Part shown: piece after piece, positions 1 through 49,073 of the stretch
Position numbering within the stretch: position 1 is the stretch's first letter
Layout of the letters: each line of letters begins with the position of its first letter
IMG/VR virus record: IMGVR_UViG_3300009506_000085
Coordinates: 1-49,073 of that record
Strand: one strand, 5' to 3'
DNA length: 49,073 nucleotides
Source of the DNA: a virus
Made by a program: the position numbers and the translations under genes
The notes under the pieces: generated by a model
What the model was told of the DNA's origin: nothing
Databases searched by the model: none
The model's input: the letters and a program-made list of their open reading frames with translations, nothing else

Positions 1-70
1 AGCTACCACACTTCGCTACCCAAGGTGCGTAGCACGCCCCGCAACTGGGGCATTTCCATCCAGTATTCAT
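1..70 (-). CDS. Partial small Cys-rich (zinc ribbon-like) protein
   Basis: A minus-strand reading frame starts at ATG 70 and runs off the window start, giving 23 codons. The visible part contains WKCPSCGACYAPW, with a CxxC knuckle typical of small zinc ribbons. A GGAGG Shine-Dalgarno lies 8 bases upstream of the ATG, which supports the start. It follows the 73-residue Cys-rich gene after a 4-base gap, so it belongs to the same leftward operon. The C-terminal part and function are unknown. Confidence 0.55.
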   Translation of the reverse strand, partial: MNTGWKCPSCGACYAPWVAKCGS

Positions 71-74
71 GACA

Positions 75-296
75 TCAACCTCCGTAACAGGAATAGCACC
101 TGCCTCTCGTTTCTTGTCCGCAGTGGAGGCATGTAGGGGTTTGGTCCCACTGCTCCTTCATCTCTGCGTGTCTGCGCTCCATAAGTTCTCGCTGCCACTT
201 CGGCAGCTTCCGGTATTCCTTGGATGCTCTTTTAACACCATCCCAGAAGTCACGGTTCTCTTTCGTATCCATGTTTCTCTTCAGTTTATTGGGCAT
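75..296 (-). CDS. Small protein with C-terminal Cys pairs
   Basis: A 73-residue protein, basic and acidic helix-forming in its N-terminal two thirds, ending in CLHCGQETRGRCYSCYGG. The two CxxC pairs could bind one zinc ion. A GGAGGT site sits 8 bases before the ATG. That ATG lies inside a degenerate copy of the polymerase gene's 3' end (294-339), so the first codons derive from duplicated sequence read in another frame. I do not recognise a family. Function unknown. Confidence 0.65.
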   Translation of the reverse strand: MPNKLKRNMDTKENRDFWDGVKRASKEYRKLPKWQRELMERRHAEMKEQWDQTPTCLHCGQETRGRCYSCYGG

Positions 297-486
297 TCAA
301 CTCTACCTCCGACCAGCTACTGCTCACATCCACGTTCTATAAACTTGTATTGTGTGGCTGGTTTTTCTAGCGTGTTTTTCTCCTGCTTGGCGGGCTTCTT
401 TTGCGTACCTCCATGTGCGTCTAGACTTAGACTTACAGTTTCCAACAGGAGGGTAGTCACCACAACAGACCCATACCCATCTGCAT
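297..486 (-). other. Gap with a degenerate copy of the polA 3' end
   Basis: This 190-base gap lies downstream of the polymerase gene. Positions 294-339 match the polymerase 3' end at 495-540 in about 37 of 46 bases. Read in the equivalent frame, the copy encodes SSSWSEVELNAQ, against GNSWSEAELNAA in the true polymerase C terminus, followed by a stop. A GTG-initiated frame of 47 codons (460 down to 317), rich in Lys near its end, also exists, but its Shine-Dalgarno is weak and I do not call it as a gene. Confidence 0.5.
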
Positions 487-3042
487 TTACGCAGCATTTA
501 GTTCTGCCTCCGACCAGCTATTGCCCACGCCCACCTTCATCTTGAAGGTGAAGTCGTCCAACTCCGGTATGGGCTGACTTGAGATTTCCTTCAGCTTGGG
601 AACGAACCAGTCCACGTGCTCATCCTTTACCTCCCACGCACCAGAGTCATGGACCGTAATGACAAGGAACGCATCCTCTTCTCGCATGAGCCCGGCCTGG
701 ACTCGCTCCTCGATCGCAGCGTCCATATTGTTGAGGCAGCGTACAGTGACAGAATTGGCAGGTGACTGGATGCTGCCGTTCACCGCCTGCCGCTCTGCCT
801 CCTGGCGTGCCCACTCGTTGTTTGCGTTCATCAGCGTGCCCATGCGCTTCATGCGCCCGAAGCGGGTGGTGTAGATCCCGTTGTTAGAGCTGATCTCATT
901 TACCGTGTCAGTGAAGTACCGAGACGCAGCAGGGAACTGGGCGTCTAGCGAGGCGAACCCTCGCCGAACCATCGCTTCGGTGATGGGCTTCTCCTTCCCG
1001 TCCTTGTCCTGCCACGCCAACTTCATCAAGGCGTACCCGTCCACCGAGCCGTACACCCTGCCGAAGTTAATGTTCTTCCCGATCGAACGGTTGAACTCCG
1101 ACACTTCCTCAAGCGGAACGTCAAGGAACGCTGCCGCCGTGGCTTTGTGGATGTCCTCACCAGACATAAAGACCTCCAGCATCTCTTGGTCTTCTGCCTG
1201 GATGGCCAGGGTGACCAGCTCGATCTGGCTGTAGTCCCCGTAGATCAGCTTGTACCCTGGATCCACGATAAACATGTCACGAAGGTTGCCCTTGCAAGCC
1301 TTAATCCTGGCATGGTCAAGTCGTGGTATCTGGTGGAGGAATCGTGTGGACACACGTCCATTCACGGTGCCGTGAATCATGACACCAATCCTCGCCCTAC
1401 CATCAGGGTCCACCATTTCCTTGGCATTCTTCATGTAGTTCCCGGTCAACTTCGTGAGGTTGCGGTACTTCATGATGTCCTCAACCAGTGGGAACTTAGG
1501 TGCCAACTTCAGCAGTCGTGTCTTGTCTGTGCTGTATCCCTTGGCCCGGCGCTTGTCTGCGATGTCAGAGAAGTACCCAGCCTTCTTGATGCATTTCATC
1601 ACGTCGGCGCTTGCGCTGGGGTTGAACTCCGGCCACGTCTGGCTCTTGAGGTGCGCAAGCAGCTTCTCCTGATCTCCATCAAACTCAACCGAGAGCTTGT
1701 CGATCACGTCCTTGTCGAGCCGCACCCCATACCACTCAGCCTTGTACAACGTGCGGATAAATGGATGGACCTCCTTCTGGTACAGCTCCCAGAGATTCTC
1801 CTGCGCCTTGAGGCGGGGAAAGTACGTCATCATCAGACGGTACGTGTTCTCCGTATCCTTCGCACCGTATGGGTGGAGGATGGAGTCAGGCACGTTGTCG
1901 TAGGTAGCCTTCAAGACTTTGCCCCTGCCTACGATGTCATGAAGTTCTTTACTGTAATCCCCAGTATTCAGCTCCAGATCAGCGAGGTACTCAAGGTCGT
2001 GGGGCGGGTACTCCCACAGCAGGTGGTGCATGAGCATGGTGTCGAACAAGAACCCGTTGACTCTGGTCCCGTCAAGGTGCTTGCGAAGCACACACATGTC
2101 GTACTTGATGTTGTGTGCGATCTTGGGGATGTTGGGATCCTCGAACAACTCCTTCAGCCTAGCTGTGATCTCTGTCCTCTCCTCAGCAGACCACCGAGCC
2201 TTCAGCTTCCAGTCTGTCCCGTCTGGATCGTGGTTGTAAAATGGCAGTACCGCTGTCGTAGGGCCATATCCAGTATCGTAGCCCCAGCAGAACTGGGCGC
2301 AGATCATGGGCTCCCTCGACCATGGCAGGGACCGAGACTCCGTATCAAAAGCAAAGACACCTTTCTCTCTGATACTACTAATCATCCACATCAAATCCGA
2401 CACACTATCGATCAGCTTATACTCGGTAGGCGGGGCGTCCTGAGCTACGCTCCATCCCCTCACCACGCTCTTGGCCACCCGGAAGTCCTTGACGATGGTG
2501 CCCTCAAGCTTGGGGTCCGGGTTCATGAACAGGGCATTGGGGTCGGTGGTCACCACGACCTTCCATGTCTTCGTGAGGGTGGGGTCATGGGGGAACTTCC
2601 TCTCAAGTATCTGTCCGTGCAGGGCATTTATGCCACCCTCACCCATGAGGTTGAAGGCCCGGAGAGCGTCGTTGCCCATGAGCACCACCACGTCCGGGTC
2701 CACATCCCGTAGCTCCTGAGCCAGATGAGGCATGCACGTCTTGATCTCCTGCACCGAGGGTGGTCGCCGGGGTGGGGCGCATTTCACCAGCCCAGTGACG
2801 TAGACCTCCCTGGGGTCTATCGTGGCCAGAGAAAGGAGATCCTTCAGCTTATCAATGTTTCTACCGTTCCCAATGAGCTGTCCGTCCCGTGGATCTGGGG
2901 CCTTGGCGATCACCATGATCTTATGAGGGAGCGGCTGTGGCACTAGGCCACCATGAGGCACGTTGTACGCGCATCCACCAGCAATTTGTCGGCTACGGGT
3001 CAACTCCCCCAGCTTGCACTCCGGTTTAGCCTTACAGTTCAT
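487..3042 (-). CDS. Family A DNA polymerase with N-terminal UDG-like domain
   Basis: Phage replicative polymerase of 851 residues. Residues 1-185 resemble family 4 uracil-DNA glycosylase: Cys at 3, 9, 88 and 103 could form the iron-sulfur site. The usual GEAPG motif reads AKAPD and the HPS motif reads TTDP, so glycosylase activity is doubtful. A 3'-5' exonuclease domain follows (FDTES with D233 and E235, then NIKYD, then YGAKD). The Pol I palm and fingers carry DYSQIEL (motif A), a KNINFGRVYG segment (motif B) and VHDS (motif C). AGGAG precedes the start. UDG-like/PolA fusions occur in some phages such as SPO1-like ones. It heads the left-most visible part of the replication operon. Confidence 0.95.
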   Translation of the reverse strand: MNCKAKPECKLGELTRSRQIAGGCAYNVPHGGLVPQPLPHKIMVIAKAPDPRDGQLIGNGRNIDKLKDLLSLATIDPREVYVTGLVKCAPPRRPPSVQEIKTCMPHLAQELRDVDPDVVVLMGNDALRAFNLMGEGGINALHGQILERKFPHDPTLTKTWKVVVTTDPNALFMNPDPKLEGTIVKDFRVAKSVVRGWSVAQDAPPTEYKLIDSVSDLMWMISSIREKGVFAFDTESRSLPWSREPMICAQFCWGYDTGYGPTTAVLPFYNHDPDGTDWKLKARWSAEERTEITARLKELFEDPNIPKIAHNIKYDMCVLRKHLDGTRVNGFLFDTMLMHHLLWEYPPHDLEYLADLELNTGDYSKELHDIVGRGKVLKATYDNVPDSILHPYGAKDTENTYRLMMTYFPRLKAQENLWELYQKEVHPFIRTLYKAEWYGVRLDKDVIDKLSVEFDGDQEKLLAHLKSQTWPEFNPSASADVMKCIKKAGYFSDIADKRRAKGYSTDKTRLLKLAPKFPLVEDIMKYRNLTKLTGNYMKNAKEMVDPDGRARIGVMIHGTVNGRVSTRFLHQIPRLDHARIKACKGNLRDMFIVDPGYKLIYGDYSQIELVTLAIQAEDQEMLEVFMSGEDIHKATAAAFLDVPLEEVSEFNRSIGKNINFGRVYGSVDGYALMKLAWQDKDGKEKPITEAMVRRGFASLDAQFPAASRYFTDTVNEISSNNGIYTTRFGRMKRMGTLMNANNEWARQEAERQAVNGSIQSPANSVTVRCLNNMDAAIEERVQAGLMREEDAFLVITVHDSGAWEVKDEHVDWFVPKLKEISSQPIPELDDFTFKMKVGVGNSWSEAELNAA

Positions 3043-3217
3043 CTTCGTGATTCTCCTTTTCCTGCCGTAGTACGGCCTCGAAACGTTTAATCCTTTGCAG
3101 TTCTGTTTTCTTTTGCTCTTTCTCTAGCTCTCTGATATGAGCCTGCAACAGCGGCCTGAGTAGGGCCGTCACGACCTTCAACTTAAAGATCGTCCAGGCT
3201 GTCCTCAGAGTGCCCAT
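3032..3217 (-). CDS. Short basic coiled-coil protein
   Basis: A 61-residue protein starting MGTLRTAWTIFKLK, with a long charged helix rich in Glu, Lys, Gln and Arg through its C-terminal half, probably a coiled coil. The ATG at 3217 is chosen because it lies just inside the end of the upstream 34-residue gene (ATG within 13 bases of its TGA), suggesting translational coupling; a GTG at 3253 is possible. Its 3' end overlaps the polymerase start by 11 bases. Function unknown. Confidence 0.55.
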   Translation of the reverse strand: MGTLRTAWTIFKLKVVTALLRPLLQAHIRELEKEQKKTELQRIKRFEAVLRQEKENHEDEL

Positions 3218-3309
3218 AGCATCAACGCAACAACCAGGGCCAGTAGAATCCACGACTCCACAGGCACCTTCGGCATCCTGTGCTCGCCCAGCCTACTTCC
3301 ATTCTGCAT
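3205..3309 (-). CDS. Single-transmembrane micro-protein
   Basis: A 34-residue protein ending in WILLALVVALMLWAL, one clear membrane span at the extreme C terminus after a basic N-terminal tail. The start is supported by GGAGG six bases upstream, and its ATG overlaps the previous stop by one base (TGATG). Such C-tail anchored micro-proteins are common in phage early operons. Function unknown. Confidence 0.6.
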   Translation of the reverse strand: MQNGSRLGEHRMPKVPVESWILLALVVALMLWAL

Positions 3310-3494
3310 CACTCGCCTCCTCTCATCACACCCACTTCGATCTGGTGTAGCAGCAGACGCAGTTGCGTGGGACTGAGGTCTGGGATCGATCCCAGCGTCT
3401 CGTCCACAACGTCTTCGAACCAGCACTCAACAACTTGTCTCGCAATCTCTTCGTAGCTTGGAAGTCGCCTTACCCTAAACTTTGTATTCGTCAT
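3309..3494 (-). CDS. Small hypothetical protein
   Basis: A 61-residue protein starting MTNTKFRVRRLPSYEEIARQ. The ATG at 3494 has GGAGAAAGAC just upstream, which is better placed than the longer start at 3560. Basic N terminus, then acidic amphipathic helices ending in a Leu-rich segment. No Cys knuckle or membrane span. It sits between the AAA ATPase gene and a membrane micro-protein in one operon. Function unknown. Confidence 0.65.
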   Translation of the reverse strand: MTNTKFRVRRLPSYEEIARQVVECWFEDVVDETLGSIPDLSPTQLRLLLHQIEVGVMRGGE

Positions 3495-3504
3495 GTCTTT
3501 CTCC

Positions 3505-4590
3505 TTACAGGTATTGACCTTTTGACGTTTCCTTAACGTTCGGCTTCCACCCATCCTCACGCGCCATGCGATAGATCTCAGCCAAAGTGGTGGGCTTCTT
3601 GAACCTAGCGGGCTTACCAGTCATGCTCTGGTACAGGCGGTCGGCCCTCACAGGATCAAAGGGCCTGAGGTTGATGTGCTGGCACATACGCCCGGGGCGG
3701 GTGATCGCAGGGTCCAAGTCCAGCAGCTCAGCGTTGGTGGTGGCGATGATGCGGATGTCCAGCATCTCTCCCAGCAGCCCATCTCCCAGGTTCAACAGCC
3801 CACTCAACTCAGCCACACCACCGTTCTTCCGGTGGGACAGGGCAATGTCCGAATCCTCAAGGATGAAGGTGATGGGCTTCTTGTCTTCCGGGTTCACGCA
3901 TCCCATCAGAACAGGCAAGATGGCCGGACCAGACAGGTCCGAGATCATGTGGGATGCCACCACGATAAACAATGAGTTCACGTTAGATATCAGTGACCGT
4001 ATCATGTAGCTCTTCCCGGTGCCAGGAGGGCCCTGCAACAGGGCGAGCCGTCCACACGGTGAGTCCGAAGCGTAGCACCCAAGGATGTGGTTGTAGCCAT
4101 CGATCGACTCTTGGTAGTAGTTCGAGGTCACGATGTTGTGGTTGATCTTACCAAGTGATCTTAGTGACAATCCGCCATGCCCACTCATGAGAGCGAACAC
4201 AGAGTTTGGATCCTGCGTGGTGTTAATGAGTTCGCTAAACTCAGAGATCCGCTCCTTAATAATGACACTGGTAGTCACACCTCTAACCTGAACATTCTTA
4301 CCATCGCTCGTAGTTTTCTTGATGTTAAAGTAGAAGCGAACCCATGAGTGATCGTCGCTGTATTCATGGTAGAACGTCTTGTCCGCTGCATCTTCACAAA
4401 TCAATGAAGGCTCACCGAAGATAGCCTCCAGCTTCGGAAGGATAACTTCATAGTCACCTCTTCCTTCATAGTCAAAGCGATACATCGTTGGCATATCACC
4501 ATAAAGGGGCAGCTTTGCGAGCCCATCTTCAACGTCGTAGCATTCGCTCAAGATCTTGATGCGGTCCTTCACTTGGTTGTGCAGCGACAT
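3505..4590 (-). CDS. AAA family ATPase
   Basis: A 361-residue AAA+ ATPase. The N-terminal 170 residues show no recognised domain. Walker A is GPPGTGKS (187-194), Walker B is the segment FILEDSD (about 240-247), and a sensor/arginine-finger region reads IIATTNAELLDLDPAITRPGRM-like with the classic TRPGR. The layout resembles BCS1/FtsH-type AAA modules used for remodelling protein complexes. In phages such single-module ATPases are often found near replication genes, but the substrate cannot be told. It lies between the primase-side genes and the polymerase on the same leftward transcript. GGAG precedes the ATG. Confidence 0.88.
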   Translation of the reverse strand: MSLHNQVKDRIKILSECYDVEDGLAKLPLYGDMPTMYRFDYEGRGDYEVILPKLEAIFGEPSLICEDAADKTFYHEYSDDHSWVRFYFNIKKTTSDGKNVQVRGVTTSVIIKERISEFSELINTTQDPNSVFALMSGHGGLSLRSLGKINHNIVTSNYYQESIDGYNHILGCYASDSPCGRLALLQGPPGTGKSYMIRSLISNVNSLFIVVASHMISDLSGPAILPVLMGCVNPEDKKPITFILEDSDIALSHRKNGGVAELSGLLNLGDGLLGEMLDIRIIATTNAELLDLDPAITRPGRMCQHINLRPFDPVRADRLYQSMTGKPARFKKPTTLAEIYRMAREDGWKPNVKETSKGQYL

Positions 4591-4598
4591 GGTTTCTC

Positions 4599-4874
4599 CT
4601 AGAGTTTGACTCTATTAACAATCTTGGATGCCAGTTGCTTGACAGCCTCACTGCCAGCACTGGAACAAGCAGCACACCCGGACTGTTGAGACAACTTGAA
4701 GTTAGTTTCAAGGTCTGAGACACGCTGACTCAGCGCTTCGATGCGAATAATGAAGTGCCAGCAGAAGTCACAGTACGGCCCATCTGCTGTCTCAGTGTAG
4801 TTAAACGCCTCAGAAGGACGCTTCTCGATGCGCTTGTCACAGCCGATGCAGTACATCATGCGGTACTCACTCAT
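4599..4874 (-). CDS. Small zinc-finger protein with coiled coil
   Basis: A 91-residue protein. CIGC (residues 9-12) and CDFC (about 35-38) form a likely four-Cys zinc site. A heptad-like segment LSQRVSDLETNFKL follows, then CAACSS. The ATG overlaps the end of the upstream zinc ribbon gene (ATGA). Probably a DNA- or protein-binding adaptor; no family recognised. Confidence 0.75.
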   Translation of the reverse strand: MSEYRMMYCIGCDKRIEKRPSEAFNYTETADGPYCDFCWHFIIRIEALSQRVSDLETNFKLSQQSGCAACSSAGSEAVKQLASKIVNRVKL

Positions 4875-5092
4875 GCATACTTCTCCCAGAACTCAACAAC
4901 AGTAAGCTTATAACAGTCACCACATAGTATGGTTACTCCATTACTCAACATGGTCGGTTTCTCTCCATCCAGCTTCCCGCAAGTAGGACACTCAATAATA
5001 CTGTCCTCCCCACACTGGTCGCAGCTATGTTCCTCTCCTTTAGGGACCACCGGCTTCCACTCTCTCTTCTTAAATACCTTCTTCCTAGCCAT
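4871..5092 (-). CDS. Small zinc-ribbon protein
   Basis: A 73-residue protein with a basic N terminus (MARKKVFKKREWK) and three CxxC pairs: CDQC, CPTC and CGDC. The Cys count suggests one or two zinc sites. It overlaps the primase gene end by 8 bases and the following Cys-rich gene by 4, so it is cotranslated with both. A nucleic-acid binding role is plausible but not shown. Confidence 0.75.
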   Translation of the reverse strand: MARKKVFKKREWKPVVPKGEEHSCDQCGEDSIIECPTCGKLDGEKPTMLSNGVTILCGDCYKLTVVEFWEKYA

Positions 5093-5933
5093 TAATCATC
5101 TCCTTTATCTCTGGTTTTGTGTAGTCATCCGGCTGGCCCAGGATGTCGATGCGACGCGCTGGAATGCCAACCTTCCTCAGTTTCCGTACTGCCTTCTGCG
5201 AGTCCGCCCCCTCATCCCACAAGAGAGTGACCCGTTGAATCTTAGAGTGGAGCAACATGTCCACCTGCCGAGGGCTGAGGTACGATCCGAAGTTCGTAGT
5301 CACCTTCAAGTCACGTAACCACATGGAAACAAACGTGTTCTCCACCAGCGTGATCTCATCCCACATCTTGCACTCATCCCACCCGAGAATGAAATCGGTG
5401 ATCGGTCGGCCCGATGCGTACTTGTACCGCAACGCGTCAGGATCAATCGCCGAGAACCACTCAGTATGTGTAGCCTTCTTGTTCACTCGCCGTGAGTTGT
5501 ACTGCACCAACTCTCCGTTCTCGTAGATCGGTACGATGATATGTGTGTCGTTGGTGTGGATGTCGAACTTTTGAATCAAGTCCCATGTTACTCCACGCTC
5601 GGCCAGCGCCGACACAGCCACATCGTTTGGACCCACTCTTACAGCACCACGAGGCAGTTTGACCTTGACCTCTCGCTTCTTCTTTTTCTCCATCCCAGGA
5701 ACGTACCCAGCCAGCTCAGGTGGGTACCCAACGATGCGGATAATTTCCTCAATATCGAACGTGGCGTGGCACCCGGCCCGGTGGCAGTACCCAACCTGCT
5801 TCTTGATGTTAAAGTAATGGGACTCATGCCCACACTTAGGGCACGGGAAGTTCAGCTCGTTGCCCTGGCGCTTCTCTACTGCAAAAGCTCCGAGGATCCA
5901 CTGAAGTATGTCGCCCTTGCTGTATTTACTCAT
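5085..5933 (-). CDS. DNA primase (zinc-binding + TOPRIM-like), DnaG type
   Basis: A 282-residue primase-like protein. A CHC2-like zinc site is formed by C31, C34, C50 and C55 (CPKC ... CHRAGC). The middle region has short beta strands as in DnaG catalytic cores. TOPRIM-type acidic residues are visible as E198 in TLVENT and D240/D244 in LLWDEGAD. There is no helicase domain, so the separate DnaB-like helicase at 11,529-12,929 is its probable partner. The protein is about half the length of bacterial DnaG, as in many phages. The family assignment is fairly secure; the exact subgroup is not. Confidence 0.82.
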   Translation of the reverse strand: MSKYSKGDILQWILGAFAVEKRQGNELNFPCPKCGHESHYFNIKKQVGYCHRAGCHATFDIEEIIRIVGYPPELAGYVPGMEKKKKREVKVKLPRGAVRVGPNDVAVSALAERGVTWDLIQKFDIHTNDTHIIVPIYENGELVQYNSRRVNKKATHTEWFSAIDPDALRYKYASGRPITDFILGWDECKMWDEITLVENTFVSMWLRDLKVTTNFGSYLSPRQVDMLLHSKIQRVTLLWDEGADSQKAVRKLRKVGIPARRIDILGQPDDYTKPEIKEMING

Positions 5934-5943
5934 GCATCTACGC

Positions 5944-6087
5944 TCAATTTATTTCAACCGTCGATCTGAACCAAAGCCTTAACAAGACGTACCACGACTC
6001 ACCGCAGTCGCACAACCATACATTTGAAGGCTGAAAGAATCTCATGCCGTGGTGTCTATGTAGACATCTCCATTTATTCAGCGTCAT
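5944..6087 (-). CDS. CDCGESW micro-protein (47 aa)
   Basis: A 47-residue minus-strand gene starting MTLNKWRCLHRHHG and containing WLCDCGESWYVLL. Its ATG overlaps the stop of the upstream micro-gene (ATGA). It belongs to a run of three micro-proteins sharing C-x(1-2)-C-G-x-x-W; His residues at 10, 12 and 13 could complete a zinc site. Function unknown. Confidence 0.6.
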   Translation of the reverse strand: MTLNKWRCLHRHHGMRFFQPSNVWLCDCGESWYVLLRLWFRSTVEIN

Positions 6088-6224
6088 TTTGGTTCCTTCC
6101 AACTCTTTCCACAATGCGTGCACGCATACACATGCCAGACGTGCTTATACGTGTTTGGATCTATCCTTATAGAGATCAATCTCGCTTGCCAATTGTGGAT
6201 CATTTTCCGCTTCCGGTCAGACAC
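6084..6224 (-). CDS. CTHCGKSW micro-protein (46 aa)
   Basis: A 46-residue frame from GTG 6224 (an ATG at 6203 is an alternative start). It ends YACTHCGKSWKEPK, with the same C-x-x-C-G-x-x-W signature as the genes on both sides. The N terminus is basic. It overlaps the downstream gene by four bases. Function unknown; a paralogue of its neighbours is likely. Confidence 0.55.
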   Translation of the reverse strand: MSDRKRKMIHNWQARLISIRIDPNTYKHVWHVYACTHCGKSWKEPK

Positions 6225-6225
6225 G

Positions 6226-6378
6226 TCATTCAAGCCAATACAACCCACACCAATCACACTTCCACTGCTGGACTTTCTTATTTCTCACCTTCCTAATCAG
6301 TCTCACCAATTTGGGATTAGTCCGAACAGGGCACCCTGTGGTTGCCTTATGCCGCATAGCTCTCTTTCGTTCAGTCAT
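6226..6378 (-). CDS. CDWCGLYW micro-protein (50 aa)
   Basis: A 50-residue, strongly basic protein (MTERKRAMRHKATTG...) ending WKCDWCGLYWLE. Its ATG overlaps the stop of the sulfotransferase-like gene (TAATG). Arg/Lys-rich with one Cys pair near the C terminus, so nucleic-acid binding is possible. First of three tandem micro-proteins with a shared Cys-Cys-Gly-aromatic signature. Confidence 0.6.
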   Translation of the reverse strand: MTERKRAMRHKATTGCPVRTNPKLVRLIRKVRNKKVQQWKCDWCGLYWLE

Positions 6379-7403
6379 TAGTAATGCACCTTCTTCGCAT
6401 CAGCGACAGCATTAAACGCTCGCATGAAATCATCAAACGGAATTGGCAATGGACCATCAATAACCAGCTTTCGGTATAGGTACTCCGGGTCTGTCACTGA
6501 GCGAGGAAACAGGATCAAAGAGAACGGCACCTCCATCTTCTCTACGAGATACATCAGATCCCCAGTAGCGCTAGCCGTGCTCATGCGGAGGAACTCAAGG
6601 TTGTCCTCCTTCGACATCTCTTCCTCTGACTTCAAGAACCGGACTCGCTCGTAGTACCCCGGGATCTCCGGCCTGGGGGTATCCTGCTCCTGCTGGTACA
6701 TGTGGGCGGCGACAGCCTCCGGGTCACGCACACACCCAAACACCCATTGAACGTTCCAGTTCCAGTGAGCCGCTGCGTCCTCCAGCCATCTCACCATCAT
6801 CGGGTGCTTGAGGATCATGGGCCTGCCAGGAGCAGACCCCATATGAATGGGCCACTCGAACGGAAAGTCATGTTGCTTCTCTACCGCAGCCGCTGCTTCA
6901 TCTGAAGTCCACCCCGTGTCCATACCTAGCTCCGAGAACAGACGCATAAGGTACGAAGTGCCACACTTACCAGACCCGGTGACGATGATCTTGTCTTTCT
7001 TCACCTTGTTTGGCTCCTCTTCTGGTAGGCTCCTGAATCTGTCGAATGTCGGCGCTACTGTAGGCTGGTTGTATCTTAGCAGTGGACACCCTCCGATCTC
7101 GAACCTCCCGAACTTGTCAAAGCTGTCAATTGTCTTCACCCGCTTGACACCGAGACTCATGCTTGGCTCCTCTTCACTACTATTAGATTCACGGAATCTA
7201 TTGAAGTCAGTAGCACCAATAATCTGTTTGCAACTTAGTGTGTGGAGTTCAGGAAGCCCGACCTTATCTAACCCGCCCTTAACAAGGGTGAAGTTATTAA
7301 AACCAATACCAGTCAGAATATCCTCCAACTCCATTGGTTCCTCTGATTCAGCTAGCAGGACTTTGACCTTTTCCGCTATCTCCTCAGCACTCAGTTCTTT
7401 CAT
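6378..7403 (-). CDS. Sulfotransferase-like P-loop protein with novel N-terminal region
   Basis: A 341-residue protein. From about residue 137 it shows a sulfotransferase-type fold: strand plus P-loop IIVTGSGKCGTSYL (5'-phosphosulfate loop) and a later FGCVRDPEAVAAHMY segment that matches the 3'-phosphate binding R..S region in position. The first 130 residues are acidic, start with a winged-helix-like segment, and are not a domain I recognise. ATG 7403 is chosen over GTG 7412. If active it would use PAPS to sulfate an unknown acceptor. A second sulfotransferase lies at 46,500-47,177. Confidence 0.68.
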   Translation of the reverse strand: MKELSAEEIAEKVKVLLAESEEPMELEDILTGIGFNNFTLVKGGLDKVGLPELHTLSCKQIIGATDFNRFRESNSSEEEPSMSLGVKRVKTIDSFDKFGRFEIGGCPLLRYNQPTVAPTFDRFRSLPEEEPNKVKKDKIIVTGSGKCGTSYLMRLFSELGMDTGWTSDEAAAAVEKQHDFPFEWPIHMGSAPGRPMILKHPMMVRWLEDAAAHWNWNVQWVFGCVRDPEAVAAHMYQQEQDTPRPEIPGYYERVRFLKSEEEMSKEDNLEFLRMSTASATGDLMYLVEKMEVPFSLILFPRSVTDPEYLYRKLVIDGPLPIPFDDFMRAFNAVADAKKVHY

Positions 7404-7408
7404 GATGC

Positions 7409-7567
7409 TCACTTCTTAGTCCTCGAATCCTCCAACTCAGCGATCAGTTCATCTGCTCGCTCGATTGCTTCCTTAATAGACAGTGGGAGCCACGTGGCAA
7501 ACTTCAGAGCCGCCTCGAACCTCTGCTGCTGGTACTGGAAGTACTCTTTCTCTTGAAAGTCACTCAT
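7409..7567 (-). CDS. Small Gln/Glu-rich helical protein (52 aa)
   Basis: A 52-residue protein starting MSDFQEKEYFQYQQQRFEAA, predicted mostly helical and ending in a charged tail. The ATG overlaps the end of the upstream gene (7564) by four bases, and its stop overlaps the next gene's GTG/ATG region. No known family. Function unknown. Confidence 0.6.
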   Translation of the reverse strand: MSDFQEKEYFQYQQQRFEAALKFATWLPLSIKEAIERADELIAELEDSRTKK

Positions 7568-7917
7568 CTCTCTATCACCCCTTCAATCAGGTTATTAAGA
7601 TCGTCCCACGCTTCCTGTCTGGTATCGAACTCGTCATAACTCTTGGCCCTACGGGAACCATCGTGTTCCAGTATCTCCCAATGCCACGGGCCGGGGTACT
7701 CATCAGGAGATAGTCCCTCGTAGGCTTGGTCTACCTCTCCTGACACGACAGCCATGTGGAGTATCGATTTACCTGACGCTCCACAGATTCTACACATGTA
7801 CGTAGTATCACTCATCTCTTTCTCCTCTCTCTTACGCACCCGGTACTGCATCTCTGCCTCACCCATGTGCCAGATTGCCCATATGACTTCGCGCACTGCC
7901 TCCCATAGTTTACTCAT
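7564..7917 (-). CDS. Small protein with CRIC motif and two possible starts
   Basis: A 117-residue frame from ATG 7917 (MSKLWEAVREVIWAIWHMG), preceded by GGAGAAAGGG. A second ATG at 7815 (MSDTTYMCRICGASGK) has an equally good GGAGAAAGAG site, so two products of 117 and 83 residues may be made. The short form has one CxxC and an acidic, Trp-containing tail (EYPGPWHWEILEHDG). Family unknown. Confidence 0.6.
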   Translation of the reverse strand: MSKLWEAVREVIWAIWHMGEAEMQYRVRKREEKEMSDTTYMCRICGASGKSILHMAVVSGEVDQAYEGLSPDEYPGPWHWEILEHDGSRRAKSYDEFDTRQEAWDDLNNLIEGVIER

Positions 7918-8119
7918 CCCTTTCTCCTCTTTCACGCAGAAGTTCAGCAATGGCATAGAGTGTTGCAGCCAACTCATTGTCACGAAAGAACGGGCAAGGT
8001 CTTGAGGCCAAGTACTTAGATAGGCTGATAAGACTCTTGTCCGAAAAGCTGGACAGCCGTACTTTAGCAGCAGCTATTCTTTTAGCTTTCCTTCTTTTAG
8101 AACCAAAAACATCCCACAT
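7910..8119 (-). CDS. Small basic protein (69 aa)
   Basis: A 69-residue protein with a very basic N terminus (SKRRKAKRIAAAKVR) and a helical C-terminal half. The ATG is preceded by GAGGAG. It overlaps the next gene by 8 bases. No Cys pairs. Possibly nucleic-acid binding; family unknown. Confidence 0.6.
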   Translation of the reverse strand: MWDVFGSKRRKAKRIAAAKVRLSSFSDKSLISLSKYLASRPCPFFRDNELAATLYAIAELLRERGERDE

Positions 8120-8129
8120 TTTACTCTCC

Positions 8130-8192
8130 TCAATCCGGCAACGCAGTAAGCATTACAATCAGCAAGAACAATACAACCCACCCGGCTAGCAT
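8130..8192 (-). CDS. Transmembrane micro-peptide (20 aa)
   Basis: Twenty codons, MLAGWVVLFLLIVMLTALPD, a single hydrophobic span. GGAG lies four bases upstream of the ATG and the gene fills the gap between two neighbours, overlapping the upstream broken gene's TAG. Very short, so it could be fortuitous, but the start signal and composition fit the many other phage membrane micro-proteins here. Confidence 0.45.
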   Translation of the reverse strand: MLAGWVVLFLLIVMLTALPD

Positions 8193-8442
8193 TCCTTCTC
8201 CTCCCGGTCGTCGGCTTGGCGGATAGCGGCTTTCAGCCGGTTGAGATCTATTCCGGTTTCAGGAATCCGCCCGATGATACGCCTGACTGCCTCTTCCCAC
8301 GCTTCGATTAGTCCTACGACCTCTAGGGCAGCTTCGCGCAACTCTCTAGATTGCTCCCGCTCGGCTTCGGCTCCATTTCCTCCACCCTAACCCATTCGCC
8401 ATCCACCGTAGACCAGAAGGTATCCAGTTCTTCAGGCGTCAT
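8186..8442 (-). pseudogene. Frameshifted third paralogue of the 'AIRQAD' gene group
   Basis: The frame starts MTPEELDTFWSTVDGEW at ATG 8442 but stops after 39 codons. A second frame, lacking its own start, continues as EAEREQSRELREAA... and ends LKAAIRQADDREEKEC. The two next genes have the same order of elements: MTPEE start, EAERER helix, AIRQAD end. So this is either a one-base frameshift, a broken copy, or a programmed shift near the GGAGGAAATGG stretch around 8370. Confidence 0.55.
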
Positions 8443-8669
8443 CTCTCGCTCCCGTCGGCTTGGCGGATGGCAGCGAAGAGGTCGTCACACAAGTCACAGT
8501 GACCCTCCGCAAGGCACGACAAGACCCAGAAGCTCATGCGGGTCGCTGAAAGTAGGAAACCCACCCGTTTCATCCACCGCTCCCGCTCAGCTTCGACGGC
8601 GGCGCTGAGTTCGCACTCACAGAACTGGGCCGGATGGTTCTCCTGCGCGCATATCTCTTCAGGCGTCAT
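8439..8669 (-). CDS. Small Cys-containing helical protein, 'AIRQAD' group
   Basis: A 76-residue protein: MTPEEICAQ start, a charged EAERERW helix, a CDLCDD segment and the end AIRQADGSER. It overlaps the frameshifted paralogue by four bases. The DNA at the 3' end is nearly identical to that of the next gene, so these genes arose by tandem duplication. Function unknown. Confidence 0.65.
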   Translation of the reverse strand: MTPEEICAQENHPAQFCECELSAAVEAERERWMKRVGFLLSATRMSFWVLSCLAEGHCDLCDDLFAAIRQADGSER

Positions 8670-8902
8670 ATCTCGCTCCCGTCAGCTTGGCGGATAGCAG
8701 CCAATGTGTAGCAACGCTCACATGGCGGGGAATCTCCAGGTAGACAACTACACTCGATGTCACGAACGAGCAGACAGACCCGCTCTCGCTCGGCTTTGAC
8801 GGCGGCACGGATCGCTGGTTCCATACTCTCCATACAGTCCTCACAAAACTTGTCTTCATGGGGTAGAAGAACTGTCTTGCAATAGTAAATTCCGCAGATC
8901 AT
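8666..8902 (-). CDS. Small Cys-rich protein, 'AIRQAD' group
   Basis: A 78-residue protein from ATG 8902 (AGGAG five bases upstream); the longer frame to 8986 lacks such support. It has CEDC near residue 20, an AVKAERERV helix, then a C-x-C ... C-x-x-C cluster and the shared ending LAAIRQADGSEI. Probably zinc-binding. Paralogous to the two genes downstream. Function unknown. Confidence 0.65.
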   Translation of the reverse strand: MICGIYYCKTVLLPHEDKFCEDCMESMEPAIRAAVKAERERVCLLVRDIECSCLPGDSPPCERCYTLAAIRQADGSEI

Positions 8903-8910
8903 TATAGCTC

Positions 8911-9117
8911 CTATCTGTAGTGCTTCGGGGTGGGTGCGCCACCCTTGAACTTGAAGTTGGTGCCTGTGGAGATCAGCCGGTGGCAAGGCTCACCACACAC
9001 GGCCACGCCCTCGGCCCCACAATCTTCCACGACGCACTCGGTCAGCGGGTCATCTGTGATCCGCTGATTCACCTCGAACTCGTGACCCTCGTCGCATCGG
9101 TACTCATACACAGGCAT
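8911..9117 (-). CDS. FmdB-like zinc ribbon protein
   Basis: A 68-residue protein beginning MPVYEYRCDEGHEFE, the hallmark of FmdB-type putative regulatory zinc ribbons (MPxYxYxC...HxFE), followed by C-x4-C and C-x3-C groups and a basic tail. The family is widespread in bacteria and phages, with a presumed regulatory or DNA-binding role that is not well established. It lies in the operon of small Cys-rich genes. Confidence 0.75.
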   Translation of the reverse strand: MPVYEYRCDEGHEFEVNQRITDDPLTECVVEDCGAEGVAVCGEPCHRLISTGTNFKFKGGAPTPKHYR

Positions 9118-9119
9118 TG

Positions 9120-9482
9120 CTACTTGACCTTATAATTGACGGATCGCCAGATCGTACCAAACGTACCGTTGTTATCCACACGAGACGAACGCCCAACTTT
9201 GTATCGTGAGCAAGTAGGGCATGGGATCTTCTCGATCAGTCCATCCTTCACAGCCTTACGTAGTACGCCACCGATAGCCCTTAAATCAGTACCATCCATG
9301 AGTGACGGATCAGCTTTCCACACCTCATCTACATGCCACTCGGGCAAGTTGACCGTGACTTTGTTCTTGATAACTTCATATGTCCTGTCTCTCCACTCCT
9401 GAGTGGTTGCTTTGTACGCTCGCTCCGCTCCTGCAATACCTGCCGCAATAGACTTGTCTTCGTCAAACTCTAGCTCTCTCAT
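9120..9482 (-). CDS. Winged-helix-like phage protein ending in W-R-S
   Basis: A 120-residue protein from ATG 9482 (AAGGAG six bases upstream). It has the pattern seen in a common phage protein group: helices, then VDEVWKADP, DLRAIGGVLRKAVKDGLIEK (winged-helix-like), and a C-terminal GTIWRSVNYK. A CPTC pair is inserted before the end. Members of this group are usually annotated as hypothetical or DNA-binding. Its start overlaps the VG-repeat gene end by four bases. Confidence 0.65.
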   Translation of the reverse strand: MRELEFDEDKSIAAGIAGAERAYKATTQEWRDRTYEVIKNKVTVNLPEWHVDEVWKADPSLMDGTDLRAIGGVLRKAVKDGLIEKIPCPTCSRYKVGRSSRVDNNGTFGTIWRSVNYKVK

Positions 9483-9736
9483 TTGATACTCCTTTTCCAC
9501 CAATCGTACAGTTTATCCCCCGCCCAGCTACCCAGGGCTCCGGCCCCTGCTGCCACCACCACGGCCACCGCGACAGCGACGCCAACGGCGACTCCGACCG
9601 CGACGTCGACGAGCACGCCGACCGCGACTCCGACGGCGTTACCGACTGGCACACCCACACCGACGCCGACCGCGACACCGACGGCCACAGTAAGGATGAG
9701 GACAAGCAATCCCAGACTCAGAAAGAACTCAGCCAT
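9479..9736 (-). CDS. Val-Gly/Ala repeat membrane protein
   Basis: An 85-residue protein whose residues 15-65 are almost only Val, Gly and Ala in V-x-V-G dipeptides, after a leucine-rich span. It ends with a Trp-containing basic tail (YDWWKRSIK). The DNA shows matching imperfect repeats of gcgac(g/c) units between 9560 and 9690. Alternating small residues suggest glycine-zipper packing in a membrane, as in some holins and pore-forming peptides; that role is inference. GAGGTG precedes the ATG. Confidence 0.65.
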   Translation of the reverse strand: MAEFFLSLGLLVLILTVAVGVAVGVGVGVPVGNAVGVAVGVLVDVAVGVAVGVAVAVAVVVAAGAGALGSWAGDKLYDWWKRSIK

Positions 9737-10040
9737 GCTTCACCTCTAAACAATCAGGCGGGGCATTAGGGTCACCATTCGGGAACTCGTACAGATCCAC
9801 CTTCTCCATGGGATCGAGGTCTTTCTCCCACCCATCGTAAGAGCAGAGAGGTCGGTGCCCGGCCTTGTTGTGAGCCCTGGCAAAGACACGCCATGCCAGA
9901 TCCAAGCTGGCCTGCTCCTCACGCCACGGCTCTGTCTTCCTGAGGGACCACAACTTGAACTTCTCCCGGTTCTCCCTGCGCAGGAAGCAACCGATGATTA
10001 CTCCAATACAGGTACTCAGAATAGCTGATGCTCCACTCAT
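9729..10040 (-). CDS. Membrane-anchored hypothetical protein
   Basis: A 103-residue protein from ATG 10,040, which overlaps the upstream stop (ATGA). An N-terminal span ASAILSTCIGVIIGCFL is followed by a basic stop-transfer segment RRENREKFK, then a soluble region with Trp and acidic residues. A sequence pattern RVFARAHNKAGHRP.CSYDGW suggests a folded domain that I do not recognise. Overlaps the VG-repeat gene by 8 bases. Confidence 0.65.
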   Translation of the reverse strand: MSGASAILSTCIGVIIGCFLRRENREKFKLWSLRKTEPWREEQASLDLAWRVFARAHNKAGHRPLCSYDGWEKDLDPMEKVDLYEFPNGDPNAPPDCLEVKHG

Positions 10041-10351
10041 CCGACCCGATCCTTCACCCTGTTCCATACCTCCTGGTTCACACCATGTACCTCCTGGTTC
10101 ACACCATGAGGGAAGTCAGCAGTCTTTCTTCGGACCCTTGCCGGACGCCCGAAGTCCCGCTTCGTATCCTCGAAAGCATCCTCCAGCCCTCGACCAACCT
10201 TCTTGGCGAAGATGAAGCCTCCGGCCACGGTAGCAAAGAACAGCCCGATGTCCACGAGGAATGGGGTGAAGCACAGCAGCCAGCCAATCGGGATCAGACC
10301 AAAAGCCTTGAGCGTAATTAGAACACAAGCAATCAATGAAAACAATCCCAT
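10037..10351 (-). CDS. Two-span membrane protein with C-terminal repeat
   Basis: A 104-residue protein with two hydrophobic segments (about 5-35 and 38-50) and a basic C-terminal half. Residues near the end contain HGVNQEV twice in tandem, produced by a perfect 21-bp duplication. Second of three consecutive membrane protein genes. Function unknown; a lysis or envelope role is possible but unsupported. Confidence 0.65.
   Translation of the reverse strand: MGLFSLIACVLITLKAFGLIPIGWLLCFTPFLVDIGLFFATVAGGFIFAKKVGRGLEDAFEDTKRDFGRPARVRRKTADFPHGVNQEVHGVNQEVWNRVKDRVG
10067..10108 (-). repeat. Perfect 21-bp tandem duplication
   Basis: The unit TACCTCCTGGTTCACACCATG plus one base (21 bp) occurs twice head to tail at 10,067-10,087 and 10,088-10,108. 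It is in frame in the membrane protein gene and duplicates seven residues. Identical copies suggest a recent slippage event. Confidence 0.9.
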
Positions 10352-10369
10352 CAGTTTTTCTCCTTTCCT

Positions 10370-10528
10370 TTAGAAGCGTTTAGTCTTGCGCCGCCGCGCG
10401 GCGCGGTGGAGCGTGTTCATCATACAACCGATCGAGCAATATGTCCCCCACCGAAATGCTGCAATTGAAATCATAGCTTTTCCATTGCACCCAATGCAAG
10501 GAACTACTAGCCTTTTCTTAGGGTTCAT
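10370..10528 (-). CDS. Small zinc-finger protein, MNPKK group
   Basis: A 52-residue basic protein from ATG 10,528, starting MNPKKRLVVPCIGC. CIGC and CSIGC could form a zinc site; the C terminus is Arg/Lys-rich (RRRKTKRF). The gene upstream also begins MNPKK and has two Cys pairs, so the two are probably paralogues. Function unknown. Confidence 0.6.
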   Translation of the reverse strand: MNPKKRLVVPCIGCNGKAMISIAAFRWGTYCSIGCMMNTLHRAARRRKTKRF

Positions 10529-10677
10529 TTCTTTTTCCACCCGCACCAAGCGCACTGGCCACTAGAGACCAGCATCGCCCAATTCTCCCGGTTACAGACG
10601 AAGCACCGAACCAAGTACAGCTTCCCATCTTCTCTGAAGTTCGGGGGTCGGTCTTGAATCACTTTCTTAGGGTTCAT
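10525..10677 (-). CDS. Small zinc-ribbon protein, MNPKK group
   Basis: A 50-residue protein from ATG 10,677, starting MNPKKVIQDRPP and carrying CFVC and CAWC before a WKKK end. It overlaps its paralogue by four bases. The frame is open further upstream, but that part covers the structured RNA element at 10,718-10,830, so the short start is preferred. The Shine-Dalgarno (GAAGTG) is weak. Confidence 0.6.
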   Translation of the reverse strand: MNPKKVIQDRPPNFREDGKLYLVRCFVCNRENWAMLVSSGQCAWCGWKKK

Positions 10678-10717
10678 ACTCACTTCGTGGTTCCCGTGTG
10701 GTTCCGTAAGGATTGAA

Positions 10718-10830
10718 CCTGCCCGCTGGCCGGACTCGACACCGGCTCCTCCCGATTCGGGAGGACTGACTGGATCGCGACGCGCCGCGTCCTGCGCCCA
10801 TGCGTGCCCTTCCACGCCGCAACGGACAGG
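10718..10830 (-). ncRNA. Cloverleaf-like structured RNA of 113 nt
   Basis: On the minus strand, an 11-bp closing stem pairs 10,820-10,830 with 10,718-10,728 (two G-U pairs). Inside are, in order, a hairpin at 10,802-10,817 (5 bp) two bases after the closing stem, one at 10,772-10,792 (7 bp with a bulge), one at 10,747-10,765 (8 bp) and one at 10,729-10,746 (5 bp), the last abutting the closing stem. This mimics a class II tRNA layout with D, anticodon, variable and T arms, but the T-like loop has eight bases (TGTCGAGT), the anticodon arm does not fit, and there is no CCA. It is GC-rich and exactly fills the gap between two genes. Confidence 0.5.
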
Positions 10831-10835
10831 CCAAG

Positions 10836-11108
10836 TCATAGCTGTCGGAGCCTATGAGCAAACTGGATCTCACCAGGGCACTGGGACATGCACTTCCAAC
10901 ATACCCCATCAGTCACATCGTACTCTACCATGCCTTCTCCCACCAGCCCAATGTATGTCTCACATGGGTGCCTATGGTAAAGTCTGGTGGGGTCGTCTAT
11001 GCGCCAATCTCCCATGTAGTACCCATCGTCCCCATCTGTCCCGTCAAGGACATAGACCCCGCGCTCCGGGGGCCCGTTGAATCCCTGGTACTTTACTCCC
11101 TTCAACAT
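10836..11108 (-). CDS. W-HxC-CxxC-P-E family member (dispersed)
   Basis: A 90-residue protein from ATG 11,108 (GGAGG four bases upstream). It has GDWRIDD, then LYHRHPC, then CWKCMSQCPGEI near the end. The last motif matches CWKCKQVCPDEI of the tandem-cluster member at 36,917-37,249. The C-terminal L-x-x-W helix is replaced by QFAHRLRQL. A likely divergent member of the phage's repeated small zinc-binding family. Function unknown. Confidence 0.65.
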   Translation of the reverse strand: MLKGVKYQGFNGPPERGVYVLDGTDGDDGYYMGDWRIDDPTRLYHRHPCETYIGLVGEGMVEYDVTDGVCWKCMSQCPGEIQFAHRLRQL

Positions 11109-11128
11109 GGCGCCTCCTGAAAACAAAT

Positions 11129-11173
11129 GCCCCCTCCACTGGTGCCTATGGCGGCGACCGAGCTGGAGGGGGC
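11129..11173 (-). terminator. GC-rich hairpin followed by T-rich tract
   Basis: A perfect 10-bp inverted repeat (11,129-11,138 with 11,164-11,173; GCCCCCTCCA/TGGAGGGGGC). On the minus strand it is followed by ATTTGTTTTC, as in an intrinsic terminator, and then by the Shine-Dalgarno of the gene starting at 11,108. It could terminate or attenuate transcripts coming from the promoter at 11,496-11,524. Confidence 0.55.
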
Positions 11174-11352
11174 TGAGATGTCTCGGTTCCACTCACAGTA
11201 ATACCTGTAAGGAAACCTAGGACCAATGATGATGTTCCTACGGAACAAGGTCATTGACGTTGTCTTTGACTTTTTCATCATCTTCTTTTTCTTCTTCTTC
11301 TTCTTCTACTATTTTACGGTTCAGGTTTGTTCTGGTTCGAGTTTACGGCTTT

Positions 11353-11430
11353 TCAGAGTCCGGCAATGGTATTACCATTCTCAGGGTAAGCTGGTGCCTC
11401 TAGCACGTCTAACCCCTTCAGTGCTCTCAT
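11353..11430 (-). CDS. Possible 25-residue leader peptide
   Basis: ATG 11,430 is preceded by AGGGAGG with five-base spacing and opens 25 codons (MRALKGLDVLEAPAYPENGN...). It is the first reading frame after the promoter at 11,496-11,524. The rest of the 420-base stretch to 11,108 holds a (GAA)n purine run (about 11,280-11,307) and short frames that I cannot support as genes. Confidence 0.35.
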   Translation of the reverse strand: MRALKGLDVLEAPAYPENGNTIAGL

Positions 11431-11495
11431 ATGATCCTCCCTCTGTTGAGGTGTATGTCAGGAGTTTGGTTACCATCCCTCTCTCCCTCTACTAT

Positions 11496-11524
11496 ATTAT
11501 ATGTTTTTTCTCCGAGAATTGCAA
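11496..11524 (-). promoter_or_regulatory. Leftward promoter TTGCAA-17-TATAAT
   Basis: Minus strand: -35 TTGCAA at 11,519-11,524, a 17-base spacer and -10 TATAAT at 11,496-11,501. It lies directly after the helicase stop codon and would drive the small-gene operon to the left. The last part of the spacer (GAGAAAAAACA) resembles the promoter at 39,764-39,792. Confidence 0.75.
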
Positions 11525-11528
11525 GTCC

Positions 11529-12929
11529 CTATGCCCGGCTACCCTTAGCCTGGGCCTCTTTCTGGCGCTGTCGTGGCGTTTTAGCCTTCTTGTCAGCCAC
11601 CTCAGGAACGCTGGTGTCATCGTAAGTCTCCGTTTCATATACGGTATTCGTGATGGACATCTTGCTGAGGTCACATTCTACCACAACAGGGCGAAAAGAT
11701 CGCCGAGAGTGCCTCTGCTTGAGGGATGAGAACTCCATCCCCACCTTGTCGTCCCCAATGTCGTACTGGGTCATGCCGATCACCACGGTCGCCTCTTGCA
11801 GGTGCTTGGTCGATGCCTGTGCCATCTCCAGCCCCATCTTGGCACCCTTCTCCAGTCCGGACCTGTTGGTCTGTGCCGCTGTCCATACCAGAATGTTGTG
11901 CCGCTTGGCGAAGCGGGACAGGTCACGGCTGATAGCACCCAGCCAGTTCCATTCCTTGTCCCTGGCGTACCCAGCATCGCACGGCTTCATCCTCTCCATG
12001 AAGTCGAGGATCAGCACGTCCGGCTTCCACCCAATCAGGTTGACCCACTTCATCATCTCGGCCTCAATGTCGTCCACGCTTACCTCACGGTTGATTTCAG
12101 TCAGCCGGATGCGTTCGTGGAGGTCCGCCCTCCAGTGGCGACCCAGGCCCTTGTACGCAATGCCAGGGTCGTCGATGATCTGGGTGAGGTCAGTGCCTGT
12201 GATGCGGGCCAGCATCCTCTCTGTCTGCTCCTCGATGGTCAGCTCATTGGTGACCACCCACACCCGCTTCTGCTCTAGCTCAGCGATCTTGTGGGCCATC
12301 ACGATGAGGACGCTCGACTTGCCCGCCCCTGTTGGGGCCATCACGATGCCGAGCTGCTTGGTCCGCAAGCCCCCGCCTGTCCAGTCGTCGATCACGTCGA
12401 TCCCTGTAGGGATACGCACCACCTCGGGCATGAACCCGTGGGAGTGGACGAGGTGCTCAACCGCCTGCCTCAGGTCCATCGTCCTGTCGGTGCCTATCTC
12501 ACCGTGCCGATTGAAGAAGGTGTGTAGGGATCGGAGCAGGCTACTACCGTTAAGGTCCGCCTGCTTCATCAGGAATGTCTGATCGTTGGTCAGCTCCTGA
12601 AAGTCCCGCACCACTCCCGTATCCCTGGCCTGTTCCAGGGTGTACATGATGGTGCTCCTGTCCGGTATCGTCTCGGTGATGCTGTCAAGCGCCGCCTTGT
12701 ACCGCAGGTTGTACGCCTCTTCGTCCTTGTCCTTGAACACACGGTGCAGCGTATCTATCGACGGCTGCTCCCCGTGCTTTCTGGTGAATGCATAGAGTTC
12801 AGCCAGGATAGGAATGAACTCAGTGGTGTGCAACCAGTCTGGTTTGAACGTGGTTGCAAACCGTTTTGCATCCTCCGGTCTAGATGACAGGGCGTATAGA
12901 AACACCCTTTCGTCAAAGTTTGTTGCCAT
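11529..12929 (-). CDS. DnaB-like replicative helicase
   Basis: A 466-residue helicase of the DnaB/RecA-fold type. Residues 1-160 form a helical N-terminal domain; the ATPase follows with Walker A APTGAGKSS (198-206) and Walker B VLILDF (D309), then a glutamine/arginine-bearing region (TAAQTNRSGLEKG). It unwinds DNA at the replication fork together with the primase at 5,085-5,933 and the polymerase. GGAGG precedes the ATG. Length and motif order match phage DnaB helicases. Confidence 0.9.
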   Translation of the reverse strand: MATNFDERVFLYALSSRPEDAKRFATTFKPDWLHTTEFIPILAELYAFTRKHGEQPSIDTLHRVFKDKDEEAYNLRYKAALDSITETIPDRSTIMYTLEQARDTGVVRDFQELTNDQTFLMKQADLNGSSLLRSLHTFFNRHGEIGTDRTMDLRQAVEHLVHSHGFMPEVVRIPTGIDVIDDWTGGGLRTKQLGIVMAPTGAGKSSVLIVMAHKIAELEQKRVWVVTNELTIEEQTERMLARITGTDLTQIIDDPGIAYKGLGRHWRADLHERIRLTEINREVSVDDIEAEMMKWVNLIGWKPDVLILDFMERMKPCDAGYARDKEWNWLGAISRDLSRFAKRHNILVWTAAQTNRSGLEKGAKMGLEMAQASTKHLQEATVVIGMTQYDIGDDKVGMEFSSLKQRHSRRSFRPVVVECDLSKMSITNTVYETETYDDTSVPEVADKKAKTPRQRQKEAQAKGSRA

Positions 12930-12944
12930 ATTGCTCCTCCTTTT

Positions 12945-13991
12945 CTAAAACAGATCCGCTGCATACCGCTTCGTCAGAATGATGCAGTGGCTTCGCAGCT
13001 TCTTGAAGTTTATGGTGGGGTCTTTGTGCTTTCGCAGAGCTGTCCACAGTTCTTCCTCGATCACCTCGTGGTACACGGTACCCAGCAGGCGGGGGATCAG
13101 CTTCGCTCGATGCCGCTCCTGCACCCGCTTCTCTCGTTCCCGGCACATGGTGAAGTACAGTGCGTCGTAGTACTGATCTCCATAACTTGGCTCACGCCCT
13201 TCGTTCACGTCCTCGTCCGTTAGCTGAGCCAGGATCTTGGCCCGAGTCTTATCCACCAGGGCCTTGGTGCAGAACTCCTCTGCGATCTCTCCCTCTACCT
13301 GCTTCTCCCCACCCTTCTCGGTGGTACCGAAGGCTCGACGGTTCTCTTCCTTGAAGTCGTTACGTACGATCTTGGCCCACGGCTGCTCATTGAAGCAGTT
13401 GCTCCACTCGTAGTTCTTGATGACGATGCCTTCGCCAACCCCGGCCCCATCCATGATGAGGTATGTGTTCAGCTCAGCCTCACGGTGTAGCTGCTCATGG
13501 CTAGGGGTAGAGAAGATACACAGTGGTTCAATGATGTCCAACCCTGCCGCCTTAATGATGGGCTCATACTCATCGTAGGGCAGGTACTTCTTCTTATCTC
13601 TATCATACACATCGAACACGTAGAACCTGCGCCACGCATCCTCACGGTATGTCTTCAGGGTGTGAGGCACTAGCCACTCACCATAGATAACCCAGTTGTG
13701 ACTACCATTGATGGCCACATCCAACAGTTTCTTGTTGTTCTCCGGGGCGTGGACCCACTGAAAGAACCCAGCGTTATCCTTCTCATCCGACAGTTCTCTA
13801 GTCCGAGAGCCACATTTGACGTTGTGCCCGCTGATAGCATTAGGCCCGTGCCACTCGATACCATCGAACCACACGCTGCCGTTCGTACCATCCAGCTTGG
13901 GGAACACGTACACATTCCCGATCTCTATAGCCTCGACCTTATCGTGACCTAGTCTTTCAACATGGTCGTACTTTCTGAATGACATCATCAT
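12945..13991 (-). CDS. RNA ligase, Rnl2-like nucleotidyltransferase
   Basis: A 348-residue nucleotidyltransferase. Motif I is FPKLDGTNG with the likely AMP-accepting K32; motif III is VIYGEWLVP, motif IV EGIVIKNYE and motif V AKIVRNDFKEE. The ligase core of about 240 residues is followed by a helical C-terminal domain, as in T4 Rnl2-type enzymes that seal nicked or broken RNA, often to counter host anticodon nucleases. Start at ATG 13,991 overlaps the upstream stop (ATGA); two more in-frame ATGs follow at once. Confidence 0.82.
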   Translation of the reverse strand: MMMSFRKYDHVERLGHDKVEAIEIGNVYVFPKLDGTNGSVWFDGIEWHGPNAISGHNVKCGSRTRELSDEKDNAGFFQWVHAPENNKKLLDVAINGSHNWVIYGEWLVPHTLKTYREDAWRRFYVFDVYDRDKKKYLPYDEYEPIIKAAGLDIIEPLCIFSTPSHEQLHREAELNTYLIMDGAGVGEGIVIKNYEWSNCFNEQPWAKIVRNDFKEENRRAFGTTEKGGEKQVEGEIAEEFCTKALVDKTRAKILAQLTDEDVNEGREPSYGDQYYDALYFTMCREREKRVQERHRAKLIPRLLGTVYHEVIEEELWTALRKHKDPTINFKKLRSHCIILTKRYAADLF

Positions 13992-14170
13992 CTCTCCCAC
14001 TGAATAAGTTTCATAAAACCCATAACATATGCAGGTACTTTTGTTTTACAAGATCCACACGTTCCCAAGCAAGAACAATAGTCACACTTATTACACAACA
14101 AGCAGGTATAACATGGCGTACCATCAGAAGAATAGACAGTCCAGTCCTTATCAAGTTGCATGCGGGCCAT
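13988..14170 (-). CDS. W-HxC-CxxC-P family member (dispersed, Cys-rich)
   Basis: A 60-residue protein from ATG 14,170 (AGGAG five bases upstream). It shows LDKDWTVYSS, then a dense Cys cluster (CYTCLLCNKCDYC) and the family ending CGSCKTKVPAYVMGFMKLIQWER, close to LVGFLTLIEWER in the member at 36,672-36,917. Nine Cys residues may bind two zinc ions. It overlaps the RNA ligase start. Function unknown. Confidence 0.7.
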   Translation of the reverse strand: MARMQLDKDWTVYSSDGTPCYTCLLCNKCDYCSCLGTCGSCKTKVPAYVMGFMKLIQWER

Positions 14171-14179
14171 CACAACTCC

Positions 14180-14395
14180 TTAGTTGGTATCTTTCACTTC
14201 ATCAATGAACTCGATGGAGCTAACCCAGCCATCTCCATCAATGTCGTCAATCACCTCTATTACCGTCGAAGACTCAGGTACTTTCGTTAGCAGGTTTATC
14301 AAGCTTTTGGCGCTTATCCCTGCTCTGAATGTGATCTTGTGATTCCTACGAATCAATTTCGTTTCTAGAGTGCACGAGTATCCTAGCTTTGCCAT
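14180..14395 (-). CDS. Small hypothetical protein (71 aa)
   Basis: A 71-residue protein with a Ser/Thr-rich beta-like N-terminal half and the acidic segment EVIDDIDGDGWVSSIEFIDEV. That resembles a small alpha/beta fold used in many phage proteins of unknown role. Its ATG directly follows the end of the DNA ligase gene by one-base overlap. Function unknown. Confidence 0.65.
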   Translation of the reverse strand: MAKLGYSCTLETKLIRRNHKITFRAGISAKSLINLLTKVPESSTVIEVIDDIDGDGWVSSIEFIDEVKDTN

Positions 14396-15417
14396 TACAT
14401 ATCGTCCTTGTGTCTGAACCCGATGAACACCGGGAACCGGGGCTTTGTCAGCGCCCCCGATGGCTGGTGCTTGTACTTCAAGATGGACCCAATGAGCACG
14501 TCCCGGTTCCTCCAGAACTCCTTGCGCTGGGCGTCGGTGTACCCGGTGCCCACCTCGAACTCGATCTTGGTCTTGAGGTCACGGCACACGAACTTCCCCA
14601 GCTTCCCTGTCGGTACCTTCCCGGCCTTGGCACTGGATCGCTCCGTCCTGCCCAGCTTGTTCTTCTTGGCAGGGTTAGCGTTGTGCATCTGCTCGTGGTA
14701 CCCAATGATCTCAGCCTCATCATCTTGGAACAGCTTGAGTTTGCACATCTTTCCACGGGTGGACCGCTTGAACAAGTACCCACCCTCAGGGTCACGGAAG
14801 ATGGCACCTTCATACCCTTCATCTGCACACTTACTCCAGAAGGCCATCAGGCCCCCTGGGTTGTAGCACTCCTGAGGGATCACCAACGTCACCCAAGGTG
14901 GACGAGGCGGGCGCAGCCTGTGCTGCATCAGCACTATGCGCTGGCGGTAGCTCAGGTCCGGCCTGTCCCAGATGTCGAAGACCTTGTACTCAAAGTCAGG
15001 TTCACCTTCTACCCTCATCACCGCACTGGAAACATCACCGAAAGCCTCGGCTCCATTGATCCACAGCTCACCATCCAATCCCTCCATACCCCAGGCTTCT
15101 AGTTGCTCCCGGATGTAGGTGTTGGGGATGTCCTTGAGGCTGCGGGATACTGGCGTCCCGCCCACCGTGGTGAGGCAGCGGATGCCGTCGATCTTGGGTG
15201 TGGCCAGGACAGGGTACTCCACCTTGTCCACACTATGGCAGACCTCGGCCAGCATGGGCTTCATCACGTCCATCAGGTGCTTGGTCCCGTTGTAGTCCTT
15301 CTCCTTCATCAGCTCCTCGTCGAATCCCTTGGGCACGGGGGCAGGGCCAAAGTGTCTCGCAGCCATCCCTGCGTCCTTGCGTGTTTGTCTGTCCTTCGGT
15401 CCTCGTTTACCACTCAC
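14395..15417 (-). CDS. ATP-dependent DNA ligase
   Basis: A 340-residue DNA ligase. Motif I ATPKIDGIR gives the adenylated K75; motif III is LDGELWING, motif IV GYEGAIFRDP and motif V CKLKLF. It seals nicks during replication. The size matches compact phage ligases with an adenylation domain and an OB fold. GTG 15,417 is chosen as start because AAGGAG lies seven bases upstream; the longer ATG/GTG frame to 15,438 includes that site. It overlaps the end of the upstream gene. Confidence 0.9.
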   Translation of the reverse strand: MSGKRGPKDRQTRKDAGMAARHFGPAPVPKGFDEELMKEKDYNGTKHLMDVMKPMLAEVCHSVDKVEYPVLATPKIDGIRCLTTVGGTPVSRSLKDIPNTYIREQLEAWGMEGLDGELWINGAEAFGDVSSAVMRVEGEPDFEYKVFDIWDRPDLSYRQRIVLMQHRLRPPRPPWVTLVIPQECYNPGGLMAFWSKCADEGYEGAIFRDPEGGYLFKRSTRGKMCKLKLFQDDEAEIIGYHEQMHNANPAKKNKLGRTERSSAKAGKVPTGKLGKFVCRDLKTKIEFEVGTGYTDAQRKEFWRNRDVLIGSILKYKHQPSGALTKPRFPVFIGFRHKDDM

Positions 15418-15733
15418 AGAGTTTCTCCTTAACGTCAACTAGGAAGTTCCACAACCTCTCGGCGTACCAGTCTAGCAGATCTATCATCCTAGCATTTTTA
15501 GGGCGCATGCACCTATTATAATGAGAAAGCATCCACCTCTTCTTGTTGAAGAAGTAGCGTCGCTTCGATGTTCCGCTGAGCCCATCGTAGGCCCAGTGAA
15601 ACGGAGGGTGCGTCTTCGACCACTTCTCCATTCCTCTGCGTGTGCAGTCGATCTTGGGTATGGCCATGCGACCGTTCGCCCCGCAGATTGGCCAGAGGGT
15701 CTTCGACCACTTCTTCATTGCTCTGCGTGTCAT
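15407..15733 (-). CDS. Hypothetical protein with internal W-S-K-T repeat
   Basis: A 108-residue basic protein. TRRAMKKWSKT at the start and TRRGMEKWSKT about 27 residues later are copies, reflecting an 81-bp spaced DNA repeat (about 15,618-15,649 and 15,699-15,730). The second half is rich in Arg, Lys and Trp. Its ATG overlaps the methyltransferase stop (ATGA). Family and function unknown. Confidence 0.6.
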   Translation of the reverse strand: MTRRAMKKWSKTLWPICGANGRMAIPKIDCTRRGMEKWSKTHPPFHWAYDGLSGTSKRRYFFNKKRWMLSHYNRCMRPKNARMIDLLDWYAERLWNFLVDVKEKLCEW

Positions 15734-16335
15734 TTTACCTTCACGTCCATGGTCTTGGTGATTTCATACAGAGCGTACTTCTTGGTGTCCACCGAGGGCC
15801 ACGCTCCCTCCAGCTTCACAGTCCGCTGGTAGGTGTTGGCCTTGGTGATGCCTTCTTTCTTCAAGTCACGACGCACAACGATGAACGCACGGCCCCCTCT
15901 ATTCAGTAGGCTTTGGATGTGGTCGATCACAGCCTGCCCTTGTCGTGGGTTAAGCACATTCAGCACGTACCCGCAGTAGATGTAGTCAAACGTTCCTTGC
16001 GGTTCGTCTGGTGCGTAGTACGGATCGTACTTGAACATGCCGAGGGCGTTGGCGTCGAACCCCTTGCCGCACCCGTAGTCGAGGCGACGCATGCATGGAT
16101 TGCTTAGTTCTTCCAGTAGCCGCTCCCGAATGGGAAGGCTTAGCTTCTTTCGTGTAATAGCTGTCAAATGCGAATTGTTTGTAGACATCTCTACCTCCGT
16201 CATTGTGCCGAACTTGGGGTCCATACCGAAGATAATCAGGCCGGGTTGCCATGTCCACAACCCACTTCCAGATTCGTTTTTTTCCCCAACGTTTGGGGAA
16301 GACCCATTCCTTTCGTAGTCGTCTTCGTTCTTCAT
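15730..16335 (-). CDS. Class I SAM-dependent methyltransferase
   Basis: A 201-residue frame from ATG 16,335, which overlaps the upstream stop (ATGA). An internal ATG at 16,188 (MSTNNSHLTAITRKK) has a better GGAGG site, so a 152-residue form may be the main product. The SAM-binding motif is RLDYGCGKGFDA, followed by FDYIYCGYVLNVL. This short group of methyltransferases is common in phages and mobile elements; the substrate is not known, and nucleic acid is one possibility. Confidence 0.75.
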   Translation of the reverse strand: MKNEDDYERNGSSPNVGEKNESGSGLWTWQPGLIIFGMDPKFGTMTEVEMSTNNSHLTAITRKKLSLPIRERLLEELSNPCMRRLDYGCGKGFDANALGMFKYDPYYAPDEPQGTFDYIYCGYVLNVLNPRQGQAVIDHIQSLLNRGGRAFIVVRRDLKKEGITKANTYQRTVKLEGAWPSVDTKKYALYEITKTMDVKVK

Positions 16336-17069
16336 ACAACGAATCCTGTTGTGTCATACTTAGCTCTCCCCTTCGCTACTAGCCCCACGATGCAGCCCAT
16401 CGGATCCAAGAACCTGAAGTCATGGGTCGTGCCATCAATTACTTTGTGACCCATGAACTCAGCAGGGATCTCCTTCCTGAACACTACGGCCACGTTGCCA
16501 CCGGCTTCAACGATCTCCTTCACTTCTTCCGGCTTAGTGTGCTCAGAGTAGCTAAACGTCAGGTGGTAGTTGGCTGGCCACCTGGCTGGCCACTTCTTCT
16601 TTAGGAACTTCCTCATCCTTGCGATGCTCTTGGTGTAGTCATAGAACTGGATGTTGTACTTCTCCAAGATAAGGTAGCTCTCCCACGGAACGTCGCTTGT
16701 ACCGTTCAGCCTAGCCACAGCGGTATATCCTTTCTTACCAGCCCTCCGCTCTAGGTTGAGTAGCTCCTTCTCAAGCTGATTCATGTATGCCGTGGTGTTG
16801 TTGATGAACTCCAGCGTCTTACCGATGCGTGCTCTGTGGATCTGGTACATTCTAAGATTCTTGGTGTTCAAGCCTCCCTTGATCTGGCTGCGGCCTGATG
16901 TGTTCAGGCACGCAGCACGGCACCCTGGCGTAGACCAGGGACACACAGTGTGTTTCTTATCGGCCAGCTTGTCCGGCGTCAGGTGTTGGATCACTCCCTC
17001 AAATGCGAAGTGTTTCAGTTGCTTTGCCGTCTTCGGGTTCGTTGACGCATTAGACAGCAGCTTCTTCAT
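16332..17069 (-). CDS. GP88-like phage protein
   Basis: A 245-residue protein with a Cys-rich N-terminal segment CPWSTPGCRAACLNTSGR and an internal RLNGTSDVPW motif. These match the widespread phage protein group typified by mycobacteriophage gene product 88 and related families. No enzymatic activity is established for the group. The conserved Cys pattern suggests a metal or Fe-S site. It sits between the methyltransferase and an exported small protein. Confidence 0.7.
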   Translation of the reverse strand: MKKLLSNASTNPKTAKQLKHFAFEGVIQHLTPDKLADKKHTVCPWSTPGCRAACLNTSGRSQIKGGLNTKNLRMYQIHRARIGKTLEFINNTTAYMNQLEKELLNLERRAGKKGYTAVARLNGTSDVPWESYLILEKYNIQFYDYTKSIARMRKFLKKKWPARWPANYHLTFSYSEHTKPEEVKEIVEAGGNVAVVFRKEIPAEFMGHKVIDGTTHDFRFLDPMGCIVGLVAKGRAKYDTTGFVV

Positions 17070-17070
17070 C

Positions 17071-17292
17071 TTACTTCTCCTTGTTGATCCTCACGCATGT
17101 GACGTTGCGGTGGTGGTCCAGCCAGTAGCACACGACCCCATGCTCTTTGTCCACGAACGTGTGGACCACGGGCGGCGGTCTGTCCACCACCTCGTCCAGA
17201 GTCTTGGTCTCATAACTATTTGCAACCCATGCAAACAGCAGACCAACGCACATCACGTAGATCAATCCAAATCCCAATACCTTCATTTTCAT
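17071..17292 (-). CDS. Small exported or membrane-anchored protein
   Basis: A 73-residue protein: N-terminal span LGFGLIYVMCVGLLFAW, a Pro-rich linker, then EHGVVCYWLDHHRNVTCVRI. The C-terminal V-C-Y ... C-V pattern is common in small phage periplasmic or membrane proteins and may form a disulfide. Its ATG is joined to the helicase stop region. Function unknown. Confidence 0.7.
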   Translation of the reverse strand: MKMKVLGFGLIYVMCVGLLFAWVANSYETKTLDEVVDRPPPVVHTFVDKEHGVVCYWLDHHRNVTCVRINKEK

Positions 17293-18743
17293 TACTCTAT
17301 CTCCTCAATGTCGAAGCCCTCCGATAGCCATACTTCTTTGCGGGCCTTGGAGTGTTGCTTCAGTGTCCAACCACTTGTGTCCTTGAAGTCGATGAGGGAG
17401 AACTTGTACTTGCCTTGGGCACGCCTCAGCCCCCGGCCTATGCGTTGCAGCATGGCGACCTTGGACTTCCCGCCTCCAGCGAGTATGACTGACCTCAGCT
17501 CCGGCAGATCCATGCCCTCATCGAACACTGTTGTAGCTATTATATGTTTTAGTTTCCCGGATTGCAAGTCGGCGATAGTTGCCGCCCTGTCCTTGGTACT
17601 GGTACTACCCTGTATGACAGGAAGGAATAGCCCCTTATCTTTCGCCATGTTAGATAGGATGTTTGCATGTATCACCCTGTTGCACATGACGATTGCCGGG
17701 GTAGGAACTTTCTGCAATTCCGTAATGATTCGCAAATTCCGATCCGTGTTCAATACGATTGCGGAATCGTAGACCTCCGGCCAGCTCTTGGGTCCAGGCA
17801 CCTCACCCACCTTGATGATGGTCACCTTCGGCTTGGTCAGATGCCCGGCATTGATGAGTGTATCGTTGGTGATCTCAACTAGGATGTCACCCGTGGCACC
17901 CATCAATAGCTGGTTGCTGTACTGATCCTTCATGAACGGAGTAGCTGTCAGCCCCCATCGCATCATGGCGTGGCGAAACTGGCGGCTGAGCATGATGAAC
18001 TGGTTACCCTTGTCCAGCTTGGCTGCACACAGGTGGGCCTCGTCGAAGAACAACTGGCGTGCCTTGATGAACTGACTTATCTTCGCCATGTCTCCTTGCT
18101 TCAGGATGTTGTGGATCGTTTGTACTGTGGCCACGGTAATACCATTCGGATCGGGAGTGAACACGCTGTCACCTACCTGCCCCGCCGTGATACCGTACTT
18201 CTTGAACCTATCTATTGCCTGCTTCACGAGGTGCTTCCGATGCACCACGAACACGGTGGGCATCTTAGTTGTCTCGTACATAGCCACAGCCAGCTCCGTC
18301 TTGCCTCCACCCGTGGCTATCTTCAGCACACCACGAGGCCACGGCATCCCGGCGAACTCGGTGCCGAAGGCTGTGTCGAGGGCTTCTTGTTGGTACCCTC
18401 TGAGCGGCACGGTGTGCACCCCTTGGATCTGAGGTGACACTACCCTCAGATCCTTGAAGGACACGTCCTTCTTGGGGATAGCCTGGATTACCTGATCGTA
18501 AACGAACGGCAACATACCAGTGGGAAACTGTCCACCTGTTACCGGGTGAATCTCACTTATAATGCTGGTCTTACCATCCCAGCCTTGCTTGCCTTTGGTG
18601 CGGAGGTACAGCTTGTGGTTGTACATGTACTTCGCACCAGGAGCCATGACCTTGGCTCTCGAACGCACAAGCGCCAGTGTTGTTATCTCCGCTGTGTTCT
18701 CTGGCTTCGCTAGACACACAGTGTTATCGAATTCAAACTTCAT
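17292..18743 (-). CDS. Superfamily 2 DNA/RNA helicase
   Basis: A 483-residue SF2 helicase. The motifs are GYQQEAL (Q-like), ATGGGKTELA (I), LFFDEAHL (II, DEAH), GLTATPF (III), DEGMDLPEL (V) and QRIGRGLRR (VI). It resembles phage UvsW/RecG-like or type III restriction-like helicases that act in recombination, fork repair or origin switching. N-terminal residues 1-110 form a UvsW-like small domain. A sigma-70-like promoter lies within its 3' third. Confidence 0.88.
   Translation of the reverse strand: MKFEFDNTVCLAKPENTAEITTLALVRSRAKVMAPGAKYMYNHKLYLRTKGKQGWDGKTSIISEIHPVTGGQFPTGMLPFVYDQVIQAIPKKDVSFKDLRVVSPQIQGVHTVPLRGYQQEALDTAFGTEFAGMPWPRGVLKIATGGGKTELAVAMYETTKMPTVFVVHRKHLVKQAIDRFKKYGITAGQVGDSVFTPDPNGITVATVQTIHNILKQGDMAKISQFIKARQLFFDEAHLCAAKLDKGNQFIMLSRQFRHAMMRWGLTATPFMKDQYSNQLLMGATGDILVEITNDTLINAGHLTKPKVTIIKVGEVPGPKSWPEVYDSAIVLNTDRNLRIITELQKVPTPAIVMCNRVIHANILSNMAKDKGLFLPVIQGSTSTKDRAATIADLQSGKLKHIIATTVFDEGMDLPELRSVILAGGGKSKVAMLQRIGRGLRRAQGKYKFSLIDFKDTSGWTLKQHSKARKEVWLSEGFDIEEIE
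17539..17567 (-). promoter_or_regulatory. Internal leftward promoter TTGCAA-17-TATAAT
   Basis: Minus strand: TTGCAA at 17,562-17,567, 17 bases, TATAAT at 17,539-17,544. It lies inside the helicase gene. The right part of the spacer, AAAACA, is the same as in the promoter at 11,496-11,524. It could raise expression of the exported protein, GP88-like and methyltransferase genes downstream. Confidence 0.6.
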
Positions 18744-19438
18744 TCTGATTCTTTCCTTATGATTCGGTACTGCTTGGTCTTCGCCATCTTCTTGACCCGG
18801 TTGGTGATCCGCTTGGTCTGTTCCTCCTCAGAGTACAACCCGTCTGCCAGCTCCTCAAGCATGTCGGGGATGGTGTTCACTCCTTCGATGAGAGTCTCGG
18901 GTTCCTCCGGCTCGGTGTCCACGTCAATCACATACCTCATGCACGTAGCCACGTCGGCCAGCCTGATGTTCAGCCTAGCCTTCAGCCGGTCGATGGTCTT
19001 CCGTCCTTTCTTCTCTAGCACCGCACGGTATAACTCGACGCACACGTCGGCGAAGGAGTCAAGGCCCTGCGTGTCCTCCCTCAACTTGCGGGTGGTGCGG
19101 TAGCCGTGCTTGCACTCAGCACACACAACCACCAAGTTGTCCGGCCTCGCCTCGCCACCCACATCAAGAGGCACATACCACATCAATCGGGCTGAAGTGT
19201 GGCTCTCCCTACCAAGGTAGCTCAGCGCCTTGTTGCAGAAGGCGCAGCGACCCTTGTAGTTCATGAAGCAATCCTCAGCATCAGCCTTAGTGACCTGAGG
19301 TATGGTGCCCCACCGCATGTCGGTGGCTGTTACTGTCCGGTATGATGCTTTGATCTCGGCGTTGATTTCATCTAGGCTCTTGGTCAAGAAGGAGCTGGTC
19401 CGCTTCTGCCTCCGCTTGTTCACCTTAGGTCTACCCAT
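18740..19438 (-). CDS. HNH-like endonuclease with missing first histidine
   Basis: A 232-residue protein with a basic N terminus and an HNH-type zinc module: CAFC, then MWYVPLDVGGEARPDNLVVVC, then CAEC. In HNH nucleases the position before the P..GG segment is DH; here it is WY, so the catalytic His is absent and activity is uncertain. The C-terminal 120 residues are helical and acidic. It may be a free-standing homing-type nuclease or a DNA-binding derivative. The ATG at 19,438 overlaps the upstream gene's end. Confidence 0.7.
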   Translation of the reverse strand: MGRPKVNKRRQKRTSSFLTKSLDEINAEIKASYRTVTATDMRWGTIPQVTKADAEDCFMNYKGRCAFCNKALSYLGRESHTSARLMWYVPLDVGGEARPDNLVVVCAECKHGYRTTRKLREDTQGLDSFADVCVELYRAVLEKKGRKTIDRLKARLNIRLADVATCMRYVIDVDTEPEEPETLIEGVNTIPDMLEELADGLYSEEEQTKRITNRVKKMAKTKQYRIIRKESE

Positions 19439-19859
19439 CGTCATCGTCCTTCCAATGTCCTGATTTGATGGCCTCATCCTTGTTCCGTTCAATGTCAGTT
19501 AGCCTCATTTTGACGTACTTCGGAGACCACGAGGACTGGTCATCCGCTGGTAGCCTCAATCTAGGGATGATGTCCATGTTATGGATCATCCATACAGAGT
19601 GCAGCTCAGGTGGAGCGTCGGCCATACAGAACCAGCACTTGCCCTTGATGCTGTCCTCGGCATCTAAATACCTGACCTCGGATTCTTGGTTGTCGAGTTC
19701 CTCATCCGTAAACTCAAAACGCAGAGCCTCACACTCATGCCATATGAATGACAGCATCATCTCACCTTCGGTAAGTTCCTTCTGTTCTTGACTGACCTCC
19801 TTCTCGTCAACCAACATCCACCCATTCACTTCCATCAGCGGCTTATGTTTCGCTCTCAC
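19431..19859 (-). CDS. W-HxC-CxxC-P-E-HN family member with C-terminal extension
   Basis: A 142-residue protein. LMEVNGWMLVDEKE, then FIWHECE, then CWFCMADAPPELHSVWMIHNMD give all elements of the small zinc-binding family found in the tandem cluster, followed by an extra 40 charged residues (SSWSPKYVKMRL...). A free-standing member within the replication region. Possible zinc ligands are His and Cys of WHEC and the CxxC pair. Function unknown. Confidence 0.75.
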   Translation of the reverse strand: MRAKHKPLMEVNGWMLVDEKEVSQEQKELTEGEMMLSFIWHECEALRFEFTDEELDNQESEVRYLDAEDSIKGKCWFCMADAPPELHSVWMIHNMDIIPRLRLPADDQSSWSPKYVKMRLTDIERNKDEAIKSGHWKDDDDG

Positions 19860-20134
19860 GTTCGATACTCCACGATGTCTCCGTTCTTTTCTACGGCTGC
19901 ATCTTCATACTCAGTCGCTACCCTTCGGTAGAATTCTTGCTTCACGTTCTCCAGCACACCTGTGATCTCAGCGATGGTATGATAACGAGACTCATTCTTA
20001 AACCACCTACCAATAAGACGACTGATGGCATAGTTGACATGCCCTGGAATCCATCCTTCTTCTTCAAGGCTATCACCAAGGTAGCCAATCCAATCATCGA
20101 ACAAATCTCGATCATTCGGTTTGATGTAAGGCAT
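19856..20134 (-). CDS. Conserved phage protein (DUF6899-like)
   Basis: A 92-residue protein. MPYIKPNDRDLFDDW, then PGHVNYAISRLIGRW, then ITGVLENVKQEFYRR and YEDAAVEKNGDI match a very common small phage protein of unknown function (DUF6899-type, recalled from memory of the pattern). It is mostly helical. It overlaps the genes on both sides by four bases or one base, in the sigma-factor operon. Confidence 0.8.
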   Translation of the reverse strand: MPYIKPNDRDLFDDWIGYLGDSLEEEGWIPGHVNYAISRLIGRWFKNESRYHTIAEITGVLENVKQEFYRRVATEYEDAAVEKNGDIVEYRT

Positions 20135-20433
20135 CAGATGTAACTCCCTTCGTTGGGCACGTATGCTTCTTTCTTCTCACCACCACCTCCTCGGTAACGG
20201 AGGATGGCATCTCTTGCTCTGTCAATATCAGCCTGAGTGATAGGCTGACCAGCCATTTGGCTAAGGCCGGACAGTGGGATGATGTATTGACCACTAGGCT
20301 CCTCAGATTCTTCCGTCTTCTTACTTTTTACGCTAAGGTATGTGCTCAGCAGTAGGAAGAATCCGACAGTCCCGATCACAGAAAGAATCGAAACAATCAG
20401 ACAGATGATGAGCAGCGTACTTAGTTCAACCAT
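20134..20433 (-). CDS. Single-span membrane protein
   Basis: A 99-residue protein with an N-terminal membrane span (LLIICLIVSILSVIGTVGFF) and a charged cytoplasmic tail holding a Ser/Glu-rich linker and a Gly-rich basic patch (RYRGGGGEKK). It overlaps the sigma factor gene by 13 bases. Function unknown. Confidence 0.7.
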   Translation of the reverse strand: MVELSTLLIICLIVSILSVIGTVGFFLLLSTYLSVKSKKTEESEEPSGQYIIPLSGLSQMAGQPITQADIDRARDAILRYRGGGGEKKEAYVPNEGSYI

Positions 20434-21644
20434 AGTGATTGTACCTCCTTGATCTCCCGCAGTTTGGTAATGGCAGCCTTCTCAATCAGACGAACGCTCT
20501 CTCTGCTGTACTCGGTGCCACCATACTCCGAGACGAGCAACTTCCCAACGTCCGTTAGTGGTGTGGGTGTCTTGTCCGAATCCTCATAGAACCAGCGGAG
20601 CATGATGACTTGAAACTCAATGTCCTCTAGGTTATCCTCCATCAGCTTGAACATCAGATCCTTACGCTCCCGTTCTTCGATCGCTTCATCAACAGATGCC
20701 TGCTCCTTGCTTAGCATCTCGCCGATGGTAGTTACGCTAGACCTGTTATCTCTACGGTACGGTTGGTCTAGGTGGACGTAGTTACTCATCAGGATCTTCA
20801 GCAGCTTGTCTACTTCCTCTACGGTGAAGGCGTGCTTAGGTGTTAGCTTCTTCCTGTCCTTCAGGATCTTGTTGGACTCTTGAGCCAATGTGAATAGATT
20901 GATGTTGTCTGGAACCAGGGCATCATACGCCTTGACGATAATCAAGATCCGTTCCATCTTGGAGCGAGGTACACGGACGAGCCTGCTATTTGTCAGTATC
21001 CATTCCTTCAGGAGGTTCTCTGCTCTGCTGTAAGCGTAGGTCATTAGCTTGATCCGATACCCGCTTGGTGTGCGATAGTTTGGATCGTACTTCCTCACAC
21101 TATCCAGCATATAGATACCTACCTGCTGCCCGGCGTCTGCCTCGTCTATCCCAAGTAGATTGGAGGCGTACTTCTTGGCTAGCTCTTGCGTAGACAGCAG
21201 CATAGAGCAGAACAAAGTGTTCTCTAGTCTGCTGATCTCGGTCCGCAACGCCGTTAGCTTGGCACTTTGTCTCAAGTGCTGGGCCATTTCAGCATAGACA
21301 TCATACGATAGGTTCAGCTTCAACAGCACATCCTTCGTGATGCTTCCGTTCTTGCTCTTGTCGAGCGCCAGCTTGAATTGTTCTTCGATACGCTTGTTCA
21401 CTCCGGCCTTTCGAGGATTGTAGTCGGCGCTCAGCTTGGCGACAGACCGACCAGATGCCACCACTTCTCTGTACTTATTGATGAAGTATTGGAGGCATTG
21501 TTTTCTGGCCAGGATGTAGCGGTACAGTTCATTCATTCGTGCTTTGTATTCTTTGACTAGGCTTTGTTCCTCCTCGTCTGTGAGGTACACTTGGTTCCTT
21601 CCTATGTCCTCATATGCTAGATGTGAAGATGTTTGCAGCCTCAT
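20421..21644 (-). CDS. Sigma-70-like RNA polymerase sigma factor
   Basis: A 407-residue protein. The central region, with GIDEADAGQQVGIYMLDS, RKYDPN and LMTYAYSRAENLLKEWI, resembles sigma region 2, and RVPRSK follows as in region 2/3 boundaries. The C terminus, with GGTEYSRESVRLIEKAAITKLRE, resembles region 4.2. It probably redirects host RNA polymerase to phage promoters. The N-terminal 150 residues are helical and unassigned. Candidate targets are the AAATCCTATAAT-bearing promoters around 39,760-41,106, but this is inference. Confidence 0.8.
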   Translation of the reverse strand: MRLQTSSHLAYEDIGRNQVYLTDEEEQSLVKEYKARMNELYRYILARKQCLQYFINKYREVVASGRSVAKLSADYNPRKAGVNKRIEEQFKLALDKSKNGSITKDVLLKLNLSYDVYAEMAQHLRQSAKLTALRTEISRLENTLFCSMLLSTQELAKKYASNLLGIDEADAGQQVGIYMLDSVRKYDPNYRTPSGYRIKLMTYAYSRAENLLKEWILTNSRLVRVPRSKMERILIIVKAYDALVPDNINLFTLAQESNKILKDRKKLTPKHAFTVEEVDKLLKILMSNYVHLDQPYRRDNRSSVTTIGEMLSKEQASVDEAIEERERKDLMFKLMEDNLEDIEFQVIMLRWFYEDSDKTPTPLTDVGKLLVSEYGGTEYSRESVRLIEKAAITKLREIKEVQSLWLN

Positions 21645-22585
21645 CTACTTGCCTTCATTCCTACAAACGGAGACTTTCCGAGAACTTGGTACCATCCATT
21701 GACGGTGAAGCTACGAGGACCCCATTTCTCAGTGACCGTGCCTTTTACGTAGGTTTGGTTGTTTCTAAAGTCGATGACGATTTTTCCTTCACCATCATCT
21801 ACTTCAATATCCTCCCATTTTGACGGTACGTACTTCTTCAGTCGCGTCGTCGCTACATTGTACCTCTGAACCTTCTTTAGATACTCCTTACCTTGGAATG
21901 ACTTTGCAGCGTAAGAATCAAGCTGCAACGGTATAGCCACCGTATCGCCATCAGTATACACTGATCGAACTTTGCAGTCTGTCAGGCTGAATCCGAAGTC
22001 TCCTGGCTTCGGCGGATTCATTAGTATCTCTATGTCTTTTGACGACAGGAATTGAGGTTCAAAGTCAGAGGGCATCCTTTTAAGCAAGAGATCTATTCCT
22101 GTAATCTGGTCCTTCTCTGGTTTGCAAAGAGGAATAGCCAGCGCCACACTTTGTACTCTCCTTGGAACTGAGACAGCCATGTTGTATTTGAATGAATCGA
22201 ACTCTTTGAAGTCAGGGTCATGGCCTATGAGCCATGGTGTTTCACCAACTTCCAGTAGCACATAGTCATCGGTCATGTCAATGATGCCGGACTCCAGTAT
22301 CTTCTCGTCATCCTCCTTCAAGATAGTGTTTGTAACGACAGGCATAGGCTTAGTCAAGTCCTTAAAGACAACTCTCCGAAGAGTTCTAACGTTAGAAGTG
22401 AACAGACAGATACCATGTCCGAAGTTGATGCCAAGAAGCTCACTCCCAGTTGGGCGATGCCGGCGTCTTGTCGCTCTAACAAGTAAAGAACAGTGGTCAC
22501 CGTCCAGCACACGATAACCGGAGTGTTGCTTCTTCCTGCCCAGCTTACCTGCCTTCCATTTGTTGATGAATTCAGCGGTTGTCAT
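21641..22585 (-). CDS. Hypothetical protein (314 aa)
   Basis: A 314-residue protein. It starts with a basic segment and alternates beta-rich stretches with the phrase LLEVGETPWLIGHDPDF. No Walker, HNH, metal-binding or membrane motif is visible. It overlaps the sigma factor start by four bases, so the two may be functionally linked. Family not recognised. Confidence 0.7.
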   Translation of the reverse strand: MTTAEFINKWKAGKLGRKKQHSGYRVLDGDHCSLLVRATRRRHRPTGSELLGINFGHGICLFTSNVRTLRRVVFKDLTKPMPVVTNTILKEDDEKILESGIIDMTDDYVLLEVGETPWLIGHDPDFKEFDSFKYNMAVSVPRRVQSVALAIPLCKPEKDQITGIDLLLKRMPSDFEPQFLSSKDIEILMNPPKPGDFGFSLTDCKVRSVYTDGDTVAIPLQLDSYAAKSFQGKEYLKKVQRYNVATTRLKKYVPSKWEDIEVDDGEGKIVIDFRNNQTYVKGTVTEKWGPRSFTVNGWYQVLGKSPFVGMKASR

Positions 22586-22832
22586 TTGGTTCTCCCATTA
22601 GTACGAACTCAGCATCTTCTGGTTTCTTTAGACCACACGCTCGGCACACGGGCGTCCCTTCTTCCAGTGTGGTTGGATGAAACCACATGCTCAGCTTGGT
22701 GCTTGTGTCCTTATGTTTGATGTTTCCGAACACACCCTTCTCTGTGAACCTGTCGATTACCTCCTCGTTTGTTGGTACTCCCAGGCAGAAATGGGTAACA
22801 TCTCCTTCTTGGTTCTTGAACCATTCAGTCAT
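22572..22832 (-). CDS. Truncated or divergent W-HxC-CxxC-P-E family member
   Basis: An 86-residue protein ending MWFHPTTLEEGTPVCRACGLKKPEDAEFVLMG. CRACGLKKPED matches the family's C-x-x-C-x4-P-E/D motif and MWFH the W/H segment, but the order is compressed and the terminal L-x-x-W is missing. It overlaps the 314-residue gene and abuts a clear family member. Function unknown. Confidence 0.55.
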   Translation of the reverse strand: MTEWFKNQEGDVTHFCLGVPTNEEVIDRFTEKGVFGNIKHKDTSTKLSMWFHPTTLEEGTPVCRACGLKKPEDAEFVLMGEPNDNR

Positions 22833-23074
22833 GCTCGCTCCCTTACCTCCCAGTTGTGCAGAATGTAGAGAGCCTCTATCTCTTCAGGAACGGGGTCTCG
22901 ACAATTACTGCACTTTGGAATGTGGTGTCCTTCTTTGTCGGTGAGATAACACCCACTGTTACATGGTTGATGCAACGGAAGTGATTTCAAATGACTTCCA
23001 ACCCCAGGCCTTGGTGTGACCAGAATCCAGTCATCAATCTCTAGTAGAACGGTCCTTCCTTCATACTTACTCAT
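22829..23074 (-). CDS. W-CxxC-P-E-HNW family member (dispersed)
   Basis: An 81-residue protein: LLEIDDWILVTPRPG, then LPLHQPCNSGC, then CSNCRDPVPEEIEALYILHNWEV at the C terminus. All elements of the tandem-cluster family are present. It overlaps the neighbours on both sides by 4-8 bases, next to a divergent member, so this is a local pair. Function unknown. Confidence 0.75.
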   Translation of the reverse strand: MSKYEGRTVLLEIDDWILVTPRPGVGSHLKSLPLHQPCNSGCYLTDKEGHHIPKCSNCRDPVPEEIEALYILHNWEVRERA

Positions 23075-24497
23075 TGGTCAGCTTGACCTCCACCTTCTTG
23101 CCCCAAGGCACGGACTGCCCTTCACCGTGCTCCTCAGGGTGCGCCCAGATCACAGGGTAGCTTGGCTTCTTACTTGGGAACGTAGTGAACAAATCAGTGA
23201 ACGCAATCACCATGCCTACCTTCTCAGTATGAAGACTGTCATTTACCTTATCGAACACATCAACATGCGATGTGCCACCCCGTGTCGCCTTGATCTTGTT
23301 GATGGTGTTCAGATCGTACTCCTCGATATGATAGCACTCCACATCATGGAAGTAAACCTTGAGGAACTTGCAGCCAGTCTCTCTCAAGATACCTGAACAC
23401 TCGGACACGAACTGAGTAAGCAGCTCATCACTGATGGACCCTGATGTGTCGATCATAATGATCGCACCGTTGGGTGTTCGTGTCCTTGATGGCAGCATCA
23501 TAGGTGAGCTGTGAGATCGTCTGCTTCTGCGTGCGAAGGAGTACCTACCCTTGAACACAGACGTAGCTTGCCTACGAATGTGCTCCTTCCATGTTACGCT
23601 GGGCTTTCGGATCTCAGCCAGGAACTCATCGGCGAAGGCGGGGTACTTCCCCTTGCCCTTTGATGCCAAGGCAGCGGCGATGACATACTGCTTGAACTTC
23701 TCAATGTCCTCGGCACTACCCGGCTCACCATGCATGTACCCTGAAGTGCAGCCTCGCTCACCTACTCCGTCGGTTCCGTCGGACTTCGGGCCACATTGGG
23801 AGCATGTCCCCCCAGGACCTTGACCATCGCCCTGTATGCTCTGTCCAGATCCCTGAGTTTCTGTGCCCTCATCACCTCCGCTTCCAGAACCTTTTTGATT
23901 CTCCATATCGCTTTCTTCTTTACTGCCACTGTCACCTCCGTCTTGTTGACCCGGCGGCTTGTGACCACAGTCACCATTTGGTGGTCCATGAGGACAGCCA
24001 CCGTAACTCTCAACTTCCTCCGGGTGCTTAAGCAGGTGGTAGTAAATCTGCTCCGTGGTATTGCCACGGTGCTTCTCCATCAGCTCAGGCGTAATGTTCT
24101 TCATACTGACTCGGGATTGCTTAAGCCCGGAGTCCACCAAGATCGTATCAACCTTGATGTCGGCGGCGATGTTCCATACCTTGTGGTTGCCACCATTGGG
24201 GAACCTCACGCTCGCACGTTGGACAAGGTGCATCACCTCATGGGCCAGCTCGAACATGACTTCCTCAACGTTAATCATGTCGTTGATCCAATCCGGGTGG
24301 TAGTATAGATTACCCAGGTGGTCAACGCAAGTCGTGCCAACTCCCGCTGTCCTTGATTCGTGCAACACCATCCGCATCACCAACTCACCGAAGAAAGGAA
24401 AGTGCATGAGCAACTGCATCCTCGCCTTGATGAGCCGATCCTTGGGATCTTTCCCCTTAATGCTCTTGAGTTGCTTACTGTCCGAATACTGCCTCAT
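23067..24497 (-). CDS. VWA-like metallopeptidase-type protein (DUF2201)
   Basis: A 476-residue protein. Residues 80-95 contain FELAHEVMHL, a HExxH zinc motif. After a low-complexity Gly/Ser/Asp/Gln linker (about 185-250), a C-terminal von Willebrand A-like domain shows MIDTSGSIS, a MIDAS motif. This layout matches DUF2201-type proteins that are encoded beside MoxR-like AAA ATPases, as here (24,863-25,999). Such pairs are thought to remodel or activate protein complexes by insertion of metal or conformational change; the phage target is unknown. Confidence 0.85.
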   Translation of the reverse strand: MRQYSDSKQLKSIKGKDPKDRLIKARMQLLMHFPFFGELVMRMVLHESRTAGVGTTCVDHLGNLYYHPDWINDMINVEEVMFELAHEVMHLVQRASVRFPNGGNHKVWNIAADIKVDTILVDSGLKQSRVSMKNITPELMEKHRGNTTEQIYYHLLKHPEEVESYGGCPHGPPNGDCGHKPPGQQDGGDSGSKEESDMENQKGSGSGGDEGTETQGSGQSIQGDGQGPGGTCSQCGPKSDGTDGVGERGCTSGYMHGEPGSAEDIEKFKQYVIAAALASKGKGKYPAFADEFLAEIRKPSVTWKEHIRRQATSVFKGRYSFARRSRRSHSSPMMLPSRTRTPNGAIIMIDTSGSISDELLTQFVSECSGILRETGCKFLKVYFHDVECYHIEEYDLNTINKIKATRGGTSHVDVFDKVNDSLHTEKVGMVIAFTDLFTTFPSKKPSYPVIWAHPEEHGEGQSVPWGKKVEVKLTNE

Positions 24498-24506
24498 ATT
24501 ATTACC

Positions 24507-24587
24507 TCACAATACAGCACAGATTAGCTGCGCCACTAGATCCACCGGGACGTAGAGGCACATGACTCTATGGAATAGCATCACCAT
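24507..24587 (-). CDS. Transmembrane micro-peptide (26 aa)
   Basis: A 26-codon frame starting MVMLFHRVMCLYVPVDLV, hydrophobic throughout, filling the 90-base gap between two genes. GGAG lies seven bases upstream, inside the end of the upstream gene. Short, so the call is tentative. Confidence 0.4.
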   Translation of the reverse strand: MVMLFHRVMCLYVPVDLVAQLICAVL

Positions 24588-24588
24588 C

Positions 24589-24846
24589 TTACTTCTCCCA
24601 TTCAAGTAGTTTCAAGAACCCTTGCATGGTTTCGGGCGGTGGTTTTTCACATGCCAAGCACACTTTATAAAATACTCCTGTTGGTGTCCATTGTGGTCCT
24701 TCTTGCCATGAAAAAGCACCACGAGGACAGTAATGAATTGGTATGTATTCGGTGTGCATTATGTCAAGTGTAAGAGAACGGTATGTCCTTCGTAGGAGTC
24801 TCCATTCTCCGTCTTCTATTAGCGTACAAGTGCTTCCTATTTCCAT
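24589..24846 (-). CDS. W-HxC-CxxC-P-E-W family member (dispersed)
   Basis: An 85-residue protein: LIEDGEWRLLRRTYR, then PIHYCPRGAF, then CLACEKPPPETMQGFLKLLEWEK. It carries the complete family signature, with the ending closest to the GFLKLL-type members at 36,373-36,672 and 36,672-36,917. Placed between the MoxR-like and VWA-like genes, so it is co-transcribed with that pair. Function unknown. Confidence 0.8.
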   Translation of the reverse strand: MEIGSTCTLIEDGEWRLLRRTYRSLTLDIMHTEYIPIHYCPRGAFSWQEGPQWTPTGVFYKVCLACEKPPPETMQGFLKLLEWEK

Positions 24847-24862
24847 GATTTACCCATTGATG

Positions 24863-25999
24863 CTAGGCATCGGGGTTGGCGAGGTACGTACCCCACCTCT
24901 TGTACATCTCCTGAAACTCAGGAGTCTGTGCCGCCTTCACTCTGTCCTTCTCACTCAGCTTGTTGAAGGCGATGGAGGTTGCCATCTTGGCGATGAGCAG
25001 TCCGTACTCCGGCTCCATTTCCGGCCGCAGCACGTAGGTCAGAGCGTCAACCCAGTGCTTGTGGTACTTCGGCTGGTTGATGTAGAACTCCAGCGCCGAG
25101 ATGGTGGCATAGAGTACGTCGATCTCCCGCTTGTCAGGCACCCTTGCGTGCTTCGGATCGGCCACGATTTCCTCTGGTCTTACCAGACTGGTCGTGTTCT
25201 TGGCGAAGGTATTGAACTCCATCCCTGTACCTGCACCAATGCACCCAACGGCGGCAGGGTACAGCCATGAGCCCTGCACTCCACCACTCGGGTCGATCTT
25301 GAACATGGACTTACTCAGCAGTTCCCATGTTCTCGGGGTGGGAAACGCCTTCTCACTGGTCGAGGTCTTAACGATCTCATCGAACCGATTGAGTGCGTTA
25401 CCCTGCGTTCTGATGTACGCCGTGATGAGGGGGTGAATCTTCCCCACGTCAGTGGCCCAAGCGAGCCACGCATCCACGTCGGACTTGGCATAGTAGTGCT
25501 TCATCCGATTGGCCAGAGCCAGCGGCATCTCGAACGCAGCCGACTTGTCCTCGATCCGATTCCCTGCCCCGATGATGTAGACGTTATCACGGAGCGGCAG
25601 GTTACCGACTCGCTTCTCACCGAACACCTTGAAGCAGGCGGCTTGCGTCTGCTCGTGGCCGGTCACGATGTCATCGAAGAAGATGACCATTGGGCCTTGA
25701 TGTTCGGGCGGGGCGAACTCACTTGCGTTGTACGCCCACAGTGGCACCAGAATGTCCGTTGCCACGTTGACCCCGGCCTCATTGACATGAGGGTGAGGGA
25801 CACCACTAATATCAGTGGGCTCCGAACACCCAGCCAGGACCAGCACGATCTCGTGATCGTGGAAGGTCTGCTTGGTGGCCTCAGTCTTGCCGATACCCGG
25901 CGATCCCCAGATCATGCTCGGAATCTCGGGACCAAGCTGCCGAATGATCCGAAGGATGTCGGCCACGTTCTGTTCTGAAAGCTCCATGTCTCGTGCCAT
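24863..25999 (-). CDS. MoxR-type AAA+ ATPase
   Basis: A 378-residue ATPase. Walker A is GSPGIGKTEATKQ (about residue 32), Walker B is VIFFDDI, and IIGAGNR forms sensor 1. It follows the MoxR pattern of a short N terminus, AAA core and helical lid. Residues 276-374 resemble residues 45-143 of the Tat-signal protein at 29,870-30,475. It is encoded upstream of the VWA-like partner in one operon; the two probably act together on a protein substrate. GGAG precedes the ATG. Confidence 0.87.
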   Translation of the reverse strand: MARDMELSEQNVADILRIIRQLGPEIPSMIWGSPGIGKTEATKQTFHDHEIVLVLAGCSEPTDISGVPHPHVNEAGVNVATDILVPLWAYNASEFAPPEHQGPMVIFFDDIVTGHEQTQAACFKVFGEKRVGNLPLRDNVYIIGAGNRIEDKSAAFEMPLALANRMKHYYAKSDVDAWLAWATDVGKIHPLITAYIRTQGNALNRFDEIVKTSTSEKAFPTPRTWELLSKSMFKIDPSGGVQGSWLYPAAVGCIGAGTGMEFNTFAKNTTSLVRPEEIVADPKHARVPDKREIDVLYATISALEFYINQPKYHKHWVDALTYVLRPEMEPEYGLLIAKMATSIAFNKLSEKDRVKAAQTPEFQEMYKRWGTYLANPDA

Positions 26000-26002
26000 T
26001 TG

Positions 26003-27109
26003 TTACTTCTCCTCTGTTGCGAAGTCATTGGACCCATCGCTACCTGCGAAGGTCACGTTCTGCAACTGCCGTGCCATGTCCAAGGCAAAGGCATACGCCT
26101 CGGCCTTCTGCTGTGCCCCGCTGCCTTCAAGCAAGCGGTGCAGCTTGGCATCATACTCGTTGGGTCGTACCTTTGACACTTTGGTCGGGCTGATCTTGTC
26201 AAGGTACTCTACCACGGCGAAGTACGCACCAAGCATGGTGTTCTTGGTTGAGGGCAACTGCTGAGCAGGGCCATTGTTGTAGATGGTTTCGATCTCAGCC
26301 CGGATATGCTCCGCTCGTTGCGGTTTCTTCTCCGGATCAGGGAACAGCGACTCGATGAACAGATTGAACTGTGCTCTGCTCAGTCTGACTGAACGGAGGA
26401 GCCGGAACGATTCCTCCATCTCATCGAAGTATCGGTTCACCTTGGCCAAGCTGAGCTTGGCTCGCCTCACCCTGTCCTCCACCCTCTTGCTGTGGCGGAA
26501 CCGGATGCGGTTCTCGTCTTTGAAGGTGAGCACCGTGCCGTTGGTCTTGCGGAGCGGGGAGAACACAACCTCCAGCCCACGGCTGCTATCATGCGACGTG
26601 GTGACGTAGAAGTAGCACTCAACCTCATCACCTCCGCTCATCATCACGGTTTTCTTCGCCTTCATCACGAGGAACGCCTGCTCTCCGTTGCCTGTCACGC
26701 CAGCGGTGACATACGAGGCATCGCCGGAGTCCACCAATTCCTCAGTGAACGCCAGCACGTCACGGTACTGCACGATGCCTCGCCCTCTGCCCACCGTACC
26801 AAGGTAACGATGGTCATCATCACGAATGACGGCCACCTTATCAGGAACGTAGACTTCTTTGGTCTTTGGAGGGCCAGTGACCTGGCTGGTGTTTAGGTTG
26901 CCACTGAGGTTCACCCCCCTGAGTAGATCAGCGGCGGTCACATTAGGACTCACAGGGGGCGGACTCACCACCTCTTGTTTCGGTGTCGGTTCCTCGATCT
27001 TGTAGTAAGTATCCACCTTGATGGCATCGAAGTCCATCCCGGCCTGCTTGGCCATCTCTTCCGCCGTGTCGGCGTCGATCTCAGGTAGATAGTCGAAGAT
27101 ACTTTGCAT
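26003..27109 (-). CDS. Hypothetical protein beside the MoxR ATPase
   Basis: A 368-residue protein from ATG 27,109 (GGAG six bases upstream). The N-terminal 70 residues are acidic and Pro-rich and look disordered; the middle is beta-rich and the C-terminal half helical with many Arg and Lys (KRVEDRVRRAKLSLAKV). No motif I can name. Its operon position upstream of the MoxR/VWA pair suggests a shared role or substrate, which is inference. Confidence 0.7.
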   Translation of the reverse strand: MQSIFDYLPEIDADTAEEMAKQAGMDFDAIKVDTYYKIEEPTPKQEVVSPPPVSPNVTAADLLRGVNLSGNLNTSQVTGPPKTKEVYVPDKVAVIRDDDHRYLGTVGRGRGIVQYRDVLAFTEELVDSGDASYVTAGVTGNGEQAFLVMKAKKTVMMSGGDEVECYFYVTTSHDSSRGLEVVFSPLRKTNGTVLTFKDENRIRFRHSKRVEDRVRRAKLSLAKVNRYFDEMEESFRLLRSVRLSRAQFNLFIESLFPDPEKKPQRAEHIRAEIETIYNNGPAQQLPSTKNTMLGAYFAVVEYLDKISPTKVSKVRPNEYDAKLHRLLEGSGAQQKAEAYAFALDMARQLQNVTFAGSDGSNDFATEEK

Positions 27110-27110
27110 G

Positions 27111-27479
27111 TTACACTCCCACATCAGAGAGAAGAATGAAATGAGTCCCTTCCTTAAGGGACTCTGGCATCTTCTCTATTGGTTTCTCACAGTCACACAC
27201 AGGGCGCTCGCTTTCTTTGTAGTCACCTCGTTTGGCACGAACTAAAGTACAAAGGTTATTTGTAGAGCGGCCACACCAATATACTGTGTGTTCTCTCCAC
27301 GTATCATCTTCGATCACCTTCAGTGTAGTTTCCTGAGGTGTCGGACCCTCATGAATCTCACACACCACCACCACTGACCCCGGGCTAAGGCTCAGCCCTT
27401 CAGACAGTACCGATGGAGCGTAGATGTATTGCTTTCCTATCTTTGCTTTCTTCGGTCGTTGGAGCAACGCCAGATTCAT
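27111..27479 (-). CDS. Hypothetical protein, possible distant zinc-family member
   Basis: A 122-residue protein from ATG 27,479 (GGGAG seven bases upstream). It has a W-C pair (VYWCGRST), then CDCEKPIEKMPESLKEGTHFILL near the end. The C-x-C ... P-E-S arrangement recalls the repeated zinc family but lacks its spacing, so membership is uncertain. It is the first gene after the promoter at 27,508-27,536. Function unknown. Confidence 0.6.
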   Translation of the reverse strand: MNLALLQRPKKAKIGKQYIYAPSVLSEGLSLSPGSVVVVCEIHEGPTPQETTLKVIEDDTWREHTVYWCGRSTNNLCTLVRAKRGDYKESERPVCDCEKPIEKMPESLKEGTHFILLSDVGV

Positions 27480-27507
27480 AATGGATCTCCCATCTGCGAC
27501 AGCCACC

Positions 27508-27536
27508 ATCATAGCACACCCGGCGGCGGCTGTCAA
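27508..27536 (-). promoter_or_regulatory. Early leftward promoter TTGACA-17-TATGAT
   Basis: Minus strand: TTGACA at 27,531-27,536, a 17-base GC-rich spacer, TATGAT at 27,508-27,513. The surrounding 47 bp (27,497-27,543) are identical to 29,811-29,857. A 7-bp inverted repeat GACAGCC/GGCTGTC brackets the spacer. It drives the operon containing the MoxR/VWA and sigma factor genes. Confidence 0.8.
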
Positions 27537-27547
27537 GTCGGCCTCCC

Positions 27548-27868
27548 TTATTGGTTGAAGTTCAGCTTATACATCTCCACGCCGAAGTCATTGTCTACCT
27601 TGACCACGATTCCTTTGTCGATGTACTCTTTGAGTATGACTGGAAACTCACGCTCTGTGATACCACCATACTCCATGATGTCTTCGGGTTCGATTGCTAC
27701 ACCGAACCCAGCCTTGCGAATGAAAGCCTCCAAGAACATGCGCCTGTTGAAGTAGCCATGAGTGAGTGGTGATGGCATGTCCTTAAACACTACATGATTG
27801 CCCTCAACAGTGAGCATCTCAGATAGAGCCTCCGTAACTGCTTGATTCAGTTCAGGTTTCTCACTCAT
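27548..27868 (-). CDS. Hypothetical protein, possibly winged helix
   Basis: A 106-residue protein. The C-terminal half (REFPVILKEYIDKGIVVKVDNDFGVEMYKLNF) has the helix-then-beta-wing look of a winged-helix domain. It lies immediately upstream of the promoter at 27,508-27,536 and its stop overlaps nothing. DNA binding is possible. Family unknown. Confidence 0.65.
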   Translation of the reverse strand: MSEKPELNQAVTEALSEMLTVEGNHVVFKDMPSPLTHGYFNRRMFLEAFIRKAGFGVAIEPEDIMEYGGITEREFPVILKEYIDKGIVVKVDNDFGVEMYKLNFNQ

Positions 27869-28137
27869 TACTCAATCTCCTTGGTGTACTGGAACCACGG
27901 ACGCTGTTGCTTCTTCTTGTCCTTGTCCTTCCGGTTCTCTACCTCCAGCATGTTGACCACGAAGGTGTGTGCCTTCTGGATTGCCGCATCCCGGTCATCT
28001 TCATCAACCTGATGAAAGATGTATCTATGCGTAGGGAACTCGTGCTTGATCTTGCACGCCTTCTTCTTGTCATCACACGGCCAGTTGGTCCCGTTGCAAT
28101 ACTTCGTCACGTACACACGGAACTTAACCTTCACCAT
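27868..28137 (-). CDS. Small basic protein with Cys residues
   Basis: An 89-residue protein from ATG 28,137, starting MVKVKFRVYVTKYCNG. Alternating beta strands then a helix; very Lys-rich near the end (KDKDKKKQQR). The longer frame to 28,233 lies over the upstream gene, so the short start is used. Function unknown. Confidence 0.65.
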   Translation of the reverse strand: MVKVKFRVYVTKYCNGTNWPCDDKKKACKIKHEFPTHRYIFHQVDEDDRDAAIQKAHTFVVNMLEVENRKDKDKKKQQRPWFQYTKEIE

Positions 28138-28324
28138 CTCGTCTTTCCTTCTTGCTCTTGGGGTAGAAATATGACCGCAAATCGAAGGCATCTCCCTCGT
28201 CACAGTGCTTGCCCCAATGGTACTCACACACACTTACATCTTTGTTTCTCCGTGGTCCGAAGGCTGAGTATATCAGCAGCACGGACCGACGGCATCGCTT
28301 TACTTCACACTTGTCCCCTGCCAT
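28124..28324 (-). CDS. Small zinc-binding protein (66 aa)
   Basis: A 66-residue protein from ATG 28,324 (GGAGAG upstream). CEVKRC, then VCEYHWGKHCDEGD resemble a treble-clef-like Cys/His site seen in many short phage proteins of the CEVxGC type. It overlaps its downstream neighbour by 14 bases. Function unknown. Confidence 0.65.
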   Translation of the reverse strand: MAGDKCEVKRCRRSVLLIYSAFGPRRNKDVSVCEYHWGKHCDEGDAFDLRSYFYPKSKKERRDGEG

Positions 28325-28538
28325 TGGCTCTCTCCTTGAACCCATCCGCTGCCAGTCTCCACATACCATACCCGTTGCCAATCAAGATCAACGAGAACCC
28401 AACTGGCCCCAAGACAGGGGTGCTACCTAGCACCACGAATACCGGGCCAAAGAACGCTATCAGTACCAGCCATAGCAGCGTCACGATGACACCGGCTGAG
28501 CCAAACAGGATCTTGTACCAGGCGACTAGCTCCCGCAT
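28305..28538 (-). CDS. Two-span membrane protein (77 aa)
   Basis: A 77-residue protein with two hydrophobic segments (VIVTLLWLVLIAFFGPVFVVL and a second around residues 45-60) and a basic C terminus. It overlaps the next gene by 20 bases. No recognised family. Confidence 0.65.
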   Translation of the reverse strand: MRELVAWYKILFGSAGVIVTLLWLVLIAFFGPVFVVLGSTPVLGPVGFSLILIGNGYGMWRLAADGFKERANGRGQV

Positions 28539-28750
28539 TTGTATTCGTTCTCCCGAAGAAGATCGTTGGCGTACCCTTCTAGGATAACAGCCATATCTTC
28601 ATCTGTCCAGAAGTGGTTGTCTACTCTGCTTAGCTTGTAAAACAGAGAATCAACACTTGGTGTGGCCGGGTCTATCTCAAGGATAAACTCCAGCAGATTC
28701 AGTACCTTACGCCGGGCCTCGCTCATCCTAGGCTTGCGTTCGTCACTCAT
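28526..28750 (-). CDS. Small acidic helical protein (74 aa)
   Basis: A 74-residue protein from ATG 28,750, which overlaps the upstream membrane gene's TGA (ATGA). It starts MSDERKPRMSEARRK and is helical and acidic. The longer frame to 28,864 covers the upstream gene in another frame and is rejected. Function unknown. Confidence 0.6.
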   Translation of the reverse strand: MSDERKPRMSEARRKVLNLLEFILEIDPATPSVDSLFYKLSRVDNHFWTDEDMAVILEGYANDLLRENEYKCGS

Positions 28751-28893
28751 AGCAAGGCTAGTAGCGCAGCACCAAGCGCAGGTGATATGCACCAAGCAAC
28801 CACGTGGATCAAGGCATGGAGCACAACGAACACAGCACCCCACTTTAGCATCTTGCTTGCACATGTCTTACACCAATGATGTACGTTACTCAT
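28747..28893 (-). CDS. Small membrane protein (48 aa)
   Basis: A 48-residue protein from ATG 28,893 (AAGGAG seven bases upstream): MSNVHHWCKTCASKML, then a long hydrophobic segment to the end. CKTC with two His residues may bind metal on one side of the membrane. It overlaps both neighbours. Function unknown. Confidence 0.6.
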   Translation of the reverse strand: MSNVHHWCKTCASKMLKWGAVFVVLHALIHVVAWCISPALGAALLALL

Positions 28894-29092
28894 TGTCATG
28901 CTCCTTCTTCATGTCTCTTCGCCTGATGTATTCGAGAGCCTCATACTCAGCGTCGATCTCTTCTTGCAGCTCCTTGATGTAGGACTTGTAGAACTCTTGT
29001 TCCTCTAGGCTGAGTTTGGTTCGGAACTCGGGGTCTTTGGTCAGCTTGACTGTTTGTGTGAGTGCTCTCTTCAGTTGTTCAAGAGTGCCCAT
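28886..29092 (-). CDS. Helical Glu/Lys-rich protein (68 aa)
   Basis: A 68-residue, fully helical, charged protein (LSLEEQEFYKSYIKELQEEIDAEYEAL in two halves), likely a coiled coil. It overlaps the downstream gene by 8 bases and the upstream one by 14. Function unknown. Confidence 0.65.
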   Translation of the reverse strand: MGTLEQLKRALTQTVKLTKDPEFRTKLSLEEQEFYKSYIKELQEEIDAEYEALEYIRRRDMKKEHDNE

Positions 29093-29261
29093 CTTCTACC
29101 CCGATGTTGAGTTTCTTAATCAGCCTATCAACTTCTCGACAATGACCGTGCCCGTTGTCAATGAGCTTCTTCAACTGCGCCTTGTCACCGCGCTTGTCTC
29201 TTGCAGCCTGCCTATCTTCAGCTTCACGGCGACGGCGTTCTCGCTCAGCTCTACCTCTCAT
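29079..29261 (-). CDS. Small Arg-rich protein (60 aa)
   Basis: A 60-residue protein with a strongly basic N-terminal half (RAERERRRREAEDRQAARDKR) and a short helix with one Cys and one His. Nucleic-acid binding is possible. It overlaps its neighbours by 4-14 bases. Confidence 0.6.
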   Translation of the reverse strand: MRGRAERERRRREAEDRQAARDKRGDKAQLKKLIDNGHGHCREVDRLIKKLNIGVEDGHS

Positions 29262-29488
29262 GGCTTTACCTCTTTGTTGTTCACCTTGGCGAGCACACTG
29301 GTGATGTACTCATTACAGTGAGGGTGGTGGTCGTTAATACAAGTGCTGCTCTCAGTCCTGCTATCAAAGCAAGCCTTCACCAGTCGCAGCGCACCGTACA
29401 AGACATCACGCTCTGCCTTTACTTCTTCATGCTCAGCGTAAATGTCTCGTACCAGATCATGCCACTGATCGTTACTCGGGTGTGACAC
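29258..29488 (-). CDS. Small hypothetical protein (76 aa)
   Basis: A 76-residue protein with a helical N-terminal half and a Cys/His-containing middle segment (CINDHHPHCNEY) that could bind a metal ion. It overlaps the lipoprotein-like gene by 17 bases. Function unknown. Confidence 0.6.
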   Translation of the reverse strand: MSHPSNDQWHDLVRDIYAEHEEVKAERDVLYGALRLVKACFDSRTESSTCINDHHPHCNEYITSVLAKVNNKEVKP

Positions 29489-29795
29489 TAAGACCTCCTT
29501 GCACTTTCAGACAGTAGTATCCAGCCTGGTTGGTTCCGAAGTGAAATGTGATTCGATCACCCTCCACCGTGGTTACGGTTAAGGTTGAAGGGGCACCAAA
29601 TCCTTGTCGAAACTCAGGGTCTGCTGTCTCTGAGTCGATGTGGAACACGGGGAGATCTTCGTACCCGGGGTTGCGAGCCTTGCACTCATACACTCCTGGC
29701 TCTATCGTCACCTCACTACCAAGGTTGGCGGTGCAAGCAACGAACACACCCATGATACCAAACAAAACAACCAAGTTCTTTCCAAAGTTAGACAC
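29472..29795 (-). CDS. Putative small lipoprotein
   Basis: A 107-residue protein with an N-terminal signal: basic start, hydrophobic LVVLFGIMGVFVAC with a lipobox-like VFVAC, then a beta-rich exported domain with two further Cys residues. It would be a lipid-anchored periplasmic protein, perhaps in superinfection exclusion or envelope modification, but that is inference. It is the first gene after the promoter at 29,822-29,850. Confidence 0.65.
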   Translation of the reverse strand: MSNFGKNLVVLFGIMGVFVACTANLGSEVTIEPGVYECKARNPGYEDLPVFHIDSETADPEFRQGFGAPSTLTVTTVEGDRITFHFGTNQAGYYCLKVQGGLSVTPE

Positions 29796-29821
29796 AGTAG
29801 TCCTCCCGATCGACAGCCACC

Positions 29822-29850
29822 ATCATAGCACACCCGGCGGCGGCTGTCAA
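29822..29850 (-). promoter_or_regulatory. Early leftward promoter, perfect duplicate of that at 27.5 kb
   Basis: Minus strand: TTGACA at 29,845-29,850, 17-base spacer, TATGAT at 29,822-29,827, within a 47-bp block (29,811-29,857) identical to 27,497-27,543. It precedes the lipoprotein-like gene at 29,795. Confidence 0.8.
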
Positions 29851-29869
29851 GTCGGCCCCTAAAGGCCGG

Positions 29870-30475
29870 TCATTTCTCTTCTCCTTCACACCCACAACTT
29901 GAGCAGAATCCAACTCTGTTGTATGTTGGATCGTGGCACCAACACACTTGTTGTTGGCATCCGTTATTGGTAGCAACTACCTCGTGCAGATTCTCCTTGT
30001 CTTTCAACATCTCGTAATGGCGAAGGGTAGCGTTCCCACCGCCTGTAAAAATGTCACCGTAACGGTCACACATATGGCGAAACTCCGGTCGAGTTATCGC
30101 CGCCACTCTTGCATCCTCCGGCAGCTTGGTGAACAACTGAACGGTCGCTGACTTGGCAAGGAACAAACCAATGGCAGCGGGTTGTCGCAGCCCCCATCGT
30201 ATCAAGGCCAAAGTGTCGTCGATGTTTGGTTCTTTCTCTGTGATCCACCTCTCACACAAGTGGAGTGTCAACATACCAGCCATGCCAGTAATGTCGTCGT
30301 TCATATCAAACACCGGCCCGATCGTTGGATCAGCGATGATGTCCTTTGGATCAAGGACTTGATCGCTAACTTGCCGGTCGACGGGCAGAGGTGTAGCCTG
30401 AGGCGAGGATGGTATGGCAACAACGCCACCCGCTACGCCGATTGCTTTCAAGAAAGTACGCCTATCCATAGACAT
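29870..30475 (-). CDS. Tat-signal protein resembling the MoxR C-terminal region
   Basis: A 201-residue protein. Residues 4-10 read DRRTFLK, followed by the hydrophobic AIGVAGGVVAIP and an A-x-A-like cleavage region (PQATP): a textbook twin-arginine signal. Residues 45-143 align with the C-terminal region of the phage's MoxR ATPase (shared IADP, LLIAK/LFLAK, LP/LS..D.RV.A...PEF..M..R.G). The C terminus is Cys-rich (CQQQVCWCH ... CSSCGC). It seems to be an exported, folded, metal-binding protein. I know of no such phage protein. GGAG precedes the ATG. Confidence 0.7.
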   Translation of the reverse strand: MSMDRRTFLKAIGVAGGVVAIPSSPQATPLPVDRQVSDQVLDPKDIIADPTIGPVFDMNDDITGMAGMLTLHLCERWITEKEPNIDDTLALIRWGLRQPAAIGLFLAKSATVQLFTKLPEDARVAAITRPEFRHMCDRYGDIFTGGGNATLRHYEMLKDKENLHEVVATNNGCQQQVCWCHDPTYNRVGFCSSCGCEGEEK

Positions 30476-30567
30476 AGTTCTCCATTATGGCAAGGGCACA
30501 GACCCAGCCGACGGAAAACGGAGGCGTGGCAAGGGTACTTCCCCTGTCACTGACCGAACCTGTGCAC

Positions 30568-30607
30568 CTTGCTCTTATGGTGCGCCCTCACGCACCATAA
30601 AGGCAAG
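30568..30607 (-). terminator. Strong hairpin, perfect 10-bp stem
   Basis: TTATGGTGCG (30,575-30,584) pairs with CGCACCATAA (30,591-30,600) around a six-base loop, extended by CTTGC/GCAAG outside a 2x2 internal loop. There is no T tract, so it is more likely an mRNA stabiliser or processing site than an intrinsic terminator. It lies between the 38-residue gene and the Tat-signal gene. Confidence 0.5.
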
Positions 30608-30724
30608 CTACCTCTTGGTTCCGAACACGTATCGGAAAAATGACCAGCCAACCAGAGCATAGGCACCATACCTAGCCAAGTCAACCAGCACGTTGGTATT
30701 CTGCACACACTCTGCGATCGTCAT
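30608..30724 (-). CDS. Small membrane-associated protein (38 aa)
   Basis: A 38-residue protein starting MTIAECVQNTNVLVDLARYG and continuing through a hydrophobic, aromatic stretch to FGTKR. GGGTGG precedes the ATG. It fits between the 98-residue gene and a strong hairpin. Function unknown. Confidence 0.5.
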   Translation of the reverse strand: MTIAECVQNTNVLVDLARYGAYALVGWSFFRYVFGTKR

Positions 30725-30725
30725 G

Positions 30726-31022
30726 TTACCACCCCGCCGCCTTACGTCTCCGCTTCAGCTCGTACAACTCAGGCGCAAGGGCCTCTCCCAAGTGCTTGAA
30801 TTGCATACGTTTCTCTGCTTCAATGGTTTGCATCTCACCCCAAGTGCAGCACTCAGAGCACAAGCCACCGCATGTCCAGCATCCACATACCTTGCATCTG
30901 TAAGGGGAGTAGCTCGCTGACTTATCAGGCTCTCGCACCCTGAATCTGAATGCCACCTGAAGGCGGTCAGCTATCCCCCAGATGATGAGGAACAAACAGA
31001 CCCACAGTATGATCGCTTCCAT
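30726..31022 (-). CDS. Membrane-anchored Cys-rich protein (98 aa)
   Basis: A 98-residue protein: N-terminal span IILWVCLFLIIWGIA, then a Cys cluster (CKVCGCWTCGGLCSECC) and a charged helix. The cluster may hold two zinc ions on the cytoplasmic side. Function unknown. Confidence 0.65.
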   Translation of the reverse strand: MEAIILWVCLFLIIWGIADRLQVAFRFRVREPDKSASYSPYRCKVCGCWTCGGLCSECCTWGEMQTIEAEKRMQFKHLGEALAPELYELKRRRKAAGW

Positions 31023-31031
31023 CTTGTTCTC

Positions 31032-31268
31032 CTAACGGGCCAAGTCCTTGACTTCCTTGACCCAAGCAGCCCGCTCTTTCAGCAAGGCGTAGTGCATGTT
31101 GCTGAAGTAGCTGTCGATGGTGTAGATACATTCTATATCTAGGGCATGATCCACGCCCCGCAGCACAGCTACCGCATCCTCAAACGCTGCTCGTCTGTAG
31201 TTTACGGTTTCGTAGGGAATGTTGTAGTACCCTCGTGCTCGCAGTCGTCGCCTACTTGTTCTTCGCAT
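31032..31268 (-). CDS. Small basic helical protein (78 aa)
   Basis: A 78-residue protein with an Arg-rich N terminus (MRRTSRRRLRARGYY) and a helical remainder. It overlaps the HTH protein's end by 17 bases. Nucleic-acid binding is possible. Family unknown. Confidence 0.6.
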   Translation of the reverse strand: MRRTSRRRLRARGYYNIPYETVNYRRAAFEDAVAVLRGVDHALDIECIYTIDSYFSNMHYALLKERAAWVKEVKDLAR

Positions 31269-31413
31269 CGCTCGATTCCTTCTTGCCTCTGTTCAGCGTC
31301 TTGAGCACACGCTCTGTGTCCCCAGGTCTGCCGATCTTCTTAGCTATCTGCTCAGGTGTCAGCCCCTTCGCAGCTAGCTTCTTGATTCGTAGCTCGGTGT
31401 GTGTCGCAGGCAT
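31252..31413 (-). CDS. Small helix-turn-helix protein (53 aa)
   Basis: A 53-residue protein from ATG 31,413 (AAGGAGG four bases upstream). LRIKKLAAKGLTPEQIAKKIGR is a classic helix-turn-helix segment, followed by a basic tail. Probably a DNA-binding regulator. Its first third overlaps the end of the upstream membrane protein gene by 62 bases in another frame. Confidence 0.7.
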   Translation of the reverse strand: MPATHTELRIKKLAAKGLTPEQIAKKIGRPGDTERVLKTLNRGKKESSDAKNK

Positions 31414-31558
31414 GTTGCCTCCTTGGAAAGAAAGCATCAGGATACTTCACCATCATCTCTTGCATGAAAGCCTCTCGCTTCATCTTCTTGCGGTAGATCA
31501 ACCACTCGAAGAAGCAAACGATTGCGGTTCCCAACAAAGCACCCAACAACCAACCCAT
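31352..31558 (-). CDS. Membrane protein (68 aa)
   Basis: A 68-residue protein: MGWLLGALLGTAIVCFFEWLIY span, then a basic tail (RKKMKREAF) and a C-terminal part that overlaps the HTH gene by 62 bases. GGGAG lies six bases upstream and its ATG touches the preceding stop. Function unknown. Confidence 0.55.
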   Translation of the reverse strand: MGWLLGALLGTAIVCFFEWLIYRKKMKREAFMQEMMVKYPDAFFPRRQHACDTHRATNQEASCEGADT

Positions 31559-31752
31559 TACTCACTCCCAACGATCGGGCCAAACACCCGAATCTGCTGC
31601 TTGATCTGGTTGTTCACCTTGTCCAAGCAGCGCAGACAAAGGACGTTGAAGCGTGACCGACACGGCCACACCTTGCACAAACCACAAGTCTCGACTGTCT
31701 TCGTCTCGAACAGCCAGGACTTCTGCTCACTTCTCTTCAAGCTCACACACAT
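31558..31752 (-). CDS. Small zinc-ribbon-like protein (64 aa)
   Basis: A 64-residue basic protein with CGLC (23-26), C31 and CLRC (about 39-42), suggesting a zinc site, followed by an amphipathic tail. First gene after the hairpin at 31,771-31,816. Function unknown. Confidence 0.6.
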   Translation of the reverse strand: MCVSLKRSEQKSWLFETKTVETCGLCKVWPCRSRFNVLCLRCLDKVNNQIKQQIRVFGPIVGSE

Positions 31753-31770
31753 GACACACCTCGGGCTATG

Positions 31771-31816
31771 GGGCGAAGGGCTGAGGCTAGGAGTCAGGTT
31801 CCCCAGCCCCTCGCCC
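31771..31816 (-). terminator. 13-bp intergenic hairpin
   Basis: 31,771-31,783 pairs with 31,804-31,816 over 13 bp. The only mismatch on the plus strand becomes a G-U pair in the minus transcript, which supports selection on RNA. It fills the gap between two leftward genes. No clear T tract; it may be a terminator or a processing site. Confidence 0.5.
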
Positions 31817-31823
31817 TTTCCCG

Positions 31824-31991
31824 CTAAAGCACGGCCACTGATCTCTGGTATCTGTTCAGATAATCCAAGACCTCTTCGTCAGTGGTGTAGTAGTGGTCGC
31901 CTTGAGGCAAGGCGTTGCCGAGGATCTGCCCAAACCTCAGGCTCGGGTGCTCGGCGTGTATCTCCTTGATCTTGTTGAGGATTTCATCCAT
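31824..31991 (-). CDS. Small conserved phage-type protein (55 aa)
   Basis: A 55-residue protein from ATG 31,991 (GGAG seven bases upstream): helix, then FGQILGNALPQGDHYYTTDEEVLDYL. This R-x-G-Q-x-L-x-N pattern occurs in small proteins of several phages with no known function. It overlaps the upstream gene by 8 bases. Confidence 0.65.
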   Translation of the reverse strand: MDEILNKIKEIHAEHPSLRFGQILGNALPQGDHYYTTDEEVLDYLNRYQRSVAVL

Positions 31992-32220
31992 CGAGATTCT
32001 CCTCGTTGTAGTGCAGCAGGGTACCGTTCGGGTAGCCGTAGCCCTCGATCACAGTCTCGTGCTCGGTGAACCACCGCACCAAGTCCTCGACCTTTCCATC
32101 CACATACAAGGACACAGTATCCCTGAGAAGATCGAAGGTCTTGACTCTCTTGACCCTGAAGCCACGCTCCACGGCACACTTCACCGCAAACTGCGGCTTG
32201 CCCTTGACCAGAATGAACAT
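31984..32220 (-). CDS. Small hypothetical protein (78 aa)
   Basis: A 78-residue protein from ATG 32,220, starting MFILVKGKPQFAVKCAVERG. It alternates strands and helices (KTFDLLRDTVSLYVDG, DLVRWFTEHETVIEG) in a compact alpha/beta pattern. GAGGTG lies upstream. Function unknown. Confidence 0.65.
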   Translation of the reverse strand: MFILVKGKPQFAVKCAVERGFRVKRVKTFDLLRDTVSLYVDGKVEDLVRWFTEHETVIEGYGYPNGTLLHYNEENLDG

Positions 32221-32221
32221 C

Positions 32222-32413
32222 TCACACCTCAGTCCAGAGCCCCATGTAGTCAAGCTGCTTGACCAGCGTGGACTCGTCGGACATGATGAGCTTCAGCCTT
32301 GCCCACTCCTTGTGAGCATGGGTCCGCTCGGTTTTGGTTGCGTTCCGGTGGCACCTGAAGCACAAGCCAGTCTCGCCTTGTGCCTTGTACTTCCCGCACT
32401 TCAAGCATTCCAT
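32222..32413 (-). CDS. Small zinc-ribbon protein (63 aa)
   Basis: A 63-residue protein from ATG 32,413 (GGAG six bases upstream). MECLKCGKYKAQGETGLCFRCH carries two CxxC pairs spaced like a typical zinc ribbon; a charged helix follows. Function unknown. Confidence 0.7.
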   Translation of the reverse strand: MECLKCGKYKAQGETGLCFRCHRNATKTERTHAHKEWARLKLIMSDESTLVKQLDYMGLWTEV

Positions 32414-32423
32414 CGCTTGCTCC

Positions 32424-32675
32424 TTACTCCAGGCAGGATTGACCGAGCTTGGTTTCCAAGTCCTCGAATTTGTTGTCGAATTTTGTCTCGACGACAGTGA
32501 GATCGCTCTGGATGTTGTCGAGAGCAAACTGATTCTCCACGTCCAAGGTCGAGATGTCGTTCTCGCAATCTCGGAGGTCGGTTTCCAACTCCTTGATCCT
32601 TGCCTCCAGTCCGTTGATCCTCAGCGATGCGAAGAGACAGAAGGCACCTACTGCTACGATGAAAACATACAGCAT
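32424..32675 (-). CDS. Membrane-anchored coiled-coil protein
   Basis: An 83-residue protein from ATG 32,675 (AAGGAG seven bases upstream): a short span LYVFIVAVGAFCLFASL, then a continuous heptad-rich helix (LEARIKELETDLRDCEN...). Inner-membrane spanins have this shape, but the gene is far from the endolysin and in the early region, so this is only a resemblance. Confidence 0.6.
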   Translation of the reverse strand: MLYVFIVAVGAFCLFASLRINGLEARIKELETDLRDCENDISTLDVENQFALDNIQSDLTVVETKFDNKFEDLETKLGQSCLE

Positions 32676-32706
32676 TTCATGACTCCTTTCAGGTCTATGG
32701 CACCAT

Positions 32707-32798
32707 GCCATAGCCTCATAACCTAGAGGCCCCGACGCAAGGGAACGGCGGCGCCCGTTTACTACAAGTTGCAGCCCTCTAGGCTATGAGGCTATGGC
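32707..32798 (-). other. 23-bp hairpin just 3' of the tRNA
   Basis: 32,707-32,729 pairs with 32,776-32,798 over 23 bp, with one G-U pair in the minus transcript and a 46-base loop. It begins two bases after the tRNA CCA end, so it probably terminates the transcript or guides RNase cutting of the tRNA precursor. Short GGGCTATG/CATAGCC elements recur in hairpins at 31.8 and 33.8 kb. Confidence 0.7.
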
Positions 32799-32800
32799 GC

Positions 32801-32876
32801 TGGTAGGCCACCTAGGAATTGAACCTAGCCGCTGAAGTTTATAAGACTTCGCCGCTCAACCAGAGACGTGTGGCCC
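32801..32876 (-). tRNA. tRNA-Ile (anticodon UAU)
   Basis: A 76-nt tRNA on the minus strand with encoded CCA. Acceptor GGGCCAC/GTGGCCT (first pair G-U), anticodon arm GAAGT-CTTATAA-ACTTC giving anticodon UAU (AUA codons, Ile), variable loop AGCGG, T arm CTAGG-TTCAATT-CCTAG, discriminator A. The D arm (GTCTCTGGTTGAGCGG) keeps the GG but pairs poorly. This would supply a tRNA for rare AUA codons, or replace a host tRNA cut during defence. Confidence 0.85.
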
Positions 32877-32881
32877 CAGCA

Positions 32882-33232
32882 CTAGCGAATCAGCTTGGCT
32901 CGCTTCTCCTCAGCAAACTGACGGAGCCTCGGGCTGAATCTGTCACGTGCAATCACTCGATCCAGAAACGCAAGCCGAGACTTGACCGCGTAAGCATCGT
33001 CCTCGTCGAGGTCGTGGTTCAACTTGAGGGTGCGCTCGATCTTCCCCTTCTCTCGCTCCCGCTTCTCGATCAGGTGGGTGTGGATCCTAGCCAATGCTCG
33101 CCACATTCCGCCAAGCTCCCGCCCTTCTCGATCCTCGTTCAAGATCATTTCGTAAACGTCGTCCAGCCTGGCCTCGCAAGTCTCGATGACCGCACGAGAG
33201 TAAGCCAGTCCTGCCCTATTTCTGTTTCTCAT
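32882..33232 (-). CDS. Helical charged protein (116 aa)
   Basis: A 116-residue protein from ATG 33,232 (GGGAGAG upstream), almost entirely helical with repeated Arg/Glu/Lys and no Cys-pair motif. Its ATG overlaps the upstream family gene's stop. Possibly a coiled-coil or DNA-binding protein. Family unknown. Confidence 0.65.
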   Translation of the reverse strand: MRNRNRAGLAYSRAVIETCEARLDDVYEMILNEDREGRELGGMWRALARIHTHLIEKREREKGKIERTLKLNHDLDEDDAYAVKSRLAFLDRVIARDRFSPRLRQFAEEKRAKLIR

Positions 33233-33444
33233 CACACTCTCCCTTCGTACAAGATCAGTAGTGCCTGGATCTCTTCGGGGACACGTTCCCCACAAGCGAT
33301 ACAGGAAGCGGGGTTCTCGGTGGTAAGCCAAGCGATCCTGGTTACACTTTTGCAGAGCGAATGTGTGGCGAAGGTAATACGCCCAATGCCAGGGTCGTTT
33401 ACTTCTTTGATAAACCAGGACCCTAGTCTAAACAGTATCTTCAT
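33232..33444 (-). CDS. HxC-like CxxC-P-E family member (dispersed)
   Basis: A 70-residue protein from ATG 33,444 (GGGAGG three bases upstream): FRLGSWFIKEVND, then FATHSLCKS, then CIACGERVPEEIQALLILYEGRV. It shares the W, H/C and CxxC-x4-P-E elements with the tandem cluster; the terminal tryptophan is replaced by Tyr/Glu-Gly. Function unknown. Confidence 0.75.
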   Translation of the reverse strand: MKILFRLGSWFIKEVNDPGIGRITFATHSLCKSVTRIAWLTTENPASCIACGERVPEEIQALLILYEGRV

Positions 33445-33721
33445 CTTCCTCCCTCTCGTACCAAACAGTCGGCCATACCTTAGTATGAACCGGCACCTGC
33501 TCCACAGTATACCCCAAGGACACTCGGAACCTCCGAGTCTCGGGCTCAGGAGCCTCGACCTCAGGAACCAAGACCTCCGGCTGGTACCCACACTCCCAAG
33601 GTGCGGGCTGTCCTCGGCTCAAGGGCTTCCCGCACTTAAAACAAACGAATTTCTCGACCACTCTCGCCTTAGCCTCAGCCCAGCAAGAGTCACACTCCCA
33701 GACAGACAATCCCTTACACAT
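33428..33721 (-). CDS. Zinc-ribbon protein with acidic tail (97 aa)
   Basis: A 97-residue protein from ATG 33,721 (GGAGGAG upstream). CDSC and CFKC form a likely zinc ribbon, followed by an acidic, Pro-rich linker and a Trp-containing strand region. It overlaps the next family gene by 17 bases. Function unknown. Confidence 0.65.
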   Translation of the reverse strand: MCKGLSVWECDSCWAEAKARVVEKFVCFKCGKPLSRGQPAPWECGYQPEVLVPEVEAPEPETRRFRVSLGYTVEQVPVHTKVWPTVWYEREEDEDTV

Positions 33722-33750
33722 GACGGACTCCTCCCTTGAAGGCTCAACGC

Positions 33751-33806
33751 CATAGCCCCATAGCCCCAAGGACCATCGGGCTATGACGCTGGGGGCCGAA
33801 GCCCCC
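33751..33806 (-). other. Paired intergenic hairpins including a UUCG loop
   Basis: On the minus strand, GGGGGC-TTCG-GCCCCC (33,791-33,806) is a very stable UUCG tetraloop hairpin, followed by CATAGCCC...GGGCTATG (33,759-33,766 with 33,778-33,785), with a duplicate arm at 33,751-33,758. They separate the 168-residue gene from the next gene and probably act as a terminator or mRNA 3' end stabiliser; no T tract follows. Confidence 0.55.
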
Positions 33807-33842
33807 AACGCCATTTGCCTCGGAGTGCTGCCTAGCTGCCGC

Positions 33843-34349
33843 TTACTTGCCGAATCCGGCAATCTTGCGGAGGCGGGGCGGGAACGCTCTTACCGGAGCG
33901 TGCCAAGCACCGATCTCGGCCTTGAACCGGGCCTTGCAGCCCTGAGCCCTGGCGTAGGCCATGATCTCGTCCCGAAGCTCGTGACCCACGGTGTCGTTGG
34001 GGTCCAGACGGCAGCCGATCGGGTGAGGCTCGTTGTCCTCGCCGTGGAACCTGAGGAACGCGTAGTCCTCGGCCCAAGTCGCCGACTTGGGGTTCAGCGC
34101 CATGCTGATACCCTTGGTGAGCGGGGCGAACGGCCGATCCTCTGCCGGAACCCGCTTCGTCTTGCGCTTCGGGGCCTTACGGGCCGACTTGCGTGCCGTC
34201 TGCACTCGCTCCTTCGCTGCCTCGACCTCGGCCTCGGCCCGATTGACGGCGGTCACCGCCTCGGTCTTGGTGTTGGCGATGGCCTCGACCAGAGCGGCCA
34301 GGCGGTCTACCTTCTCGTTGATGCTGTTGATCGTGATTCTGGTTGACAT
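33843..34349 (-). CDS. First early-operon protein with N-terminal coiled coil
   Basis: A 168-residue protein from ATG 34,349 (GGGGAT upstream). Residues 1-55 form a helix rich in Ala, Glu and Val; residues 55-75 are very basic (RKSARKAPKRKTKRVP); the C-terminal half is a compact domain with two Cys and many Trp/Phe. It is the first gene after the promoter at 34,454-34,482, so it is probably made very early. Family unknown. Confidence 0.65.
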   Translation of the reverse strand: MSTRITINSINEKVDRLAALVEAIANTKTEAVTAVNRAEAEVEAAKERVQTARKSARKAPKRKTKRVPAEDRPFAPLTKGISMALNPKSATWAEDYAFLRFHGEDNEPHPIGCRLDPNDTVGHELRDEIMAYARAQGCKARFKAEIGAWHAPVRAFPPRLRKIAGFGK

Positions 34350-34453
34350 GGTAATCCCCAATGTCTTCGGGTCGTTCAGGCCGAAGAGTGCCCACTGTGG
34401 ACACTACCGTACCCAGTGACCCGACGCCGTGGCGGCTGCCGCGACGCACCACC

Positions 34454-34482
34454 ATCATGCCACATCCCCCGCGGGAAGTCAA
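34454..34482 (-). promoter_or_regulatory. Early leftward promoter TTGACT-17-CATGAT
   Basis: Minus strand: TTGACT at 34,477-34,482, 17-base spacer, CATGAT at 34,454-34,459. It is a diverged third copy of the 47-bp promoter block at 27.5 and 29.8 kb (shared ACCATCATG and AAGTCAAG segments). It would start the right end of the leftward early operon. Confidence 0.65.
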
Positions 34483-34520
34483 GTTGCGCACCTACTGCAC
34501 GTGTACTGCGCGGAGGGAGC

Positions 34521-34600
34521 ACCGAACACCAGAGCAGGCAGCCGAACACCAGGGTCATATTCATTCTGACCGCTGTTCAGCGACGGCGATGCTGTTCAGC
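34521..34600. repeat. Two pairs of direct repeats with ~20-bp period
   Basis: CCGAACACCAG occurs at 34,522-34,532 and 34,542-34,552 (20 bp apart). GCTGTTCAGC, itself palindromic at the ends, occurs at 34,572-34,581 and 34,591-34,600 (19 bp apart). Spacing near two helical turns, upstream of an early promoter, suggests operator or iteron sites. No gene is called here. Confidence 0.6.
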
Positions 34601-35109
34601 CAGGGTAAATCCACTTTTATCAGTAGATAAAACGAGCTAGAACAGGGGTTTAGAGCAGTATTGGCCCTCAGAAACAGGGGGGTACCCCTTGTGAGGCGGT
34701 TTCTCTTCCCATTATATCCAAGTGGATCGCGGCGATAGGTGAATCTGTGTTACTTCGGCCCTTAGATGCCCTCATGACTGCCATAACGGCATCTTCTAAG
34801 AGGCTAATACGCGTCCTCCTGGCGCTATAGCCCTTGGTGGCTTCCTGCTAAACGCGTAACTCCGCGATTCTGCAGGGAAACGCTTTATGAATAACTATAC
34901 AAATATGGATCAAAACTAAGAACATACGTAAACCCCCCCCCTATAGCCCCTCGATCTCGTGGTTCTGGAAGTGTGGCTTGTTACAGAGGGTATAACAAGA
35001 GGTGGGGTTCGTGACTGTGGGATGGGTAGGTTTACACAGGGGGTATGTAGGGTTGGATAGGGGTATGTTTTGGTAAGTGTGTGGAATTATTGGTCGATTC
35101 TTTGGTACG
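34601..35109. other. Non-coding region with AT-rich patch, C9 tract and G-tracts
   Basis: About 500 bases without a credible gene on either strand. Features: an AT-rich stretch at 34,887-34,932, a run of nine C at 34,933-34,941, and G-tracts at 35,004, 35,019, 35,024, 35,039-35,043, 35,050 and 35,060-35,063 that could form a G-quadruplex on the plus strand. It separates the early region from the tandem gene cluster. A replication origin or other cis-acting region is possible; nothing decisive is visible. Confidence 0.4.
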
Positions 35110-35436
35110 TTAATCGTTTAACGCCAACAAATTCCAGTTGTGGAGGATCCATAGGGTCCGGACGCTCTCAGGGGCCCTTTGGCCGCAGTAATTACAGGGC
35201 ACTTTGGTCCCAATCGTGCCGAATCGGTGGGTCGTGTAGGTGTAAGAGTCGTATGATTTCCGTGACTTAGGGCAAACGTGGAATACAAGGCTGTCCCAAG
35301 GCGAATTAGGGTACTGAAAACACCATTCTTGGGGAATCAGGTACCAATCTCCCTCTTTATGCAGGCAGTGGCGGATGTCGGAATCGTAAACTTGTTGTGA
35401 TTTAACGTCTGAAGTAGCGTCTGAAGTAGCTGCCAT
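35110..35436 (-). CDS. Tandem zinc-family member 11 (last of the cluster)
   Basis: A 108-residue protein: CLHKEGDWYLIPQEWC, then LVFHVCPKS, then CNYCGQRAPESVRTLWILHNWN. Complete family signature. Its start region encodes ATSDATSD from a 12-bp tandem repeat (35,406-35,429) that the overlapping upstream gene reads as YFRRYFRR. The ATG has GGGGGATGAAAG upstream and lies inside the upstream gene. Function unknown. Confidence 0.85.
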   Translation of the reverse strand: MAATSDATSDVKSQQVYDSDIRHCLHKEGDWYLIPQEWCFQYPNSPWDSLVFHVCPKSRKSYDSYTYTTHRFGTIGTKVPCNYCGQRAPESVRTLWILHNWNLLALND

Positions 35437-35698
35437 CTTTCATCCCCCAGGCTACGGGTTCGAACTCTTTGAGTTGGTCCCAATTGTACAGTTTGTACAG
35501 TACCACGAAGCTCTCAGGGACCTTCGCCCCACAATAACAACACTCCCCGATGATGGCGTTGTCCCTGGGGAACCAGTTTCCGTACCGAGATGAAATGGAC
35601 TTTTCACAACTGTCATGACAGGCCCAAACGTACCCCCCTACAAGCGAAGTCCGTTCCAGGGACCAGCCATCTTCAGTCAGGAGAGTGCTGTCACTCAT
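35402..35698 (-). CDS. Tandem zinc-family member 10
   Basis: A 98-residue protein: LLTEDGWSLERTS, then WACHDSCEK, then CCYCGAKVPESFVVLYKLYNWDQL, with an extra basic tail (SYFRRYFRR). In this copy the H-x-C motif reads C-H-D-S-C. It overlaps the upstream member by 8 bases and the downstream one by 35. Function unknown. Confidence 0.85.
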   Translation of the reverse strand: MSDSTLLTEDGWSLERTSLVGGYVWACHDSCEKSISSRYGNWFPRDNAIIGECCYCGAKVPESFVVLYKLYNWDQLKEFEPVAWGMKDGSYFRRYFRR

Positions 35699-36008
35699 TG
35701 AGGGCGTCCCAGTTGTGGAGGAGCCATAGCCCCTGGATTTCCTCAGGGCACACGTCTCCGCACTGAGGGCAGGGAAGATTCAATGTTTTCACTACCAGGC
35801 GCCACATCCCGTTCCAGCTATCGATCTTTATCGGGCACTCGTGCCAGATCACGCTACTGAGGTAGTTCATGAGGAACAACCCATTCCCAACGGACTTCCT
35901 ATCCAGCAGGTACCAGTCTCCTTCCCGGTGCAAGACTGTGGCATATAGGTCCTCGATGGGTTTGACTTTCCAAGTGATTTGATGTAGTTTGAATTTAGAT
36001 ACGGTCAT
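35691..36008 (-). CDS. Tandem zinc-family member 9
   Basis: A 105-residue protein from ATG 36,008: VLHREGDWYLLDRK, then VIWHECPIK, then CPQCGDVCPEEIQGLWLLHNWDAL. Nearly ideal family consensus. The region upstream of 36,008 overlaps the end of the preceding gene in another frame, so the short start is chosen. Function unknown. Confidence 0.85.
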   Translation of the reverse strand: MTVSKFKLHQITWKVKPIEDLYATVLHREGDWYLLDRKSVGNGLFLMNYLSSVIWHECPIKIDSWNGMWRLVVKTLNLPCPQCGDVCPEEIQGLWLLHNWDALNE

Positions 36009-36016
36009 TGTTGGTC

Positions 36017-36376
36017 TTATTTGTAGAGTCTGGTCTCTTCTGAGATGTTGTCGAAGTTGTGGATTAGGTACGTTCCTAGAATGCTCTCCGGAGGCTTCCT
36101 GCCACACATCTCACAACGCCACGCAGGCTTTACTAGACGGCCCCTTTGGTCCCAGCGGGTGTACCCTACTGAATACAGCACAAACTGAAGCTCAGTTGCG
36201 TTGGTACTGGTTGGGACCCAGACCGTGACTTCTTCTTTGTTGGGGTTGCACTGGTGCCAGAAAGACGATCCTTCGGGCTCTTTCCATAGTGACCACCGCC
36301 CCCGCTTCATGAGGAGGTGGGGCGAAGCGTAGTCGTCTGGCTCATCAGGGCGTACGGGTACGGTTGTCGTTTTCAT
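36017..36376 (-). CDS. Tandem zinc-family member 8
   Basis: A 119-residue protein from ATG 36,376 (GTGGGAAAG upstream): LLMKRGRWSLWKEPEG, then FWHQCNPN, a longer middle segment, then CEMCGRKPPESILGTYLIHNFDN. Phe replaces the last Trp of the family. It overlaps the upstream member by four bases. Function unknown. Confidence 0.85.
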   Translation of the reverse strand: MKTTTVPVRPDEPDDYASPHLLMKRGRWSLWKEPEGSSFWHQCNPNKEEVTVWVPTSTNATELQFVLYSVGYTRWDQRGRLVKPAWRCEMCGRKPPESILGTYLIHNFDNISEETRLYK

Positions 36377-36672
36377 CTTTCCCACCTTAGTAGCTTGAGG
36401 AAGCCTTCCAGCTCCTTGGGGGCTGGGTGGTGGCAGCCCAGACACCTCCCCGCCTCTTCCCACATCTCATGGAAAATCTCCAGCTTGGATTCTCCGTGGC
36501 AGTAGTGCCCGATCTTATACAACCCGCGGATCTCGGTGTGGGTCCAGTCTACAGTCCAGTCCCAGACGATTACCCACTCCCCATCCCGAAACACCACCGT
36601 ACCAAACTTCATATTGTTTTCTTTGTTCATTTCAACCAACTTATTAGCAAGCGTGGTAGCCGTATGAGACAT
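36373..36672 (-). CDS. Tandem zinc-family member 7
   Basis: A 99-residue protein from ATG 36,672 (GGAGAGGTG upstream): VVFRDGEWVIVWDW, then IGHYCHGES, then CLGCHHPAPKELEGFLKLLRWER at the very end. The ending GFLKLL.W resembles the dispersed members at 13,988 and 24,589. Function unknown. Confidence 0.85.
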   Translation of the reverse strand: MSHTATTLANKLVEMNKENNMKFGTVVFRDGEWVIVWDWTVDWTHTEIRGLYKIGHYCHGESKLEIFHEMWEEAGRCLGCHHPAPKELEGFLKLLRWER

Positions 36673-36917
36673 CACCTCTCCCATTCGATCAGCGTAAGGA
36701 ACCCCACCAGGCTATCTGGAGGCACATCCCCACAGAAGCAGCACGCATCGTTATCCGTGTACCGGGGCTCTGGGTCCAGGCGTTCGCAGTTGTGCTGGAG
36801 GCCGTGGGTACCCCAGGGGTCCTTGACCACATGCCACCTCGGGTCTTCGGGGGCCTTGAACACGACCTCCCAGGATTCATAGTTGCTGTGCTGGAGTTTG
36901 CGGAGGGAAGGGTGCAT
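36672..36917 (-). CDS. Tandem zinc-family member 6
   Basis: An 81-residue protein from ATG 36,917, whose start overlaps the upstream stop (TAATG). PEDPRWHVVKDPWG, then LQHNCERLD, then CCFCGDVPPDSLVGFLTLIEWER. The shortest tandem member. The much longer frame to 37,094 runs over the upstream gene and is rejected. Function unknown. Confidence 0.85.
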   Translation of the reverse strand: MHPSLRKLQHSNYESWEVVFKAPEDPRWHVVKDPWGTHGLQHNCERLDPEPRYTDNDACCFCGDVPPDSLVGFLTLIEWER

Positions 36918-37249
36918 TACTTCAACGCGTCTTCTGCGATCCCGAACAAACAGTTCAGCTCTGGGAGGTCTTTTGTGTACGTCTCGATGTTGATGGAGTC
37001 CCAGTTGTGGAGCTTCCAGGCTGCGCTGATCTCGTCCGGGCACACCTGCTTGCACTTCCAGCAGGTGATAGGGTTGCAGGTGATCTCGCGCCACGTGATG
37101 AACCGGCTCACCGTGAACCTCGCCGCTATGGGGTTACAACAGTGGTAAATCCACGAATCGAAGTTCTGTGTGCCGTTTATCCGGAACAGCAGCCATTGTT
37201 TGTCGGCCATCAGCACATCCTCTGGCTCCATGCCAACTCCTAGCTTCAT
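36917..37249 (-). CDS. Tandem zinc-family member 5
   Basis: A 110-residue protein from ATG 37,249 (GGGAGAGG upstream; ATG 37,285, which overlaps the upstream stop, is an alternative). MADKQWLLFRINGTQ, then WIYHCCNPI, then CWKCKQVCPDEISAAWKLHNWDS and a 27-residue acidic tail. The Cys motif is the best match to the dispersed member at 10,836-11,108. Function unknown. Confidence 0.85.
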   Translation of the reverse strand: MKLGVGMEPEDVLMADKQWLLFRINGTQNFDSWIYHCCNPIAARFTVSRFITWREITCNPITCWKCKQVCPDEISAAWKLHNWDSINIETYTKDLPELNCLFGIAEDALK

Positions 37250-37281
37250 TGCCTCTCCCACGACTTGCATCTCGAATCCAA

Positions 37282-37545
37282 TCATCGATCCCAATTGACC
37301 AGCTTCTGGAAGCCAATCAGCTCCTCAGGGATGGGTTCACTACAGGCCGAGCACCTTTTGTCCCTGATACCGGTGAGCCCAACTATGATTCTCCACTCTT
37401 CTCCTTGACAGCAGTGACCAATTGCTGCGAATCGTCGTGGTGTCGGTGGGCTTAGCTGGTAGTCCACGAACAACACCCAGTCCCCCACGCGGAGGAGTTC
37501 TTTTCCCACATCACCTTCCCAGGGGTTCAGGCTCAGGTCAGGCAT
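37282..37545 (-). CDS. Tandem zinc-family member 4
   Basis: An 87-residue protein: LLRVGDWVLFVDYQ, then AIGHCCQGE, then CSACSEPIPEELIGFQKLVNWDR. GGGAGG lies five bases before the ATG. Its TGA overlaps the alternative ATG of the next gene. Function unknown. Confidence 0.85.
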   Translation of the reverse strand: MPDLSLNPWEGDVGKELLRVGDWVLFVDYQLSPPTPRRFAAIGHCCQGEEWRIIVGLTGIRDKRCSACSEPIPEELIGFQKLVNWDR

Positions 37546-37862
37546 TGTTCCTCCCAGTCTTGTGATAACGTATCAAAGTTATGAAGGAGCCACTGTTGGA
37601 CTATGTCTTCTGGGGGAGGCACGTCACACAGCGTACAGGCTGTCTCCATGACATGTATAGAATGCCAATACCCTAATGAGTCGTACGGTGCCCCCATAGG
37701 ACTACGCAGCTCCGGGGTCCATTCAGGGCATTTGTGTACGATGATACTATTGCGTCCTACGTAAGAGAACCAAGGATCTGCGTGATACGTAGGCACAATG
37801 AACCACTCTTTGGTCCGGTCGGTTGCCACGGCCTTGGAAATATCTGTGAGGTCTTCCATCAT
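37533..37862 (-). CDS. Tandem zinc-family member 3
   Basis: A 109-residue protein: TDRTKEWFIVPTYHAD, then IIVHKCPEW, then CTLCDVPPPEDIVQQWLLHNFDTL plus a short tail. The ATG overlaps the upstream TGA. Function unknown. Confidence 0.85.
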   Translation of the reverse strand: MMEDLTDISKAVATDRTKEWFIVPTYHADPWFSYVGRNSIIVHKCPEWTPELRSPMGAPYDSLGYWHSIHVMETACTLCDVPPPEDIVQQWLLHNFDTLSQDWEEQCLT

Positions 37863-38314
37863 ACGATAATCGGAGTCGGTACAGGAGGTGTCATTATGAC
37901 CTTATGGCTCCTCTGTAGGGCATCCCAGTTGTGCAGCTTCCAGAGGGCTATGATCTCAGGGGGCACGGTCATACAGCAGTAGTGGCAGACCCCATGATTG
38001 ACCATCGTATAAACATCTGGTGATATTTTAACATGAGCCGACGGGCAGTAATGAGCTACCCAAGAGCCATCTTCTGGGAACTCAAGCACTCTTTCGATCC
38101 ACCATCCATCTTCTTCAAAGACACGTTCGGGTCGTACTTTTTGTGCGAGTACCTGATCTGCTGTAGTCGTAGCGAACTTATCAGTAGACTTTCGGTAAAT
38201 CGGTGCCTTACCATCAAATAAATGACACCTCCTCGAACCATTCACCGGATCATAGATCCGTGCACATCGCGAACAATCACAGGAATTGTTGGGAGAGATT
38301 AGCTGCTGACTCAT
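37859..38314 (-). CDS. Tandem zinc-family member 2 with extra N-terminal Cys domain
   Basis: A 151-residue protein from ATG 38,314 (GGAGGTGTGG upstream). The first 60 residues add a Cys-containing segment (CDCSRCARIYD ... RRCHLFDG). The family domain follows: FEEDGWWIERVLEF, WVAHYCPSA, CHYCCMTVPPEIIALWKLHNWDAL, then a Pro-rich tail. The largest member of the cluster; a second metal site is possible. Function unknown. Confidence 0.85.
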   Translation of the reverse strand: MSQQLISPNNSCDCSRCARIYDPVNGSRRCHLFDGKAPIYRKSTDKFATTTADQVLAQKVRPERVFEEDGWWIERVLEFPEDGSWVAHYCPSAHVKISPDVYTMVNHGVCHYCCMTVPPEIIALWKLHNWDALQRSHKVIMTPPVPTPIIV

Positions 38315-38679
38315 TCCACACCTCCGTGCTGTTGGACCCACTCCCAGTTGTGCAGCTTCCACAACCCACGAATTTCGTCAGGAGCTTGCGAATCACAATA
38401 TGAGCATCTCCCAGAGCGCGCGTCAACGGCGTTGTTGTACAAGCGCATCCTATCATATTCATTCCGACACAGGTGGTACAGGATGGACTTTTCTTTCTTA
38501 TACTTGTAGAGACTCCACAACCCTTCTTTGTGAAGAAGAGTGCCAAACTCTGTGTCTTCTTCTATATTCCACATACTCATGGCTCCGTGAATCGGTGACT
38601 GAAGGTTCTGCATCTGGGAAACGAAGTCAACTACGTACCTCCGTAGGAGCATGTCTCCCAGTGTATTGAAGGTAACCAC
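38311..38679 (-). CDS. Tandem zinc-family member 1
   Basis: A 122-residue protein from GTG 38,679, overlapping the upstream TAG; ATG 38,652 with GGGAG close by is an alternative start. LLHKEGLWSLYKYKK, then ILYHLCRNE, then CSYCDSQAPDEIRGLWKLHNWEW. First complete family copy in the tandem run. Function unknown. Confidence 0.83.
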   Translation of the reverse strand: MVTFNTLGDMLLRRYVVDFVSQMQNLQSPIHGAMSMWNIEEDTEFGTLLHKEGLWSLYKYKKEKSILYHLCRNEYDRMRLYNNAVDARSGRCSYCDSQAPDEIRGLWKLHNWEWVQQHGGVE

Positions 38680-38867
38680 TACTTCAAGGTAGTGACGCCT
38701 TTCTTAAGGCGACACCCCTCCTTGCATTGGAACATGATGCTTTTCTTTCCGAACAGCTTGAAGGGTGTCATCACGATGTCGTGGTCAAAGCAGTAGTGCT
38801 TCCGTTCCGGCCCCGCCGGGCCAGGGAGAAACATCTTTTTGGTCGTGTTCTTGTTTTTCTTCGCCAT
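38679..38867 (-). CDS. Small basic protein with Cys/His residues (62 aa)
   Basis: A 62-residue protein from ATG 38,867 (GAGGTG upstream). Lys-rich N terminus, then HYCFDHDIV and FQCKEGCRL, which could form a four-ligand metal site. It lacks the family's W and P-E motifs. Cotranscribed at the head of the tandem cluster. Function unknown. Confidence 0.65.
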   Translation of the reverse strand: MAKKNKNTTKKMFLPGPAGPERKHYCFDHDIVMTPFKLFGKKSIMFQCKEGCRLKKGVTTLK

Positions 38868-39088
38868 TAAATGTTCACCTCGTTCAATCGTACAGCCATT
38901 GATAGTCCCTCGTCCAGCGTGTACCCACATCCGGTGCACCAGTACATTGGGCCTTCTTCGTTCTCCCGTAGCAGCATCATCCTACTACCTTGTCGGCCAT
39001 CTCTTCCTTTGCAGTAGTGACAAACAATTATATCACCACTGAGGTAAGTCTCTAGGCTAACATTCTCGGCGATCTTTTTCTCGACCAC
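38867..39088 (-). CDS. Zinc-ribbon-like protein (73 aa)
   Basis: A 73-residue protein from GTG 39,088, overlapping the upstream TAG. ENVSLETYLSGDIIVCHYCKGRDG, then MYWCTGCGYTLDEGLSMAV: two CxxC pairs 35 residues apart, as in zinc ribbons. The much longer frame upstream runs over other genes. Function unknown. Confidence 0.65.
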   Translation of the reverse strand: MVEKKIAENVSLETYLSGDIIVCHYCKGRDGRQGSRMMLLRENEEGPMYWCTGCGYTLDEGLSMAVRLNEVNI

Positions 39089-39450
39089 TAGAGTTCCAGT
39101 TCCATGATAATTATTGCTTTGATTCCGGTTGAGAGTGGCTCGTCGCAGAATCTGCACTTGCCGTAGATTCGCACAATCCCTCCCGCAGTACGGAATCTCT
39201 CTACTCCCCAACCACTCGCCGCACGGATTCTGCCGTCGTGGCACGCATGCGCAAGGCGTGCCTCCAGCTTCTTTTGGTCGGCCTTCCATCGCTGGAAGCT
39301 GAACCCTAGAGGTCCATTCAGATAGTCTCTGAGTCTCTCCCTCTCTTTCGCTATTCGTTTGTCGATTACTGAGGAAGGGCACCAATACCATCCGTCCACT
39401 AAGGGCCACCCTTCGCGCTTTACCAGCGTTCGGCGGCGATAGACTCTCAT
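39088..39450 (-). CDS. Divergent zinc-family member at the cluster head
   Basis: A 120-residue protein: VKREGWPLVDGWYWC at the start and CRFCDEPLSTGIKAIIIMELEL at the end. The W-x-L start and the CxxC-x3-P ending match the family in layout, with a helical Arg-rich insert of about 60 residues between them. It overlaps the first gene of the operon by four bases. Membership is probable. Function unknown. Confidence 0.65.
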   Translation of the reverse strand: MRVYRRRTLVKREGWPLVDGWYWCPSSVIDKRIAKERERLRDYLNGPLGFSFQRWKADQKKLEARLAHACHDGRIRAASGWGVERFRTAGGIVRIYGKCRFCDEPLSTGIKAIIIMELEL

Positions 39451-39758
39451 GCTGTTCCCTCATACCCAGTCCCTTTCCCATCGGCCCAGATCTCACACAT
39501 GTCTTTGTCTGTTTTGAATGTCTCGTTGCATTCGAAGCACTCGTAGTGCCCATGGCAGTTTCGCCAGATCACTCGTCCTGCCTTGCAGGCATAGTACTCT
39601 CCTGTTTCTCTGGTCATATCCTCTAGGACACAGATGTGAAGTAGAGGCTGGACCTCACCATTAACATCATCTGCCCGAATGAACTGTTGGTCATCCGAGA
39701 GATCTTCCTTGGGGATCTTGTAGAGCCCCGTTCCATCAGCGATTTCAGTTAGCTTCAT
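39447..39758 (-). CDS. First gene of the tandem operon, possibly leaderless
   Basis: A 103-residue acidic protein: PLLHICVLED, then C-H-G-H-Y-E-C-F-E-C and a helix with CEIW. The H-x-C and CxxC elements recall the family, without the P-E-NW ending. The ATG at 39,758 lies five bases after the -10 TATAAT, so the mRNA would begin at or near the start codon with no room for a Shine-Dalgarno. Function unknown. Confidence 0.65.
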   Translation of the reverse strand: MKLTEIADGTGLYKIPKEDLSDDQQFIRADDVNGEVQPLLHICVLEDMTRETGEYYACKAGRVIWRNCHGHYECFECNETFKTDKDMCEIWADGKGTGYEGTA

Positions 39759-39763
39759 GCCCC

Positions 39764-39792
39764 ATTATAGGATTTTTTCTCCAAGATTGCAA
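39764..39792 (-). promoter_or_regulatory. Leftward promoter of the tandem cluster
   Basis: Minus strand: TTGCAA at 39,787-39,792, 17-base spacer ending AAAAAATCC, TATAAT at 39,764-39,769. The predicted start site falls at about 39,757, on the ATG of the first gene. It is back to back with a rightward promoter whose -35 begins eight bases away. Confidence 0.85.
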
Positions 39793-39799
39793 GAAGCAT

Positions 39800-39828
39800 T
39801 TGCAATTTCTGTCAGAAAATCCTATAAT
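39800..39828 (+). promoter_or_regulatory. Rightward promoter 1, TTGCAA-17-TATAAT
   Basis: Plus strand: TTGCAA at 39,800-39,805, spacer 17, TATAAT at 39,823-39,828, with AAAATCC before the -10. It mirrors the leftward promoter at 39,764-39,792. Confidence 0.85.
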
Positions 39829-39835
39829 GGGGGTA

Positions 39836-39864
39836 TGGCAAGGAACCGAGGAAAATCCTATAAT
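39836..39864 (+). promoter_or_regulatory. Rightward promoter 2, TGGCAA-17-TATAAT
   Basis: Plus strand: TGGCAA at 39,836-39,841, 17 bases, TATAAT at 39,859-39,864, again with AAAATCC before the -10. A second start site downstream of the first, leading to the AGGAGG at 39,870-39,875 and ATG 39,883. Confidence 0.75.
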
Positions 39865-39882
39865 TAAGTAGGAGGCAAGAAT

Positions 39883-40068
39883 ATGACGACTCCCCTGTTT
39901 TTGAACAGGTTCTGGGCCCCGGCGGGCCCCTTGCCCCTACTGCGGTACCCACCCAGGAGACGTTCTAGTCTCCCCGCCAGCGGGAGCGTTCCGTCTAGTG
40001 AGCGTGCAGGAGAGCCCGGCGGTCAGCATAATCCCGCTCTCTTTTTGAGGGATGAAGCAGGTGTATAG
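39883..40068 (+). CDS. Short ORF or structured transcript after the late promoters
   Basis: ATG 39,883 has AGGAGG eight bases upstream and opens 61 codons, Pro/Arg/Ser-rich and unlike an ordinary folded protein. The DNA is GC-rich with several hairpins: CCTGTT/AACAGG (39,894-39,909), GGGCCC repeats (39,914-39,929), GGAGAC/GTCTCC (39,956-39,973) and CCCGC/GCGGG. The stretch may be a regulatory RNA instead of, or as well as, a protein. Confidence in coding is modest. Confidence 0.45.
   Translation: MTTPLFLNRFWAPAGPLPLLRYPPRRRSSLPASGSVPSSERAGEPGGQHNPALFLRDEAGV
40010..40046 (+). terminator. Hairpin plus T5 tract
   Basis: GAGAGC (40,010-40,015) pairs with GCTCTC (40,036-40,041) and is followed by TTTTT. 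It would end transcripts from the two rightward promoters after about 170-220 nt, or act as an attenuator before the late genes. The stem is short and the loop long, so the call is moderate. Confidence 0.5.
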
Positions 40069-40105
40069 GAGGACTGACCTATGCAGTATGTTGCTCACTC
40101 TAATG

Positions 40106-40171
40106 AAAGGAGGTGATCCGGTATCTAGGGCCTTGGTGGCTTGGACGGATCACCAAGGCCCCCCTTCGGGG
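40106..40171 (+). promoter_or_regulatory. Possible RNA switch with competing stems
   Basis: AAAGGAGGTGATCC (from 40,106) is the full complement of a typical 16S rRNA 3' end. GGTGATCC (40,112-40,119) can pair with GGATCACC (40,147-40,154), hiding it. Alternatively GGCCTTGGTG (40,129-40,138) pairs with CACCAAGGCC (40,151-40,160), which frees it; both stems share CACC. A CCCC-TTC-GGGG hairpin follows (40,161-40,171). The gene at 40,183 begins 12 bases later. A regulatory leader is inferred. Confidence 0.5.
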
Positions 40172-40182
40172 CTGGATCAGTA

Positions 40183-40431
40183 ATGTCGCATCAAGTCTTC
40201 AAATACAAATCTGACAGAGACTACGTTACAGCGGGTGGCAAGGGGGAGCCCGTGTCTGAAAAGTTCGCTACGTGGCAGGAGGCCGAGATTGTTCGGAATA
40301 AACTGCGTGAGGATGACCCTGAGCACTACTACGACATCTGCCACTTTACTAGCGTGAGGTACATTGAAAGGAGGGAGAATGAGCGGGAGCGCGGGTCCGC
40401 CCAGCGGACTGTTGACTCAGACGCAAGTTAA
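40183..40431 (+). CDS. Small hypothetical protein (82 aa)
   Basis: An 82-residue protein from ATG 40,183, just after the hairpin leader. MSHQVFKYKSDRDYVTAGG suggests a short alpha/beta fold, then a charged helix. The same frame is open back to a TTG at 40,141, inside the hairpin. Weak Shine-Dalgarno (GGGGCTGG), which fits control by the upstream structure. Function unknown. Confidence 0.6.
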   Translation: MSHQVFKYKSDRDYVTAGGKGEPVSEKFATWQEAEIVRNKLREDDPEHYYDICHFTSVRYIERRENERERGSAQRTVDSDAS

Positions 40432-41011
40432 TAAGTTCATGAGTCATGTGAATGTTAGCAGCAACATAAGCGGTTCAATTGGATCCGCCACCGGGAACGT
40501 GAGCGGTTCAATTGGACCCGCCACCTGGAACCATATTCCGGAACACATCATGGAGAACAGGAAGATGCTGAAAGTTATAAAACGGTTCGACAAGAAGTAC
40601 TTCTTTGCGATAACCGTGAACACAGATGAGAGTGTGTACTTTCAGATTTACAACGGTGGAATCTTTTCTTATTTGTTTATGCTTGTTACTGGGCGGTTGC
40701 TTGGAGGAAGAAGAAGAGTCCGTGGAGATTGGATTAGGGTAAGTAGTAGGTCCCATCTCGCAGCGACGCTTGGCTCTGCGTATGACGCTGTTGAAGAGGA
40801 GATAGCCCGTCATCGGGCCAATAAGGAATTCTTCAAGAACGTTCGAGACCTACTAAAGACCAAGCCTGAAAACCTCAAAATGATCGGGAAGTTGGAGAAG
40901 TTGGAGAACGGTGATCCGAACGAGTCAGATCCGTTACACGCCACGAACTGGACATACACCTCCAATATCAACGTGTCTGGAACAGGAGCATTTTACGTGG
41001 CCCCGCAGTAG
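40379..41011 (+). CDS. Hypothetical protein with N-terminal G-S repeats
   Basis: A 210-residue protein from ATG 40,379 (AAAGGAGGGAG upstream), overlapping the previous gene by 53 bases. NISGSIGSATGN is followed by NVSGSIGPATWN, from a 33-bp imperfect DNA repeat (about 40,459-40,527), and a related NVSGTGAFYV lies at the C terminus. The middle part is a mixed fold with a hydrophobic stretch around 95-110. Possibly a structural or secreted phage protein. Family unknown. Confidence 0.65.
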   Translation: MSGSAGPPSGLLTQTQVNKFMSHVNVSSNISGSIGSATGNVSGSIGPATWNHIPEHIMENRKMLKVIKRFDKKYFFAITVNTDESVYFQIYNGGIFSYLFMLVTGRLLGGRRRVRGDWIRVSSRSHLAATLGSAYDAVEEEIARHRANKEFFKNVRDLLKTKPENLKMIGKLEKLENGDPNESDPLHATNWTYTSNINVSGTGAFYVAPQ

Positions 41012-41038
41012 GGAGTTGTTACCCTTGAGGGCCCCTGA

Positions 41039-41078
41039 GCCCCCTGCCTCCATCTCCCGGGCAGGGGGCTTTTGTTTT
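41039..41078 (+). terminator. Intrinsic terminator
   Basis: GCCCCCTGCC (41,039-41,048) pairs with GGCAGGGGGC (41,060-41,069) in a 10-bp stem, followed by TTTTGTTTT. It ends the transcript of the G-S repeat gene. Confidence 0.9.
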
Positions 41079-41106
41079 GGTAATTTACTCAATAAATTCC
41101 TATAAT
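41078..41106 (+). promoter_or_regulatory. Rightward promoter 3, TGGTAA-17-TATAAT
   Basis: Plus strand: TGGTAA at 41,078-41,083, 17 bases, TATAAT at 41,101-41,106, with AAATTCC before the -10. It overlaps the terminator's T tract and precedes GTAGGAGG and ATG 41,123. It would drive the lysis, terminase and glycan-modification genes. Confidence 0.75.
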
Positions 41107-41122
41107 TATGTAGGAGGCCCGC

Positions 41123-41473
41123 ATGAGTATTGACAAGAGCAAGATCCTGGCGCTGAATGAGGCTAATGCCGCTGTTTTGGTGGAAATCATCACTGGCCCA
41201 AACATCAGCGAAAACATCAGAATACAGGCCATGGAGAAGCTTACAGCCTCTAAGGACAACCAGAGCTTCTTCAGAACGATGTTTGAAGAGAATCTGACAT
41301 ACGGGGAGTGCCCGAAGTGTCAGCATAAAAACCACTGGCTGGTTCCTGAGGAGGAGCTGAACCAGATGGGGTACGTGTCTCGGGATGAGGACGACCGCGT
41401 TCCGGAACATACTGATGAGAAGTCTTGCCCCGAGTTTCAACAGGCGTGCCTCAAGAAGAAGATCACTACATAG
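41123..41473 (+). CDS. Small protein with zinc-binding C terminus
   Basis: A 116-residue protein. The N-terminal half is helical (LNEANAAVLVEIITGP...IRIQAMEKL); then CPKCQHKNHWLVPEEEL and a later CPEFQQAC could bind zinc. Its position as first gene of the late operon and before the terminase-region genes is suggestive of a packaging or head role, but no family is recognised. AGGAGG precedes the ATG. Confidence 0.65.
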   Translation: MSIDKSKILALNEANAAVLVEIITGPNISENIRIQAMEKLTASKDNQSFFRTMFEENLTYGECPKCQHKNHWLVPEEELNQMGYVSRDEDDRVPEHTDEKSCPEFQQACLKKKITT

Positions 41474-41483
41474 GAGCCGCACA

Positions 41484-41711
41484 ATGGCTACGATGAGTTA
41501 CAAAGAAAAGGCTAAGCTCTCCAAGGGTACATTCGCTGTTCCCGGTAAGGAAGGCTACGGTGGGAAGGGGAAGTACCCGATCCCGGATGAAGCACACGCT
41601 AGGAACGCTCTGGCCCGGGCCTCGCAGTTTGGTACGCCGGGAGTTATCGCCAAGGTCAAGGCTGCGGTGCGCAGGAAGTTTCCCAATATCAAGCAAGGAG
41701 AAAAGAAGTGA
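41484..41711 (+). CDS. Conserved small phage protein (KYPIPDEAHARNAL type)
   Basis: A 75-residue protein from ATG 41,484 (TAGGAG upstream). KYPIPDEAHARNALARASQFG and KVKAAVRRKFP are hallmarks of a small basic protein group seen in many phages and some bacterial genes (DUF6582-like). It contains helical segments and a basic C terminus. Overlaps the next gene by four bases. Function unknown. Confidence 0.8.
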   Translation: MATMSYKEKAKLSKGTFAVPGKEGYGGKGKYPIPDEAHARNALARASQFGTPGVIAKVKAAVRRKFPNIKQGEKK

Positions 41712-42136
41712 TTAAGAAGATCATTGCACTGGTTAGCGGGCTGTTCATGACGATGGGATGCGCCTCTCTTTCGACCTCTGATGGGCAGAAGGCGGCGGCT
41801 CGCATCGGCGTGCAGTACGCGACCCTGAAGGTCATTAATGGTAAGGCCGATCGTGCTGACAAGGTTATCGAGATCGTGGATTCCGTCATCTCGTTTGCAA
41901 ATGGCGAGACCGTGCCGATCGATGTCCTTGAAGAGCAGGTTCGTACGCTGATCCCGTGGGATAAGCTCGATGACGCCGACAAGCAGCTCGTGGAGTTGTT
42001 GATTCTTCAGGTCCGCAGTGAGCTGGACGCCCGCGTGGGCGACGGCCTTGTTGACCCCGAGAAGGTGGCGGCGGCTGTTGAGGTTCTGACTTGGGTACGT
42101 GATGCAGCGGCGATCGCCGCTACTCCGGAGGAGTAA
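41708..42136 (+). CDS. Putative lipoprotein
   Basis: A 142-residue protein from GTG 41,708. The first 18 residues (MIKKIIALVSGLFMTMGC) form a type II signal peptide with Cys18 as the likely lipidation site. The rest is helical. Situated in the lysis region, it may be an outer spanin-like or envelope lipoprotein, though its length is above typical o-spanins. Confidence 0.7.
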   Translation: MIKKIIALVSGLFMTMGCASLSTSDGQKAAARIGVQYATLKVINGKADRADKVIEIVDSVISFANGETVPIDVLEEQVRTLIPWDKLDDADKQLVELLILQVRSELDARVGDGLVDPEKVAAAVEVLTWVRDAAAIAATPEE

Positions 42137-42292
42137 GTGCCTCTCCCCAAAGGAACAGTCGTCTTCGTCAAGACGATCATCAAGAACGGGATCACGAAGA
42201 AGATTCGGATTGCCAAGAACCCTAAGACTGGGGAGACAATCGAGGCTAAGCGGTTGTTCAAGAGGGGCGGCAAGTGGAAGCCGAAGGGGTAA
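42137..42292 (+). CDS. Small basic protein (51 aa)
   Basis: A 51-residue Lys-rich protein from GTG 42,137, directly after the lipoprotein stop. It reads VPLPKGTVVFVKTIIKNG, then KNPKTGETIEAKRLFK: short beta strands with a positively charged surface. It has no homologue that I can name. Coupled by position between the lipoprotein and endolysin genes. Confidence 0.55.
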   Translation: MPLPKGTVVFVKTIIKNGITKKIRIAKNPKTGETIEAKRLFKRGGKWKPKG

Positions 42293-42295
42293 CAT

Positions 42296-42718
42296 GTGAT
42301 AACGGAACTCGCCGCAGGCGCTGTCTTAGGCTGCTACGTATTCATGCCTAATCTCTGCCTGAAAGACGGGGTGCACATTAACGGGGCGCACTTTGATCCG
42401 GTCATGGTCCGGATCATTGATGTAGCCAGAGCGACAGCTCCTATGCTGGAGAAGGGCACGGTGTGGATCACCAGTGCCAATGACAGCGAGCATATGAGCG
42501 GGTCATTACATTACAAGAATCGCGCTTTTGATATCCGGACTAAGAACATCATAGGCAATGAGAAATTGGAGGCCCGGCTATGGGCCGAAAGAATGCAAGT
42601 CGAACTCGGCGATGACTACGATGTGCTGTTAGAGAAAGATCACATTCACGTAGAGTACGACCCAGAGGAACCCCCAGCCCATGTCATTCCAGACGGGTTC
42701 AATCTGAGGATTGAATAA
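42296..42718 (+). CDS. M15-family endolysin (peptidase)
   Basis: A 140-residue protein from GTG 42,296. Residues 59-80 contain SANDSEHMSGSLHYKNRAFD, with H72 and D79 as zinc ligands, and residues 114-119 carry KDHIHVEYD with H116/H118. This is the H-x6-D ... H-x-H pattern of M15 D-Ala-D-Ala or L-Ala-D-Glu peptidases used as phage endolysins to cut peptidoglycan. A short hydrophobic start (TELAAGAVLGCYVF) may be a membrane or SAR-type segment. Confidence 0.85.
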   Translation: MITELAAGAVLGCYVFMPNLCLKDGVHINGAHFDPVMVRIIDVARATAPMLEKGTVWITSANDSEHMSGSLHYKNRAFDIRTKNIIGNEKLEARLWAERMQVELGDDYDVLLEKDHIHVEYDPEEPPAHVIPDGFNLRIE

Positions 42719-42981
42719 TGGAAAAAGAAGGAAGTACTATGAAAGCTGTTGTTGTTGGAGTCTCGATTTTCGTCATGGGAGCTGCCATTGTAGGTGCGGC
42801 TGGGAACACGATCGCCAATTCTATGAACCAACGCACTATTCAGGCTGTTCTCAGAGAGCATGAAGAGGACATCAAGGAGCAACAGCAGGTTACCAAGAGC
42901 ATCGACGTGATGGCTGAGCAGATCGCTGACATCAAAGAGGATGTTGGAAAGATCCTAAAGAAGCTGGAGGAAGCGCCGTAA
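42718..42981 (+). CDS. Single-span membrane protein, holin or spanin candidate
   Basis: An 87-residue protein overlapping the endolysin stop. An N-terminal span (AVVVGVSIFVMGAAIVGAA) is followed by a long coiled coil (EHEEDIKEQQQVTKSIDV...). One-span class III-like holins and i-spanins both look like this. Placement next to the endolysin supports a lysis role; the two cannot be separated from sequence alone. Confidence 0.6.
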   Translation: MEKEGSTMKAVVVGVSIFVMGAAIVGAAGNTIANSMNQRTIQAVLREHEEDIKEQQQVTKSIDVMAEQIADIKEDVGKILKKLEEAP

Positions 42982-43760
42982 TGAGTAAGCCTAAACGCGT
43001 AGGACGCTTTAATAAGAAATTACCTGTCTATACTCCAGAAGCAGGCGAACGTCCCATGCCTGAACTAACTCCAGATCTAAATCGTGAGCCTAATCTCTAC
43101 GAAGAGAACGCCAGACAGCGTGACCTTCGAATGGGGCGTCAAACACGGATAGGTAGACAACACCGAATCTTGGAATCAGCATCTGATCGAGAGAGAGGAA
43201 TGGCGCGCGTCGTTGAGGCAACTGATGATGAGTACGCCGCAATGCGGCGACAACTTAGAATACAGAACCGTCGCGCTATGATGAATCAATCCGAAATGAC
43301 TGGCAGAACTTTGTCGCAGCTACCTGATGAATTGATGCGTCCTGAGGGAGTACGCATCCCAAACCAAGCAGAGAGACTGCGAATGGTACTTAGTGAAACT
43401 GAGTCTGAGAGGTCACAACTAATAAAAAATGCAGTAAAAGGAACTAACCCTCTGCCTAAGAGTGCCAGTTTTAGAGCAACAAAGAATTTGGTAAAGAAGA
43501 TAGTTCGTTCTAATGCTGCCCGTGTGGTGGGTGGAGTGGCAACGAAGGTAGCGACAGCCGCAACTGTTGCTGAAGGTGTTTATAATCTTGGTCGTATTGT
43601 TAAAGCCGCTGGAGAAGCAGCCGCGGCGGCAGATAACGCGCGAAAGAACCGAGAGTATCAGATAGAACATTATGGTACTGTAGAGAGGGCCACCAAGACG
43701 AGGCATCGAAAGAAGGCCAAGGTCGCAACGAACCTCAAGCAAGGCTACCTGCTGAAATGA
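42981..43760 (+). CDS. Basic hypothetical protein (259 aa)
   Basis: A 259-residue Arg/Lys-rich protein, with many short helices, an Ala/Val stretch around residues 185-215, and a basic C terminus. Repeated R-M-G-R-Q/R-I-G-R-Q phrases occur early. It could be a virion-internal or DNA-associated protein, but no family is recognised. It overlaps both neighbours by one to four bases. Confidence 0.65.
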   Translation: MSKPKRVGRFNKKLPVYTPEAGERPMPELTPDLNREPNLYEENARQRDLRMGRQTRIGRQHRILESASDRERGMARVVEATDDEYAAMRRQLRIQNRRAMMNQSEMTGRTLSQLPDELMRPEGVRIPNQAERLRMVLSETESERSQLIKNAVKGTNPLPKSASFRATKNLVKKIVRSNAARVVGGVATKVATAATVAEGVYNLGRIVKAAGEAAAAADNARKNREYQIEHYGTVERATKTRHRKKAKVATNLKQGYLLK

Positions 43761-43942
43761 ATGAAGCGGAGCTGACAGATAAGCTCCGAGAGAAGTACGT
43801 AGGAGAACTCGGGCGCAAGCGCAAGACCGTGGAGGAAGCTTTACAGGAGGCGCTAGACAACACCACACCCGAGCACCCAGGAGCCCCGAACTACGATCCG
43901 TTCGAGACCTCTGAGGAAGATAGAGGGTCAGAATGGCTCTGA
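43757..43942 (+). CDS. Small acidic protein (61 aa)
   Basis: A 61-residue protein: charged helix (LTDKLREKYVGELGRKRKTVEEAL), then a Pro/Glu-rich acidic tail. It precedes the terminase gene by 12 bases and overlaps the basic protein by four. Function unknown. Confidence 0.6.
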   Translation: MNEAELTDKLREKYVGELGRKRKTVEEALQEALDNTTPEHPGAPNYDPFETSEEDRGSEWL

Positions 43943-43957
43943 CCAAGAGGGAGAGTG

Positions 43958-46132
43958 ATGCCCAACACGAGCGATACACCGGGTACGCCCAAGGCCCAGC
44001 CCTCTCGTAGAAAGAAGAAGATCTCTGCGAAGGAGAAACGGTTCGCAGAGCTGATGGTCTACGAGAACATGGGTTGCGTAGAAGCAGCCCGCCTAGCCTT
44101 CGGTTGGGCCTGCGAGCCCAAGAGCCCGGAAACTACCAAAGCACAGAATCTCTCCCGCGCCCAGCGCGTCATGCGCTACCGGGTGCAGCTCGCCCAGAAG
44201 CTGGACCGTGAAGTTACCGCCCAGCAAGTCCTGTCGAACACCTCAGACATCGAATACGATAACATCCGGCGGTTCATCTATGACCGCCTGGAGTCCATCC
44301 GCGACGACCCCAATGCCCCCGGGGCGTCCCGCTTCAAGGCCATCACGGCCCTGGAGAAGATGGCCGACCCCGGCGCCGACGCAAACCTCATCATGATGTG
44401 GGTGGATTTGCTGTGGCGCGCCTCTACAGCCCACTGTCCCTGCTGTCATGAGTCCTTTCCCCTGAAGGAGATCGAGAACCTTCGCCTGGACCGCTTTCGC
44501 CGAGACGTAGGCATCGACCCGGACGAAGGGGCTAAGACCCTGTTCGAGCGCCGCATGTCTATCCTGTCCAGGGCGGACAACCGAAAGAAGCCGCACCCTG
44601 GGCAAGTCATTGCCCTAAGTGCCCCAGAACGCAACATTGCTGGCCTAGGCGCTGCCAGGGCGGGGAAGTCCTACCTCCTGGCTATGTTCGCTCTGCTGGC
44701 CTTTCTCATCCCGGGAGTGGAGGTCTGGATCCTGGCCAGGGTATACGGAGATGCCTCCTCTGAGACAGAATATCTAGATAAATTCCTAAATACCTTGTTT
44801 TTTCCGTACACAAAACATATAATTACCCGTAGAGAGGATCGAAAGACCGAAGAACTCACATTGGAGAGCAGATGGGGATCAGTACTGAAGATCAAGAGTG
44901 CGAGGGCCAAGGGTTCGATTACTGGCCGGGAGTTAGAGCTTGCATTGATTGCGGAGCCTGGATGGGTTCCGGACGACATCTACAATCACCTACGGGCACG
45001 GATGACATCCCGCTTGGGCCGGACCATTTTGCTTGGTACTCCTCAAGGGTTTGGTGGTATCCTTGGCCGATTTGTCAACATGACGGGGAAGGACGAACGT
45101 GGGAGGACTAGAAGGATTCCGGCCAGTGAGCGAACAATCGCCGCTGGGTGCCCTTGGAACGTTTCACTCCTCAAGTACTCTATGTCCCCCGACCAAAACC
45201 CTGAGTACGTTGCCTCAGAGCTGGCAGCAGCCAGACAGGAACTGACAGATGCGGAGTTTGCTTCGGAGTTTGAGGGACTCATGGCGAGCGCAGAGGGTTC
45301 CATGTTCCCAACGCTCGCAGAACGTCACCTTACGGTTATTCCAAGAGCTGCCCACGAGAATTGTGTTTATGTTCTTGGTATTGACCAAGGTCCTAAGAAC
45401 TTTGCTGCATGTCTGCTTGGCTTCGATGGAGTTAGAGTGCTTGTCACCAACGAGTATTTTGACAATGATCCCAAGCCGATCATGTCTAAGATGGACATTG
45501 TACGAGATTTGGTTCCCGGATGGATTAGAAAAGCCGGTGGCAATCCGAGTGACTGGGTATTGACGATCTTCGATGCGGATCCTCCTGTGTTGAATGAATT
45601 GGGTGTGTTTGAGGAAGAGGGGCGCCATTGGCCTACGGATTACACGTTCCGGGTGAAGGACAAGAAGGGTCGCTGGAATCAAGAGAACTGGCGACGGGAG
45701 ACCTATGAGTTCCTCAACAACCTCGCCCAACCTAAGCCGCCGAACATCTACTTTGATGATGTCAACTGTGACTTCCTACATGACCAGCTCCTCCGCGCCC
45801 AGGCTAGGAGCGGTGACGCTGAGATGCGCCAGAAGGGCTGGATCATCCATGACGCCGTCCGTGGTGACCACGTTCCGGATGCCTTTATCATGGCGCTGTG
45901 GACAGTTTTGTCCGGTCAAGTTGTGCTGCCAGATGTGCCGGTCCAGCCAGACAACGTGTGGGTCGACGCACAGAAGGCATTCGAGTTTCGGCTTAGAGAC
46001 ACCGAGCGCAGGGAGCTTTCCGGTTTCGCAGGAAACGAGGACACTCCCGATGATGTTTTTCAAGACACGTTTGGAAGGCCTCGTAGAAACCCTCGGCGCT
46101 CGGCTACTACTTGGCACTACAAGGACTACTGA
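43958..46132 (+). CDS. Terminase large subunit with TerS-like N-terminal region
   Basis: A 724-residue protein from ATG 43,958 (GTG 43,955 also possible). Numbering from the GTG, residues 24-85 resemble the helix-turn-helix region of small terminase subunits (KEKRFAELMVYENMGCVEAARLAFGW). Residues 161-175 carry CPCC. The ATPase has Walker A GLGAARAGKS (230-239), a Walker B-like LELALIAE (about 327-334) and motif III GTPQG. The nuclease has GIDQG (D477), FDAD and PDAF. It translocates and cuts DNA during packaging. Typical TerL is 450-550 residues, so the N terminus is an extra domain. Confidence 0.88.
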   Translation: MPNTSDTPGTPKAQPSRRKKKISAKEKRFAELMVYENMGCVEAARLAFGWACEPKSPETTKAQNLSRAQRVMRYRVQLAQKLDREVTAQQVLSNTSDIEYDNIRRFIYDRLESIRDDPNAPGASRFKAITALEKMADPGADANLIMMWVDLLWRASTAHCPCCHESFPLKEIENLRLDRFRRDVGIDPDEGAKTLFERRMSILSRADNRKKPHPGQVIALSAPERNIAGLGAARAGKSYLLAMFALLAFLIPGVEVWILARVYGDASSETEYLDKFLNTLFFPYTKHIITRREDRKTEELTLESRWGSVLKIKSARAKGSITGRELELALIAEPGWVPDDIYNHLRARMTSRLGRTILLGTPQGFGGILGRFVNMTGKDERGRTRRIPASERTIAAGCPWNVSLLKYSMSPDQNPEYVASELAAARQELTDAEFASEFEGLMASAEGSMFPTLAERHLTVIPRAAHENCVYVLGIDQGPKNFAACLLGFDGVRVLVTNEYFDNDPKPIMSKMDIVRDLVPGWIRKAGGNPSDWVLTIFDADPPVLNELGVFEEEGRHWPTDYTFRVKDKKGRWNQENWRRETYEFLNNLAQPKPPNIYFDDVNCDFLHDQLLRAQARSGDAEMRQKGWIIHDAVRGDHVPDAFIMALWTVLSGQVVLPDVPVQPDNVWVDAQKAFEFRLRDTERRELSGFAGNEDTPDDVFQDTFGRPRRNPRRSATTWHYKDY

Positions 46133-46500
46133 TGGCTGACAAGAAGTTCATTCGCTCATCTAGATTCCGATCCATCTGCGAGGTTATCCGAGAAGCATAC
46201 TGGCTGACCAATGACCCCGAGGTGAGGAGCAGATTGGTCGAGGCTTCAAAGATGGCAAAGAAGATGGGAAATAAGCTAATTGAGTACAAGTTCGATAAGA
46301 AGTTTGAGGAGATCGATAGAAGAGAAGGGCTCGACGCGTATTACGGCATGATGGAATACAAAGAAGTAAAAGAGCACGGTGATGTCGCTGCGGAGCGTAA
46401 GGCTCAGTATCGTAAGGAGCTAGAGGAGGAGAAGAAGGCAGCACTCATGAAACTTGAAGAACATCCTGTAGATGTGGAGCCTAAGGAGTCTGATAGCTAA
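46132..46500 (+). CDS. Conserved small phage protein near terminase
   Basis: A 122-residue protein from ATG 46,132, overlapping the terminase stop. RFRSICEVIREAYWLTNDPEVRSRLVEASKMAKKM resembles a short helical protein found in several phage genomes (EVIKEVYW...DPEV...LVEA..MAK). The C terminus is Lys/Glu-rich. Function unknown. Confidence 0.7.
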   Translation: MADKKFIRSSRFRSICEVIREAYWLTNDPEVRSRLVEASKMAKKMGNKLIEYKFDKKFEEIDRREGLDAYYGMMEYKEVKEHGDVAAERKAQYRKELEEEKKAALMKLEEHPVDVEPKESDS

Positions 46501-47177
46501 TGATTTCTTTTCCTGAGTTCAATTTCGTATTTGTTGGGATTCCGAAGACAGGGAGCAGCTCTATGCAGGCTCGGCTGTTTCGATTAGGCACAGCAGATCC
46601 CAACTCGCAGGCTAGGCACGACATAGTCTTCTATCCGAACGCTCAACACTACACCCTCAAAGAATATGAACAGATCCTTGGAGAGGAGATCGAATCTCGA
46701 TTCAAGTTTGCTTTCGTTAGGAATCCGTGGGACAGATTGGTGTCTAGTTACACCCGGGAATGCACAAATTGGAGAAATAGATTCTTGTTTAGAGACGATC
46801 TATTCAATGTAAAGAAGTTTCAGAATTGGGTGCCTCACGTTTTGTTTCCTAATCGACGGGCTCCTAATCGACGATGTTCTAGATACCCAACAAGGCTCTC
46901 AATCCCTCAGCTCAGTATGATTATGCATGAGCGTATTGAGATGGATTTCATTGGACGATTTGAGAACATCGAATCTGATTTCGAAACGGTGCTTAATAGG
47001 ATAAACAGCATATACTCGCTTCCACCCCGCAAACATTGGAAGCTTCCGAAGATTAACATATCGCACGGCGCTACAGAACACTACAGTTTTTACTACAATG
47101 ATGAATTAGTTGATATGGTCCATGCAGTCTACAAGAGAGACATTGACTACTTCGGCTACGAGTTTGAAAGAGCCTAA
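46500..47177 (+). CDS. Sulfotransferase family protein
   Basis: A 225-residue protein. FVGIPKTGSSSMQARL (12-26) is the 5'-phosphosulfate loop and FVRNPWDRLVSSY (72-84) the 3'-phosphate loop (R74, S82/S83) of PAPS-dependent sulfotransferases. Typical length for bacterial Sulfotransfer_2 members. It lies in a run of glycan-modifying genes, so the acceptor could be a capsule, lipopolysaccharide or virion glycan. Starts overlapping the preceding gene by one base. Confidence 0.82.
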   Translation: MISFPEFNFVFVGIPKTGSSSMQARLFRLGTADPNSQARHDIVFYPNAQHYTLKEYEQILGEEIESRFKFAFVRNPWDRLVSSYTRECTNWRNRFLFRDDLFNVKKFQNWVPHVLFPNRRAPNRRCSRYPTRLSIPQLSMIMHERIEMDFIGRFENIESDFETVLNRINSIYSLPPRKHWKLPKINISHGATEHYSFYYNDELVDMVHAVYKRDIDYFGYEFERA

Positions 47178-47190
47178 AGGTAAAGGGACT

Positions 47191-47715
47191 ATGAAACTAC
47201 AAGTTGGGTGCGGTGAAGTCAAAGGAAGGTATAAGGATCCTGAGTGGATTAATCTCGATATGGTTAGGGCTTGTGATGGTGATGAGATAGACATTCTTGG
47301 TGACGGCACTCAGCTCCCGTTCAAGGATAACGTATTTGAGGAGGTAGTCGCCGTACATGTGCTGGAGCATGTGACACGAGATAAGGCACCTGTGATGCTA
47401 TCTGAGATTTATCGAGTGTTGAAACCCGGTGGCGTGGCCTATATCGAGGTTCCTGATTTCATGAAAGTCATAGCCCACTTGACTTATGCCTTCATGGAAG
47501 GGAATGAGGCTGCGATTCACATCTGGACTACCTCGGTGTATGGCAAGAATGAGAAACCGGGGATGGCCCACTATAACGGTTTCTATGCAATGAAGCTCTT
47601 CCTCTTGTTTAGGAACGCCGGATTTCGGGGTATCGAAAACCTACAGGGTGAGGAAAACATGATCTCTCGTCACTATCTCTGCGAGCCTGTGCTGTTGATG
47701 AAGGGAACAAAATGA
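47191..47715 (+). CDS. Class I SAM methyltransferase (Methyltransf_11 type)
   Basis: A 174-residue protein from ATG 47,191 (AAAGGTAAAGGG upstream). LQVGCGEVKGRY is SAM motif I, DGTQLPFKDNVFEEVVAVHVLEHV is motif II/III, and RVLKPGGVAYIEVPDF is the post-motif. This group often methylates sugars or polysaccharide ends. Placed between a sulfotransferase and a second methyltransferase. Confidence 0.85.
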   Translation: MKLQVGCGEVKGRYKDPEWINLDMVRACDGDEIDILGDGTQLPFKDNVFEEVVAVHVLEHVTRDKAPVMLSEIYRVLKPGGVAYIEVPDFMKVIAHLTYAFMEGNEAAIHIWTTSVYGKNEKPGMAHYNGFYAMKLFLLFRNAGFRGIENLQGEENMISRHYLCEPVLLMKGTK

Positions 47716-48212
47716 GTGAATACGAGATCGACGACGGCCTGTATGAGTACATCCGCAAGACCCTCCCGGAGGGCAGCACCATTTTGGAGCTGGGCAGCGG
47801 TGCAGGGACCGAGCGGCTCGCCAAACACTACAAGATGTATTCGGTAGAGCACGATAAGGCGTGGATGGACAAGTACAAGTCTACGTACTTCTACACTCCG
47901 CTGGCGTGGCACAAGCCATTGAAGAACCACAAGGGTGATCGGTGGTACGACGCCAATATCCTAAAGTCCCACCTAAAGGGCCTGAAGTACGACCTCCTGC
48001 TCATTGATGGCCCGCCGCAGTACAGGGCCGGGTTCGTCAAGTATTTCAGTTTGTTTGATCCGAAAGCCATCATGGTGTTTGATGATCTTCAGCGTGGCAA
48101 GGAAGAGAAGATCGTAAAGAGCATCGCAACCAAGCTGTTGGTGCCGTACGTCGTGTATGGTGCCGGGAGCAAGAAGCTGTTTGGAGTAGTCAATGATCCG
48201 TGTACGAAATGA
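47712..48212 (+). CDS. Second SAM-dependent methyltransferase-like protein
   Basis: A 166-residue protein overlapping the first methyltransferase gene by four bases. TILELGSGAGTERLAKHY is the SAM motif I, and YDLLLIDGPPQYRAGFVKYF with IMVFDDLQR matches a Rossmann fold of glycan-modifying methyltransferases. The catalytic specificity is not clear. Its last 20 bases overlap the NodB-like gene. Confidence 0.75.
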   Translation: MSEYEIDDGLYEYIRKTLPEGSTILELGSGAGTERLAKHYKMYSVEHDKAWMDKYKSTYFYTPLAWHKPLKNHKGDRWYDANILKSHLKGLKYDLLLIDGPPQYRAGFVKYFSLFDPKAIMVFDDLQRGKEEKIVKSIATKLLVPYVVYGAGSKKLFGVVNDPCTK

Positions 48213-48807
48213 TGATGTCCTGATGTGGGGCACTCCTGTGTATTGGAAGGATCCGTTTGCGCGCTTCAAGGAGGTGCATGAGGCTATTCAGCGGGTTGAT
48301 TACACTATGGCAGTTAAGTACCACAGGGTATTGCACGTTCCGGCTATCCTAACCACGGAGATTCAGGAATTCCCAGAGTGCATTGAGTATATCGGTGAGT
48401 GCACAGAGAAGGGAGAGATGCGCCCTCAGCTTCATGGAGAGCGCCATATCGATTATGGAAGCCTCTCCTATGAGGAGATACTGGAGAGCCTGAAGCGGGC
48501 TAAAGGGTGGATGGAGAACAATCTTGGAGTAACACCAACTATCTGGTACACCCCGTGGGGTGCTGGAGAGGCTCCCGGGCAGGAGTACATGTGGAAGGCG
48601 GCTGGGAAGGCAGGGCTCAGGATAGTCACGTGCTCTGATGTCACAAAGCTTCGCGGACGAAATGGCCTCTACCAGAAACTGGGTGTGGAGAAGAAGAACC
48701 CCCTTGAATACTTGGTGGGAAAAGAGATCTTTACTCACTGGTACGAGAATGATGGTCGATTGGAACAGGTCCTGGCTGCACTCAAAGCCGGGAAATGGGA
48801 GGAGTAA
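48193..48807 (+). CDS. NodB-like polysaccharide deacetylase
   Basis: A 204-residue protein. MIRVRNDDV carries the Asp pair (D7, D8), HGERHIDY the H-x3-H zinc motif (H81, H85) and YTPWGAG the R/P-W motif 3 region of the NodB deacetylase family. Enzymes of this family remove acetyl groups from cell-surface or capsular polysaccharides. It is short but complete in motif order. Likely to act on host glycans or on the virion, which is inference. Confidence 0.72.
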   Translation: MIRVRNDDVLMWGTPVYWKDPFARFKEVHEAIQRVDYTMAVKYHRVLHVPAILTTEIQEFPECIEYIGECTEKGEMRPQLHGERHIDYGSLSYEEILESLKRAKGWMENNLGVTPTIWYTPWGAGEAPGQEYMWKAAGKAGLRIVTCSDVTKLRGRNGLYQKLGVEKKNPLEYLVGKEIFTHWYENDGRLEQVLAALKAGKWEE

Positions 48808-49073
48808 TGATACGAGTACGAGATGACGACGTTCTACGGGAATCCAAGGGTTGGAAAGGGCGAGAGTTGAAGCGATTCCAAAGGGTGCATAGCTGGATCG
48901 CGGAATTCCCCGAACACTTTCTGCATGTCCCGACTATTGTGGTGAATGATATCATCAAGTTCCCGGAGGCTGTTGACTTCGTGGTTGAGGAGACGAATAA
49001 GGGATTGATGGTACCGGAGATCCACGGGTTGTACCACATTGACTACTGTGGACTTTCTAAGGAACGGATTATT
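48807..49073 (+). CDS. Second NodB-like deacetylase (partial, window end)
   Basis: Starts at ATG 48,807, overlapping the upstream stop (TAATG), and runs off the window after 89 codons. MIRVRDDDV and HGLYHIDYCGLS repeat the Asp and H-x3-H elements of the preceding gene, and the spacing between them is about the same, so the two are tandem paralogues. The rest of the enzyme lies outside the window. Confidence 0.7.
   Translation, partial: MIRVRDDDVLRESKGWKGRELKRFQRVHSWIAEFPEHFLHVPTIVVNDIIKFPEAVDFVVEETNKGLMVPEIHGLYHIDYCGLSKERII

Follow-up and report, generated by a model that had tools for sequence, protein, structure and literature searches.

A small, fast-evolving phage protein family in a tandem cluster and in gaps between replication genes

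The scattered copies of a small gene family in this viral DNA belong to the same family as the genes of a tandem cluster, and they are mostly old residents that have been passed down at their sites, with duplication and loss on a local scale. The window (the whole stretch of 49,073 nucleotides that was analysed) carries approximately 17 copies of this fast-changing family, 11 clustered and 6 single, and all copies lie on one strand, that of the replication genes (the minus strand, on which every gene given below with coordinates also lies). The record is that of an uncultured virus, and its recognised relatives are bacteriophages. The family is defined by a domain of ca. 70 aa that is hypervariable outside an N-terminal W, a CxxC-x4-P motif and four near-invariant residues, the putative zinc ligands; the entropy of the non-ligand alignment columns was near 4 bits. 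The full ligand set, H-x-C/H ... C-x-x-C, was present in 130 of 139 copies, and the P after CxxC in 88% of copies. The family probably binds zinc.

Single and clustered copies

A profile limited to the 11 cluster copies was searched against the 934 stop-to-stop ORFs of the window, and it recovered the copies at 19,431 (E = 2e-11), 24,589 (2e-11), 22,829 (3e-10), 33,232 (6e-7), 13,988 (8e-5) and 10,836 (0.003). A profile built from 121 copies of other phages, with the window left out, recovered the same copies with E values of 2e-14 (24,589), 1e-10 (19,431), 1e-9 (33,232), 2e-9 (22,829), 4e-9 (10,836) and 0.001 (13,988), while the best E value for reversed proteins, used as a control, was 0.08. 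The motif H.C-x(8,60)-C..C-x(3,5)-P occurred 14 times on the minus strand, not at all on the plus strand and 0 to 3 times in codon-block shuffles. Both independent profiles thus recovered six of the seven single genes listed in a previous sequence-only reading, which confirms that single and clustered copies form one family. When membership was assessed with a profile lacking the copy in question, six of the eight places proposed by that reading passed (10.8, 14.0, 19.4, 22.8, 24.6 and 33.2 kb), and those at 22.6 and 27.1 kb failed. The gene at 22,572-22,832 scored at noise level (E of ca. 0.1). It is conserved in six relatives (G001, G002, G003, G017, G019 and G021), and the orthologues have a THFC/THYC motif (HxC) and CxxC in common but not the C-terminal part; it is doubtfully a distant relative and not a full member. 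The gene at 27,111-27,479, formerly held to be a doubtful member, scored <4 bits in all orthologues and is a conserved gene of its own, outside the family.

The copy at 10,836-11,108 follows the gp41/DnaB-like helicase gene (11,529-12,929; Pfam DnaB_C, 6e-14), which served as an anchor, and its protein reads MLKGVKY...HRHP...CWKC...CPGEI. Same-gap orthologues occur in G001, G004, G005 and G006 (40-51%). Its former pairing with the 36.9 kb copy through CWKC is coincidental, as the 10.8 kb copy is closest to same-site orthologues (37-56%). A degenerate copy, in which the first ligand H is replaced by N, lies between the DNA ligase and RNA ligase genes (13,988-14,173); this gap is empty in G001, G004 and G005, and the copy is found in the window only. 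The copy at 19,431-19,859 has a C-terminal extension, lies upstream of an HNH-like gene and has a 49% orthologue in the same gap of G001; the gap between c19856 and the HNH-like gene is without a copy in G017 and G021. The copy at 22,829-23,074, the start of which overlaps the VWA stop, lies between the VWA gene and 22,572; this junction is seamlessly empty in G001, G017 and G021 and holds three copies in G002, one in G003 and two in G019. The gap between the MoxR-like and VWA genes, occupied by the copy at 24,589-24,846, is filled in G001, G002, G003 and G019 and seamlessly empty in G021. The pairing of this copy with that at 36.4 kb held in so far as the latter is its best match in the window (32%), but this lies far below the same-site orthologue (51% over the domain). 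The copy at 33,232-33,444, downstream of the cluster, has its best matches in the post-cluster copies of G003 and G019.

The cluster itself (35,110-38,580; profile E down to 1e-32) comprises copies at 35,110-35,436, 35,402-35,698, 35,691-36,008, 36,017-36,376, 36,373-36,684, 36,672-36,917, 36,917-37,285, 37,282-37,545, 37,533-37,862, 37,859-38,305 (start uncertain) and 38,311-38,580, with start/stop overlaps between copies. It is found at the same place in relatives, with 11 copies in the window, 14 in G003 and 12 in G019. Two genes at its head did not form part of the earlier finding on scattered copies: a divergent member at 39,088-39,450 (other-phage profile, 9e-6; 57% to G003), conserved with G003 and G019, and a weaker, cysteine-rich relative at 38,867-39,208 (start uncertain; profile, 1e-3; 48% to G003). 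Upstream of the cluster head and the cluster lies a 33-nt inverted repeat (82%; 39,760-39,832) that carries two divergently oriented promoter-like sites, TTGCAA-17-TATAAT. An exact 47-nt repeat at 27,497-27,543 and 29,811-29,857 on the minus strand reads TTGACA-17-TATGAT and is likewise promoter-like.

Inheritance in place with gain and loss

In the relatives, the singles lie in the same gaps between core genes, with 0 to 4 copies per gap, and the relatives vary in which sites are filled, in agreement with the sequence-only reading. The best cross-genome match lay in the same core-gene gap for 108 of 135 copies (shuffled mean, 21.7; maximum, 36). Between two 119-kb relatives, G003 and G019, there were 24 reciprocal best pairs in nearly collinear order (5 order inversions of 276). 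These observations indicate that the copies were inherited in place and that movement inside the genome is a secondary process at most. A self-mobile gene, spreading by homing or transposition, would be expected at sites that differ between close relatives; the same-gap matches and the collinear pairs speak against this.

Cluster and scattered copies were interleaved in the tree, with 12 label changes versus ca. 35 with shuffled labels, and the well-supported clades were mostly same-gap sets, that is, site-specific subfamilies. The tree rests on 70 columns with most forks unresolved, and only the site statistics and the starred clades were used. Since scattered copies are not separated from cluster copies in the tree and gain or loss occurs between genomes, the earlier finding is not refuted on either count, whereas the movement proposed to account for it is. 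Within genomes, the best paralogue lay in the same gap or cluster above chance in G003 (p = 0.01), G019 (0 of 1000) and G006 (p = 0.02); this preference was not significant in the window itself (p = 0.08). The median pN/pS of copies, with the G003-G019 pair left out, was 0.46-0.60 as compared to 0.28-0.39 for core genes: the copies encode real proteins under constraint, though fast-evolving ones.

Predicted fold and database comparisons

The second of two models, a confident AlphaFold2 model of the single copy at 24,589-24,846 (pLDDT 91.2, pTM 0.77), has a predicted beta4-alpha fold with the secondary-structure order E-E-E-E-H. Foldseek with this second model returned no match with E <0.001; for the first model (pLDDT 79), neither Foldseek nor BFVD gave a match below that value. 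In VIA searches with the second model, the top rows were phage T5 PC4 (4bg7; Z 4.5, 2.9 A over 47) and AcrIIA22 (7jta; Z 4.2, 2.1 A over 48), and Pur-alpha also appeared (3nm7; Z 3.5); unrelated lipocalin and Nudix rows tied with these matches. With the first model, VIA reached at best a Z of 2.8, for HIT proteins, a result taken as meaningless. Since these matches are weak, the fold says little.

No above-threshold match for the family was found in Pfam, PHROGs, NCBIfam, PADLOC (which covers defence proteins, not inhibitors) or PDB. A nucleotide search of the region against 50,697 phage records and tblastn with one cluster copy gave no match, a GP88 scan found no relatives, Rfam yielded nothing, and no part of alignment A1 was sufficiently conserved to serve in a collection scan. 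DUF6980 (PF22400), which weakly resembles the part around CxxC-x4-P, was rejected as the parent family, as one member only matched it (E = 0.02; best 16.4 bits against the Pfam gathering cut-off of 27 bits). A four-ligand zinc site with CxxC also occurs in small zinc-ribbon proteins (TraR/DksA, aIF2-beta ribbon); however, all family matches to them were sub-threshold, the best in a PDB profile sequence search being the aIF2-beta zinc ribbon (E = 0.3). A literature search for paralogous zinc families in phages found nothing relevant.

Possible roles of the family

Selfish single genes moving within the genome might account for the differences in presence and absence at many sites and for the window-only copy at 13,988. 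They are highly improbable in view of the same-gap matches, the collinear pairs and the placement of all copies on one strand, and no nuclease or recombinase family match was found for proteins of 60-140 aa. It is unlikely that the copies are adaptors or regulators recruited individually by their neighbour genes, even though subfamilies are site-specific and some gaps, chiefly that after the gp41-like helicase, are filled in nearly all relatives. The VWA>22,572, MoxR>VWA and c19856>HNH gaps are empty in the relatives named above, and the copies evolve much faster than neighbour genes. The recruitment proposed by the sequence-only reading is thus weakened, except that the 10.8 kb copy, whose subfamily is kept after the helicase in all lineages but one, could have a dedicated role.

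DksA is a helical hairpin. Regulators of phage or host transcription, either DksA/TraR-like or other RNA-polymerase-binding zinc proteins, would fit the weak matches of a few members to zf-dskA_traR (best E = 0.04) and the DksA-like PHROG 54 (0.005), but these involve only 2 to 3 of 71 members, any CxxC protein may produce them, and the predicted fold is mainly beta sheet, unlike DksA; this role is quite improbable, and DksA/TraR membership was rejected as no match was above the cut-off. It is rather unlikely that the copies are zinc-stabilised PC4-like proteins that bind single-stranded nucleic acid in phage replication, recombination or transcription, with the paralogues acting in parallel. 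The model order corresponds to the PC4-like topology, beta-beta-beta-beta-alpha (PMC8545432), the family lies among replication genes, and the best, though weak, structural rows are small phage proteins with this order. However, all Z values are <5, the alignment covers the sheet only and ties with unrelated proteins, no Foldseek match with E <0.001 and no sequence similarity was found, and a conserved basic or aromatic surface is absent, the W excepted. The family also differs from PC4-like proteins in its putative zinc ligands and its dozens of paralogues per genome.

We favour, with a little less than even confidence, the view that the family expanded within this lineage and encodes small early phage proteins that would act as interchangeable binding scaffolds against host targets. 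Each copy would be a stand-alone domain with a hypervariable exterior, in which one probable zinc ion, held by H-x-C/H and C-x-x-C, would close a short antiparallel beta sheet that is predicted to precede a C-terminal helix. New copies arise mainly via local duplication in the operon and are later lost again; otherwise inheritance is vertical, both in the large cluster and in the gaps that separate the replication genes. The copies would most likely bind host targets in host takeover or counter-defence, as suggested by the small size and variability of the proteins, the turnover in copy number and the position in the operon. They may be expressed early, together with the replication operon. 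The position of the cluster downstream of the divergent promoter-like pair agrees with the favoured view as a whole, on which the cluster would be transcribed early from that pair. The near-constant retention of the 10.8 kb subfamily after the helicase counts against the effector view.

In T4-like phages, hyperplastic regions hold small variable accessory genes between conserved replication genes. The present family likewise consists of small variable genes between replication genes, but here the filling is largely one homologous domain, together with a conserved cluster. As a tentative and rather doubtful proposal, the family may represent an undescribed zinc-stabilised beta4-alpha domain, possibly PC4-like, that has expanded to ca. 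30 copies per genome in an uncultured phage group, with the conserved cluster and the site-specific singles together serving as a permanent store of diversified effectors directed at host functions. Most small accessory genes of phages are orphans, which makes their evolution difficult to follow. Here, up to 7-11% of a phage sequence is one recognisable domain, and its copies are traceable from gap to gap in relatives whose core proteins are 40-93% identical. How presumed effectors are gained, lost and diversified thereby becomes measurable, and the ca. 130 natural variants constitute a ready set for function screens.

Family membership and predicted fold

The sequence-only reading had assigned the single genes scattered through the window to the family of small, putatively zinc-binding domains that forms the tandem cluster (35,110-38,580, minus strand). 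The singles were searched with profiles built without them. Six, starting at 10,836, 13,988, 19,431, 22,829, 24,589 and 33,232, were recovered both by a cluster-only profile (E 0.003 to 2e-11) and by a profile of 121 copies from other phages (E 0.001 to 2e-14); the best E value for reversed proteins was 0.08. The assignment thus stood for these six and not for two further candidates: 22,572, a conserved gene, has THFC and CxxC and scores at noise level with the profiles, and 27,111 was ruled out by the profile searches. The cluster-head gene 39,088-39,450 (minus strand) is an extra, divergent member. The minus strand of the window contains the family motif 14 times and the plus strand not once (shuffles, 0-3 times).

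Among 139 copies, few columns are conserved, namely L1, W7 (82%, otherwise mostly F), H25 (97%), C27 (81% C, 15% H), C50 (99%), C53 (100%), P58 (88%) and hydrophobic positions of the C-terminal helix, the rest mostly having an entropy of ca. 4 bits. At the four ligand positions, 109 copies have HCCC and 21 have HHCC, a set that plausibly forms a mononuclear zinc site. AlphaFold2 models from family alignments had a pLDDT of 79 for cluster copy 38,311 and 91 for single copy 24,589, the latter with the strand order E-E-E-E-H. The same topology is described for PC4-like proteins, a group that includes the anti-CRISPR AcrIIA22 (PMC8545432). T5 PC4 (Z 4.5) and AcrIIA22 (Z 4.2) were the top two VIA rows, in alignments that covered the sheet only and were tied with unrelated folds; the predicted likeness to PC4-like proteins is taken as a lead. 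Pfam, PHROGs, NCBIfam, PADLOC and PDB sequences gave no match to the family above curated cut-offs or of convincing strength.

The genome, its relatives and the cluster site

The linear record of 49,073 bases encodes a UDG-PolA fusion polymerase, an AAA protein, RNA and DNA ligases, a ResIII-type helicase (labelled UvsW), a GP88-like protein, a remote sigma-like protein, MoxR- and VWA-like genes, DUF932 and a terminase. The MoxR and HNH labels come from the sequence-only reading, and a Pfam search gave no supporting match for either. A single protein (487-3,042) carries a uracil-DNA glycosylase domain ahead of a family A DNA polymerase. A sulfotransferase-like gene (46,500-47,177; Sulfotransfer_2, 2.5e-19) adjoins the terminase and has no match in the related contig G003. 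The ORF at 29,870-30,475 has the N-terminus MSMDRRTFLKAIGVAGGVVAI, resembling a Tat signal, and its next part is 31% identical to the MoxR-like protein of contig G001.

Relatives of the replicative helicase in named phages are all remote (below 60% identity); by annotation, most are replicative helicases from large tailed phages. The close relatives are exclusively uncultured virus contigs; the contigs used, close and distant, are numbered G001 to G030. A more distant one, the phage-like 119,592-base contig L107 (JAJFLM010000335.1), which falls within G023, was assigned to the bin of a Deltaproteobacteria MAG; this hints at the host group, though the binning is uncertain.

Profile searches covered 18 records, the window and 17 related contigs, two of which overlap others. 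In each, the copies are confined to one strand, which also carries the replication genes in all records but the remote G009. The cluster is present in all three records spanning its site (11 copies in the window, 14 in G003 and 12 in G019), directly after two head genes (39,088-39,450 and 38,867-39,208 in the window) and pointing away from the terminase block. In the MAG contig (identity 54% for the helicase and 51% for the terminase), a tandem run of weak family-like ORFs occupies the corresponding position, at 69.1-70.7 kb, with DUF932 at 54.7 kb and the terminase at 87.3 kb on either side. A few weak copies were found in the more distant G009, G010, G025 and G026, and none in the stretches read of helicase relatives below ca. 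34% identity, an absence that is not firm because these records are partial.

The cluster lies downstream of an inverted repeat (39,760-39,832; 33-nt arms) with promoter-like sites on both strands, a symmetric and divergent pair between the terminase side and the cluster side, and most genes of the cluster have start/stop overlaps. An exact 47-nt repeat (27,497-27,543 and 29,811-29,857), reading TTGACA-17-TATGAT on the minus strand and having a third copy (62%) at 34,443-34,489, is likely a repeated operon promoter. Directly after the cluster, 34,640-35,110 comprises ca. 470 bases without a long ORF, with a G-run and no Rfam match.

Inheritance and turnover of copies

Copy number varies in the gaps between conserved core genes. 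Between MoxR and VWA there is one copy in the window, G001 and G003, two in G002, three in G019 and none in G021; between VWA and 22,572 there is one in the window and G003, two in G019, three in G002 and none in G001, G017 and G021. The gap from c19856 to the HNH-like gene holds one copy in the window, G002, G003 and G019, two in G001 and none in G017 and G021, and that from the HNH-like gene to UvsW holds none in the window and G001, one in G003, two in G002, G017 and G021 and three in G019. Between the RNA ligase and the helicase (11,529-12,929), the window has none, G001 one, and G004 and G005 two each; G006 has four upstream of the helicase, at the contig start. Between the DNA and RNA ligases, the window has one and G001, G004 and G005 none, and from the helicase to c9729 there is one nearly everywhere, with two in G014 and none in G017 and the overlapping G018. 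A gap may be seamlessly empty: the ATGAGT found where VWA ends is the start of the 22,572 orthologue in G001 but of the 22,829 copy in the window.

The cross-genome best match of a copy lay in the same gap or cluster in 108 of 135 cases; shuffling of the site labels within genomes gave 21.7 (maximum 36). The starred clades of the copy tree are mostly same-gap sets. Between G003 and G019 there are 24 reciprocal best pairs, whose order is inverted in 5 cases out of 276. Local duplication predicts that a copy's best paralogue in its own genome lies in the same gap or cluster, and such a tendency is seen (G003, p 0.01; G019, 0/1000; G006, p 0.02; window, p 0.08). For the window cluster, clear counterparts in G003 and G019 are few, and the clusters have therefore undergone turnover between the lineages. 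Identity between reciprocal best copies is 35-86% in comparisons whose core median is 64-87%, and median pN/pS is 0.46-0.60 for copies versus 0.28-0.39 for the core, from which the copies are judged to be constrained yet fast-evolving.

Large phages are known to carry small accessory genes that form lineage-specific families; as far as the searched libraries show, this domain, its extent and its gap-by-gap inheritance appear to be new. A role as host-takeover or counter-defence effectors would fit the small size and turnover of the copies, their variable exterior around a fixed core and their presumed early expression.

Follow-up and report, generated by a model that had tools for sequence, protein, structure and literature searches.

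The locus raises the question of why a virus should carry a gene that places an apparent export signal in front of a piece of an ATPase. We analyzed an IMG/VR virus record over its full length (49,073 bases; hereafter, the window), in which the gene in question, here called T, starts with ATG, has a GGAG ribosome site close upstream and is read in the frame that ranks best among the six by coding score, though the score is modest. T consists of three parts, its body is homologous to the C terminus of a MoxR-type ATPase encoded in the same window, and it is rare. A preliminary description of T had proposed the same three parts, and the residue ranges that it gave were correct to within a few residues. 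The features are listed in Table 1.

Table 1. Features of gene T, its surroundings and the ATPase-VWA cluster (window coordinates).
Feature	Position	Strand	Remarks
Gene T	29870..30475	(-)	Tat-type signal, MoxR C-terminal-extension module and Cys tail; 201 aa
Twin-arginine signal, T residues 1-28, MSMDRRTFLKAIGVAGGVVAIPSSPQAT	30392..30475	(-)	TIGR01409 above cut-off; unique among 15,182 ORFs
Helical module, T residues 40-143	30047..30358	(-)	Homologous to ATPase residues ~272-374
Cys-rich tail, T residues 173-201	29873..29959	(-)	C-x4-C-x-C-H-x9-C-x2-C-x-C
Promoter-like site TTGACA-17-TATGAT in inverted repeat GACAGCC...GGCTGTC	29812..29850	(-)	Directly downstream of T, before the neighbour gene
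Neighbour gene, small putative exported protein/lipoprotein (GVFVAC)	29472..29795	(-)	Window only, no related locus
DUF2201 metallopeptidase-like and VWA protein, presumed ATPase partner	23067..24497	(-)	DTSGS MIDAS motif
MoxR/phrog_1297-type ATPase	24863..25999	(-)	phrog_1297 E 2e-57; Walker A GSPGIGKT; sensor 2 TPRTWE
ATPase C-terminal extension, relative of the T module	24866-25198	(-)	
DUF932/TIGR03299 protein, next in the ATPase-VWA cluster	26003..27124	(-)	

The similarity of T to the C terminus of the MoxR-like ATPase, claimed in the preliminary description, was evident in several searches. BLASTP aligned T residues 37-140 with residues 269-370 of the window ATPase (E 1e-8, 31% over 106 aa). 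When five ATPase C-termini of the clade, without that of the window, were combined into a profile, it retrieved T at E 2.6e-8 (residues 39-142), and the real score of T was 36.0 bits versus a maximum of 7.0 bits among 5,000 shuffles. When T was used as a phmmer query against 15,182 ORFs (the window and 80 phage loci), T itself and the six ATPases of the clade, and nothing else, were detected at E < 1. Further, positions 261-354 of phrog_1297 aligned with T residues 36-144 on the same diagonal (E 0.28). T was missed by a profile made from 57 distant phage ATPases and was reached only by the near-clade one.

The models of the two proteins were then compared. The helices of T (residues 43-48, 61-80, 85-97, 100-117, 120-127 and 130-143) corresponded one to one to those of the ATPase (275-280, 293-307, 310-323, 330-347, 350-357 and 360-374), and the helix or non-helix state agreed at 100 of 109 aligned positions, an agreement that is partly built in, because the input alignment of the T model held C-termini of MoxR-type ATPases. 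The homology of T therefore rests on the sequence statistics. The block-mean pLDDT of T residues 31-143 was 75-95, and the mean pLDDT of the ATPase model was 88.5. A fold search with the T model yielded no significant match among PDB structures and viral models; the weak top viral matches, unnamed proteins of 351-378 aa and an entry named 'ATPase, dynein-related', are consistent with the homology and prove nothing.

T resembles phage MoxR-type ATPases of the phrog_1297 type in that its body and their C-terminal extension are homologous, but it lacks the AAA+ core, the Walker A motif (no G-x4-GK[ST]) and the lid, has no AAA family match, and adds the Tat signal and the Cys tail. The extension of the ATPases has a single invariant residue, a Glu (E331 of the window ATPase) that all 56 aligned sequences share; the corresponding residue of T is Ala101. 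The absence of Walker A and the replacement of the invariant Glu suggest that T diverged from the role of its parent.

The shared part had previously been called a lid domain, an identity that was not upheld. Sensor 2 (TPRTWE) occupies residues 221-226 of the ATPase, and the structures of NorQ (Z 14.4, rmsd 4.4, 219 aligned) and CbbQ2 (Z 14.2, rmsd 4.0, 228 aligned) cover the ATPase model only over about residues 5-273, whereas the sharing with T starts at about residue 269. The shared part is therefore a C-terminal extension that follows the lid, not the AAA+ lid itself. NorQ-NorD and CbbQ-CbbO are, like the genes of the phage, pairs of a MoxR AAA+ protein and a VWA protein, and their AAA+ and lid portions match the ATPase model. 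However, their chains end where the phage extension starts (~273), and an exported copy of their C terminus was not seen in the present analysis. MoxR-VWA pairs such as NorQD remodel their targets and insert metal into clients, with the VWA partner placed on the ring's C-terminal face (PMC13036017, PMC9976466). ATPases of the MoxR type are common in phages: that of the window matched 753 phage records. We found nothing in the literature on the role of MoxR-type ATPases in phages, and alignment of the ATPase with genome contigs, as a search for the host, gave no match.

The N terminus of T, MSMDRRTFLKAIGVAGGVVAIPSSPQATPLP, bore out the Tat pattern that had been claimed for it. The DRRTFLK motif at residues 4-10 forms the n-region (S/T-R-R-x-F-L-K type) and is accompanied by a short, uncharged and moderately hydrophobic h-region, AIGVAGGVVAIP, which is rich in G, A and V (mean Kyte-Doolittle value 2.0). 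TIGR01409 scored 20.8 bits on T, above its curated cut-off of 16.7, and PF10518 scored 21.1 bits, slightly below its cut-off of 22.7. A strict pattern that asks for RRxF[LI]K and a hydrophobic 11-mer free of charges was found in one of the 15,182 ORFs, namely T. In these respects T resembles the Tat-signal proteins of both families; it differs from them in that it is phage-borne, that its body fits no known Tat substrate family in the libraries used and that its c-region, SSPQATPLP, offers PQA or IPS as conceivable cleavage sites but no clean AxA. When 20 whole records were searched with TIGR01409, the window and one other phage were positive; none of the 16 related phage records was, and within its clade only the window is positive. 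The other positive phage record (L090, G007:113947-114036) has the signal above the cut-off in an open frame of 125 aa. An AAA ATPase of Stenotrophomonas phage Philippe, which is annotated with a Tat note, was set aside, its N terminus having no RR motif.

The Cys cluster reported at the C terminus of T is made up of six cysteines (C173, C178, C180, C191, C194 and C196), accompanied by H181. The tail had no match in the family libraries searched and was predicted to be disordered (pLDDT under 50). The CxxCH motif of c-type cytochromes is absent from T, which has C-x-C-H and C-x2-C-x-C instead; HiPIP-like and cytochrome-like readings were rejected, as the spacing does not fit. Comparison of the tail with the small CxxC proteins of the window revealed no kinship. 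These small proteins form a family of their own (CxxC...VPEE..L..NW), with about 15 paralogues on the (-) strand of the window (22829-23074, 24589-24846, 33232-33591, 35110-36107, 36020-38703 and others); the window and five related loci together contain 45 members, and a scan of the other phage loci found none.

Our preferred reading, to which we assign a probability of about 55%, is that T is an accessory phage protein that Tat exports in the form of a folded helical domain and that has its site of action in the envelope. A clade-specific MoxR-type ATPase would have supplied a copy of its C-terminal extension, to which a twin-arginine signal and the six-Cys tail were joined. Tat transports folded, often cofactor-loaded proteins. 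The helical module of T would fold in the cytoplasm after translation, and the Tat machinery of the host would move the folded protein across the inner membrane. Because there is no clean AxA site, T may stay anchored through an uncleaved signal. The Cys tail would bind metal or form disulphides, and T would act in the host envelope; as to its role there we can only guess, for example, at a block of superinfection or a change in the redox or cell-wall state of the envelope. The single T sequence, the lack of a clean signal-peptidase site, the disordered tail and the modest codon score count against this reading. The main limit is that T is the sole sequence of its kind known.

The main rival is a cytoplasmic T that modulates the phage's own ATPase-VWA machine, the copied extension competing with that of the ATPase for the VWA partner or a target. 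The Cys tail would then be a zinc site, which six Cys and one His would suit in the reducing cytoplasm, and the RR start would be coincidental or a membrane anchor. The ATPase from which the module derives does adjoin a VWA gene. However, a complete RRxFLK signal that scores over a curated cut-off lies at the extreme N terminus, as in no other of the ORFs searched, and the module is without the invariant Glu of the extension; we therefore regard a cytoplasmic competitor as rather unlikely.

In a tree of 57 C-termini, T joined the clade ATPases (support 96/87) but lay outside the six members, and its branch was very long, at 2.95 changes per site. This position and the branch length suggest that the copy either predates the radiation of the clade or evolves fast. 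The earlier proposal of a duplicated ATPase domain stands in part: a copy of a C-terminal MoxR piece has been combined with a Tat-type signal and a Cys tail, the window's own ATPase gene being no more than a candidate source. The same branch length, the modest coding score and the lack of a relative in other records are also what would be expected if T were a non-functional or decaying fusion, in which a second ATPase gene, reduced to a remnant without the AAA+ core, had acquired the N-terminal piece of a Tat protein from a host. We consider such decay quite improbable, because 201 codons remain open behind a ribosome site, the right frame has the best coding score, the module is full-length with every helix kept, and a remnant would hardly have gained a Cys tail.

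With T as the query, no relative was detected in viral contigs, phages, plasmids, genome contigs, PDB sequences or PADLOC. In the 16 related phage records, two of which are ~119 kb, the only match was the ATPase itself; many of these records are fragments, and the absence of T is certain just for the regions that they contain. In the closest relative (L003), the ATPase is 93% identical and the flanks of the T slot are kept. The genes in the slot itself include one for a multiheme c-type cytochrome (L003:2455-3222, (+)) with four CxxCH motifs and a Sec-like signal, on which Cytochrom_c3_2 and Cytochrome_C7 both scored over their cut-offs. This cytochrome was not found in the phage collection, the other viral contigs or any other record searched. 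Thus, the T slot is accessory and variable, given that L003 has a cytochrome with a Sec-like signal there and that the neighbour of T in the window looks exported too. Further, the 39-base promoter-like element beside T has an identical second copy at 27498-27536 (-); the two elements are possibly promoters with operators.

T could also be a Tat substrate that docks, via its copied extension, on the MoxR-VWA machine of the phage, has its Cys tail loaded with metal there and is then exported to the envelope. T unites a Tat signal, of the kind that serves folded and often cofactor-loaded proteins, with a piece of a MoxR-type ATPase, and metal insertion into clients is known for pairs such as NorQD (PMC13036017, PMC9976466). 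However, this reading presupposes contacts made by the extension itself and metal insertion by the phage pair, and the relatives retain the ATPase without T; we consider this course of events very improbable.

If T acts in the envelope, as we prefer, a part of a machine of the cell interior has apparently been given a new use, as a protein destined for the host envelope. If the export is true, T is an unusual case of a phage protein sent folded through the Tat pathway of its host. As a free-standing and apparently exported copy, T is a natural single-domain probe of the binding targets of the extension. We found no described example of its architecture in the literature, which is weak evidence, as subscription papers were mostly outside the coverage.

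Two further observations concern other parts of the window. The frame at 487-3042 (-) encodes a DNA polymerase A and carries, at its N terminus, a domain of the uracil-DNA-glycosylase superfamily. After the terminase, a sulfotransferase (phrog_3347), methyltransferase-like proteins and a polysaccharide-deacetylase domain are encoded in a row (46500-48807, (+)).

Follow-up and report, generated by a model that had tools for sequence, protein, structure and literature searches.

A diversified family of small, probably zinc-binding proteins present in about 30 copies per genome in a group of ~120-kb phages

A single homologous family of small domains, amplified to some 30 copies in each phage genome of ~120 kb and arranged as an array of 11-14 genes plus single genes, was demonstrated starting from a 49,073-base stretch of DNA that is a whole virus record (the window). 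This record very probably represents only part of a phage type of ~119.5 kb, since two relatives, G3 (IMGVR_UViG_3300037246_000990, 119,599 b) and G4 (IMGVR_UViG_3300005253_000004, 119,470 b), carry direct terminal repeats of 87 b and 121 b, respectively. The relatives were found via the helicase, TerL and MoxR genes.

A first-pass annotation had reported eleven consecutive leftward genes between 35110 and 38679. These genes are present on the minus strand and encode proteins of 81-151 aa when their starts are refined. Both array limits are correct, and the start of the gene at the upper limit is uncertain (ATG 38580 or GTG 38679). The genes are as follows.

35110-35436, minus strand: array member 1, 108 aa, the last gene of the operon (HMM 5e-32)
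35402-35698, minus strand: array member 2, 98 aa, with CHDSC at the first ligand pair
35691-36008, minus strand: array member 3, 105 aa
36017-36376, minus strand: array member 4, 119 aa, clustering with G3_36635/G4_86128 from the arrays of the relatives
36373-36672, minus strand: array member 5, 99 aa
36672-36917, minus strand: array member 6, 81 aa
36917-37285, minus strand: array member 7, 122 aa
37282-37545, minus strand: array member 8, 87 aa
37533-37862, minus strand: array member 9, 109 aa
37859-38314, minus strand: array member 10, 151 aa, with an additional N-terminal Cys-rich part (CDCSRC...C), clustering with G3_34944/G4_87049
38311-38580, minus strand: array member 11, 89 aa (AF2 model, pLDDT 78)

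Stops and starts overlap between most neighbours, by 1-13 bases and in one pair by 35, which suggests translational coupling. The other array members are 22-32% identical to array member 1, and an HMM built from the eleven sequences recovers every one with an E-value no higher than 4e-17. The DNA shared between array copies does not exceed 41 nt and lies over conserved codons, mainly of the knuckle-helix part; the copies are therefore considered old, and recent duplication or gene conversion within the array was dismissed.

The count of eleven was too low. The family profile adds at least seven copies elsewhere in the window, giving 17 members at threshold, or 18 when the short member at 13988-14170 is included. 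The further copies are listed below.

10836-11108, minus strand: scattered diverged member adjoining DnaB, in a slot common to G1, G2, G3, G4 and G5
13988-14170, minus strand: scattered short member with the C-terminal signature and a diverged N-terminal half
19431-19859, minus strand: scattered member, 142 aa, between HNH-like and sigma-like genes, with a G2 orthologue
22829-23074, minus strand: scattered member coupled to the DUF2201 gene
24589-24846, minus strand: scattered member between the DUF2201 and MoxR-like genes, in a slot common to G2, G3, G4 and G6
33232-33444, minus strand: scattered member, 70 aa
39088-39450, minus strand: diverged member upstream in the array operon, with G3/G4 orthologues (56-57% identity)

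An iterated profile identified 108 members in seven contigs, namely the window (17), G1 (6), G2 (6), G3 (29), G4 (33), G5 (8) and G6 (9), and the core genes are collinear across all seven. In the replication module nearly every gap is filled by family members, with 0-3 copies per gap. Near TerL, the window, G3 and G4 have a homologous array in matching position, with 11, 14 and 12 genes, respectively. About half of the G3 and G4 copies are located in this array, and the other half are single genes between replication genes in conserved order. A tandem array of eleven was thus too narrow a description of a family that has about 30 copies per genome, half of them scattered through the replication module. 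At 23067-25999, a MoxR-like ATPase gene stands beside a gene for a DUF2201 metallopeptidase/VWA protein, and together they form a chaperone-like pair that is kept in the clade. The window also contains a tRNA-Ile (anticodon TAT) at 32801-32876 on the minus strand, and a sulfotransferase family 2 gene (46500-47177), an unusual phage cargo, adjoins the terminase region.

The profile was tested against three controls. It had zero matches at E 0.1 in 6,007 reversed ORFs, a best E of 0.0085 in 30,035 shuffled ORFs, and a best E of 0.09 in 75 unrelated viral loci outside the clade (1.15 Mb). Because the controls give nothing below 1e-4, the family does not reflect a chance motif, and the earlier view of one amplified and diversified family stands on HMM membership with clean controls. 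The least probable of all the explanations considered is convergence of unrelated small proteins on a common zinc knuckle. C-x-x-C motifs are indeed common and the remainder of the proteins mostly differs, but the members have in common the order and spacing of W-x-L, H-x-C, C-x-x-C-x4-P and the helix, and their HMM scores extend over the full domain with zero matches at that level in the controls.

The breadth of the family was investigated in two scans for the C-x-x-C...P...L...W pattern over 2.9 million viral contigs, which yielded 14 and 31 stretches. Many of these belong to the present clade, including the added contigs L159, L169 and L184, and the other stretches are mostly chance. Two contigs from metagenome 3300022665 have family members and no tested core gene in common with the clade. 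L172 encodes two members (428-709 and 1101-1334), and L157 (IMGVR_UViG_3300022665_000067) encodes one minimal member of 63 aa (10132-10323) that sits between 3'-5' exonuclease-like and deoxyribosyltransferase-like genes. The L157 contig also carries genes for ThyX, ribonucleotide reductase and glycosyltransferases, and both contigs apparently represent an unrelated phage group. As judged from these two contigs, the family appears to be rare, yet it is found beyond one lineage. A viral-contig scan with a five-member alignment gave 21 candidate stretches, none of which was confirmed, and four members used as tblastn queries found no match in 50,697 phage records. Absence outside the contigs found is weak evidence, since the pattern scans require exact patterns. 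A search of bacterial and archaeal genomes with the TerL alignment, made to find a host, gave no match.

The signature proposed for the eleven array proteins was retained in part. The W-x-(L/I/V) and C-x-x-C-x4-P elements are present in all eleven, whereas H-x-C is present in ten and is replaced by CHDSC in the protein encoded at 35402-35698. P-x-E/D is found in about seven of the proteins, and the remainder have P-E/D-S. The final W-D/E helix is well conserved within the array, but across the family Trp occupies the column in 51 of 84 filled rows, so that its proposed role as a binding element in all members is unsupported family-wide. The possibility that the terminal W-E is kept merely as the ribosome-binding site of the next gene was also considered and set aside. 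Trp occurs in 36 of 66 long-tailed and 17 of 41 short-tailed members and, as these frequencies are about equal, a protein-level constraint is an at least equally good explanation.

The proposed metal site is supported, with the refinement that its putative second ligand alternates between Cys and His. Four conserved putative Cys/His ligands, as for a single zinc site, were found. Of 107 aligned rows, 101 have His as the first putative ligand; at the second, 89 have Cys and 16 have His (C/H in 105, 98%), and both cysteines of C-x-x-C are present in all 108 aligned members. A position at which Cys and His replace each other behaves as a metal ligand does, and the swap at ligand 2 therefore supports the putative site. 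The family proteins probably bind zinc. AF2 models of array member 11 and of the 63-aa L157 relative (pLDDT 88, pTM 0.72) agree in placing three strands before a helix at the C-terminus. There are strong indications of a domain in which one zinc ion (H-x-C/H plus C-x-x-C) closes a three-stranded sheet and a helix forms the C-terminal part, and we infer that the four putative ligands converge in space. No catalytic residues were found among the conserved positions of the family, which makes a binding role the most likely one.

Reciprocal best hits in G4 were identified for 23 of the 29 G3 members, in essentially the same order and with a median identity of 61%, compared with 79% for 152 other G3-G4 ORF pairs, a set that may contain some spurious ORFs. 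In each of the 23 pairs dN/dS (Nei-Gojobori) is about 0.2-0.5, with some dS values close to saturation. The orthologues are thus under purifying selection, and the copies are real, individually maintained and faster-evolving genes. It is highly improbable that they are functionless or decaying duplicates. The extreme divergence of the paralogues and their variable number would suit such an origin, but it is already contradicted by the selection analysis, with low ratios in 23 of 23 pairs, and by the retention of the ligands and of open frames throughout. Identity between G3 and G4 orthologues is 0.49-0.51 in two loops, where the alignment is noisy, versus 0.64-0.82 in the strands, knuckle and helix, with the maximum (0.79-0.82) in the helix and the first strand. 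In a family tree of 71 columns, in which few deep forks are resolved, the array members of the window cluster partly together and partly with G3/G4 array members. This clustering indicates an old array that has received lineage-specific additions.

The array shares an operon with three small Cys-containing proteins of differing motifs encoded upstream (38679-39088 and 39447-39758). These genes and the promoter are as follows.

38679-38867, minus strand: small Cys-containing protein outside the family
38867-39088, minus strand: small CxxC...CxxC protein with a probable GTG start at 39088, outside the family at threshold
39447-39758, minus strand: the first gene of the operon, a small Cys-rich protein with a different motif
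39759-39792, minus strand: sigma-70-type promoter TTGCAA-N17-TATAAT, its -10 box ending 5 nt before ATG 39758

The promoter arrangement is repeated in G3 (33297/33309) and G4 (89759/89771). In all three, only 5-6 bases separate the -10 box from the first ATG, which suggests that the first gene of the operon is leaderless. The same promoter class precedes DnaB, and from this promoter context we infer that the array is expressed early. Two divergent TTGCAA-N17-TATAAT promoters are present at 39759-39828. A recurring class, TTGCAA...AAAAGC/TCC-TATAAT, marks operon starts at 11524, 39792, 39800 and 41077 in the window and at similar sites in G1-G6, and the window contains AAAATCCTATAAT more often than expected (5 observed versus 0.5). 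Storage or buffering of zinc by many Cys-rich proteins was considered as a role for the family and is very unlikely. Cys makes up 4.1% of the family proteins versus 1.2% of core proteins, and further Cys-rich genes occur in the same operon. However, each protein has only one four-ligand site, and the diversification of the sequences far exceeds what buffering needs.

A conserved scaffold, diverging loops, the maintenance of many copies and an operon of early type would fit a group of binders whose partners differ. The preferred reading, held tentatively and at somewhat below an even chance, is that the proteins are zinc-stabilised binding scaffolds with variable loops that are made early and have a partner each, mostly host proteins. 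The scaffold would be stable, and the partner would be chosen by the two variable loops, the tails and the helix face. The copies would be produced early in infection, and every copy would bind a different protein, most likely mainly of the host, for take-over or counter-defence. If each copy does bind a different protein, duplication followed by loop divergence would supply new binders while old ones are retained. The broader proposal of a binder library on one zinc-stabilised mini-scaffold, with ~30 inherited and individually maintained binders per genome, each for a different protein, and new ones arising by duplication inside the replication operon, is possible but doubtful. The suggestion in the first-pass annotation that many host targets are addressed is thus plausible. 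Two observations count against host partners. Half of the copies lie among the replication genes of the phage itself, where phage-internal partners fit equally well, and purifying selection with stable G3-G4 orthology is unlike an ongoing arms race. None of the family members matches a known counter-defence protein.

Two serious rivals place the partners inside the phage. Small zinc transcription factors or nucleic-acid binders that tune many phage promoters or mRNAs are an unlikely but substantial alternative. Each genome has several promoters of the same class, and a comparable role has been proposed for the ~35-copy zinc-ribbon family of Bacillus phage G (PMC7824862). The present proteins, however, are mostly acidic to neutral (median pI 5.3-6.0), which is atypical of general nucleic-acid binders, and no conserved basic patch occurs in the conserved columns of the aligned members. 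About 30 regulators would also far outnumber the recognisable promoters, and there is no homology to the phage G members tested. Still less probable are adaptors for phage replication enzymes, each coupled to an adjacent core gene (helicase, ligase, DnaB, DUF2201/MoxR). Such adaptors would fit the single copies found in seven of the seven main contigs at conserved positions among the replication genes, often with start/stop coupling, as well as the two flanking genes of the minimal member in the unrelated phage. Against them, the same neighbour may have 0-3 copies in its slot, so that no core enzyme needs its own copy, and the array of 11-14 genes has no core-enzyme neighbours. Mainly host partners are most likely and remain the first choice over both.

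Early phage genes mostly encode unrelated small proteins of unknown function, and their targets are sought one by one. Here one recognisable fold furnishes ~30 small proteins per genome, and the profile from the present analysis can be used to annotate further members. One structure together with parallel pull-downs could reveal whether phages build libraries of binders on a single scaffold.

The statement that the proteins belong to no known family survived searches of 97 members against Pfam, PHROGs, NCBIfam, PADLOC and PDB sequences as well as three fold searches. No covering family was found in the first four, where the only marginal match (E 0.0099, one member, in a PHROG/NCBIfam/PADLOC test at E 0.01) is at chance level, and PDB sequences gave no match to the family. 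Foldseek, run twice against PDB and once against BFVD, returned nothing significant, the local matches being short zinc knuckles. The Lar restriction alleviation family (PF14354), a small zinc protein of phages that also has C-x-x-C and a Trp-containing C-terminal helix, was rejected. It had no match at E 1 in G3/G4 and none among the 97 members, and its N-terminal CPxCG knuckle is absent from the present family. DUF6980 (PF22400) was also rejected, as its single weak match (E 0.02, 15.5 bits versus a curated cut-off of 27 bits) spans the C-x-x-C half of one member, and it has no match at E 1 in G3/G4.

The early host take-over proteins of lytic phages of the T4, T7 and SPO1 types are small and usually mutually unrelated. 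Their genes resemble the present ones in being small and clustered behind a sigma-70-type promoter, whereas here a single fold furnishes the whole set. Bacillus phage G is closer in kind. A lineage-specific expansion of ~35 zinc ribbons in its 498-kb genome, termed unprecedented, has been described, and transcription factors or structural DNA-binding proteins were proposed (PMC7824862, the sole published discussion of a comparable expansion found). As here, one genome contains many diverged copies of a small Cys-rich protein (e.g., gp32, YP_009015343.1), zinc-ribbon-like in phage G, and the copies are partly clustered (gp32, gp34, gp35, gp37 and gp46). In phage G, CPxC...C-x3-C is combined with an ENDRYL helix at the C-terminus, a knuckle order opposite to that of the present family, in which H-x-C/H comes first and C-x-x-C-x4-P second. 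A profile built from these five phage G members, and 140 kb of phage G, were compared with the present family in both directions, and nothing was found below E 0.09; hhalign of the two profiles gave a probability of 7.5% over 19 columns. By these comparisons, the phage G members tested and the present family appear to be non-homologous. The family, the clade and the arrangement are new, and phage G is the one described precedent for this kind of phenomenon. Tens of paralogues per genome, as in phage G, are found in the two terminal-repeat genomes (29 and 33 copies), at a density of 29-33 copies in 119.5 kb versus ~35 in 498 kb, and these phages provide a second, non-homologous case of the expansion.
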